Positions 1-36,499 of a stretch of 36,499 bases of DNA are shown here, one piece after another. The stretch lies in assembly GCA_947381435.1 (NCBI GenBank), contig CANCVE010000037.1, forward strand, positions 1-36,499. Reading direction: 5' to 3'. Under the pieces are notes generated by a model. It had not been told where the DNA came from and ran no database searches. It saw nothing but the letters and a program-made list of their open reading frames with translations. A program made the translations under genes and the position numbers. Origin of the DNA: Chitinophagaceae bacterium. GTDB lineage: Bacteria > Bacteroidota > Bacteroidia > Chitinophagales > Chitinophagaceae. Numbering within the stretch: the first letter of the stretch is position 1; every line of letters begins with the position of its first letter.

Positions 1-74
1 TCAAGAACATAACCTGTCATTGCAACAAAACGAATTGGGTTTCTTGACCAATTTTCGTACTTACCTAATTCCAT
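1..74 (-). CDS. 5' end of a gene leaving the window, possibly a transposase
   Basis: Reading the reverse strand from an ATG at 74-72 gives an open frame of 24 codons to the window edge, with residues ELGKYENWSRNPIRF followed by MTGYVL. The composition looks coding and no stop is met. The stretch R-F-x-x-M-T-G-Y resembles the N-terminal start of some Bacteroidota DDE transposases, where a '(S/L)TGY..EF..LLP' motif is common. That resemblance is from memory and the fragment is very short, so the transposase call is a guess while the open frame is seen directly. It is divergent from the ABC exporter, with about 100 bp between their starts. Confidence 0.4.
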   Translation of the reverse strand, partial: MELGKYENWSRNPIRFVAMTGYVL

Positions 75-173
75 GCTAATTTAAACGATTCATTAGCCAA
101 ATTATTTCGCATGTGAGTATAATATTTCTAATTGATATAAACTCTATTGACTCATACTATTACTTTTGCTTCA

Positions 174-2021
174 ATGGCTAAGGATAAAGCAACAAAAAAG
201 GTATTTGATTTTAATTTACTCGGACGGTTATTCAAATATGTACGTCCTTACAGTCTGTTTTTTTATACAAGTTTGGCATTGGCAATTTTGATGGCTTTAA
301 TAACGCCACTACGCCCCTACCTCATCCAATTGACTGTAAATAAATCCATTAATTCTGCCTTGCCAATACCAATTTGGTTGCAAAAACTACTATCATTAAA
401 CACAAATAGTACAGTTTTTGAGTTCATCTTTCATATTACTATCTTTCAAATTGTATTCTTATTAATTGAAACAATCTTTAGGTTTCTATTTTCCTTCATA
501 ACATCATGGCTCGGTCAAAACGTAGTAAATGACCTTAGGGTAACTATTTATGAAAAAATAATGAGCCTGAATTTAAGCCAATTCGATAAAACTCCAATTG
601 GTACACTTACCACCAGAACAATTAATGATATAGAAAGTATTAACGATATTTTTAGTGATGGATTAATACCTATAGTTGCCGATATGCTTACCATAATCAT
701 TACCCTAATAACCATGTTTTACATGAATTGGAAGGTGGCATTAGTAAGCTTATTACCTTTTCCAATTCTTATAGTTGCTACCTACTACTTTAAAGAAAGC
801 GTAAACGCTAGCTTCATAAAAGTAAGAAATGCCGTTGCCTCTTTAAACGCTTTTGTACAAGAACACATTACTGGCATGCACATAGTACAGGCTTTTGCTG
901 CTGAAGATAGAGAGTTTAAAAAGTTTAATAAAATTAATACCGAACATAGAGATGCAAACATTAAGGCCATTTTTGCCTACAGTGTGTTTTTCCCTGTTGT
1001 AGAACTAGTGCTGGCACTCAGCACAGGATTACTAGTTTGGTGGGTAGCAGATAACAGGTTGGATGCGGGATTGCTTGTAGCTTTTATTCTTTATCTGAAC
1101 CAAATTTTCCGCCCTTTGAGAATTATTGCCGATAAATTCAATGTTCTACAAATGGGAATGATAGCTGCAGAAAGAGTTTTTAAAGTGATGGATAATGAGG
1201 ATGTGCTGCAAGAAAATCTAAAGTCAAAAGTCGAAAGTCGTGAAGAAGAAATATCAATTAATAATTATCAATTACCAATTAAAGGAAGCATCGACTTTAA
1301 AAACGTTTGGTTTTCGTATATAGATGAACAATATGTACTAAAGAATATATCCTTCTCTGTAAATGCAGGCGAAACCATTGCCTTAGTAGGTCATACTGGT
1401 AGTGGTAAGACTTCTATTATCAGTTTATTAAACAGATTATATAGCATACAGAAAGGAGAGATATTGGTAGACAATATTGATATTGATGATTATCCAATTG
1501 AGAAATTGCGCAGTAATATTGGTGTTGTTTTACAAGATGTATTCCTGTTTTCAGGCTCTGTCATGGATAATATTACACTACGTAACCCATTAGTTTCTAG
1601 AGATAGCGTTATTGAAGCAGCAAAAATGATTGGAATGCACGACTTTATTATGCAACTTCCTAATGGTTATGATTATAATGTAATGGAGCGTGGTAGTACA
1701 CTTAGTCTTGGACAAAGACAATTAATATCATTTGTAAGGGCATTATTATACAATCCTGCAATATTAATACTTGATGAAGCGACCTCTTCAATAGATACTG
1801 AAAGTGAAATATTAATTCAAAAGGCTATTGAAACATTGATTAGTGGAAGAACCTCTATTGTTATTGCGCACAGATTATCTACGATTAGAAAGGCAAATAA
1901 AATTATAGTACTGGACAAAGGGGAAATAAGAGAAATTGGAAACCATGAAGAACTTCTTGCCCACAAAGGGTTTTATAGTAAACTATACGAGATGCAGTTT
2001 GACAAATTAGTAAGCCATTAG
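174..2021 (+). CDS. MsbA-like ABC exporter, fused permease and ATPase
   Basis: A half-transporter of the type I exporter fold: about six membrane helices (residues ~25-320) followed by an ATPase domain. It would work as an inner-membrane homodimer exporting a lipid, drug or peptide; the substrate cannot be told. Visible ATPase motifs are Walker A GHTGSGKT (about 406-413), signature LSLGQ (about 510), Walker B ILILDEAT (about 530) and the H-loop IAHRLS (about 563). I chose the ATG at 174; a TTG at 147 would add nine residues (MTHTITFAS) that do not look conserved. The linker between membrane and ATPase domains (about 350-371) is longer than usual and is encoded by tandem 7-bp repeats (1220-1285), which keep the frame. 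It is monocistronic by position: a hairpin follows the stop and the atp promoter candidate lies beyond. Confidence 0.9.
   Translation: MAKDKATKKVFDFNLLGRLFKYVRPYSLFFYTSLALAILMALITPLRPYLIQLTVNKSINSALPIPIWLQKLLSLNTNSTVFEFIFHITIFQIVFLLIETIFRFLFSFITSWLGQNVVNDLRVTIYEKIMSLNLSQFDKTPIGTLTTRTINDIESINDIFSDGLIPIVADMLTIIITLITMFYMNWKVALVSLLPFPILIVATYYFKESVNASFIKVRNAVASLNAFVQEHITGMHIVQAFAAEDREFKKFNKINTEHRDANIKAIFAYSVFFPVVELVLALSTGLLVWWVADNRLDAGLLVAFILYLNQIFRPLRIIADKFNVLQMGMIAAERVFKVMDNEDVLQENLKSKVESREEEISINNYQLPIKGSIDFKNVWFSYIDEQYVLKNISFSVNAGETIALVGHTGSGKTSIISLLNRLYSIQKGEILVDNIDIDDYPIEKLRSNIGVVLQDVFLFSGSVMDNITLRNPLVSRDSVIEAAKMIGMHDFIMQLPNGYDYNVMERGSTLSLGQRQLISFVRALLYNPAILILDEATSSIDTESEILIQKAIETLISGRTSIVIAHRLSTIRKANKIIVLDKGEIREIGNHEELLAHKGFYSKLYEMQFDKLVSH
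1220..1285 (+). repeat. 7-bp tandem repeats inside the ABC exporter gene
   Basis: Heptamers AAAGTCA, AAAGTCG, AAAGTCG at 1220-1240 are followed by TGAAGAA and a GAA triplet, then ATATCAA, TTAATAA, TTATCAA, TTACCAA and TTAAAGG at 1251-1285. Total length is 66 bp, a multiple of three, so the exporter frame stays open. The first part (1222-1240) matches the intergenic tract at 24287-24305 at 18 of 19 bases. The second part matches the atpF-atpH spacer at 4251-4270. The encoded residues are charged and polar and fall in the linker before the ATPase domain. Confidence 0.75.
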
Positions 2022-2025
2022 ATAC

Positions 2026-2053
2026 AACTGTTTATCTTTTTGAGAAAACAGTT
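2026..2053 (+). terminator. Hairpin just after the ABC exporter stop
   Basis: AACTGTTT (2026-2033) pairs with AAACAGTT (2046-2053), and inside it TCT pairs with AGA after one bulged A, giving about 11 pairs and a five-base loop. There is no following T-run, so it may be an RNA 3'-end stabiliser or weak terminator. It starts five bases past the stop codon. Confidence 0.45.
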
Positions 2054-2113
2054 TAGAAACAATAGTTTACTGACATCTGTTAATAGTTTTTTCAGGCGAT
2101 TTTTTCTGTTGTC

Positions 2114-2145
2114 TTTCATTATTAAGCTCTATCCCCTTATCTTCG
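2114..2145 (+). promoter_or_regulatory. Candidate atp operon promoter
   Basis: TATCTTCG at 2138-2145 matches the Bacteroidota -7 consensus TAnnTTTG at all but one position, and TTTC at 2114-2117 lies exactly 20 bases upstream where TTTG is expected. Transcription would begin near 2152, giving a leader of about 12 bases before the atpB ATG at 2164. The trailing bases GCCG also follow the -7 candidates at 16467 and 32811. Inference from motif and spacing only. Confidence 0.45.
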
Positions 2146-2163
2146 CCGAAATTTTAGAAGGAA

Positions 2164-3270
2164 ATGGTATTGAAAACTAACTTGAAATCTTTATTGGTAG
2201 CGGCTTTCAGCCTTTTTATAGTAATTTTTTCAAATTCAACTTTCGCACAAGAAAACAATCAAAATACCGAATCAGAAGCGAAAAAAGCGGAAGAAAAGTC
2301 GGAAGGTCTCAAGCCTAGTGAGTTGATAATGGAGCATATCATGGACAACCATGAGTTTCACTTTGCAGAAGTAGGTGGAACACATATTTCTTTACCACTT
2401 CCTGTAATTGTCTACTCTCCACAACGTGGTGTATCCGTATTTTCTTCTTCAAACTTTAATCATGGAGAAACTGCTTATCAAGGATATAAATTATCTGAAA
2501 AAGGCATCATTGAAGCTGTAAAAGAAGACGGTTCTTTAGATGAATCTGTAAAAGCTTATGATTTTTCTTTGACGAGAAATGTTGTTCAAATGTTTTTATC
2601 ATTAGGATTGCTTCTATATTTAGTTATTGGAGTGGCAAACAAATACAAAAAGAATGGTGCAAATACTGCCCCTTCTGGTTTTCAAAATGCATTAGAACCT
2701 ATTATTACCTTCATTCGCGATGAAGTTGGCAAGAGTAATTTAGGTCACAAATACGAAAAATACATGCCTTATTTGTTAACTGTATTTTTCTTTATCCTTA
2801 TCAACAATATTGTTGGATTAATACCTGGCACTGCAAATGTTACAGGTAATATTGCTTTCACACTAGTTCTAGCTGTTATATCACTTTTGGTTATACTATT
2901 TAGTACAAACGGTCATTTCTGGATGCACATTTTTTGGCCTCCCGGGGTACCTTTCTTAGTGAAATTAATCTTAATTCCAGTAGAGTTATTAGGTGTATTT
3001 ATTAAACCAGCTGCCTTGATGATTCGTCTTTTTGCCAACATGGTGGCAGGACACATCGTAATAACATGTTTCATTTTATTGATATTCATCTTTGGTTCAA
3101 TGAGTCATGTGGCAGGATGGGGCTTTTCTCCTGTTTCAATTGCCTTTACAATTTTCATTTATTTCATCGAGATATTAGTAGCATTCATACAAGCATTCAT
3201 CTTCACCAATCTTACAGCTGTATTTATTGGTCAAGCCTTAGAAGGTGCGCATGATGAAGCACATCACTAA
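2164..3270 (+). CDS. atpB: F1Fo ATP synthase subunit a
   Basis: Membrane subunit that forms the two proton half-channels against the c-ring. At 368 residues it is longer than the E. coli protein (271) because it carries an N-terminal signal peptide (about 1-28, ending in STFAQ) and an extra polar segment of about 110 residues before the first channel helix, an arrangement typical of Bacteroidota. The essential arginine is seen at about R288 in MIRLFANMVAGH. Five to six hydrophobic helices follow residue ~140. The protein ends in a His/Glu/Asp-rich tail. It is the first gene of the atpB-E-F-H-A operon, with a purine-rich AGAAGGA just before the ATG. No atpI-like gene is present between the exporter and atpB. 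Confidence 0.95.
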   Translation: MVLKTNLKSLLVAAFSLFIVIFSNSTFAQENNQNTESEAKKAEEKSEGLKPSELIMEHIMDNHEFHFAEVGGTHISLPLPVIVYSPQRGVSVFSSSNFNHGETAYQGYKLSEKGIIEAVKEDGSLDESVKAYDFSLTRNVVQMFLSLGLLLYLVIGVANKYKKNGANTAPSGFQNALEPIITFIRDEVGKSNLGHKYEKYMPYLLTVFFFILINNIVGLIPGTANVTGNIAFTLVLAVISLLVILFSTNGHFWMHIFWPPGVPFLVKLILIPVELLGVFIKPAALMIRLFANMVAGHIVITCFILLIFIFGSMSHVAGWGFSPVSIAFTIFIYFIEILVAFIQAFIFTNLTAVFIGQALEGAHDEAHH

Positions 3271-3302
3271 TTATTAAAGAGTCTTTTATTTTTTATTTAT
3301 AA

Positions 3303-3563
<261 letters not shown>

Positions 3564-3592
3564 TACACAGAGTTAGCAAGAACAAATTTTTT

Positions 3593-3625
3593 AAAGTACC
3601 CAAAGCACAGGGCGATGGGTACTTT
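3593..3625 (+). promoter_or_regulatory. Hairpin between atpE and atpF
   Basis: AAAGTACCC (3593-3601) and GGGTACTTT (3617-3625) are perfect 9-base inverted arms around a 15-base loop. No T-run follows, so it looks like an mRNA-stability or processing element, or a partial attenuator, rather than a full terminator. It lies just after the gene for the most abundant subunit. Confidence 0.6.
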
Positions 3626-3695
3626 ACTAATTACATCTAGAAAGTTTATTAGCAAAAGAGATAAAAAAGTTATCTCATTAAAAAATTAAATAAAA

Positions 3696-4190
3696 ATGGA
3701 ATTATTACAACCGGGGTTAGGCTTATTAGTCTGGACTTTAATAGCATTTATAGTTGTTTTCTTTATTCTTAAAAAGTATGCATGGACCTCAATCCTAACA
3801 GCTCTTAAAGAAAGAGAAACTGGAATTGCTGATGCAATATCTTCTGCTGAAAAAGTAAAGTTAGAAATGGCTTCTTTGAAAAATGAAAATGAAGCATTAA
3901 TGAATCATGCTCGTGAAGAAAGAGCAGTAATGATTAAAGAAGCAAAATTTGCATCTGACAAAATGATTTCTGAAGCAAAAGATAAAGCAAAGGCTGAATA
4001 CGATAGGATTATTGCTGAAGCACAACAAGCTATCAACCAACAAAAAAATGCAGCACTTACAGATGTTAAGAATCAAGTGGGTGCTTTGGTTATAGAAGTG
4101 AGCGAAAAAATCTTAAGAAGAGAACTTGCCAACAAATCTGAGCAAGAAAGCTACATCAAACAATTAGCAGAAACAGTGAAGCTTAATTAA
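3696..4190 (+). CDS. atpF: F1Fo ATP synthase subunit b
   Basis: Peripheral stalk subunit, 164 residues, close to the usual 156-170. One N-terminal membrane helix (about 7-27, GLLVWTLIAFIVVFFIL) is followed by a long charged coiled coil rich in Glu, Lys and Ala (about 35-135) and a C-terminal segment (SEKILRRELANKSEQ) that binds the delta subunit. The helix contains the LVWTLIAF stretch common in b subunits. It is fourth-to-last in the operon; the spacer to atpH is filled by 7-bp repeats. Confidence 0.93.
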   Translation: MELLQPGLGLLVWTLIAFIVVFFILKKYAWTSILTALKERETGIADAISSAEKVKLEMASLKNENEALMNHAREERAVMIKEAKFASDKMISEAKDKAKAEYDRIIAEAQQAINQQKNAALTDVKNQVGALVIEVSEKILRRELANKSEQESYIKQLAETVKLN

Positions 4191-4198
4191 TAATTTAT

Positions 4199-4264
4199 AA
4201 TTGACAATTGATTTAAGCAAATTGCTTATAATTCAATTATCAACTAAAAATTATCAATTATCAA
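4199..4264. repeat. 7-bp repeat element between atpF and atpH
   Basis: Left heptamers AATTGAC and AATTGAT (4199-4212) face right heptamers TTATCAA twice (4251-4264). Left and right are near reverse complements, so the transcript could fold with an AT-rich centre that contains AAGCAAATTGCTT. The same heptamer type occurs at 1251-1285 and 20751-20815. Confidence 0.6.
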
Positions 4265-4276
4265 TTAAAAGAGATT

Positions 4277-4840
4277 ATGTCCAACACACGTTTAGCACAT
4301 AGGTACGCCAAGAGTATTATTGATCTTTCGATTGAAAGAAATCAATTACAAGTGGTGTATGCAGATATGAAATACTTGCAAGCTGTATGTAAGGCAAGTG
4401 CTGAGTTTAGAACTTTATTGGCAAGCCCAATCATAAAGGCCGACAAAAAAGAAGCTATCATTAAGGCAGTTACTTCTGCAAATGTTAGCGAACTTACTAA
4501 TGGCTTCACCAAGCTTTTAGTGACAAAAGGAAGAGAAGGAGATTTATTAGAAATATCAAACTCGTTCATTGCTCAATACAATGAATTTAAAGGAATACAT
4601 ACTGTAAAGTTGACTACAGCGGTAGAGATAAGCGAAGAGTTGAAACAAAGTATCCAAGCTACAGCAAGCACTGCAAATACAACTGGATCGATTGAATTGG
4701 AAACTATTATAAACCCTGATTTAATAGGCGGCTTTATATTAGAATTTGATAATAAACTGGTTGATGCAAGTATATTGAGAGATTTAAAAGACGTGAAGAA
4801 GCAATTCTTGAAGAACTATTATGTTTCAACTATGAAATAA
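4277..4840 (+). CDS. atpH: F1Fo ATP synthase subunit delta
   Basis: Stalk subunit (OSCP family) linking the F1 head to subunit b, 187 residues, normal length. The N-terminal helical domain (about 1-105) starts with the typical RLAHRYAKSIIDLS. The C-terminal part has the family pattern around NPDLIGGFILEFDNKLVDASI (about 146-166), which matches the conserved 'GG....g.kviD.Svr..L' signature. It sits 86 bases after atpF and 106 bases before atpA; the latter gap shows nothing beyond AT-rich sequence. Confidence 0.92.
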   Translation: MSNTRLAHRYAKSIIDLSIERNQLQVVYADMKYLQAVCKASAEFRTLLASPIIKADKKEAIIKAVTSANVSELTNGFTKLLVTKGREGDLLEISNSFIAQYNEFKGIHTVKLTTAVEISEELKQSIQATASTANTTGSIELETIINPDLIGGFILEFDNKLVDASILRDLKDVKKQFLKNYYVSTMK

Positions 4841-4946
4841 ATGATTCTTCCGTTTATAAATCTATTTACAAATACATTTCTTTAATAATTAGTACATACA
4901 TAACCAAATTCTTGAAAAAGAGTAACAGGTTAAAAAAACAAACAAT

Positions 4947-6524
4947 ATGGTAGAAATTAAGCCGGATGAAATCTCTGCGATTTTAAGGCAACAATTAAGC
5001 AATTTTAATGCTTCCGCCGACCTAGAAGAGGTTGGAACCGTATTACAAGTGGGTGATGGTATTGCCCGTGTTTATGGTTTGAACGGTGTGCGTAGTGGTG
5101 AACTTGTAGAGTTTGAAAGCGGTGTAAAAGCTATCGCCTTGAACCTAGAAGAGGACAATGTGGGTGTGGTATTGATGGGTGAAAGTGGTGACATTAAAGA
5201 AGGTTCTAAAGTAAAGCGTACAGGACAAATCGCTTCTATTAAAGTAGGTGATGGTTTAGTTGGTCGTGTTATCAATACTTTGGGTGAACCTATTGATGGT
5301 AAAGGCCCTATTGCTGGCGATTTGTACGAGATGCCTTTGGAGCGTAAAGCACCGGGCGTTATCTTCCGTGAACCAGTAAAAGAACCATTACAAACAGGTA
5401 TCAAAGCGATTGATGCAATGATTCCTATTGGACGTGGACAACGTGAGTTGGTAATTGGTGACCGTCAGACTGGTAAAACAGCTATTTGTGTTGATACTAT
5501 CATTAACCAAAAAGAGTTTTACGAAGCTGGCAAACCAGTTTATTGTATATATGTAGCAGTTGGACAAAAAGCTAGTACTGTAGCGGGTGTAATGAAAACA
5601 TTAACCGACAACGGTGCAATGGCTTACACTACAATCGTTGCTGCATCAGCATCTGAACCAGCTCCATTACAATTCTATGCGCCTTTCTCTGGTGCTGCAA
5701 TTGGAGAATTCTTTAGAGATACCGGTCGTCCAGCATTGATTATTTTTGATGATTTGAGTAAACAAGCGGTAGCTTATCGTGAGGTTTCTTTGTTGTTGAG
5801 AAGACCTCCAGGACGTGAAGCATATCCGGGTGACGTATTCTATTTGCATAGTCGTTTGTTGGAAAGAGCCGCTAAGGTTATTGCTAATGACGAGATAGCT
5901 AGCCAAATGAACGATTTACCTGCTTCTATCAAGCATTTGGTGAAAGGTGGAGGTAGCTTAACTGCCCTTCCAATCATCGAAACACAAGCTGGTGACGTAT
6001 CTGCTTATATCCCTACAAACGTAATCTCTATTACCGATGGTCAGATATTCTTGGAAGGTAACTTGTTCAACGCAGGTATTCGTCCAGCTATCAACGTAGG
6101 TATTTCTGTAAGCCGTGTGGGTGGTAATGCGCAAATTAAATCCATGAAGAAAGTGGCTGGTACACTTAAACTTGACCAAGCACTTTTCCGTGAGTTGGAA
6201 GCATTCTCTAAGTTTGGTGGTGATTTAGATCCTGCTACTAAGAATGTAATTGACAAGGGTGCGAGAAACGTGGAAATATTAAAGCAAGCACAATACACAC
6301 CGTTTACCGTAGAAAAGCAAGTTGCTATCATCTACTTAGGTACACAAGGTTTATTGAAAGATGTTGCTGTTAAGAAAGTAAAAGAGTTTGAAGCTCATTT
6401 CTTAATGGAAATGGAAAACAAACTACCTGATGTATTAGCTGAATTTAAGAAAGGTCAATTGAATGATGCTAGCATCAAGAGAATGGTTGACTTAGCTAAA
6501 GGATTAATCCCTGGTTACAAATAA
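4947..6524 (+). CDS. atpA: F1Fo ATP synthase subunit alpha
   Basis: Non-catalytic nucleotide-binding subunit of the F1 head, 525 residues, typical length. It shows the P-loop GDRQTGKT (171-178), the family signature near [14 protein letters not shown] with the arginine finger at about R390, and the N-terminal beta-barrel with [18 protein letters not shown]. It is the last gene of this cluster: a strong terminator follows 21 bases after the stop. In many Bacteroidota atpG comes next, but here it is missing, and atpD/atpC are not in the window either. Confidence 0.97.
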
Positions 6525-6545
6525 TAGATTATATATCTTTATAAT

Positions 6546-6576
6546 AAAAAGGCTAACCGATTGGTTAGCCTTTTTT
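6546..6576 (+). terminator. Terminator of the atp operon
   Basis: AAAAAGGCTAACC (6546-6558), loop GATT, GGTTAGCCTTTTT (6563-6575), then further T. Thirteen perfect pairs with A- and T-flanks, so it could also stop the converging reverse-strand gene that ends at 6645. Confidence 0.9.
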
Positions 6577-6644
6577 ATTTTCATAAATTCTTAAGATTTA
6601 ACCTATAATAACGTTTAACTTTCTAGTAGTATACTAATCACGAT

Positions 6645-8132
6645 TTATTGCTCTATCCAAACGATGGAATTGCCTGTACTGTATTCATTTTGTTCCCATA
6701 GTTTATTGTAAGGGTCTTTAATCCACTGTCCATCTACAATAAACTTATATAAGTGCTTACCAAGATTAAGGTGCAGTCTAAATACCCATTTGTTACCCTC
6801 TCTTTTCATTGGTAATCCATGAGGATTCCAATTATTAAAATCACCCGCTATTGAAACTGTTTTAGCTGAAGAATAGCCATTTAAAGAAAAAGTATAATTA
6901 GGTTCCAATACCAAATAACCATTTATTTTACCGTCCTCTCCTATTATATTTAATGGATTACTTGGGTCGCCTATTTCTTTATTATCAACAATAAACCTAT
7001 ACTCATAATTGCCCGGCCCCAATACATAAGGAATTTGCCACCCAGTACTTGTTTTTACAAGTGACAACTCATTATCCTTCCAGAAATTAAATGAACCTAC
7101 TAAGGTTACTTTATTAGCATTTGTAAATCCTTTTAAAACAAATAAATGGGGTTTACCTATAGAAAGTACTGAGTTAAAATCATTAAATTCATTGGGAACT
7201 TTATTTGGATTTGATGGGTCTGCAAACCAATCACTATTGTTTACCACAAACCGATATGTATGTGTTCCATTGGCAAGATAAATAGGTAATTGCCATCCGT
7301 AAGAAGTTCTGATCATCATTAATTGTTGCGACTGCCATTTATTAAAACTCCCTGCCACACTTACTTTCCGCGCTTTTTCATATCCATTCAAAGAAAAAAC
7401 AATGTTAGTTTTATAATAAACAGAATTTATATTTCCTTGGTTATCATTTTCATTCTGTGTATTGTCATGATCAATTGTCCAGTTTCCGTCTATTATAAAT
7501 TTATACCAATATTTTCCAACGCCCAACCTTACATTGGCAATCCAGCCACTATCCTTTTTTATCATTGATAATGCATTTGGATTCCAATTATTGAAACTTC
7601 CTGCAAGCATTACTTTTTTTGCTTTGACATTGCCTTTAAGGAAAAAAGTTACTATAGAATCATTGACTTCAAAAGGGTTTATATTCTTAAATTTATTATA
7701 TCCAAAGATAATATTACTACTTACTGCCGGAAAAAGACCTGTATGTTCGTCTTTATTCTTTTGTGAAAACATTAAGTTCTCCGCAGGATTATTAAATCTG
7801 TCGAATGAAGAAAACGACATACTGAGTATAAACAGTTCTTTATTTCCCTTATCAATTTCCTTCCAACCTTGCTTGTGCAAAGAATCGGTGGCATGTTTTT
7901 CAATAAATCCTTTCAGTCCTAGATTCTGTAGATTATGTTTAGTAATAAAGTTTTCAAGTGAAGCGGTGGAAATGTTTTTACTCAACTCAATCATCATTTT
8001 ACCGTCCTTTACAATAATATGATTTATGGGTTGCTGTGCATAAAGCTGCTTATTGCAAAACAGCAATAGTATTGATAGCAAGCAAACTTGTACCAACGTA
8101 GCACGTGTTATATTGGTACTAACTATTTCCAT
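6645..8132 (-). CDS. Secreted protein with four CBM48/AMPK-type glycogen-binding repeats
   Basis: 495 residues with a signal peptide (about 1-33, ending LYAQQ). After a unique N-terminal region (34-155) come four early-set/CBM48-like repeats at about 160-243, 244-325, 329-409 and 412-495. Each has the pattern 'F.L.G...A..V.(L/V/I)AG.FN.W' followed by 'GW/KW......G...Y.F(I/V)(V/I)(D/N)...W..DP.N'. Such modules bind alpha-glucans in AMPK beta subunits and isoamylases; no catalytic domain is present. Cell-surface or periplasmic glucan binding is therefore likely but inferred. Its first 10 bases overlap the end of the upstream protease gene, suggesting translational coupling. It converges on the atp operon terminator. 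Confidence 0.85.
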   Translation of the reverse strand: MEIVSTNITRATLVQVCLLSILLLFCNKQLYAQQPINHIIVKDGKMMIELSKNISTASLENFITKHNLQNLGLKGFIEKHATDSLHKQGWKEIDKGNKELFILSMSFSSFDRFNNPAENLMFSQKNKDEHTGLFPAVSSNIIFGYNKFKNINPFEVNDSIVTFFLKGNVKAKKVMLAGSFNNWNPNALSMIKKDSGWIANVRLGVGKYWYKFIIDGNWTIDHDNTQNENDNQGNINSVYYKTNIVFSLNGYEKARKVSVAGSFNKWQSQQLMMIRTSYGWQLPIYLANGTHTYRFVVNNSDWFADPSNPNKVPNEFNDFNSVLSIGKPHLFVLKGFTNANKVTLVGSFNFWKDNELSLVKTSTGWQIPYVLGPGNYEYRFIVDNKEIGDPSNPLNIIGEDGKINGYLVLEPNYTFSLNGYSSAKTVSIAGDFNNWNPHGLPMKREGNKWVFRLHLNLGKHLYKFIVDGQWIKDPYNKLWEQNEYSTGNSIVWIEQ

Positions 8133-9139
8133 ATAAACATTTTATTGGTTACAAAGTTAAACCCAATTTTGTGTAATGAAAGAAAATCAAAACCTAAAAC
8201 GCCGTCTACACATTCACCAAATGAAAAACAAGACTTCTCCAGGTTTGTAATTACCACGGGAAGATTATTAATAATATTAGTACCAATTTTAAAGTTTCGC
8301 ATTTCTCCATATAAGGCTTCTACCTTTTTACTGCCCGATCCTGCTAATGAAATTCTTTGATTGATGGTAACTTGTTCAAATATTTTATTAGGTAATCTAC
8401 TATCCAGAATATTTGTTTCTGCACCACAATCTATCACAAATTTCAGCTTTTTACCTGCCATTTCCGATCTTACAATTACTTTATTCTCTAAAATGTTAAT
8501 TGGAACTGTGTTGTAAGCCAAGGAGTCTTTAAGCATATCTGCCTTGTAAGTATTCGATTCTTTCCTTGCAATATGGTGTAAATAAATCAGGTTCTTTTCA
8601 TAGTCGATAATCAATTCGCATTGTTTAAACATCGCCATACCAAGTAATCCCAATATTTTTACGCCTTTACTATTTTCTATATGCCCAAGGCTAAGCATAT
8701 CCGCCTCTACTTTATGGTAATGAAAACTTCCAAAAGAAAGATTGGGTAATTCTGTTCTGTTTACAACAGGATTTGTGCCCGAAATACTTCCTTGGTCTTC
8801 GTCATTGTGTGTGGTGGTAGAATAATTCCGAAAATAGGTAAGGTTCAACACTAGTCCGGGTGCGCCTGTATCTAAAATAAAATTTCCTTGAATGGTATCT
8901 GCTTTTGCCTGAATAAGAATCAGGTTTCCTGCGCGGCTAAATGGTATTATGCAAGATGGATTATCGGTAGTTATTACGGGATCATTATAGTTAGTAAAGA
9001 TTTTATTTAGATTTAATTCTGCGGTATCTATTGCAGAAATATTCTTGCTAACAATCACTGGAAGCAAACTACTTTTTGTACTGCCCAAACAGCACAAAAG
9101 TAAGCAAATTCCCATAAGGCTTTTAGCAATCCCAAACAT
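8123..9139 (-). CDS. Secreted retropepsin-like aspartic protease, duplicated
   Basis: 338 residues, hydrophobic N-terminus (about 5-20), probably exported. There are two retropepsin-like halves in one chain. The first carries the active-site motif FILDTGAPG (D90-T91-G92) and ends near GLLGMAMF...LIIDY. The second carries FVIDCGAET (D237-C238-G239) and ends near GVLGFDFL. Two Asp triads in one polypeptide could pair like the lobes of pepsin. The second triad has Cys where Thr or Ser is usual. Substrate is unknown. The gene overlaps the CBM48-repeat gene by 10 bases, so the two are probably made together. Confidence 0.8.
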   Translation of the reverse strand: MFGIAKSLMGICLLLCCLGSTKSSLLPVIVSKNISAIDTAELNLNKIFTNYNDPVITTDNPSCIIPFSRAGNLILIQAKADTIQGNFILDTGAPGLVLNLTYFRNYSTTTHNDEDQGSISGTNPVVNRTELPNLSFGSFHYHKVEADMLSLGHIENSKGVKILGLLGMAMFKQCELIIDYEKNLIYLHHIARKESNTYKADMLKDSLAYNTVPINILENKVIVRSEMAGKKLKFVIDCGAETNILDSRLPNKIFEQVTINQRISLAGSGSKKVEALYGEMRNFKIGTNIINNLPVVITNLEKSCFSFGECVDGVLGFDFLSLHKIGFNFVTNKMFIWK

Positions 9140-9157
9140 TCAACTAGTTTATGTTCA

Positions 9158-9165
9158 CAAATATA
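9158..9165 (-). promoter_or_regulatory. Candidate -7 box for the protease/CBM48 pair
   Basis: The reverse strand reads TATATTTG, an exact TAnnTTTG match, with the protease ATG 18 bases downstream. No clear TTTG lies 19-21 bases further upstream, so support is partial. Confidence 0.35.
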
Positions 9166-9213
9166 AAAGGGGAAGGTTCTATGTTTAATATAATATTATG
9201 AAAGGCAAATAGT

Positions 9214-10083
9214 TTATTCTACGTAGTAAATAACGTATTTAGTTTCTACTTCATGTAAGCCATTGGGTTTTATGAATGAAACTCTAATGGGGACAATATG
9301 TTTTCCTTTTTCATTTGAAACCTGCATTTTATATCTAGCAGCTCCATCTGGTTCAAGCTCTAATTTCTTTTTGTTGATAATAAATTCAGGTTTTGCTTTA
9401 GAAGTAAAAGCACCGATTCCTGCTGTAATCTCCAATTTATCATTTGGTTTGAAACATGTAGAATTTTGCATAATTATTGGGACATACTTGTAATAACCAC
9501 ATGAACTAATATCGCATTGCATGTCAAAATAATGTACCCTATCAGCTTCGTCAATTAAAATTTTCTGTTTAAAGGAATTTAGAAGTCGTATAATTTTATC
9601 TTTGTTAACTCCATGAAAAAAATAGTCACGAAATTGAGCTTTACTCATATTTTGAATGTCATTTGTTGATTCAATTGAAAGGATTGATTTTTCAAATATT
9701 TGGTTAGCTCGATCATCAATTTTTGTCACATCAACTTCATACGCTTTTAATTTTTCAAACAAACTGTCATTAGCATTCCACATTTCATTTCTATTTATTC
9801 TTTGTAAAAGCTCATCTAGATAGTTAATTAACTTATTTCCAGCACTAATAACTGCATCAGCTTTTTGTTTATATACTAAAGTAGTGTCTCTTGCTTCAGG
9901 CTTGTTTAGTCGTTCTTCCATGAGTTTAATGGTTTTTCTTATGTTCCCTTCAACTACATATTGCGAAGCAATCAAAACCTCATTTGCATAACTATTTATA
10001 TTAGCTTCTGCATCTTCTTTCTGCTTACAGGAGGTAAGAAAAGTAACGATGACAAACAATACGAGAACAGGTTTCGTGAGCAT
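9214..10083 (-). CDS. GldM-like lipoprotein
   Basis: 289 residues with a lipoprotein signal peptide; the lipobox is FLTSC, Cys at about 19. The first half (about 25-175) is predicted helical and rich in charged residues. The second half (about 190-289) has beta-strand patterns resembling the periplasmic domains of GldM, the gliding/type IX secretion component: 'YVPIIMQNST.FKPNDKLEITAGIGAF' and a closing 'KYVIYYVE'. True GldM is about 500 residues with one N-terminal membrane helix, so this is a shorter, lipid-anchored relative, not GldM itself. Its role is unknown. A gap of 74 bases separates it from the protease gene, which has its own candidate -7 box. Confidence 0.6.
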   Translation of the reverse strand: MLTKPVLVLFVIVTFLTSCKQKEDAEANINSYANEVLIASQYVVEGNIRKTIKLMEERLNKPEARDTTLVYKQKADAVISAGNKLINYLDELLQRINRNEMWNANDSLFEKLKAYEVDVTKIDDRANQIFEKSILSIESTNDIQNMSKAQFRDYFFHGVNKDKIIRLLNSFKQKILIDEADRVHYFDMQCDISSCGYYKYVPIIMQNSTCFKPNDKLEITAGIGAFTSKAKPEFIINKKKLELEPDGAARYKMQVSNEKGKHIVPIRVSFIKPNGLHEVETKYVIYYVE

Positions 10084-10178
10084 AAATATTTGAATATATG
10101 TTGAAAGTAAAAAAGTTTATTCACTTATGTTGCATTGTGGATAATTGAAGGTTACAGTCAGCAATAATAGTATCAAAT

Positions 10179-10588
10179 AATTTCAATTACTGTAAAACCT
10201 GCTAGCTTTACCTCCACTTGGTTCCAATTACTGTAAAACCTACTAGGTTTATCTTCCCTTGGTTCCAATTACTACTAAACCTACTAGGTTTACCTTCCCT
10301 TGGTTCCAATTGCTGCATAACCTGCAAGGTTTACCTCCACTTGGTTCCAATTACTACAAAACCTACTAGCTTTACCTCCACTTGGTTCCAATTACTGTAA
10401 AACCTGCTAGGTTTATCTTCCCTTGGTTCCAATTACTGCAAAACCTAATAGGTTTACCTCCACTTGGTTCCAATTGCTATTAAACCTACTAGGTTTACCT
10501 CCACTTGGTTCCAATTGGTGTATATCCTTACAAGTTTTGCTCCCATTGGTTCCAATTGGTGTATATCCTTACAAGTTTCGCTCCCAAT
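10179..10588. repeat. Ten-copy 41-bp tandem array (array 1)
   Basis: Units start at 10179 (diverged), 10220, 10261, 10302, 10343, 10384, 10425, 10466, 10507 and 10548, every one exactly 41 bp. Nine begin with invariant GGTTCCAATT, followed by about seven variable bases, then a conserved core AACCTACTAGGTT (often perfect inverted arms AACCTA/TAGGTT around one base) and a pyrimidine-rich tail. The joint TTGGTTCCAA is also an inverted repeat. The last two units share a divergent core (ATATCCTTACAAG). 41 is not a multiple of three and no gene runs through. The array fills most of the 10084-10784 gap between divergent genes; the rest of the gap (10084-10178 and 10589-10784) shows nothing recognisable. 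Confidence 0.95.
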
Positions 10589-10784
10589 GAAAAATGAGAT
10601 TATCAGTGCCGAAAATATTTATTTTTAGTAATTGTTCTAAATACCGTGTACTGTGCTTTTAAAGAACTACTTTCACCCAATAAAATTATCTAGATAAAGG
10701 ACGACCTAATTACCCGCCCCCACATTTCCCTAGTTTCATAAGTCTATTCAAAAAAGATTCGTTCACTTTTTTAAAGCATTAATC

Positions 10785-11747
10785 ATGGCAAAGAAATCGT
10801 ATGGGTTGTTCACAAACCGTTTTGAATTGGTTACCCGTGGTAATCATAATGTAGCTGCTTACCTTTTTAAACAGCATGTTGACAGTCTATTTGCTGATAG
10901 CGCAATAGTACCTATAGCATTGACTTGCTACAACAGGGCTAATCCTAAGTATTTAGCTTTTACTGCTTGTACCATCACCCACAGTAGCCAAACCGGCAAA
11001 CAGAGTGGTAAAGTGTTGAACATGGATACCATACTGAATAGTATGCCAGCCCATGTGGACGACTGGGTAGCTAAAATAAAAGGGGTTTATAAAGCGGGTA
11101 CACCAGAATACAAGGCGCTCTTGCCTAAAGGCAAAACAAAGCTGAATCAGGGTAGCCAACAAAACAGGGTAGATGCTGTAGCTGCTTTATTAGAAACCAT
11201 TGGTACCGATGCTAGTTTGGCAGCCGTAAAAGTTATAATTCAAGCATTCTACGATAACATGCTTGCAGCGTTTGATAATAAAGATGTATCGAAAAAATCA
11301 ACTAAAACAGATAGTAAAGCAATAGAAAAAGCACGCAAAGGAATGTGCAATGTAATGCAGGGTAATTTTGGATTGATAACAGACGAATTTCAGGATGACC
11401 TCACTCAGGGCGAAAAGTATTTTGATGAGGCTTACATGAGTAACCCATTGCAGATGATTTTTAACTTGATGATAAAAATGCTCTCAACTAAAAAAATATT
11501 GAAACGCACATTTGCCAATCCACTCATACAACAATTACAGATTATAAACAACAGCAACACCACGCTGCACCTGTTTTTATGTGCAAGCAAATTGGGTGTT
11601 ATGGGAACTGTGTTTGTAACCATATTACCCAATAGCAATAGCACACACTTATTAACAGCTTTTGGTGATCCTACCACAGAAACTTTCCTGAAAGCTTACA
11701 ACACGGATGATAAGGTTAAAGCAGACATAACAGTGAAAGTACTTTAG
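10785..11747 (+). CDS. Uncharacterised 320-residue protein downstream of array 1
   Basis: I do not recognise a named family. The protein has no signal peptide or membrane helix, so it is probably cytoplasmic. An alpha-helical middle (about 105-215) contains GTPEYKALLPKGKTKLNQGS and a helix-rich stretch ending near DNKDVSKKSTKTDSKAIEKA. The C-terminal ~85 residues (about 238-320) alternate strands, as in a beta-sandwich (QLQIINNSNTTLHLFLCAS, then GTVFVTILPN). The ATG is preceded by a 196-base gap after the 41-bp array. The stop codon falls in the first of six 7-bp repeats, and a strong terminator follows. It is flanked on both sides by repeats, which could mean a mobile or recently acquired gene; this is inference. 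Confidence 0.7.
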   Translation: MAKKSYGLFTNRFELVTRGNHNVAAYLFKQHVDSLFADSAIVPIALTCYNRANPKYLAFTACTITHSSQTGKQSGKVLNMDTILNSMPAHVDDWVAKIKGVYKAGTPEYKALLPKGKTKLNQGSQQNRVDAVAALLETIGTDASLAAVKVIIQAFYDNMLAAFDNKDVSKKSTKTDSKAIEKARKGMCNVMQGNFGLITDEFQDDLTQGEKYFDEAYMSNPLQMIFNLMIKMLSTKKILKRTFANPLIQQLQIINNSNTTLHLFLCASKLGVMGTVFVTILPNSNSTHLLTAFGDPTTETFLKAYNTDDKVKADITVKVL

Positions 11748-11785
11748 TCAGCTATTAGATATGAGGTATGAGTTATAAGATATAA
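11744..11785. repeat. 7-bp repeats over the stop of the 320-residue gene
   Basis: Six heptamers in phase: TTAGTCA, GCTATTA, GATATGA, GGTATGA, GTTATAA and GATATAA, each with TA at the third and fourth base or close to it. The stop codon TAG (11745-11747) lies in the first. Confidence 0.55.
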
Positions 11786-11789
11786 ATTA

Positions 11790-11824
11790 AAAAGCCCTTG
11801 AAGCATACGTTTCAAGGGCTTTTT
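11790..11824. terminator. Bidirectional terminator
   Basis: AAAAGCCCTTGAA (11790-11802), eight-base loop, TTCAAGGGCTTTT (11811-11823): 13 perfect pairs, A-rich before and T-rich after. It separates the convergent orphan gene and RNA methyltransferase gene. Confidence 0.9.
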
Positions 11825-11871
11825 ATTGCAACAACATTCATCATCATATAAATAAAACTAAGGTAATTCAT

Positions 11872-13047
11872 TTATTCGGAAGCTATTACCCTTTTTGTTC
11901 CTTCATATAGCTCATATTCCATCAATCGGCAGTCGATGGTAGCATTAAAGAACTCTATCTTCCTGCTAGTTTTAAGCCTAATCTTCTTTGCCAATGATAG
12001 GTTTCCTGTAAAAATGTAACCTGTATATCCCTTGCATTTATTTTTGAAAAAGTCGCCAATGCGTGCATACACGGCTTCCAATTCTGTTTCTACGCCCAAA
12101 CGTTCACCATATTCAGGATTCAACATCACTACTCCTCTCCCATCTTCGGGAATAGTTGTACGTTCAAAATCGCAGACTGCAAAAGTTATTAAATGTCCTA
12201 CGCCCGCTGCGATGGCGTTTGTTTTGGCAATATCAATTGCCAATGGACTAATATCGGTAGCAATTATTTTTAATCCTTCTACTTTCTTTATTTCTTTATC
12301 CAGCAATGCCCTTTCTGTAGTATAATACTCCGGCTGATAGCCTACTAAGTGCATAAATGCATAGTTGCTTCGCAATAAACCCGAAGTTCTATGGGTAGCA
12401 ATTAAAGCCGCCTCGATAGCCAACGTACCCGAACCACACATAGGATTTATGAAAGGTGTTTGCTTATCCCATTTGGTAGAAAGAATGGTTGCAGCAGCCA
12501 AAGCTTCTAACATAGGGGCTTTACCGGGCAACTTACGGTAACCGTGTTTGGTTAATGTTTCGCCAGAAGTATCTATAAAAACTTCGGCTTCATCATACTT
12601 CCAGAATAGGTTTATCACAATTCCTTTCAGTTCTGAACCCGTAGACGGACGTTGATTGGTTTTGTTTCGCATATAATCTACAATGGCATCTTTTACGCGT
12701 AGATTGGCAAAAAGATTATTGCTGATAGACGAATGCGACACATTACTTGTAACAGAAAAATAGCCATCGGGCGCCATAATCTTATCCCAAGCAATGGGCA
12801 ACAAGGCATTGTACAAATCATCAGGACTATTGCAAGTAAACTTCTTGATAGAATACATTACCTGACTACCGCAACGCAAATGCAGGTTTAGCCGGATGCA
12901 ATCTTGAATGGTACCCAATAGTGTTACGGACGTTTGCCCAATATCTTCTATCTCGTAGCCAAGGTCTATCACTTCTTGTTTTAGCGCAGGTGCAAGCCAT
13001 TTGTGGCAAGTAATAACGATGCGGCTTTTTGTTGTAAATATTTGCAT
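11872..13047 (-). CDS. THUMP-domain RNA methyltransferase, RlmL N-domain type
   Basis: 391 residues from the ATG at 13047; a TTG at 13056 would add only three residues. The N-terminal part (about 1-160) is a THUMP-type RNA-binding region. The C-terminal part is a class I S-adenosylmethionine methyltransferase with the UPF0020 motif FINPMCGSGTLAIEAAL (SAM loop), the acidic motif IIATDISPLAIDIAK, and the catalytic-loop motif LNPEYGERLG. In E. coli RlmL this domain makes m2G2445 in 23S rRNA. The usual NPPY is NPEY here. Function as a 23S rRNA guanine-N2 methyltransferase is inferred from family membership. Upstream of it lie 7-bp repeats interrupted by the IS element. Confidence 0.88.
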   Translation of the reverse strand: MQIFTTKSRIVITCHKWLAPALKQEVIDLGYEIEDIGQTSVTLLGTIQDCIRLNLHLRCGSQVMYSIKKFTCNSPDDLYNALLPIAWDKIMAPDGYFSVTSNVSHSSISNNLFANLRVKDAIVDYMRNKTNQRPSTGSELKGIVINLFWKYDEAEVFIDTSGETLTKHGYRKLPGKAPMLEALAAATILSTKWDKQTPFINPMCGSGTLAIEAALIATHRTSGLLRSNYAFMHLVGYQPEYYTTERALLDKEIKKVEGLKIIATDISPLAIDIAKTNAIAAGVGHLITFAVCDFERTTIPEDGRGVVMLNPEYGERLGVETELEAVYARIGDFFKNKCKGYTGYIFTGNLSLAKKIRLKTSRKIEFFNATIDCRLMEYELYEGTKRVIASE

Positions 13048-13075
13048 AAGGCACAAACATAAGCCAATACAGTGG

Positions 13076-13144
13076 TTAGATATTAGTTATGAGATATTAG
13101 TTATGAGATATTAGTTATTAGTTATTAGTTATTAGTTATTAGTT
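13076..13144. repeat. 7-bp repeat tract, left part, interrupted by the IS element
   Basis: Nine full heptamers in phase from 13076, mostly TTAGTTA with TTAGATA and TGAGATA variants, then a truncated TTAGTT at 13139-13144 where the IS begins. The tract resumes at 14754. Confidence 0.85.
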
Positions 13145-13169
13145 TGAGGTCTCATGAAATAGGTTGACG
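13145..13169. repeat. Left terminal inverted repeat of the IS3 element
   Basis: 25 bases, perfect match in inverted orientation to 14725-14749. Partial similarity continues inwards around GTTGATAAC (13193-13201 against the complement of 14708-14716). Confidence 0.95.
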
Positions 13170-13333
13170 TTTTTTCTCCCACTTTCAACTTTTGTTGATA
13201 ACCTCTCCAGTTAAAAAATAATTATTTCTCTTCTTTTGTTTTGTCAATGAGAAGCGTATGATGACCTTGTTCTGGGGAGCTCAAGCCATCTAGGAATATC
13301 TTTGACCAACGAAGAAGTTCTTTTTTAGAACTA

Positions 13334-13373
13334 AGCAGTAGTTTTTACAGTTTGTAAAACTACTGCTTTTTTA
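13334..13373 (+). terminator. Strong hairpin in the IS tail
   Basis: AGCAGTAGTTTT (13334-13345), then a bulged T and ACA, pairs with TGTAAAACTACTGCT (13353-13367): 15 pairs with one bulge and a three-base loop, followed on the + strand by a run of six T. A smaller palindrome, AGTTCT/AGAACT, lies at 13316-13332. On the + strand it could stop outside transcription from entering antisense to the transposase genes. Confidence 0.7.
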
Positions 13374-13395
13374 TGTTGAATCCATTCAACTAATT

Positions 13396-14328
13396 TCATA
13401 GAACTTCTTTGTTGTTTATGCCTCCCAAAAGCTCCCCCTTCTCCTTGGGTTGAGTAAAATCATACATTTTCATCGTGGGTCTCTCTTCAACAGGTAAATC
13501 CTTAATCCAGTTCTCAAATTCCACTGGTGTTCTGTAGCCCAAAGCAGCAACGGGTCTTTGTTCATTTATCATTTTCTTTATTTTATCTAATACGCTATTC
13601 AGTTGTTCCACCGTTGTTATCTGCTCATTGAGCAAATAGTTGTTTTTTAGTACATCATTTAGCTGTTCTGCCATCCCATTTTGCAGACAATCACCTGCGA
13701 TGCTTCTGCGTATCTGGCAATCTGCTATCAACTTCTTGTATGCCGTTGCCTTATACTGACTTCCTGCATCAGTGTGATGAATCGTTCCCATCAGGTTCTC
13801 TTTTTTTCTTAATGTTATCACCTGTTTCAGTGCCTTTATTGCATTATTTGCCAACATATTATCACTACCCACAAGCCCAACTATCATTTTACTATAGCCA
13901 TCTTTCAGTGTAAAAACATAGAATGTTCGGATGCCAACTTGTATGATATAGGTAATATCGCCTACTATGACCTGGTTAATACCCGTTAACTCAAATCCGT
14001 TTATCAAATTCACATCACTATCCTCATGAAACCCTTGTGTAGTAATAATCCTTTTACGTTTCTGACTAATACTATACCCATTTGATGACAACAGTTTCTC
14101 AAACTTGTTTATGCCTATTCCATCCAATTTCAAGGCGTAAAACAAAGGTCTAGACCCCATCTTCTTGTGGTCTTTGCGCTTCTTGTCTACCAGTGAAAGG
14201 ATTAATGCCGCGTCTTGTTGTGCTTTTGTCTTCTGTGACAAATGTTGGAAGTAAGCTTGTTTACTAATTCCAGCAATCTCGTACAAAAGAGTCTTGAAGT
14301 ACTTATCCTTCATCTTCTCTCTGCTCAT
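13396..14328 (-). CDS. IS3-family transposase OrfB, catalytic part
   Basis: 310 residues with an rve integrase core. The catalytic residues appear as D124 (VGDITY), D187 (HHTDAGSQY) and E221 (MAEQLNDVLK), with the expected basic residue seven positions after the Glu (K228). There are 33 residues between the second Asp and the Glu, whereas classic IS3 OrfB has 35; two residues seem missing before GDCLQNGMAE. The ATG overlaps the orfA stop as ATGA. The orfB frame is -1 relative to orfA and is open back past the slippery site, so it can be made either alone or as an OrfAB fusion. Confidence 0.93.
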   Translation of the reverse strand: MSREKMKDKYFKTLLYEIAGISKQAYFQHLSQKTKAQQDAALILSLVDKKRKDHKKMGSRPLFYALKLDGIGINKFEKLLSSNGYSISQKRKRIITTQGFHEDSDVNLINGFELTGINQVIVGDITYIIQVGIRTFYVFTLKDGYSKMIVGLVGSDNMLANNAIKALKQVITLRKKENLMGTIHHTDAGSQYKATAYKKLIADCQIRRSIAGDCLQNGMAEQLNDVLKNNYLLNEQITTVEQLNSVLDKIKKMINEQRPVAALGYRTPVEFENWIKDLPVEERPTMKMYDFTQPKEKGELLGGINNKEVL

Positions 14329-14687
14329 TTTGATTGCTTGGTATTGAACTTTTTTTTAAGATCCTCCCCTAATAACTCGTTGCCACATTCAATGACGGAC
14401 TCCAAGAATAAAAGATTCACCTGTTGCCGACCTATCACGCCCTCCAACTCCGATATCTTCTTTAATAGGGAAAGGTTTTTCGCTTCCTCGCAATCCTTTT
14501 CCAATACGATACGTTCTCCTTTAGGCAAAGTGTTAAACAACCCAACCCATTTATAAATGGCGGATTTACTCACTCCATAAACACGGCTTAGCTCGGTGAT
14601 GGTTATCTTTTTCGCAGCTAGCAACTCTACTTTCTCTTTCTTAAACTCGGTACTAAAATGTCTCACTTCTCGAAGTTTTACCTCCAT
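14325..14687 (-). CDS. IS3-family transposase OrfA, DNA-binding part
   Basis: 120 residues. The N-terminal helix-turn-helix (about 11-50) reads FSTEFKKEKVELL...TITELSRVYGVSKSAIYKW, the usual IS3 OrfA terminal-repeat-binding domain. A leucine-rich coiled coil follows (about 65-105) for oligomerisation. Near its end the mRNA carries CTT AAA AAA AAG, i.e. the zero-frame heptamer A AAA AAG. This is the classic -1 slippery site of this family and would give an OrfAB fusion entering the orfB frame through GTT CAA TAC. The gene ends 11 codons later at the ATGA overlap. Confidence 0.92.
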   Translation of the reverse strand: MEVKLREVRHFSTEFKKEKVELLAAKKITITELSRVYGVSKSAIYKWVGLFNTLPKGERIVLEKDCEEAKNLSLLKKISELEGVIGRQQVNLLFLESVIECGNELLGEDLKKKFNTKQSK

Positions 14688-14724
14688 AAAAATACGTTTT
14701 CTGAAAAGTTATCAACCAACTTTG

Positions 14725-14749
14725 CGTCAACCTATTTCATGAGACCTCA
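14725..14749. repeat. Right terminal inverted repeat of the IS3 element
   Basis: Perfect 25-base inverted copy of 13145-13169, lying 37 bases upstream of orfA. The orfA promoter is expected here, but no clear TAnnTTTG box is seen. Confidence 0.95.
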
Positions 14750-14753
14750 GTTT

Positions 14754-14788
14754 TTAGTTATTAGATATTAGTTATTAGATATTAGTGT
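14754..14788. repeat. 7-bp repeat tract, right part
   Basis: Five heptamers (TTAGTTA and TTAGATA alternating, then TTAGTGT) resume directly after the IS. The stop codon of the reverse-strand membrane protein gene (14782-14784) is read from the last one. Confidence 0.8.
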
Positions 14789-16308
14789 TTCGGTTTACTC
14801 CAGAATATGATTGCATCATTAAACTTAGTTAATGTATCAATATCACGGTGTTTTCTTAGTTCATTAATGGGCATTATTGCAGGATTATAAAAGTCGTTGG
14901 TAAACCAGACTATATAGTTTCCATCGGTTTCATAATACTCTTTTAAATCAACTTTATGAACGGGTTCTGGTATTCTGAGCGCAGGCAGACCACTATAAAA
15001 GTAAACGGCATCGCATGCATTGGAGTAAATTTCTACATCGGGCTTAAAGTAATTGGGTTTGGCTTTTAAGAACTGAACAATATCACTTTCCTGCCAATCT
15101 AATTCTGTATAACCAGGAATGCCCGCATCTTTTGTCTGTCGTTGAAACTCGATAGTAGCCATTACCTGATAAAATTGCAAAGTCAAGAAAATAAGCATCA
15201 TTGAAATGACAACCAATACTTTTAAGAATTTTATTTTGATAGATTTGATAAAAGAAGGTAAGAAAAAAGAAATACTTATGAGTAATGGAATGTATGCGGG
15301 CGATAAAAGTCGGTTATTAATTTTTTCGTAACGAGAGATGGTAGAAGTAAGCAGAATAAACAGGATGTAAACGATACAAAAAGCGATGTTGATGGTTTCG
15401 AAGGTGGCAATCTTATCCATTTTAAAATACCGATACCCTAAACTAACTGCTACCGTAATTAATAATATTACTGCCAAGGAGATACAAACAATAGAATTGG
15501 TGGAGGTGATACGAAACCATTGCAACACAGTTTCTCCAAAATACTGAAGGTTTAGCCAGAAAGGAGTAATGCTTTTTTGTCTTACGCCAGTCATAGTGCC
15601 ATTTACGCTATCATTACGAACTAAATTTAATAACAATAAAGTGATGCCGCCTGTGGCATAAATAACCAAATGCAATAGTTTTAAACTCCATTTCACTCTT
15701 TTATGCAAGAAAATTAAGAGCAACCCTGTCCCCATTATGCTTAATCCTGCAATACGCGTATCGCAAGCTAAAGCTGTGAATAAAGCAGGTAATACTAAGG
15801 CTTTAATAGTAGGATGCTTTAAATATCCCCTAATAGATAAGATGAAAAAACTAAGTAATAATAGAAAGAGAGTTTCGCTCCATAGCATCGTAAAAACATC
15901 TATTAAGCAATAACTGATGGGTAAAATACTTAAAATGCCCCATTTATACCAATACTCTATTCTGGAAAAACGTTGAATGATGCATCCGTTTACAAATAGA
16001 ATAAGACCAACCAGAAAAGCATTGATAAAGGGCGCAATTACCAATACATCACTGGAAAAAAGCCAAGATAGGACGCCAAGAAATACAGGATAACCCGCGG
16101 GAAAGATGATGAGCGGGTTTTCATTGAACTCTAAAATCCCTTTACCTAGTCGAATATTTCTGGCTACACCAGCATAAGAAACAGAGTCGGGAGAGATACC
16201 AATTCCATGATAATTAGTGAAAATAAAAACTAGAGTTGCTCCAATAATGGCGGCAATTAGAGAGTCTAAATTGTGTTTTAATGACAGCACCCGCAATTTA
16301 TCCCTCAT
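14782..16308 (-). CDS. Polytopic membrane protein, probable GT-C-type glycosyltransferase
   Basis: 508 residues with about 10-11 membrane helices in the first ~370 residues and a soluble C-terminal domain (about 385-508). After the first helix (about 17-32) an extracytoplasmic loop carries SPDSVSYAGVARN. An acidic residue there (D41) is the hallmark of GT-C enzymes that use lipid-linked sugars, followed by the pattern '(F)PAGYPVFLG' also seen in such families. Acceptor and donor are unknown. The C-terminal part contains YSNACDAVYFYSGLPA and ends in WSKPKH. The stop codon lies in 7-bp repeat sequence. Divergent from parA across a 384-base gap. Confidence 0.65.
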   Translation of the reverse strand: MRDKLRVLSLKHNLDSLIAAIIGATLVFIFTNYHGIGISPDSVSYAGVARNIRLGKGILEFNENPLIIFPAGYPVFLGVLSWLFSSDVLVIAPFINAFLVGLILFVNGCIIQRFSRIEYWYKWGILSILPISYCLIDVFTMLWSETLFLLLLSFFILSIRGYLKHPTIKALVLPALFTALACDTRIAGLSIMGTGLLLIFLHKRVKWSLKLLHLVIYATGGITLLLLNLVRNDSVNGTMTGVRQKSITPFWLNLQYFGETVLQWFRITSTNSIVCISLAVILLITVAVSLGYRYFKMDKIATFETINIAFCIVYILFILLTSTISRYEKINNRLLSPAYIPLLISISFFLPSFIKSIKIKFLKVLVVISMMLIFLTLQFYQVMATIEFQRQTKDAGIPGYTELDWQESDIVQFLKAKPNYFKPDVEIYSNACDAVYFYSGLPALRIPEPVHKVDLKEYYETDGNYIVWFTNDFYNPAIMPINELRKHRDIDTLTKFNDAIIFWSKPKH

Positions 16309-16692
16309 GTATAGAAAAAATATGATATTGGCTAAGGTAGTAGGTTAGAAACGATTTAACAAAAAATATTATGAGACAGGTCGTTGAAATGGGATGTGCA
16401 AAACTAAATTTACCCACAAATTGGAAGAATCACTACTTTGGCGACAATAATAGTCTGCTAATCTTTTACATTTGCCGACTTACGCAATACAGTGAAACAA
16501 ATTGCTTTTAGCATCGACATAAATAGGTGTTTAGACGAACACTACATAAAAAGATTGGTAAGTATGAAATGATTGGCAACTATGATTTTTAATTAGATTA
16601 ATCTTTCGAAAAGAAATAGAACAAAGCTTGAATTGAAATTCATTATAAACACAAAGAAAAGCTTGATATATCAAGTATAGAATTATAATAAA
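16309..16692. other. Intergenic region between the membrane protein and parA
   Basis: 384 bases without an open frame. It must hold the promoters of two divergent units. TACATTTG at 16467-16474 is an exact -7 match on the + strand, followed by CCG as at the atp and tex candidates. The nearest TTTG (16437-16440) is 26 bases upstream, too far for the usual 19-21. No CACGTG-centred parS-like palindrome was seen. Confidence 0.4.
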
Positions 16693-17496
16693 ATGGCAAG
16701 AATAATAGGAGTAGCGAATCAAAAGGGCGGTGTAGGAAAAACTACTACGGCAATAAATGTAGCGGCAAGCTTAGCTGTGCTAGAGTACAGGACATTGCTT
16801 GTAGATGCAGATCCGCAGGCAAATAGCACTACAGGAACGGGCTTTGACTTGCATAATATTACTAGCAGTTTATATGATTGTATGGTGAACAATGCAAGGG
16901 CCGAAGACGTAATATTGAAGAGCGAAATACCTCATTTGGATATTATTCCAAGCCATATTGATTTAGTGGGTGCCGAGATAGAAATGATAAATTATCCTAA
17001 CCGCGAAAATGTGATGAAAAACATTTTAGCACCAATTGGCGATCGTTATGACTTCATTATTATAGATTGTTCTCCGTCGCTTGGATTGATTACCGTAAAC
17101 TCTTTAGTAGCATCAGACAGTGTTATTGTACCTGTACAATGTGAATTTTTTGCTTTGGAAGGACTAGGAAAACTATTAAATACAGTAAAGATTGTTCAGA
17201 GTAGATTAAATCCTCCTTTACAAATAGAAGGTATTTTAATGACGATGTACGATGGAAGATTGCGTTTGTGCAACCAAGTAGTAAGTGAATTGAGAAGACA
17301 CTTTGATGATATAGTTTTTGCAACCATCATTCATAGAAATACTAAACTGAGTGAAGCGCCAAGTGTTGGCAAACCAGTTATTCTATACGATTCTGATAGT
17401 AAAGGCGCAAATAACTACCTGAATTTGGCTAAAGAAATTCTTCAAAAAAATGAAATGACTAAGATGACCAATGAGGAAAGGGTTATTAGTGGATAG
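16693..17496 (+). CDS. parA: Chromosome-partitioning ATPase ParA/Soj
   Basis: 267 residues, deviant Walker A ATPase. KGGVGKTT (11-18) contains the signature first lysine (K11); LLVDADPQAN is the A' motif and FIIIDCSPSLG the Walker B region. There is no N-terminal helix-turn-helix, so it is the chromosomal Soj type that dimerises with ATP, binds DNA nonspecifically and is stimulated by ParB. ParB follows 101 bases later. The last residues (VISG) and the TAG stop are encoded by 7-bp repeats, so the C-terminus has been set or altered by a repeat. Confidence 0.95.
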   Translation: MARIIGVANQKGGVGKTTTAINVAASLAVLEYRTLLVDADPQANSTTGTGFDLHNITSSLYDCMVNNARAEDVILKSEIPHLDIIPSHIDLVGAEIEMINYPNRENVMKNILAPIGDRYDFIIIDCSPSLGLITVNSLVASDSVIVPVQCEFFALEGLGKLLNTVKIVQSRLNPPLQIEGILMTMYDGRLRLCNQVVSELRRHFDDIVFATIIHRNTKLSEAPSVGKPVILYDSDSKGANNYLNLAKEILQKNEMTKMTNEERVISG

Positions 17497-17530
17497 TTAT
17501 TAGTGGTTAGTTATTAGTGGTTAGTTATTA
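17483..17530. repeat. 7-bp repeats over the parA stop
   Basis: Alternating heptamers TTATTAG and TGGTTAG (first one TGGATAG), i.e. a 14-bp double unit repeated three times with a partial fourth. The first double unit contains the parA stop TAG at 17494-17496. Confidence 0.85.
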
Positions 17531-17597
17531 AAGAAATAGATTTATTAGATAAATGAAAAACTTTTGCATTTAGCATGAGTTTGAGTAATAAAATAAG

Positions 17598-18515
17598 ATG
17601 GCATCTTCCAAATTAAAACAAGATTTACTGGGCAAAGGGATTCGTTCTCTGCTGAATAATATAGATACTGATTTACAAACTACTGCTGGTAAATTAAAGA
17701 GTGAAGTTGTAGAACAAGTTACTACTTCTACTAGAGTACCATTGGATAAGATTGCGGTTAATCCTAAACAACCGCGTAGAGATTTTGATGAAACAGCACT
17801 AAATGAACTTGCCGCATCGATTAAAATACACGACATTATTCAACCGCTTACTGTAACTAAACTCGACAATGGAACTTATCAGTTAATTGCTGGCGAGCGT
17901 CGTTTTAGAGCTAGTAAAATAGCGGGATTAATAGATGTTCCAGTTTATATAAGACAAGCAAACGATAGTGAATTGTTGGAGCTTGCCTTGTTGGAAAACT
18001 TGCAAAGAGAAAACCTTAATGCAGTAGAAATAGGTCTTAGCTACAAGCGGATGATGGATGAACTTAGCTTTACACAGGAGCAAGTGGCAGAGCGTATGGG
18101 CAAAGAACGTAGCACTGTTACCAATTACATCAGATTATTGAAACTTCCCCCAGACATTTTATTATCAGTACGCAACGGTGGTTTAAGCATGGGGCATGCA
18201 AGGGCTTTAATAAACATTGATACTGTAGACAAACAACTCTTTGTTTTTCATGAAATAAAGACTAAAGAATTAAGTGTTCGTCAAACAGAAGAATTAGTTC
18301 GCAAGCTTTACAAAACAGAGAAAACCCCGAATGCTGCAAATACAAATACATTACCGCCTGCTTACAAGAAGATTGAAGACAATTTAGCCTCTCATTTTAG
18401 TACTAAAGTTAAAATGGTTGTAGGCAAAAATGGAACAGGCAGCATCACCTTAGAATACTTCTCACTAGAAGAATTGAATAAGATATTAGATCAAATGCAA
18501 GTGATAGTTAGTTAA
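17598..18515 (+). CDS. parB: Chromosome-partitioning protein ParB/Spo0J
   Basis: 305 residues, typical length. The CTP-binding/hydrolysing ParB domain has PKQPRRDFDE (56-65), the C motif AGERRFRA (98-105) and LLENLQRENLNAVE. A helix-turn-helix for parS DNA lies at about 158-182 (FTQEQVAERMGKERSTVTNYIRLL). The C-terminal dimerisation segment is lysine-rich (KMVVGKNGTGSITLEYFS). It acts with ParA in origin segregation. DUF5683 follows after 8 bases, so co-transcription is likely. This order is common in Bacteroidota. Confidence 0.95.
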   Translation: MASSKLKQDLLGKGIRSLLNNIDTDLQTTAGKLKSEVVEQVTTSTRVPLDKIAVNPKQPRRDFDETALNELAASIKIHDIIQPLTVTKLDNGTYQLIAGERRFRASKIAGLIDVPVYIRQANDSELLELALLENLQRENLNAVEIGLSYKRMMDELSFTQEQVAERMGKERSTVTNYIRLLKLPPDILLSVRNGGLSMGHARALINIDTVDKQLFVFHEIKTKELSVRQTEELVRKLYKTEKTPNAANTNTLPPAYKKIEDNLASHFSTKVKMVVGKNGTGSITLEYFSLEELNKILDQMQVIVS

Positions 18516-18523
18516 ATTAATGT

Positions 18524-19201
18524 ATGCCTATATTCCGTATCATACTTCTTTTTGTTTTCCTTTTTGCTTCAAATAATTATTTGTCTGCACAACGAATTAG
18601 TAAAGCTGATTCCGCAGTTAGGTATCAGTTGGTAAAGGATTCATTGAAAGGAATGGAGGTTACAGATACTAGTAATAAGAAGAAACACATTCCAAGGCTT
18701 GCCACTATTCGCTCTGCAATTATTCCTGGTTGGGGGCAAGCTTACAACCATGAGTACTGGAAGATTCCGATAGTTTGGGCGGCAATAGGTATACCTATTT
18801 ATACATATTTTTATAACGACAGCTATTACAAGAAGACGAGTTCTGCTTATAGTGCTTTATATGCCTATCAATATGGCGATACAAATAATGCTTCTATAAA
18901 AGCAAATTATAACAACATAGATCCTGAATTAAAAAAACTTGATTTATATTCTTTGCAAGTTTATAGAAACTCATTTAGGAAAGATAGAGATTACTCCATC
19001 CTTTGGTTTTTTATCCTTTGGGGCGTTAATGTAGTAGATGCTACTGTTTTTGCCCACCTAAAAGATTTTGATGTGAGCAATGATTTAAGTTTACATATTA
19101 CCCCAAACTTAAATAGTACAACTGGAGCACCTAGTTTGAGCTTGGCATTAATAAATAAAAAGAAAGAACACAAACTAAGCAGTCTGGCATATAAATATTA
19201 A
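18524..19201 (+). CDS. DUF5683 membrane protein
   Basis: 225 residues with a signal peptide (about 1-23, ending YLSAQ). The family core is IPRLATIRSAIIPGWGQAYNHEYWKIPIV (about 49-77), a G-W-G-Q-x-Y-N motif, with one or two membrane helices around 73-90 and 150-170 and a Tyr-rich segment between. DUF5683 proteins of Bacteroidota are regularly encoded between parB and dapB; their function is unknown. It is 8 bases after parB and 5 bases before dapB, so the four genes form one tight unit. Confidence 0.82.
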   Translation: MPIFRIILLFVFLFASNNYLSAQRISKADSAVRYQLVKDSLKGMEVTDTSNKKKHIPRLATIRSAIIPGWGQAYNHEYWKIPIVWAAIGIPIYTYFYNDSYYKKTSSAYSALYAYQYGDTNNASIKANYNNIDPELKKLDLYSLQVYRNSFRKDRDYSILWFFILWGVNVVDATVFAHLKDFDVSNDLSLHITPNLNSTTGAPSLSLALINKKKEHKLSSLAYKY

Positions 19202-19206
19202 TACGA

Positions 19207-19923
19207 ATGAAAATAGCATTGATAGGATACGGAAAAATGGGAAAGGCAATTGAGGAAATTGCGGTTGCAAAAGGTCATGAGGTTATATTGAAACTTGATA
19301 TAACCAACCCAGAAGAATTTACTACCGAAAACTTAACTAAATGTGATGTAGCCATTGAGTTTACTAGTCCACATAGTGCCGTAGAAAATTTAAAGAAGTG
19401 TTTTGATGCAGGACTTCCTGTTGTTTGTGGAAGTACAGGTTGGCTTTCTCATTGGGATGAGATTGTAGCCGAATGCAATCAAAAAAATGCATCAATGGTG
19501 TATGCAAGCAATTATAGTATTGGCGTAAACCTATTCTTTGAATTAAATACGTATCTGGCAAAACTGATGAATAAGTACACAGATTATGATGTGATGCTTG
19601 ATGAAATTCACCATACTCAAAAGAAAGATGCACCTAGTGGAACTGCCATAACATTGGCCGAACAAGTATTGGCGGGTATTCCTAGAAAGAAGCTTTGGGT
19701 AAACCATTTGAGCGACAATGCTGACGAATTAGAAATTATAAGCGAAAGAATAGATCCTGCTCCCGGTACTCACAAGATAAAATATCATTCTGCAATTGAT
19801 GATATAGAAATTATTCATACAGCACACAACAGACAGGGTTTTGCTGGCGGTGCGGTATTGGCTGCTGAGTTTATAGTAGGCAAAAAAGGAATTTATAACA
19901 TGAAACAAGTGCTTGGGCTTTAA
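19207..19923 (+). CDS. dapB: 4-hydroxy-tetrahydrodipicolinate reductase
   Basis: 238 residues. NAD(P)H-dependent reductase in the diaminopimelate/lysine pathway, acting on hydroxy-tetrahydrodipicolinate in the cytoplasm. The Rossmann start is IALIGYGKMGKAI (3-15); the substrate-binding and catalytic motif EIHHTQKKDAPSGTA spans about 133-147, with the catalytic His and Lys of the family. The protein is slightly short (E. coli 273), as is usual in Bacteroidota. It closes the parA-parB-DUF5683-dapB group; signal peptidase lepB, often next in this phylum, is not here. Confidence 0.95.
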   Translation: MKIALIGYGKMGKAIEEIAVAKGHEVILKLDITNPEEFTTENLTKCDVAIEFTSPHSAVENLKKCFDAGLPVVCGSTGWLSHWDEIVAECNQKNASMVYASNYSIGVNLFFELNTYLAKLMNKYTDYDVMLDEIHHTQKKDAPSGTAITLAEQVLAGIPRKKLWVNHLSDNADELEIISERIDPAPGTHKIKYHSAIDDIEIIHTAHNRQGFAGGAVLAAEFIVGKKGIYNMKQVLGL

Positions 19924-19987
19924 CTGATTTTATTGTTAGTAGACAGCAATTTGTACCACGGTTAGAGCATATTTTATAAAAAGTTTT

Positions 19988-20006
19988 CAGTTTAGAAACA
20001 ATAGTT
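19988..20006 (+). repeat. 19-base repeat shared with the atpB upstream region
   Basis: CAGTTTAGAAACAATAGTT here, 14 bases before yebC, is identical to 2049-2067, about 97 bases before atpB. Function unknown. Confidence 0.5.
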
Positions 20007-20020
20007 AAACAAGATTTACA

Positions 20021-20743
20021 ATGGGAAGAATTTTTGAAGTAAGAAAGGCCACCATGTTTGCGCGTTGGGATAGAATGGCCAAACAGTTTACCCGTATAGG
20101 AAAAGAAATAGTAATAGCAGTAAAAGCAAGTGGTCCAGACCCTGCAACAAACCCTGCATTGAGGCGTTGTTACCAGAATGCTAGAAGCGTTGGTATGCCT
20201 AAAGACCGTGTAGAAGCTGCCATTAAAAGGGCAATGGGTAAAGACACGGCCAACTATGAAGAAATTTTGTATGAAGGTTATGCCCCACACGGAGTAGCAT
20301 TATTGGTTGAAACTGCAACAGATAACCACGTACGTACTGTAGCAAACGTAAAGAGCCACTTTAATAAGGGGCATGGCGCATTGGGTAACAGTGGAAGCGT
20401 AAGTTTTCAGTTTAAGAAAGTAGGAAGCTTTAAGCTTAAACCAGAAGGTCTAAGCCTCGATGATTTGGAACTAGAATTAATAGATCATGGTTTGGATGAA
20501 ATAGGAGAAAGCGTTGGAGAAGAAGGAGAAGATATATTGGTATTGCGTTGCGCTTTTACTGACTTCGGAAACTTACAAAAAGCTTTGGAAGACAAAAACA
20601 TTACACCAATTAGTGCTGAATTAGAATGGATACCTACTACTACAGTTCCTGTTACTGATGAGCAAGCAGAAGATGTAAGTAAACTGATAGAAAGATTGGA
20701 GCAAGACGAAGATGTAAATAAGGTTTTTCATAACATGGGATAA
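20021..20743 (+). CDS. yebC: YebC/PmpR family (TACO1-like) regulator
   Basis: 240 residues, normal length. It starts [23 protein letters not shown], the Bacteroidota variant of the family's 'MAGHSKWANIKHRK' start, then the [16 protein letters not shown] and AIKRAMGKD segments and the three-domain layout ending in [23 protein letters not shown]. YebC proteins were annotated as transcription regulators; later work on relatives links them to translation of proline-rich stretches. The gap to dapB (97 bases) contains a 19-mer also found before atpB. Confidence 0.92.
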
Positions 20744-20750
20744 ACTTATT

Positions 20751-20815
20751 AATTGATAAATGACAATTTATATTTGTCGGTTATCAATTGTCAATTTTAA
20801 ATTATCAATTATCAA
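20751..20815. repeat. 7-bp repeat element supplying the DCC start codon
   Basis: Left heptamers AATTGAT, AAATGAC, AATTTAT (20751-20771) face right heptamers TTATCAA, TTGTCAA, TTTTAAA, TTATCAA and TTATCAA (20781-20815). The arms are near reverse complements. The ATG at 20760 lies in the second left heptamer, and the element codes for about the first 18 residues of the next protein. Confidence 0.75.
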
Positions 20816-21209
20816 TATTATTCTTTTTGATGGACTTTGCAATCTTTGTAACAGTAGTGTTCAGTTTGTAATAAAACATGATCCTAAAGCTGTTTACAGG
20901 TTTGCATCTCTTCAAAGTGAAGTTGGACAAAAGTTGTTGTTGGATAATGGTATCTCCATTACTAACAACGACCTTTCTTCTTTTATCCTATTAGAAAATA
21001 ATATAGTTTTTACTGAATCCACAGCTGCCCTTCGTGTTGCACGCAATCTTAATGGGCTACTTCCCTTACTTTATTTTGCTATCATTATTCCTCTATTAAT
21101 TCGGAATGCAGTCTATAAATTCATTTCAAAAAACAGGTATAAATGGTTTGGTAAAAGAAATGAATGCTGGATTCCTACAGTAGATTTGAAAAATAGATTT
21201 CTGGATTAA
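20760..21209 (+). CDS. DCC-family (DUF393) thiol-disulfide oxidoreductase-like protein
   Basis: 149 residues. The family signature is FDGLCNLCNSSVQF, with D24, C27 and C30, and then RFASLQSEVG, both typical of DUF393. A membrane-like hydrophobic helix (about 100-118) follows. The role is assumed to be thiol redox chemistry but is not established for the family. The usual domain begins at about residue 19; the upstream residues (MTIYICRLSIVNFKLS) are translated from a 7-bp repeat element. No other ATG, GTG or TTG in frame lies nearer the domain, so this start is the best available; a native start may have been displaced. Convergent with the AlkB gene. Confidence 0.85.
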   Translation: MTIYICRLSIVNFKLSIINIILFDGLCNLCNSSVQFVIKHDPKAVYRFASLQSEVGQKLLLDNGISITNNDLSSFILLENNIVFTESTAALRVARNLNGLLPLLYFAIIIPLLIRNAVYKFISKNRYKWFGKRNECWIPTVDLKNRFLD

Positions 21210-21235
21210 TCAAATTTAGCCTCTCTCCTATTCCT

Positions 21236-21841
21236 TTAACTAATTTTCCTGAAAGTAATGTTTATACGTGCTTTAGCGGGCTTAGAACTCTTTGGAATCT
21301 GATGCAACCAATTGTGTTGTGTTTGGCCTTGCATCAATAATAAACTATTATTCTGTAGTTGCATGGTCTGTGTAGTTTTTGAAACTGTTTTGTGTTTAAA
21401 TTGAAAGTTTCTTGTTTCGCCAAAGGATAAAGAGGCAATAACTGGGTTAATTCCTAGTTCGGCTTCATCGTCACTGTGCCATCCCATACTATCTCTTTCT
21501 GAACGATATAAATTGAGCAAAGCAGCATTAAACTCAAAGCCTGTCTTACTTTCTACAGCTTGTTTTAGTTCTAATAACATTCCTGTAAAAGGAATTGGAA
21601 GATTTACTAAGCCAGAATACTTATACACTTTTCCTTCATCGGCATACCATGCAGTTAGCCTCGGAAAATCAATTTGTTTGCCATACATCTTCATCCCTTC
21701 TTGTTTCCAAGCAGTAGTATCCAAAAGCTGATTGAAAAAATGATAAGGCTGCTCTTCTTTCAAAAAGTTACTGTAGAGATAAGCTTCTCCATCAAAAGGA
21801 AGTAGGTTATTTGATTCATCATTAAATATTGGAAGCTGCAT
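21236..21841 (-). CDS. AlkB-type 2-oxoglutarate/Fe(II) dioxygenase
   Basis: 201 residues, similar to the ALKBH2/3-like bacterial AlkB proteins. Iron ligands are visible as H122 and D124 (GWHSDDE) and H180 (HNWLH). The 2-oxoglutarate-binding RxNxTxR appears as RINITFR (R192, R198). The substrate loop PRLTAWYADEG...YKYSG is also family-like. It would remove methyl groups from 1-methyladenine/3-methylcytosine in DNA or RNA. The gene begins 3 bases after the stop of the small YCII-like gene, so the two are co-transcribed. Confidence 0.9.
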   Translation of the reverse strand: MQLPIFNDESNNLLPFDGEAYLYSNFLKEEQPYHFFNQLLDTTAWKQEGMKMYGKQIDFPRLTAWYADEGKVYKYSGLVNLPIPFTGMLLELKQAVESKTGFEFNAALLNLYRSERDSMGWHSDDEAELGINPVIASLSFGETRNFQFKHKTVSKTTQTMQLQNNSLLLMQGQTQHNWLHQIPKSSKPAKARINITFRKIS

Positions 21842-21844
21842 AAC

Positions 21845-22135
21845 TTAGTTTAGTTGTACAGCAGGTAAACGATAGTGTTGACTATCATAAACAAACAATT
21901 CCTCTACTTCATAATCCCAATATTTGTATAACGGAGACTTAGCCAATAGTCCAGCCACTTCTGCTTTGGTTTCACTATTAAAAGTCACCCAACTAGTCTG
22001 AGATTCCATACTAACTGCATAACTATCTATAATTCCCTTGTTCATTAAGTAATTAATGTAGGTACGATGTGCCGGGACTAAAGTCATAAACTCATCGTCC
22101 ATTGAAAACTTAATAATTGCTTGGTACTTTTTCAT
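21845..22135 (-). CDS. Small YCII/muconolactone-isomerase-like protein
   Basis: 96 residues from the ATG near 22135; a TTG at 22165 would add a lysine-rich leader that looks like non-coding sequence. The pattern is a ferredoxin-like small domain: start MKKYQAIIKF, middle PAHRTYINYLMNKGIIDSYAVS, end YWDYEVEELFVY. This resembles YCII-related dimeric alpha-beta-barrel proteins and muconolactone isomerase. Enzyme activity cannot be assigned. It directly precedes the AlkB gene by 3 bases. Confidence 0.65.
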   Translation of the reverse strand: MKKYQAIIKFSMDDEFMTLVPAHRTYINYLMNKGIIDSYAVSMESQTSWVTFNSETKAEVAGLLAKSPLYKYWDYEVEELFVYDSQHYRLPAVQLN

Positions 22136-22230
22136 TTTCTTCTTTTTACAACTGAATAATAACAACTATTGTGCAGAGTAACTAATAACACGCCAAAGTG
22201 ACAATAAGTTAAAGGATAAATGGATGAAAC

Positions 22231-22270
22231 AAAATAACAAAGGCTACCTTTTATGGCAGCCTTGTTATTT
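22231..22270 (-). terminator. Terminator of the IscA-type gene
   Basis: AAGGCTACC (22240-22248) pairs with GGCAGCCTT (22255-22263), and the outer AAATAACA/TGTTATTT arms extend the stem to about 16 pairs with one bulged A. The one internal mismatch is A-C on the + strand but a G-U wobble on the reverse transcript, so it suits the reverse-strand gene ending at 22296. Confidence 0.75.
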
Positions 22271-22295
22271 ATTGAATATTATTTCTTACATAAAA

Positions 22296-22643
22296 CTACA
22301 CACTAAATGAAGTTCCACAACCACAGGTTTTACTTGCATTAGGATTAGTGAACGTAAACCCTCTGCTATTGAGTCCATCATGCCAATCAACCTGCATACC
22401 GAAAAGATATAATTGGTGGCTAGGATTCATAACAAATTCTAATCCGTCAGCATCATAAACTTCATCTTCAGGCAATTGTTGATCAAACCCAAGAACATAC
22501 GTAAGTCCACTGCATCCACCGCCTTTTACACCTATTCTAAGCTTCTGTGTTGTATCAAAACCATCTTCCGCTACCAACCTCTTTATTTCGTTGATCGCAT
22601 TATCTGTAAATTTTATGGGCGATTGTATTAATGTTTCCATCAT
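22296..22643 (-). CDS. A-type Fe-S cluster carrier (IscA/ErpA/SufA family)
   Basis: 115 residues from the double ATG at 22643/22640; a TTG at 22658 is less likely. The three conserved cysteines are C44 (GGGCSGLTY) and C107 and C109 (TCGCGTSF), the full A-type pattern. The protein delivers Fe-S clusters to apo-enzymes. The exact subtype cannot be told, and no suf/isc genes are near. Its own terminator follows. Confidence 0.92.
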   Translation of the reverse strand: MMETLIQSPIKFTDNAINEIKRLVAEDGFDTTQKLRIGVKGGGCSGLTYVLGFDQQLPEDEVYDADGLEFVMNPSHQLYLFGMQVDWHDGLNSRGFTFTNPNASKTCGCGTSFSV

Positions 22644-22722
22644 AAATAATTTGTACAAATTTAAATACTCAAAGGTTTAGTGTAACATCAGACAGTATCG
22701 CTAAAGGGAATTTCCTAAAAAG

Positions 22723-22953
22723 CTACCTCGTTTGTTGTGCATTTATCCTATAACCTTCATAGCTATCCATAATGTATTGCAGGTACTTGTCCTTCGATTT
22801 AGCATCTAATAAATTATCAAACTCTTCTTCAGGAACATCTTCATACGCAAATGTGTAACCAGTAGCCACAAAGTGCACTTCTAATATTTTACTTCTCTCA
22901 TTATAGCCCACCAAATCTGCCATGGTGGAATCTAAAGGCACGTATTCAATCAT
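22723..22953 (-). CDS. KTSC-domain protein
   Basis: 76 residues that match the KTSC domain from end to end: Y-V-P-L-D-S-T at the start, then VGYNERSKILEVHFVATGYTFAYEDVP and a final YIMDSYEG. KTSC is named after a region at the C-terminus of some lysyl-tRNA synthetases; stand-alone versions are small proteins of unknown, possibly RNA-binding, function. Unusually the Ser after the first strand is followed by Thr and Met. It stands alone, 79 bases upstream of the IscA-type gene. Confidence 0.82.
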   Translation of the reverse strand: MIEYVPLDSTMADLVGYNERSKILEVHFVATGYTFAYEDVPEEEFDNLLDAKSKDKYLQYIMDSYEGYRINAQQTR

Positions 22954-23060
22954 CTCGTTTTCATTTAGTGATTTAAAAAAATCTGTAACTCAGTGTATGA
23001 ACACGAAAGATATAAAAAAATACAATCTGCTTTCTAAATATTTTTCCACTATGTTAGTTA

Positions 23061-24257
23061 CTATAAATAACTAAGATTGGTATCAGGAGTTAGCGTCAAT
23101 AATGTTTGATACATCAACTGAATGGTACTGTCAATATCATCCTTATGAAGCATTTCAACAGTAGTATGCATATAACGTAAAGGAATAGAAATCAACACAC
23201 TCGGACAACCATCGTTTGCATAAGCAAAGCTATCGGTATCGGTTCCTGTACTACGACTTACCGTACGCATTTGCAATGGAATACTATTTTTTGCCGCTAC
23301 ATCTTCTACTATTTGCAACAACTTATTGTGTACTGCAGGTCCATAACAAGGCGAAGGTCCTTTGCCACATGCCACATCACCTTCTATTATTTTATTAATC
23401 ATTGGGGTTTGTGTATCGTGGGTTACGTCTGTAATGATGGCAATGTTTGGCTTTATTCTACGTGCAATCATTTCTGCACCACGAAGGCCTATTTCTTCCT
23501 GCACTGCATTTACAATGTATAAACCAAATGGCAATGTTTTCTTGTTTTCCTTTAGCAATCTAGCAACTTCGGCAATCATAAAGCCACCAATTCTATTATC
23601 CATAGCACGGCCTATATAGTATCCGTTTGCTAGTTCGTCGAAGCCTTCTTCGTAAGTTATTACCGATCCAATGTGTATTCCCAAGTCTTCAACTTCTTTT
23701 TTGTTGCGAGCACCACAATCCAAGAACAAATTCTCTACTTTGGCAACTGGCTCCTTATTTTCTGCATTACTGAGGCGAGTATGAATGGCAGGCCATCCAA
23801 AAACCCCTTTTACAGCCCCTTTTTTACCATGTATCAATACTCTTTTAGCAGGTGCAATCTGATGGTCTACACCACCATTCCTTTTCACGTAAATCAATCC
23901 TTCGTTGTTTATGTAATTTACAAACCAGCTAATTTCATCACAATGTGCTTCTATCACCACTTTAAATGATGCTTCAGGGTTAATAATCCCCACCGCTGTT
24001 CCATAAGGATCTACATAATGCGTATCAACGAGTGGTTTAATATAATCTAACCACAATTTCTGTCCACCACTTTCAAAACCCACTGCCGATGGCGTGTTTA
24101 TATAGTTCCTCAAAAAACCTACAGCTTCTTCAGTAAGCACAGTCGCAGGCTTGGTATCCTTCGTTTTAACTTCTTTAACCTTGTCTGACTTTTTAGCAGT
24201 TGTCACAACCTTTTCTGCCACTTTTCCCTTCTTTGTGTCTTTCTTAGTATTCGCCAT
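23061..24257 (-). CDS. M42-family metallo-aminopeptidase
   Basis: 398 residues. Metal-binding residues fit family M42: H105 in AHCDE (usually AHMDE), D220 in MDNRIGG, the acidic pair E254-E255 in VQEEIGLRG, D277 in ITDVTHDT and H364 near the end. M42 enzymes are cytoplasmic dodecameric aminopeptidases that trim peptides. The N-terminal ~40 residues are a lysine- and threonine-rich tail with no place in the usual fold. This may be a disordered extension, since no later ATG lies before the core at LTEEAVGFLRNYI. No operon partner is evident; the upstream gap holds 7-bp repeats. Confidence 0.9.
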   Translation of the reverse strand: MANTKKDTKKGKVAEKVVTTAKKSDKVKEVKTKDTKPATVLTEEAVGFLRNYINTPSAVGFESGGQKLWLDYIKPLVDTHYVDPYGTAVGIINPEASFKVVIEAHCDEISWFVNYINNEGLIYVKRNGGVDHQIAPAKRVLIHGKKGAVKGVFGWPAIHTRLSNAENKEPVAKVENLFLDCGARNKKEVEDLGIHIGSVITYEEGFDELANGYYIGRAMDNRIGGFMIAEVARLLKENKKTLPFGLYIVNAVQEEIGLRGAEMIARRIKPNIAIITDVTHDTQTPMINKIIEGDVACGKGPSPCYGPAVHNKLLQIVEDVAAKNSIPLQMRTVSRSTGTDTDSFAYANDGCPSVLISIPLRYMHTTVEMLHKDDIDSTIQLMYQTLLTLTPDTNLSYL

Positions 24258-24286
24258 AATATTTATTTATAATTTAATTTTTAATT

Positions 24287-24472
24287 AGTCAAAAGTTGAA
24301 AGTCGATAGTCTTAAGTAAAGAGTTAGTAGTTAATAAGATCAGTCATAACCTTAAAATCTATTTTTTTAAGTTTCATCTTCGGATAAATACCGCACAATT
24401 CGCCACTTTCCACTTACGACTTTTAACTTATCTCTACTTCTAACAACTAACCACTAATACCTAACAACTAGA
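24287..24472. repeat. Inverted pair of 7-bp repeat tracts
   Basis: Left arm 24287-24335 is seven heptamers, all starting AGT (AGTCAAA, AGTTGAA, AGTCGAT and so on). Right arm 24403-24472 is ten heptamers with the complementary ACT at fixed position, ending in CTAACAACTAG. The stop codon of the UbiA-like gene (24468-24470) is in the last one. The arms are inverted, so an imperfect long hairpin is possible. The 67-base centre shows nothing recognisable. Confidence 0.7.
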
Positions 24473-25367
24473 TTGCTCCTATCATCCCACACACTGCCTT
24501 CACCAACATTAATCCATCAATAACCGCAAGGTAATAGAGAATATGTTTCCTTTTGTATAAAGAATTTGCAACACTCATCATCAATACAAAAGGAATGGTA
24601 TTCATTACAACCCTAAGCAAAGAAAAATGTTGCGAAAACGCATACACTAAAAATGTTCCCAAACCTACAGTAGATATTGGAAGTAGTATTGAATAAATGG
24701 TTCTACGCAACCCAATCCTCACCACAAACGTCTTTAATTGTCGATTATGGTCTTCCGCATAATCCTTTATATCAAACATAATACATAATACAGTTATAAA
24801 CATGAAATTTTTGATGAATAACAATATTTTAAACAAACTGAAGTGATATTCCTTTCCTGCTGCCAAAGTAGAAAATACGACAGGATAAACCGATACAGCT
24901 CCAGCCCATACAAATCCTATTACAAACGGCTTTAACCAGCCAGTATCTCGCAGGTTATATTTTTGCAAAGCATGTGATTGAAACCCATAATATAGAAGTG
25001 CAACAAACGGAAATAGGAAGAATATTGACCAATAATAAAGTGGAATAGTAAAAAGATACGACCTTTGCTCAGCAATAAAAAAAACTAGTGCTACAGCAGA
25101 TAACAACCAAAGAATTTTTTGTGAAGCCTTTACCAACCGTTGATTATTATAGTACCAAACCTCTCTTGCATTATTTACATCAGGCTTTCCCTTATCTGTA
25201 TATGCATAAGTGTAATAAACCACCGTTGCCGAAAAAACTATCAGATAATATGCTAATGAATTTAATCTAGAACCCAATTGCACAGAAGACTCTATCGACA
25301 AAGCAACGGCACAAATGCCATAAAAGTAATTGCCAAAAAAGAAGGAACGAAAGAGGCGATATAACAA
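24468..25367 (-). CDS. UbiA-like membrane prenyltransferase-family protein
   Basis: 299 residues, about eight or nine membrane helices. The second Asp-rich motif of UbiA enzymes is visible as FDIKDYAEDHNRQLKTF (D199, D202, D206), usually followed by a Gly-containing helix as here (VVRIGLRRT). The first motif (NDxxDxxxD) is not recognisable. At its place is TDKGKPDVNNAREVWYYNN (about 57-75), which keeps two Asp but with different spacing. Transfer of a polyprenyl group to an aromatic or other acceptor is therefore uncertain. It follows the small lipoprotein by 11 bases, so the two are probably co-transcribed. Confidence 0.65.
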   Translation of the reverse strand: MLYRLFRSFFFGNYFYGICAVALSIESSVQLGSRLNSLAYYLIVFSATVVYYTYAYTDKGKPDVNNAREVWYYNNQRLVKASQKILWLLSAVALVFFIAEQRSYLFTIPLYYWSIFFLFPFVALLYYGFQSHALQKYNLRDTGWLKPFVIGFVWAGAVSVYPVVFSTLAAGKEYHFSLFKILLFIKNFMFITVLCIMFDIKDYAEDHNRQLKTFVVRIGLRRTIYSILLPISTVGLGTFLVYAFSQHFSLLRVVMNTIPFVLMMSVANSLYKRKHILYYLAVIDGLMLVKAVCGMIGAI

Positions 25368-25378
25368 GCTAAAGATTA

Positions 25379-25834
25379 TTATTTTACAAAAGTAATCTTA
25401 CCAGATTTAATGGTATCACTAAAATGTCCCTCTTTATCTCCCAAACAAAATTTAAATATAGAGGTGTCAGCCCGAACGTTACAAGTGCCGTTAGATATGT
25501 TTACCGCCCCTGTTATGGTGGTATTGAAAGCAAATGAAACGGTAATTTGACCAGTTTGGTTATTAACCTGCGTAAAACTAGGTACTTTATAGTTGTAGTT
25601 ATTTACATAGGTAGTACTATCGCACATCAGGGAGGTTCTTTTGATATATAATGTGTCTAGCGTACCAGATTTCTGAGTAAAATCAAAAGTAAATGTTAGA
25701 GCCTGACCACTCACAATTCTTGTTGCATTAACATTTTTAAAAATCAGTTGTGGGCGTGTGGTAAACTTATCTTTATTGCAAGAGTTTGCAATTATGACCG
25801 TTATCAGTAGCAGGAACCCTATTTTTGCCTTCAT
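25379..25834 (-). CDS. Small lipoprotein of unknown function
   Basis: 151 residues with a lipobox, IANSC, so Cys at about 19. The mature part is all-beta in appearance, with alternating hydrophobic residues (LTFTFDFTQKSG, then QITVSFAFNT). It contains three Cys in the mature chain that may form disulfides. No family recognised. The start is 48 bases from the divergent LuxE-like gene and the stop is 11 bases before the UbiA-like gene. Confidence 0.65.
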   Translation of the reverse strand: MKAKIGFLLLITVIIANSCNKDKFTTRPQLIFKNVNATRIVSGQALTFTFDFTQKSGTLDTLYIKRTSLMCDSTTYVNNYNYKVPSFTQVNNQTGQITVSFAFNTTITGAVNISNGTCNVRADTSIFKFCLGDKEGHFSDTIKSGKITFVK

Positions 25835-25882
25835 AATTAAATAATTGCTTCAAATTTACTCATAATACCCCAACAAATACTT

Positions 25883-26899
25883 GTGACCGATACCATCATT
25901 AACAATATTTTTTCAGTAACACCGCAAAGCTTCCATTCAGTGGCGGAAACGATTTATCGTTTTCAACTAGAGAACAATGTTGTTTTTAGAGAATGGCATT
26001 CAATGTTTAATGATAAACGATTAATGATTAATGAAAAAAATTCTCCATCAATCACTAACAACTCATCACTAACCCCTAACCACTATTTCCTTCCCATTTC
26101 CTTCTTTAAAACCAATAAAATTGTCAGCACAGAGTTCAATCCCGAAGCTATTTTTGAAAGCAGCGGAACATCGCAGACTATCAACAGTCAGCATTTGGTA
26201 AAAGATCTGTCCATTTATCATAAAAGCTTCTTCGAAGCCTTTAAATTATTCTATGGCGATATAAAAGAATGGTGCATCATCGGTTTGCTCCCCTCCTATT
26301 TGGAAAGGAATAATTCTTCGTTGACCATGATGGCGGATGAATTGATTAAGGCATCGAACCACCCCGACAGCGGATTTTATTTATACGACTTTGATAAACT
26401 GGAAAAAGTATTACTAAAACAAGAGGTTGCACAGCAGAAGACCTTGCTTTTGGGGGTAACATTTGCCCTATTAGACTTTGCAGAGCAACACACACTGAAA
26501 CTAAACTACACCACAATTATGGAGACCGGCGGCATGAAAGGAAGGCGTAAAGAGCTTACCCGTGCCGAAGTTCATGCCATTATATGCAAGGGATTTGGGG
26601 TAACTAAGGTTCACTCCGAATATGGTATGACCGAGCTATTGAGCCAAGCATATTCCTTAGGTTATGGACGGTTTATTTGCCCCCCATGGATGAAAGTTTT
26701 AGTGCGCGACGAAGATGATCCGCTTACCATCCGAGAAACAGGAAGGGGTGTTTTGAACGTGATAGACCTTGCCAACCTATACAGTTGTTCGTTTATAGCA
26801 ACCGACGATGTGGGTATTATTTACGAAGATGGCAGCTTTGAAGTGTGGGGACGATTGGATAATAGCGACATCCGCGGATGCAGTTTATTAGTGGTATAA
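25883..26899 (+). CDS. LuxE-like acyl-protein synthetase/ligase
   Basis: 338 residues from a GTG at 25883; no nearby ATG precedes the domain. It resembles the LuxE/ANL adenylate-forming fold: an ATP loop FESSGTSQT (91-99), the family motif SEYGMTE (about 245-251) and DDVGIIYEDGSFEVWGR near the end. LuxE activates a fatty acid for transfer to LuxC; neither luxC, luxD nor luciferase genes are here, so the acyl donor or acceptor is something else, perhaps a carrier protein. Residues ~43-67 are encoded by 7-bp repeats (26009-26087), an apparent in-frame insert between the N-terminal 42 residues and the core. Confidence 0.78.
   Translation: MTDTIINNIFSVTPQSFHSVAETIYRFQLENNVVFREWHSMFNDKRLMINEKNSPSITNNSSLTPNHYFLPISFFKTNKIVSTEFNPEAIFESSGTSQTINSQHLVKDLSIYHKSFFEAFKLFYGDIKEWCIIGLLPSYLERNNSSLTMMADELIKASNHPDSGFYLYDFDKLEKVLLKQEVAQQKTLLLGVTFALLDFAEQHTLKLNYTTIMETGGMKGRRKELTRAEVHAIICKGFGVTKVHSEYGMTELLSQAYSLGYGRFICPPWMKVLVRDEDDPLTIRETGRGVLNVIDLANLYSCSFIATDDVGIIYEDGSFEVWGRLDNSDIRGCSLLVV
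26009..26087 (+). repeat. 7-bp repeats inside the LuxE-like gene
   Basis: Left heptamers AATGATA, AACGATT, AATGATT and AATGAAA (26009-26036) are followed by a 16-base centre, then CACTAAC, AACTCAT, CACTAAC, CCCTAAC and CACTATT (26053-26087). Left and right arms are partly complementary. The frame is kept and yields a polar Asn/Ser-rich insert. Confidence 0.7.
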
Positions 26900-26906
26900 A
26901 CATGGC

Positions 26907-26924
26907 GTTTATGGCTTGATAAAC
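26907..26924 (+). terminator. Weak hairpin after the LuxE-like gene
   Basis: GTTTAT (26907-26912), six-base loop, ATAAAC (26919-26924), eight bases after the stop. No T-run follows, so this is a weak candidate. Confidence 0.3.
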
Positions 26925-26965
26925 ACGTAAAAAAGCAGTCTGATGACGATTCAGGCTTTAAAAAA

Positions 26966-27170
26966 ACCTTTTATACATTAAATTTCAGCGCGATAGGTAA
27001 AAAGGTTTCATTTATGCCTAAAATTTCAATGCGATGGCTAAAAAGATATATTTTATGCATAAAATTTCAGCGCGATGGCATAAAAGGTATCTTTTATACA
27101 CGAAATTTCAGCAGCATAGGCAAAAAGAAACCTTTTAAGCATAAAATTTCAGCGCGATAGGTAAAAAGGT
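26966..27170. repeat. Five-copy 41-bp tandem array (array 2)
   Basis: Units at 26966, 27007, 27048, 27089 and 27130, each exactly 41 bp. The unit begins ACCTTTT and ends AAAAGGT, forming inverted arms around the conserved core AAATTTCAGCGCGAT. Several copies keep complementary arms despite base changes: copy 1 has TAC/GTA and copy 3 TTTTATGC/GCATAAAA. Copy 2 is the most diverged in its arms. It lies in the 26900-27364 gap; the rest of that gap shows only the hairpin at 26907 and a -7 box at 27322. Confidence 0.93.
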
Positions 27171-27321
27171 TTTTATAAAGGGATGATTACTGTTGTACAA
27201 AGAAGAATCTAATTTTTAGAACTTCATTTTCGGTAACGATTGCAAAATATTTTCTTGTAAATAAGCATTCTTTTTCTCCCTATTTCCTAAGTAAAATGGA
27301 TGCCCTATCCTACCACAAACC

Positions 27322-27329
27322 TATATTTG
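27322..27329 (+). promoter_or_regulatory. Candidate -7 box of the PL6 gene
   Basis: TATATTTG, exact match to TAnnTTTG, 35 bases before the ATG at 27365. It supports that start over the ATG at 27296, which would lie upstream of the transcript. No good -33 TTTG is seen. Confidence 0.35.
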
Positions 27330-27364
27330 TAGCTCTTGATTTATTCAGAAAAAACGATGCTATA

Positions 27365-29620
27365 ATGAAAAAGTTACTTTTTAGTTCTCTCTTATTAATT
27401 ATTCTAAATCAAACATTTGCAAATAAGATATTGGTTGAAAATTTGGAGAAGCTTTCCAAAGCAAATGCAGCTGCACAACCTGGTGATACCATCGTGCTAA
27501 AGAATGGTAACTGGAGCAATTGTATACTGAAACTTACCTGCAATGGAACGGAAAAACAACCCATAGTTTTTAAGGCCGAAAAAGCCGGAGAGGTATTGAT
27601 AACGGGCGAAAGCAGCCTGCGGATTAGTGGCAGTTATTTGGTGGTTGATGGACTTAATTTTACCAATGGCTACGCCCCCGATGGTAGTGTGTGGGAATTT
27701 AGGGCAGGAAAAGAAGTGGGCAATAATTGCCGGATTACTAACTGCGCCATCAACAGTTTCAATGCACCAAAGAGGTTAAAAGAAAACTATTGGGTGTCTT
27801 TTTATGGTAAACACAACCGGATAGACCACTGTACTTTCTTCAACAAAACAAATATTGGTGTTTTGATAGGTGTAATCCTAGACGACGAAAGAAGCCGCCA
27901 AAATTTTCACAGTATTGATAGTAATTATTTTGCAATGAGGATTCCATTGGCATCCAATGCTGGTGAGATTATAAGGGTTGGTGTATCGCAACATTGCACG
28001 TTCTATAGTAATACAATCATCCGGAATAACCTTTTTGAAAGATGCAATGGTGAAGTGGAAATCATCAGCATAAAATCTTGTGGAAACTTTATTAAAAACA
28101 ATGTTTTCAGGGAATGTCAGGGTGGTTTATCGTTAAGACACGGCAATAACAACACCGTAGAAGGCAATATTTTTCTGGGTAATAACAAAGAAGGCACTGG
28201 CGGCGCAAGAATTATAAACGAGGGAAACTGGGTGGTAAATAACCTGTTCTACAATTGCCGAGGGGTAAATTTTCGCTCTCCTTTAGCCATTATGAATGGC
28301 GTTCCCAACTCTCCCGCCTTCCGTTATCTGCCTGTTCGGGATGCGGTTGTTGCCAATAATACATTTATAAATTGTACACCATTTAGCCTGTGCGAAGGCA
28401 GCGATAAGGAGCGTAGCAAACCGCCGGTGAACGTTTATATCTTTAAAAACGTGTTTGCAAACAATAGGGATTCGATATTATATTATGTTTTTGACAAAAC
28501 CGACAGCATCTATTTGGCAAATAACCTGGTTAGTAATACCATACAACAATCGCTGATGTATGGCTTTGAGAAGAAGGCAATTAGTCTCAATTTGTTGGAA
28601 AACGCTCCTCTCCTAGTCAGTAATCCAAAGAATATTTTACCAGATAGTATTTTAAAGCAAGCCTCATATCGATTGCCTGGTGGATTTCCTAAAACAGCGG
28701 GTTTTACTGGTTGGAATACCTTTAAAAAAGCATTGGCAAACCCTTATTTGGGCATGGGAAACAAATGGCAATCAAGAGAATCTTTAACATCCAAAAGAGA
28801 AATGCCTACCAAAACAATAACCAATTGTGCCACCGCCGATGAGGTTTATAAGGCTTTGGCAGCAGGAAAATACAACGTTTCGATAATATTGACTGGAAAG
28901 ACATACCATTTTTCAACACCCATCATTGCGCCAGCTATTTTTTCTATTTCTCAAAGCAATAAGCAGCCTATTAGCATTAGTTCTAGCAATAACATGGCTG
29001 CGGTATTCATAGTGCAGGGTGGTTCGTCTGCTTTTTTTAGAGGATTGACTATTGACTTGACAAAAAGCAAAGCCACCAGTTTTATTAGTTTAGATACTAG
29101 TGGAAGTAGCAGCCATCAGAATGTTGTGATAAATAATTGCAGCATAAATAATCTTTCTACTACAAACTTCTTTACAGCACCAAAATATAGTGTTGCTGAT
29201 AGTATTGTGGTGGGCAATTGCTCGTTTACCAACAATAATTGTAACCTTTTTGCCTTGCAAAACGAGTTGGATAACATCGGTTATTACAATGTGGAAAGAA
29301 TGAAAGTGACTGGCTGCACCTTCGAAAATAACAATGGATTTATCCTGAATTTATACCGTGGTGGCCACGATGAAAGCACTATGGGACCTAATTTATCGTT
29401 CATTAACAACAAAATCCTTAATTGTAATGGAGATAATGAATTGCTGAGAATTTATGGTGTTCAAATTTCAACCATCAAAAACAATTCGTTCACTAACTGC
29501 AATACCGGGAAAGTTTTGATTAGTTATACCGATATAGTTAGGGCAGCACACTTATTAGAAGGCAATAAGATAGCAAATTGTGGTGTGATAAAGACAAACG
29601 AATTTGTATCGGAGCGATAA
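27365..29620 (+). CDS. PL6-family polysaccharide lyase (alginate lyase/chondroitinase-B-like)
   Basis: 751 residues from ATG 27365, which starts a clear signal peptide (MKKLLFSSLLLIILNQTFA). The first ~420 residues are a right-handed parallel beta-helix. The catalytic pair of PL6 is visible as K237 in IISIKSCGN and R258 in LSLRHGN, 21 residues apart, the same spacing as in characterised PL6 enzymes. A second beta-helix-like domain (about 480-751, Asn-rich) follows, as in two-domain alginate lyases. It would cleave alginate, or another uronate polymer, by beta-elimination outside the cell or in the periplasm. It converges with the alginate-lyase-family gene across a palindromic repeat. Confidence 0.88.
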   Translation: MKKLLFSSLLLIILNQTFANKILVENLEKLSKANAAAQPGDTIVLKNGNWSNCILKLTCNGTEKQPIVFKAEKAGEVLITGESSLRISGSYLVVDGLNFTNGYAPDGSVWEFRAGKEVGNNCRITNCAINSFNAPKRLKENYWVSFYGKHNRIDHCTFFNKTNIGVLIGVILDDERSRQNFHSIDSNYFAMRIPLASNAGEIIRVGVSQHCTFYSNTIIRNNLFERCNGEVEIISIKSCGNFIKNNVFRECQGGLSLRHGNNNTVEGNIFLGNNKEGTGGARIINEGNWVVNNLFYNCRGVNFRSPLAIMNGVPNSPAFRYLPVRDAVVANNTFINCTPFSLCEGSDKERSKPPVNVYIFKNVFANNRDSILYYVFDKTDSIYLANNLVSNTIQQSLMYGFEKKAISLNLLENAPLLVSNPKNILPDSILKQASYRLPGGFPKTAGFTGWNTFKKALANPYLGMGNKWQSRESLTSKREMPTKTITNCATADEVYKALAAGKYNVSIILTGKTYHFSTPIIAPAIFSISQSNKQPISISSSNNMAAVFIVQGGSSAFFRGLTIDLTKSKATSFISLDTSGSSSHQNVVINNCSINNLSTTNFFTAPKYSVADSIVVGNCSFTNNNCNLFALQNELDNIGYYNVERMKVTGCTFENNNGFILNLYRGGHDESTMGPNLSFINNKILNCNGDNELLRIYGVQISTIKNNSFTNCNTGKVLISYTDIVRAAHLLEGNKIANCGVIKTNEFVSER

Positions 29621-29633
29621 AGCCAAGAAATCT

Positions 29634-29754
29634 AACCACAATGAACACAAAGGTTTCACAATGAACACTAGGATTTAAAATAATACTCAATTAGAAAATA
29701 TTATCCTTAATCCTAGTGTTCTTTGTGTTTCTTTTCCTAGTGTACTTTGTGGTT
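29634..29754. repeat. Palindromic repeat, copy D1, between convergent lyases
   Basis: Left arm starts AACCACAATGAACAC (29634) and reaches AACACTAGGATT (29676). Right arm (29708-29754) contains AATCCTAGTGTTC and ends TTTGTGGTT. The arms are near-perfect inverted copies with small gaps, so a 40-base stem with a ~32-base loop is possible. It may act as a bidirectional terminator for the genes ending at 29620 and 29772. Confidence 0.85.
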
Positions 29755-29771
29755 AATCTTTAGAAACTATC

Positions 29772-30968
29772 CTATTTACCGTAGTAAATTTCTGCGATAG
29801 TATTACCCTTTTCGTCTTTCAATTTCTCTAAGGCAGTTGCGTAAACAGCATCCTTATAGTGCTTCGTAGCCTGCAACATCAATAAATAGAAGTCGCTTTT
29901 CTTGTATTCGTGTATTTGTTGGTAAGTCCAAGGCTTTTCTCCCATCGCAAACGGCAATAACCAATCAATTGCCTTCTTAATGCTTTTTCCATCAGTGGTT
30001 TCATAATTCCAAATGTCTACACCAACATTATCAGCCAAATTAGCCGTAGTAAACCAAGCCTGCAAAGAAAAAGTACTGTAAGAAAGGGCGGCAGTACGCT
30101 CAAGTTCAAGCGGTTGTCTACCATCCAATTCTAACTGAACCGGAATGCGTGCAAGTGTAGTTTTAAGGTACTCCTTCACATAATCTTTCTGGTCTAGAAA
30201 TAAACCTATCGCCAACATCTGCGTATCGAACCAAATACCATGATTGTTCTTCGCATTGCGTTCATCATGCCCATTCTTACTATTTTTCATCCAATCAAAA
30301 TATTGTGTGAACCAAGCCTTCAATTGTTCTGCGTCTGCCTTCGTCCATGCTTTGCTTCCATCAAGCAACCCAACTGTACTAGCTACATCAGCAAAAGAAC
30401 GCGTATCCAGAATACCCGTACCTCTGCCATCGTTTACGCCCTTTACATATTGTGCATAGTTCATGTTAGGGTTCATTTTGGTAGCTTCATCCAAGAAAAA
30501 TACCTTCAAAAACTCCGCAGCTTTCTCTGCATAAGCTTCATCGTGTGTAAAATAATAGGCAAGGGACAATAAACTAACGGCTTTTTGCAGGTTATCTACA
30601 GCTTTATGATCGGATATATCCCGAATCTCAGGGTTACGTTCACCATCCTTCCTTATGTATGGCGCACCGGCAGGTTTTGATGGATCAGGCCAATAATAAG
30701 TAGCCATACTCATGTAATCGTGCTTACTCCCACTAGGTGGAGTTTGAGATTTATCCATCACAGAAGGGGTTTTCTCTTCCATTTGTTTATTAGCATCCTT
30801 CATTAGCTTATTCAATAATGCTTTCGATGCAGCATCACCAGACTTAATCTTGGTTTTCAACTCCTCCAAACGAGCTACTTTCACCAGAAACACTGTAGGT
30901 TTCTGCGCAATTGCACAATTAAATAATACGATGAGGAAGATGGCAATAACAATTGACTTTGTATTCAT
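29772..30968 (-). CDS. Alginate-lyase-family protein (PF05426; PL5 or PL38 type)
   Basis: 398 residues with a signal peptide (about 1-21, ending CAIAQ). An (alpha/alpha) helical fold is expected. Family patterns are YYWPDPSKP...PYIRKDGERNPE (about 91-114), KNNHGIWFDTQ (N241-N242-H243) and ELERTAALSYS (R291, Y297). These give the Asn, His, Arg, Tyr set used in PL5 catalysis. It would depolymerise alginate or a related polyuronate in the periplasm. Together with the convergent PL6 gene it suggests uronate polymer use. No SusC/SusD pair, KdgF or uronate pathway genes accompany them. Confidence 0.82.
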   Translation of the reverse strand: MNTKSIVIAIFLIVLFNCAIAQKPTVFLVKVARLEELKTKIKSGDAASKALLNKLMKDANKQMEEKTPSVMDKSQTPPSGSKHDYMSMATYYWPDPSKPAGAPYIRKDGERNPEIRDISDHKAVDNLQKAVSLLSLAYYFTHDEAYAEKAAEFLKVFFLDEATKMNPNMNYAQYVKGVNDGRGTGILDTRSFADVASTVGLLDGSKAWTKADAEQLKAWFTQYFDWMKNSKNGHDERNAKNNHGIWFDTQMLAIGLFLDQKDYVKEYLKTTLARIPVQLELDGRQPLELERTAALSYSTFSLQAWFTTANLADNVGVDIWNYETTDGKSIKKAIDWLLPFAMGEKPWTYQQIHEYKKSDFYLLMLQATKHYKDAVYATALEKLKDEKGNTIAEIYYGK

Positions 30969-31060
30969 TTTTGTTGTTTTAAAGATAGATTTATTGTTTA
31001 ATATCTAATTGAAGACTTAACAAATATCAATAAGTTTACAGTAACTTTTACTGGGGATGA

Positions 31061-31231
31061 TGGCAAAATGAGGTAGATGCGTTTGTCAAACAGGATAGGG
31101 ATAAGACTAGGTATGATAGGATGAATTTGCAACCGTTGCCGGTTTCGTTACCGAATAACTTGAAAGAATTTTGTTGGGAGATTAAAGAATTTGTTAAAAG
31201 AAATAAATTGGAGAAAAATGACTTAATATAA
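31061..31231 (+). pseudogene. Possible gene remnant with coding-like sequence
   Basis: A + strand frame of 56 codons between stops (preceding TGA 31058, final TAA 31229) reads like protein: WQNEVDAFVKQDRDKTRYD, then NLQPLPVSLPNNLKEF and EIKEFVKRNKLEK. It has no in-frame start except an internal ATG (31112) leaving 36 residues. The amino-acid pattern (amphipathic, charged, balanced) is unlike the surrounding AT-rich DNA. It may be the 3' end of a decayed gene. The opposite-strand frame here is much less protein-like. The family is not recognised. Confidence 0.35.
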
Positions 31232-31314
31232 GCGAAACAAAGGGGCAACAAATATGGAAATTAATCAAAAGGAAGACGGAGTTTTCCCAAAGATCACAAT
31301 GGTTTTATATTACT

Positions 31315-31355
31315 CCTTGTGTTCCTTGTGCTTTTCCCTTAGTGTTCTTTGTGGT
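31315..31355. repeat. Palindromic repeat, copy D2, mostly one arm
   Basis: CCTTGTGTTCC...CTTAGTGTTCTTTGTGGT matches the right arm of D1 (29708-29754) and D3. The left arm is degraded, with only ATCACAATGG around 31294 remaining. It lies just past the end of the DUF1566 lipoprotein gene. Confidence 0.6.
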
Positions 31356-31365
31356 AAAGAAATCA

Positions 31366-32235
31366 CTAAAACGCCCGAACAGCTCGAACATTTAGTGGGA
31401 AATATTGCCTAAAATAATACTGATAGCCATTGGTAAAGTACTGCGCCCATGCATAATAACGTCCTTGCACATCCACGTATTCACTACTGCTCCAATAGGT
31501 AGCAGCCGACCAAGTACCCAAACCTTTGGCATATAAATTTTGGCGCATCAAGTTCAATTCATCTTTTGATGGCAAAAACCAATCGGTGTATCCTCCACCT
31601 ATATAATTTTTACACTTCCATGCCGCACTTGCGCTGTCTTTATAGTAATGCGCTACAATTTTTGCCGTATTTGATGCCCCAGTTCCTATAGCAGTACCAC
31701 TTGCAACCAAGGTATCATTACTACCAATATGCCGAGTAATACTATCACCAATATCTGTAGTATCAGCAACTAAACCATGATTTCCAGTAGAATCAATGTA
31801 AAATATCAATCCTCCAGCATAAAACTGCCCAAGACTGTAGGGAGAAATGGCGGGCGTACGAAAACTGATTTGTTTGCCGTAAACAGTCCCATTACGGTTA
31901 CTAGCATATCCACGGAAATAGTACACAGTAGCGGGCAGCAACCCATTTATTAAAAATTTAAAAGTGCCGGCCTTGTTAGGGCTTATTTCATGTTGACTAG
32001 AATCGAAAGTTGGGTTTGGCGCTGTTCCCCAGCATAAACCTTTATTAATTATTGGTGATGCAATGCTATCGTCATTAAAGACTGTAACTGAGAAGGCAGC
32101 ACTAACAGTAGATGAACTATCAAGTGTATTATTGACAACAAGGGATGATTTTATAGCATCAAACTTAGAACAAGCATTAAATATGAATAGACACATTAAC
32201 AAAAATCCTGAAATCAAATTCGTTCTCCTAGTCAT
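31366..32235 (-). CDS. DUF1566 (Lcl C-terminal-like) lipoprotein
   Basis: 289 residues with a lipobox, IFNAC, Cys at about 22. The N-terminal half (about 40-130) resembles a fibronectin type III-like domain: GLCWGTAPNPTFDSS then FLINGLLPATVYYFRGYASN, a pattern of Bacteroidota surface proteins. The C-terminal half (about 140-289) has the DUF1566/Lcl features GGYTDWFLPSKDELNLM, YWSSSEY and NVRAVRAF. A cell-surface role is likely, exact function unknown. No operon partner. Confidence 0.82.
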   Translation of the reverse strand: MTRRTNLISGFLLMCLFIFNACSKFDAIKSSLVVNNTLDSSSTVSAAFSVTVFNDDSIASPIINKGLCWGTAPNPTFDSSQHEISPNKAGTFKFLINGLLPATVYYFRGYASNRNGTVYGKQISFRTPAISPYSLGQFYAGGLIFYIDSTGNHGLVADTTDIGDSITRHIGSNDTLVASGTAIGTGASNTAKIVAHYYKDSASAAWKCKNYIGGGYTDWFLPSKDELNLMRQNLYAKGLGTWSAATYWSSSEYVDVQGRYYAWAQYFTNGYQYYFRQYFPLNVRAVRAF

Positions 32236-32787
32236 ATTTATATTGTATTATGCAATTATAATTTTTACATTAAAGGGTAATGCTTACTTATTAATTTGTA
32301 AAATCCTAGCAAAAATAAGAGACTTAGCTCGATTCAAGTTTGAAAAGGAATGATAAGCTTAGAGAATACTGTAATGAAGATAATTTTCCCTTTATTTTCA
32401 ATTAAAATATTGTAAACTGATAACAATTAAATTGAAAAATAAATAAAATCTTTATTATTCTGTTGCCAAGATTTTTTCTTTGCACCGTTCACAATTTAAC
32501 TGGATTTATAACCAAATAAATGATTACAACGGTGAGAACTAAGCAATTTTATTGCAAGTACAAAAAAATAATGAGCCATTGAAAGAGTACTTACAATAAA
32601 AGTTAAGAACCATTCCCTGAATAAATAAACATGTTCATATACACTTAGAAGACATATTATTTAAGATTGAATAACTAAAACCAATTATTTATACATAGAA
32701 AATCTGTGTGATTGGCTAAAAACATTTAAATTATGTTTATCAAGTCAAACCCTATAACACATATTCTAAAAACCTTTTCCCCACCCA
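32236..32787. other. Long AT-rich intergenic region upstream of tex
   Basis: About 550 bases with no convincing open frame, RNA gene or strong hairpin; the reverse-strand lipoprotein promoter must lie in its left part. Very AT-rich. Nothing further recognised before the tex promoter candidate at 32788. Confidence 0.6.
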
Positions 32788-32818
32788 TTGTTCTTTAGTC
32801 AGCATCCCTTTACATTCG
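32788..32818 (+). promoter_or_regulatory. Candidate tex promoter
   Basis: TTG (32788-32790), 20 bases, TACATTCG (32811-32818): correct Bacteroidota spacing and one mismatch in the -7 box, followed by CCG as at the atp candidate. Transcription would start near 32825, leaving a leader of about 150 bases that contains repeat D3. Confidence 0.5.
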
Positions 32819-32843
32819 CCGCCCGATTATTAATACAGGTTTT

Positions 32844-32937
32844 AACCACAAAGAACACAAAGAAAAACACACAATGGACACAAGGATTCACTTTAGACTT
32901 TGTGTTCCTAGTGATAACCCTAGTGTTCTTAGTTGTA
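32844..32937. repeat. Palindromic repeat, copy D3, in the tex leader
   Basis: Left arm AACCACAAAGAACACAAAG (from 32844) through CACAAGGATT. Right arm 32896-32937 with TTTGTGTTCCTAGTG and CCTAGTGTTCTTAGTTGT. Inverted arms of about 40 bases separated by a short loop. It lies between the tex promoter candidate and the tex start (32975), so it would be transcribed as a hairpin leader. Confidence 0.75.
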
Positions 32938-32974
32938 AAGATTTTCTAGCAATAAAATAGAAGAAATAAGAGAT

Positions 32975-35215
32975 ATGAATCAATTTGAACAAATCATTGC
33001 AGGTAAGATGAACCTGAAAAGAGCACAAGTGGAAGCAGTCTTGGCCTTATTTGCAGAAGGTGCCACCATCCCGTTTATTGCCCGTTACCGAAAAGATAAA
33101 ACAGGTGCATTGGATGAAGTGCAGATACAACAGATTCAAGATGAAATGAAAACCTTGACAGAATATGCTGAAAGAAAAGAATTTATAATAAAAACCATCA
33201 CCGAACAAGGCAAAATGACGGTTGATTTGCAAGGAAGGATTGATAGGGCTATAACCATCACCGACCTTGAAGATATTTATCTGCCTTATAAACCAAAACG
33301 TAAAACCAAGGCGCAAACGGCACGGGAAAATGGCTTGGAACCTTTATCTGAATTGATTTTGTCGCAGGTGCCAACAGATTTAGAATCGGTAGCGATAGAA
33401 TTCCTGAATGATAAGGTTTTAACAGTGGATGATGCCCTGCAAGGCGCAAGAGACATCATTGCCGAGCAAGTAAATGAGGATGCAACGGTACGTGCCAAAC
33501 TGAGGAAGTGTTTTGAAGATACTGCTACGTTTCAGAGCAAAGTATTGCCCGAAAAAGAGGCAGAAGCCATTAAATACAAGGATTATTTCGATTTTAGTGA
33601 ACCGATACACAAGATTCCTTCGCATAGGATACTGGCTACATTGCGTGGATTTCTTGAAGGGCATTTACGTATGAATATTGCTCCCTTGGAGGAAGAGGCC
33701 ATTGATTTGATAGAAAATATCTATATAAAGGAAAGCCTGAACAGCTCTGTAGAACAGGTGAAGAAAGCCATTAAGGATTCGTACAAAAGATTGTTGCATC
33801 CTAGTTTGGAGACAGAATTTAGGACTACTTTAAAAGCAAAAGCCGATGAAGAAGCGATAAATGTGTTTGCCGAAAACCTAAAACAGTTGTTATTGAGTGC
33901 GCCATTGGGAAGTAAGCGTGTATTGGCCATCGACCCCGGTTATCGTACAGGTTGCAAGGTAGTTTGTCTGGATGAGCAGGGTGCGCTATTAAAAACAAGC
34001 CTTATTTACATTCATGAAGGTAATAAGCAACTTGAAGCAGGCTATATAATCAAGGATTTGGTGGCGAAATATAATATAGAAACATTTGCCATTGGCGATG
34101 GAACGGCGGGCAGGGAAACGGAACAATTTATTAAATCTCTACAATTAAATATCCCAATTTTCTTGGTGAATGAGGATGGAGCTAGCATTTATTCTGCATC
34201 TGAAGTGGCAAGGGAAGAATTTCCGAACGAGGATATTACCGTAAGAGGCTCTGTTAGCATTGGTCGTAGATTGATGGATCCATTGGCAGAACTGGTAAAG
34301 CTTGATCCGAAAAGCATTGGTGTGGGGCAATATCAACATGATGTAAACCAAAGTAGGCTTAAAGAAAAGCTTGACCAAACAGTGGTAAGTTGCGTGAACC
34401 AAGTGGGCGTAAACCTGAACACTGCTAGCAAAAACCTATTGAGTTATGTGAGCGGAATTGGCAATACGATTGCCGAAAACATCATAAATCACCGTAACGA
34501 GATTGGCAAGTTTACTAGTAGAGATCAGTTGATGAAAGTGCCTCGTTTGGGTGGCAAAGCATTCGAACAATGTGCGGGTTTCTTGCGCATTAAAGAAGGA
34601 ACAAATCCATTGGATGCAAGTTCAGTTCACCCAGAAGCTTATCCCATCGTGAAAAAGATTGCGGCTGACCTGAATGTGGATGTGAAGGAATTGGTGGGGA
34701 ATGAAACTTTGTTGAAAACAGTAGAGCCTAAAAAATATGTTACCGAACAGATTGGTGTATTAACCATTCAGGACGTATTGAAGGAGTTGAAGAAACCTGG
34801 CCTAGACCCAAGAAGTTCGTTGGAACAGTTTGAATTTGCGGCTATTTATAAGATAGATGATGCACAAGTAGGTATGATTGTGCCGGGTGTAGTTACCAAC
34901 ATCACGCGCTTTGGGGCTTTTGTAGATATAGGCGTTAAACAAGATGGATTGGTGCATGTGAGCGAAATTTCGCATACATTTATTACTGACCCCAACGAGA
35001 TTTTAAAGTTGAACGATAAAGTAATGGTAAAGATTACGGAAGTGGATATACCGAGGAAACGTATTGCACTTTCCATCAAACAAACACAAGAAGCTCCTGC
35101 TAAGAAAGGAGGTAGCCGACAATATAATAATGATAGAACAAAGCCTCAACAACCAGTAGAGTCGAACAATATCAATGATGCTTTGTCGATGTTGAAAAAG
35201 AAGTTTGGGAAATAA
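32975..35215 (+). CDS. tex: Tex-family RNA-binding transcription accessory protein
   Basis: 746 residues, close to the family's usual 720-780. Domain order: N-terminal helical region with ARYRKDKTGALDE (about 36-48), YqgF/RNase H-like domain starting VLAIDPGYRTG (from about 317), helix-hairpin-helix repeats (about 480-560, NTASKNLLSYVSGIG and MKVPRLGGKAFEQC), and a C-terminal S1 domain (about 632-705, GVVTNITRFGAFVDIGVKQDGLVHVSE). Tex binds RNA through S1 and is widely conserved, with roles in transcription or RNA turnover. The stop codon directly abuts the stop of the convergent T9SS gene with no base between. Confidence 0.96.
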   Translation: MNQFEQIIAGKMNLKRAQVEAVLALFAEGATIPFIARYRKDKTGALDEVQIQQIQDEMKTLTEYAERKEFIIKTITEQGKMTVDLQGRIDRAITITDLEDIYLPYKPKRKTKAQTARENGLEPLSELILSQVPTDLESVAIEFLNDKVLTVDDALQGARDIIAEQVNEDATVRAKLRKCFEDTATFQSKVLPEKEAEAIKYKDYFDFSEPIHKIPSHRILATLRGFLEGHLRMNIAPLEEEAIDLIENIYIKESLNSSVEQVKKAIKDSYKRLLHPSLETEFRTTLKAKADEEAINVFAENLKQLLLSAPLGSKRVLAIDPGYRTGCKVVCLDEQGALLKTSLIYIHEGNKQLEAGYIIKDLVAKYNIETFAIGDGTAGRETEQFIKSLQLNIPIFLVNEDGASIYSASEVAREEFPNEDITVRGSVSIGRRLMDPLAELVKLDPKSIGVGQYQHDVNQSRLKEKLDQTVVSCVNQVGVNLNTASKNLLSYVSGIGNTIAENIINHRNEIGKFTSRDQLMKVPRLGGKAFEQCAGFLRIKEGTNPLDASSVHPEAYPIVKKIAADLNVDVKELVGNETLLKTVEPKKYVTEQIGVLTIQDVLKELKKPGLDPRSSLEQFEFAAIYKIDDAQVGMIVPGVVTNITRFGAFVDIGVKQDGLVHVSEISHTFITDPNEILKLNDKVMVKITEVDIPRKRIALSIKQTQEAPAKKGGSRQYNNDRTKPQQPVESNNINDALSMLKKKFGK

Positions 35216-36214
35216 CTAGAATTTAATAAACTGCTGAGTAATTGTAGTATCTCCATCAACAATAATAAAATAATTTCCAGGAGCGTATTTACCCGCAGCT
35301 AAAGAAATTAAATTAATTCCCACATTCAGTTGAATACTTTTATTATAGACTTGCTTTCCTAAACTATTGATTATTTTTAAAGACACGTTTTGCGATTTTC
35401 TTGCATTCATCTCAATAGTCATTGTATTATGAACAGGATTTGGATAGGAAATTAAAGAATACGCCTTTTCTTCTATTGTTTTTACAACTATAATTTTGCT
35501 AAAAGAATAGGTACCATCATGATCAACAATCAAAAGTCTATAATATACATTTTGTATGTTGGAGGCAATTTGATCTTTGAAACTATAACTAAGTTCTCCT
35601 GCTTTATTTAAAGCATTGATTGATTTGATATTTTTAAAGTTAATACCGTTATTACTGTACTGAACGATGTAGTTGGACACACTAATATCATTAACAACAT
35701 TCCAATTTAGATTAACCCGACCAGCATCATAATTTCCCATAAATGATTTCAAACTAATGGGTGTTGCAATAAAGCTGTCCACAATTTGAATTGGTATTGG
35801 CGTATTGGAGAGCGATACGGTATTTATACCAATTACATCTTTTTTTACTATAAAACTCAAGGTTAACAATCTGCTTGTATCGCTAACAGTATTGGGCGTT
35901 AATGATGCATCTGTCCAAAGAAAAGTTATGTAATTAGCAGCAACATTTACATCACTAGCAGTAAGTTTTATAGTACTTTCAGTTCCACAAGTAATTCCAT
36001 TGTATAAAAGTGTAGTGGTATCCCAATTAAGCGATCCTTGAAAACCAACAATCCCATAAAATCCTTTTGTTCGTAGAGACACTGAAATATTTGTACCAGC
36101 TTTTACACCGTTTTTAACAGTATCAATGTATAAACTATGTTGAGCTTGTACTCTAATTGCAGTAAATAGAATTAGTAGAAGGGATAAAAAAGATTTAGTA
36201 GAATGATTGACCAT
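35216..36214 (-). CDS. Secreted cohesin-like protein with T9SS C-terminal sorting domain
   Basis: 332 residues with a signal peptide (about 1-24, ending RVQAQ). A cohesin-type domain (about 28-150) shows GFQGSLNWDTTTLLYNGITCG and the LLTLSFIVK strand. A beta-rich linker follows (about 155-245, with a fibronectin-like pattern), then a type IX secretion C-terminal domain (about 254-332) with YPNPVHNTMTIEM, LKIINSLGKQVYNKSIQL and GNYFIIVDG. The protein is probably exported through the type IX system and attached to the surface. Cohesins bind dockerins; no dockerin partner is visible here. The stop abuts the tex stop. Confidence 0.85.
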   Translation of the reverse strand: MVNHSTKSFLSLLLILFTAIRVQAQHSLYIDTVKNGVKAGTNISVSLRTKGFYGIVGFQGSLNWDTTTLLYNGITCGTESTIKLTASDVNVAANYITFLWTDASLTPNTVSDTSRLLTLSFIVKKDVIGINTVSLSNTPIPIQIVDSFIATPISLKSFMGNYDAGRVNLNWNVVNDISVSNYIVQYSNNGINFKNIKSINALNKAGELSYSFKDQIASNIQNVYYRLLIVDHDGTYSFSKIIVVKTIEEKAYSLISYPNPVHNTMTIEMNARKSQNVSLKIINSLGKQVYNKSIQLNVGINLISLAAGKYAPGNYFIIVDGDTTITQQFIKF

Positions 36215-36499
36215 ACTATAATATGCCTTGTTATTGAGAAATGAACGTTACTTAAAAGAATTGTACAAAATACTATATTTATTGACAATGACATTAACTA
36301 AACTTTCGTAACCGAGAACCTATCAAAAATTATGAATTCAAATGTTAATAAGGTTATTCTAAATCTTGTGTGGGATATTAATTTTCCCATAATAGAACAT
36401 CACATTAATCCTAAACCGTTCAAAATTTACAAATCCTCTTGCCTTTGCTATTAGGGACTGGATGTTTCCATTGATTCTTTCATGTTGTGCACTCGTTGT
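36215..36499. other. Intergenic region at the window end
   Basis: 285 bases with no open frame or repeat recognised. It presumably carries the promoter of the reverse-strand cohesin gene, but no clean TAnnTTTG box is seen in the expected place. Confidence 0.5.

Follow-up and report, generated by a model that had tools for sequence, protein, structure and literature searches.

Separate reports describe tandem repeats of seven base pairs in several phyla, and the explanations offered for them differ, from quadruplexes to translational regulation and polymerase slippage. Tandem heptamer repeats of cyanobacteria go by the name STRR. A contig of an uncultured Chitinophagaceae lake bacterium, whose whole 36,499-nt stretch we analyzed (here referred to as the window), carries dispersed tandem heptamers that are likened to STRR by description, not by sequence. 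Several of them lie inside genes or flush with gene ends, which raises the question of what these elements are and what process makes and changes them. The window holds the following elements:

1212..1284, + strand, AAAGTCG units followed by TCAATTA units, in frame in the ABC transporter linker (gene 147-2021)
4182..4270, unstranded, two-armed AATTGAT hairpin that fills the atpF-atpH gap (fold -17.7 kcal/mol, z -4.2)
11747..11794, + strand, single GT-sense array of GATATGA type, directly after the stop of gene 10785-11747
13071..13144, unstranded, left part of a TTAGTTA/TTAGATA array, upstream of gene 11872-13056 (- strand)
13145..14749, - strand, IS3-like insertion sequence inside that array, with genes 14325-14687 and 13396-14328
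14750..14792, unstranded, right part of the TTAGTTA/TTAGATA array; the flanks of the insertion sequence rejoin in heptamer register
17479..17534, + strand, single GT-sense TTAGTKR array, forming the last codons and stop of ParA (16693-17496)
20751..20820, unstranded, two-armed AATTGAT hairpin between gene 20021-20743 and the DCC1-like gene
24287..24472, unstranded, two-armed mosaic that follows the UbiA-like gene (24468-25367, - strand)
25999..26085, + strand, element in frame within the LuxE-like gene (25883-26899), with TTAATGA in the left arm and CACTAAC in the right

A first-pass annotation had described these tracts as having a strict 7-bp period. All of them show the periodicity in TRF rows, but several are imperfect: the middle part of 24287-24472 is aperiodic, and 1220-1285 joins the AAAGTCG and TCAATTA families. 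The tracts that it paired at 13076-13144 and 14754-14788 are indeed heptameric, but they are two parts of one array split by the insertion sequence, which is 1605 bp long, has 25-bp perfect terminal inverted repeats and a 3-bp target duplication (GTT), encodes proteins matching rve and HTH_Tnp_1, and presumably belongs to the IS3 family. This split lies beyond the first reading, as do the strand polarity, the stop-flush position, and the motif switching at orthologous sites described below. The inverted arms that it noted at several sites are present. In the ABC linker (protein matches PF00664 and PF00005) the two arms do not pair (RNA fold z +1.35), and the LuxE-like element (PF04443) folds with z -1.36; the hairpin beside the DCC1-like gene (PF04134) reaches z -4.6 (20745-20820). 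On the sense strand of the UbiA-like gene, 24287..24472 reads TTAGTKR and then AAAGTCG-type units, with an inverted AAAGTCG arm at the opposite end. Ten window proteins were scanned, giving matches to ABC transporter, transposase, ParA, DCC1-like, UbiA-like, LuxE-like, and RNA methyltransferase families and leaving two without a family. No Rfam match at gathering score was found within the window.

The arrays contribute to coding sequence in several ways. They had been proposed to give stop codons to four genes; ParA and the UbiA-like protein do end inside an array, where they differ from their orthologues, but the atpF stop is conserved in genus mates that have another array, and no orthologous segment of gene 10785-11747 was returned in the mate comparison. 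The proposed start of the DCC1-like gene stands, with the first in-frame ATG of the window copy inside the array; four mates (G005, G002, G001, and G006) have an ATG two codons before a conserved I-I, where the window reads ATC. Both proposed in-frame inserts are real: in the ABC linker, a long insert is missing from most relatives, and L170-L172 have a shorter LuxE-like stretch.

Period-7 tracts are far more common than chance predicts. Across 776,499 bp in 38 stretches (the window and 37 further pieces of the same genome, excluding three that had first been picked for matches), we counted 97 period-7 tracts compared with 3, 3, and 2 in third-order Markov surrogates. Multiples of 7 were also high (75 tracts of period 14 and 74 of period 21), whereas each of the other periods from 4 to 20 gave 3 to 11 tracts. 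The 97 tracts resolve into 83 heptad elements, which extrapolates to a population of ∼520 per genome. By gene calls from our own hexamer script, 69 of the 83 are intergenic, 13 lie within an open reading frame, and 1 lies at an edge. As the first-pass annotation had proposed, they are of the heptanucleotide-repeat kind: degenerate 7-bp units in excess of chance, dispersed, mainly intergenic, and inserted relative to many orthologues. They comprise 39 canonical consensus forms, so that many families stand side by side in one genome.

A heptad element is either a single array or two inverted arrays flanking a short core. The GT-rich strand comes first in 18 of 19 pairs of inverted arms (two elements contribute two pairs each) and is the sense strand after the stop of the upstream gene in 32 of 35 clear cases; all 63 near-stop cases divide into 46 GT, 9 AC, and 8 tied. 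This polarity is not merely due to stops inside the arrays, because stop-free consensus units show GT sense in 7 of 8 cases, and we rule out internal stop codons as its cause. The one stop-free exception is a CCGTTTA array, a unit that the polarity rule may misread. Elements sit at a median of 1 nt from the stop, compared with 28 nt for random placement in the same gaps, and 64% versus 34% lie within 10 nt of it. We rejected the idea that the array is templated on the stop codon, which occurs in six of the seven registers (n = 32; register 0, 6; 2, 4; 3, 7; 4, 6; 5, 1; 6, 8). Stops in all frames as a general purpose were likewise rejected, since some consensus units have no sense-strand stop.

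Units are not placed at random along an array. In the TTAGTKR family, TTAGTTG is the first unit in 47 of 95 chains (which take in orthologues from more than one species) and a later unit in only 43 of 303. Unit order matched between the two arms above permuted order in 16 of 19 pairs (Wilcoxon p 5e-4), which seemed to support arm-to-arm coevolution until a TTAGTKR swap control undid it (same-element arms 18.8, different-element arms 18.2, n = 21); the order match may be only a family-wide order. Cores are mostly specific to their locus, one core being common to two loci. Arms made of two families occur in 24287-24472 and at L189:12898, with sharp borders. Hairpins are strong (z -3.6 to -13.5) in seven two-armed elements outside the window that were picked as good examples, including some from the match-selected pieces L034 and L033.

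Orthologous sites in genus mates often still carry an array, as the two in-frame sites inside proteins do, but not always one of the same family. We tried 20 elements of our own choosing, of which 7 were in L022 and 1 was in L034, pieces first picked for pattern matches, and 16 returned a mate segment; by eye, at least 8 of these 16 sites have a different heptamer family in some mate. The atpF-atpH gap holds AATTGAT in the window and AGTTATG in mates. The LuxE-like site has AATGATT/CACTAAC in the window versus CAGTGAA, ATAGATA-type, and TTAGTKR units in mates; the element is of equal length in the window and four mates, and in a gapless alignment of six right arms one heptamer phase is 97% conserved compared with 57 to 80% for the others. 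At L022:18334, TTAGTKR is matched by AAAGTCG (G005), ATATGAA (G002), AGATAGT (G010), and no array in G003, in which the spacer is replaced rather than interrupted and no target duplication is seen. Heptamer number also changes, with one extra heptamer in G005 beside a near-identical core (L031:17992 versus L197). At the UbiA-like gene an array is absent from most mates, and at L022:11762 five mates show no clear one, as gain and loss would predict.

Polarity after the stop recurs in the genus mates (15 GT, 0 AC, 1 tie, and 3 weak), in which the stop-flush excess is small (0.63 versus 0.54 for random placement). Named loci of other genera gave 0.40 versus 0.23 for stop-flush position and 4 GT, 1 AC, and 9 weak for polarity. 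Beyond the genus, 423,902 bp from 26 genomes (other genera and families) contained just 6 period-7 tracts, and no stop lay within 10 nt of any of them.

The closest published counterparts are found in other phyla. As described by Rehm et al. (2015; PMC4692102), the Xanthomonas and Nostoc heptamers are GGGNATC and GGGGA(C/T)T, one quadruplex-capable G-tract family. The GGGNATC repeats are mostly intergenic, with few between divergent genes; their G-rich strand is coding near stops and noncoding ahead of starts; convergent inverted pairs number 70 and 75; and two related species mostly share the positions of the repeats, with variation in length and sequence. The same paper mentions three heptanucleotides in Calothrix. 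The present arrays resemble GGGNATC as described there in position, strand polarity, and inverted pairing and differ in their 39 consensus forms, family switching at orthologous sites, and in-frame protein elements. Since GGG or CCC at 7-bp spacing occurs in only 1 of 83 elements (L174:11632, itself GGGAATC), quadruplexes are not the general reason for the arrays here; four GG or CC at that spacing occur in 3 of 83. MacGregor (2015, PMC4679880) described TAACTGA direct repeats in Beggiatoaceae, Cyanobacteria, and five Bacteroidetes; the reverse complement of this heptamer, TCAGTTA, is a unit of one family here. Shared features are stop codons in forward orientation, some overlap with gene ends, and, in some Bacteroidetes, an admixture of other heptamers. 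In the main genome of that study, however, the repeats lie for the most part ahead of starts and include one indirect repeat, whereas the present arrays are mostly after stops, often in inverted pairs, and of several families. Defined by a TAACTGA unit with few related heptamers, that kind does not take in the present arrays, of which many families stand in one genome. Among the papers listed by searches of open-access PMC, MacGregor 2015 was the only one seen to deal with Bacteroidota heptamer arrays, and six exact repeat strings led to two papers, both about something else. The present arrays are heptanucleotide repeats set apart by many families, family switching, and the lack of general G-tracts.

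That a site is kept but spelled with another word suggests that some process rewrites the units. We favor, at a probability of about 0.42, the reading that resident gene-end elements persist and are overwritten by copying from other arrays together with whole-unit slippage. The array site would persist by descent, and its units would be replaced through short homeologous copying, by strand invasion or template switching, from donor arrays with a common scaffold and register, with whole-heptamer slippage adding to the change. We traced no donor tract, and copying in trans is a step that we infer. Two-armed elements would be transcribed as long hairpins, and our guess is that the benefit lies at the RNA level, in a 3'-end hairpin or the insulation of neighboring cistrons. 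Counter to this reading, TTAGTKR arms are no more alike within an element than between elements, and the outer preference for TTAGTTG and the shared core would better fit a discrete mobile element. MITE- or REPIN-like hairpins of ∼70 bp, repeatedly inserted at gene ends by a transposase, with different families sharing gaps since insertion is tolerated nowhere else, would also explain the families common to many loci and the array-free site in G003. We nonetheless consider them unlikely: neither a target duplication nor a clean insertion is seen at that one site, and cores differ between nearly all loci. The likeness to REP/REPIN with RAYT, as described in PMC3116915, lies in dispersed extragenic inverted doublets and hairpins, while the 7-bp periodic arms, the different motif, and the failure to find a link to a Y1 gene set the arrays apart. 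A PF01797 search placed Y1 transposases in 32 of 39 relatives, including the array-poor G004, G008, and G012, and found none in the array-rich G009 (genome 67% complete); presence does not track arrays, and on these data we rejected RAYT/Y1 transposase as the mover, a poorly supported idea. Around 19 Y1 gene copies, some with flanks cut by contig ends, GCTAG/CTAGC words lie within 500 to 700 bp of 17, and a period-7 tract lies within 800 to 900 bp of 1 (L289). The earlier proposal of spread by copying, taken as copying of whole elements, is weakly supported: most cores are specific to their locus, and one is common to two loci.

Strand slippage, the other process put forward in the first-pass annotation, has in its favor the whole-heptamer difference between orthologues and 14-bp double units, and 7-nt slippage has been published as an idea (Mrazek 2007, as quoted in PMC4679880 and PMC4692102). 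Local slippage only, with sites evolving independently by heptamer gain, loss, and homogenization while selection at gene ends keeps a hairpin or a site for RNA binding, would also suit the strong hairpins, and yet it strikes us as rather improbable. It is insufficient alone because TTAGTTG favors the first position and the differences between families come in blocks. Within an array, one unit cannot stand for another; mosaic borders are sharp, many loci and different species share the same families, and single-armed arrays and the nonpairing ABC insert exist. Intrinsic terminators with a chance 7-bp period would account for the position after stops and for the enrichment between convergent genes (22 of 69 intergenic elements versus 59 of 410 pairs with a gap of at least 30, p 8e-4). 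This is poorly supported and very improbable, given that 41 of the 69 lie between codirectional genes, one within the atp operon, and that in individual cases noted beside arrays (L184:8057-8231, L025:12736-12857, and window 11789-11824, where one follows the GATATGA-type array) a stem with a T-tail, the terminator feature, is separate from the arms, adjoining them or lying between them. Heptamer number is able to change, as in phase-variation (contingency) repeats, but that reading is also poorly supported and highly implausible, given the protein families matched in the window and the ABC and LuxE-like inserts that remain in frame. We give hardly any credence to an assembly or binning artifact: the assemblies of this genome and of its genus mates are fragmented, but separate metagenome assemblies agree at one and the same site (L047-L050), and the one-contig genome G016 has 31 AGT-heptad matches (reversed pattern, 79).

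For annotation, it matters that protein ends, a protein start, and in-frame protein stretches come from arrays. The polarity and gene-end rule holds in mostly AT-rich Bacteroidota arrays, independent of GGG tracts, and a family change at a fixed site, in frame even within proteins, offers a testable mark of the way in which these repeats arise and spread. By analogy, and as a long shot, the heptad elements of Bacteroidota may form a single kind of genetic element, to be recognized not by sequence but by period, strand polarity, and gene-end position, a kind that might take in the heptamers of Cyanobacteria, Xanthomonas, and Beggiatoaceae, with dedicated machinery writing and rewriting units at gene ends. 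Such machinery could be a polymerase guided by a template, for example, or a recombination system that recognizes only the 7-nt register.

The window, a contig of 36,499 bp, derives from a genome of 4.88 Mb in 231 contigs, and comparison of AtpB places its closest named relatives among metagenome genomes of uncultured Chitinophagaceae; the closest genus mate, genome G005, has a 93% identical AtpB and appears, from identity and position, to be the source of locus L120. Sequence with a 7-bp period is present at the window places named in the first-pass annotation, and an excess over chance is seen in a 776,499-bp sample (38 stretches), with 97 tracts at period 7 versus 2 to 3 in third-order Markov surrogates. 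Tracts numbered 75 at period 14, 74 at period 21, and 3 to 11 at each remaining period from 4 to 20. In 436,499 bp, including three hit-selected pieces, a stricter scan found 14 tracts at period 7, 21 at period 14, and 1 at period 9, with zero at the remaining periods from 4 to 18 and zero in surrogates. Merging tracts gave 83 elements in the 776,499 bp, each one heptamer array or two inverted arrays (arms) around a short core, or ~107 per Mb; if the sample is fair, this extrapolates to ~520 per genome. The window tracts at 13076 and 14754 form a single array: an IS3-like element (1605 bp, 25-bp perfect ends, GTT duplication) lies inside, and the array flanks rejoin in register, with 31 of 35 period matches over the junction.

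Using gene calls from our own hexamer gene caller (83% coding), we placed 69 elements between genes, 13 within open reading frames, and 1 at an edge. The intergenic elements lie in co-directional (41), convergent (22), and divergent (6) gaps, versus 280, 59, and 71 such gaps of ≥30 bp, so that they are enriched in convergent gaps (odds 2.8, p 8e-4) and perhaps depleted in divergent ones (p 0.08). Elements begin a median of 1 nt from the upstream stop codon, and within 10 nt in 64% of 85 cases; placed at random in those gaps, they would lie a median of 28 nt away, 34% of them within 10 nt. Starts are farther off than random (median, 58 versus 38). After a stop, the GT-rich strand is the sense strand in 32 of 35 clear cases in the window genome (46 GT, 9 AC, and 8 tied when weak cases are included, n = 63), and in seven of eight stop-free consensus units.

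An ungapped stem score of ≥14 was reached by 29 of the 83 elements, some by way of adjacent terminator-like stems rather than arms; random stretches reached it in 2 of 83 cases and shuffled means in 0 of 83. Among arm pairs identified by a stricter rule, the GT-rich arm comes first in 18 of 19. Fold z scores were −3.6 to −13.5 for seven hand-chosen two-armed elements outside the window and, within it, −4.2 (atp element), −4.6 (DCC1 element), −2.6 (single-armed ParA array), −1.4 (LuxE-like coding insert), and +1.35 (ABC coding insert); thus, some members are poor hairpins, the two coding inserts of the window among them. At two convergent gene pairs (L025:12736-12857 and L184:8057-8231), T-tailed terminator-like stems sit in the interval separating a pair of inverted heptamer arms, and the terminator is thus a feature distinct from the arms.

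The identity of the heptamer changes at fixed sites. Of 20 elements tried against genus mates, 16 had at least one orthologous segment and 4 had none; at no fewer than 8 of the 16 sites, judged by eye, some mate carries a different family. The atpF-atpH gap holds AATTGAT in the window and L120, AGTTATG in five mates, and AAGTTTA, GGTTCAT-like, or octamer arrays in more distant family members; in Sediminibacterium and others it measures 2 to 3 bp and is array free. The octamer arrays, of AATTTGAA and AATGTGAT types with inverted arms, amount to an 8-bp counterpart of the heptamer elements and occupy this gap in other Chitinophagales genera:

L060:6941-6979, octamer array
L064:7165-7193, octamer array
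L100:7075-7241, octamer array
L117:7076-7109, octamer array

The ABC linker carries AAAGTCG and TCAATTA in the window, CCGTTGA/CAACGGT in four relatives (L048-L051), short heptamer stretches in three (L080, L084, and L092), and no long insert in most other aligned relatives. In the LuxE-like gene, the window has AATGATT (left arm) and CACTAAC (right arm), L164 and L165 have AATGATT/CATTAAT, L166 has TTAGTKR, L167 has an ATAGATA type, and L163 has CAGTGAA units despite an 88% identical protein. This stretch is shorter in L170-L172 but of equal length in the window and four mates, and when six right arms are compared, a single heptamer phase shows 97% conservation (others, 57 to 80%), so the register survives the switch. 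At the ParA gap, the window and L128 carry TTAGTKR after the stop, and four mates carry GCTAATA-type units ahead of the next start. One further site, L022:18334, has TTAGTKR in the window genome, AAAGTCG in G005, ATATGAA in G002, and AGATAGT in G010, and is array free in G003.

We favor resident sites with in-register overwriting, together with whole-unit slippage, over transposition of discrete hairpins. In this reading, arrays elsewhere would supply, in matching register, the units that replace those of a resident site, and slippage would act alongside; the L031:17992 orthologue in G005 has one additional heptamer and a near-identical core. Movement of whole elements is the main rival. TTAGTTG is the first unit in 47 of 95 TTAGTKR chains and occurs at 43 of 303 later positions (p 1e-11), so this family has preferred ends, which fit such movement, as does a core common to L031:17992 and L187:12977; however, the remaining cores are locus specific, and the array-free site shows no sign of a target duplication. 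Copying from arm to arm within an element is disfavored, since TTAGTKR arms match their own partner no better than swapped arms (18.8 versus 18.2), although across families the arm match drops from 17.3 to 13.2 when the units of an arm are permuted. Elsewhere the evidence points to plain descent or to gain and loss: at the UbiA-like site, AAAGTCG is kept in three genomes and most other mates have no heptamer array, and at L022:11762, a clear array is present in none of five mates. Downstream of the UbiA-like gene in G006 (L154), a ~21-bp tandem repeat (AAGAAGGTCTTTATTTGGAAT) takes the place of the window's element.

The sequence ahead of the DCC1-like gene is TTATGAATATTATT in G005 and TTATCAATATTATT in the window, where the array-matching unit TTATCAA occupies the place that the ATG start has in G005. 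In G003 (L140), ATGAAT reads ATCAAT, like the array unit, and by eye the stretch from the last in-frame stop to the conserved domain holds no ATG, GTG, or TTG; possibly, the start codon was lost via array homogenization, or a noncanonical start is used.

The trait is patchy across genomes. Polarity after stops in genus mates is 15 GT, 0 AC, 1 tied, and 3 weak; the stop-flush excess is small (0.63 versus 0.54 for random placement, whose median there is 9 nt). Within the genus, 10 of 13 genomes had 20 to 398 matches to TTAGTNN ×3, and G004, G008, and G012 had 0, 0, and 5. At 74 named loci of other genera (740,770 bp), there were 42 tracts at period 7, 27 at period 6, and 17 at period 8 (polarity, 4 GT, 1 AC, and 9 weak), and pieces of 26 genomes from other genera and families (423,902 bp) held only six period-7 tracts, none stop flush. 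The pattern AGTNNNN ×4 matched at least once in 282 of 395 Bacteroidota genomes, where a rough estimate of our own, with equal base frequencies, expects ~0.5 per genome by chance; many had zero matches. Matches to this versus the reversed (TGA) pattern numbered 1050 versus 90 in the window genome, 118 versus 1 in G103, 84 versus 1 in G326, and 210 versus 7 in G217. The reversed pattern is commoner in some (39 versus 1041 in G329 and 3 versus 632 in G216); we take it to be a separate heptad family there, and hence a poor null for AGT counts.

Rehm et al. 2015 (PMC4692102) describe GGGAATC heptamers that match the present arrays in strand polarity, in their place at gene ends, in inverted pairing, and in conservation of sites, and discuss quadruplexes. 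One window-genome element, L174:11632 (11626-11724), is itself a two-armed GGGAATC array with inverted arms, its heptamer being that of Xanthomonas; it is the only one of 83 with GGG at 7-bp spacing. The TAACTGA repeat of MacGregor 2015 (PMC4679880) is a unit of one family here. In the sections consulted, neither paper reports a change of family at one orthologous site; the arrays thus belong to a known kind of repeat, with switching as a testable behavior.

Other repeats also occur. RAYT-like Y1 transposase genes, many of ~180 to 195 aa, were found at L287-L292, L294-L296, L298, L299, and L303, in several copies per genome and some close to contig ends; with nearby GC-rich CTAG palindromes (AGCTAGTCCGCGT...GGACTAGCGG), they apparently constitute a REP/RAYT system distinct from the heptamers. 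Also distinct are two intergenic 41-bp tandem repeat arrays in the window, at 10184-10586 and 26968-27170.
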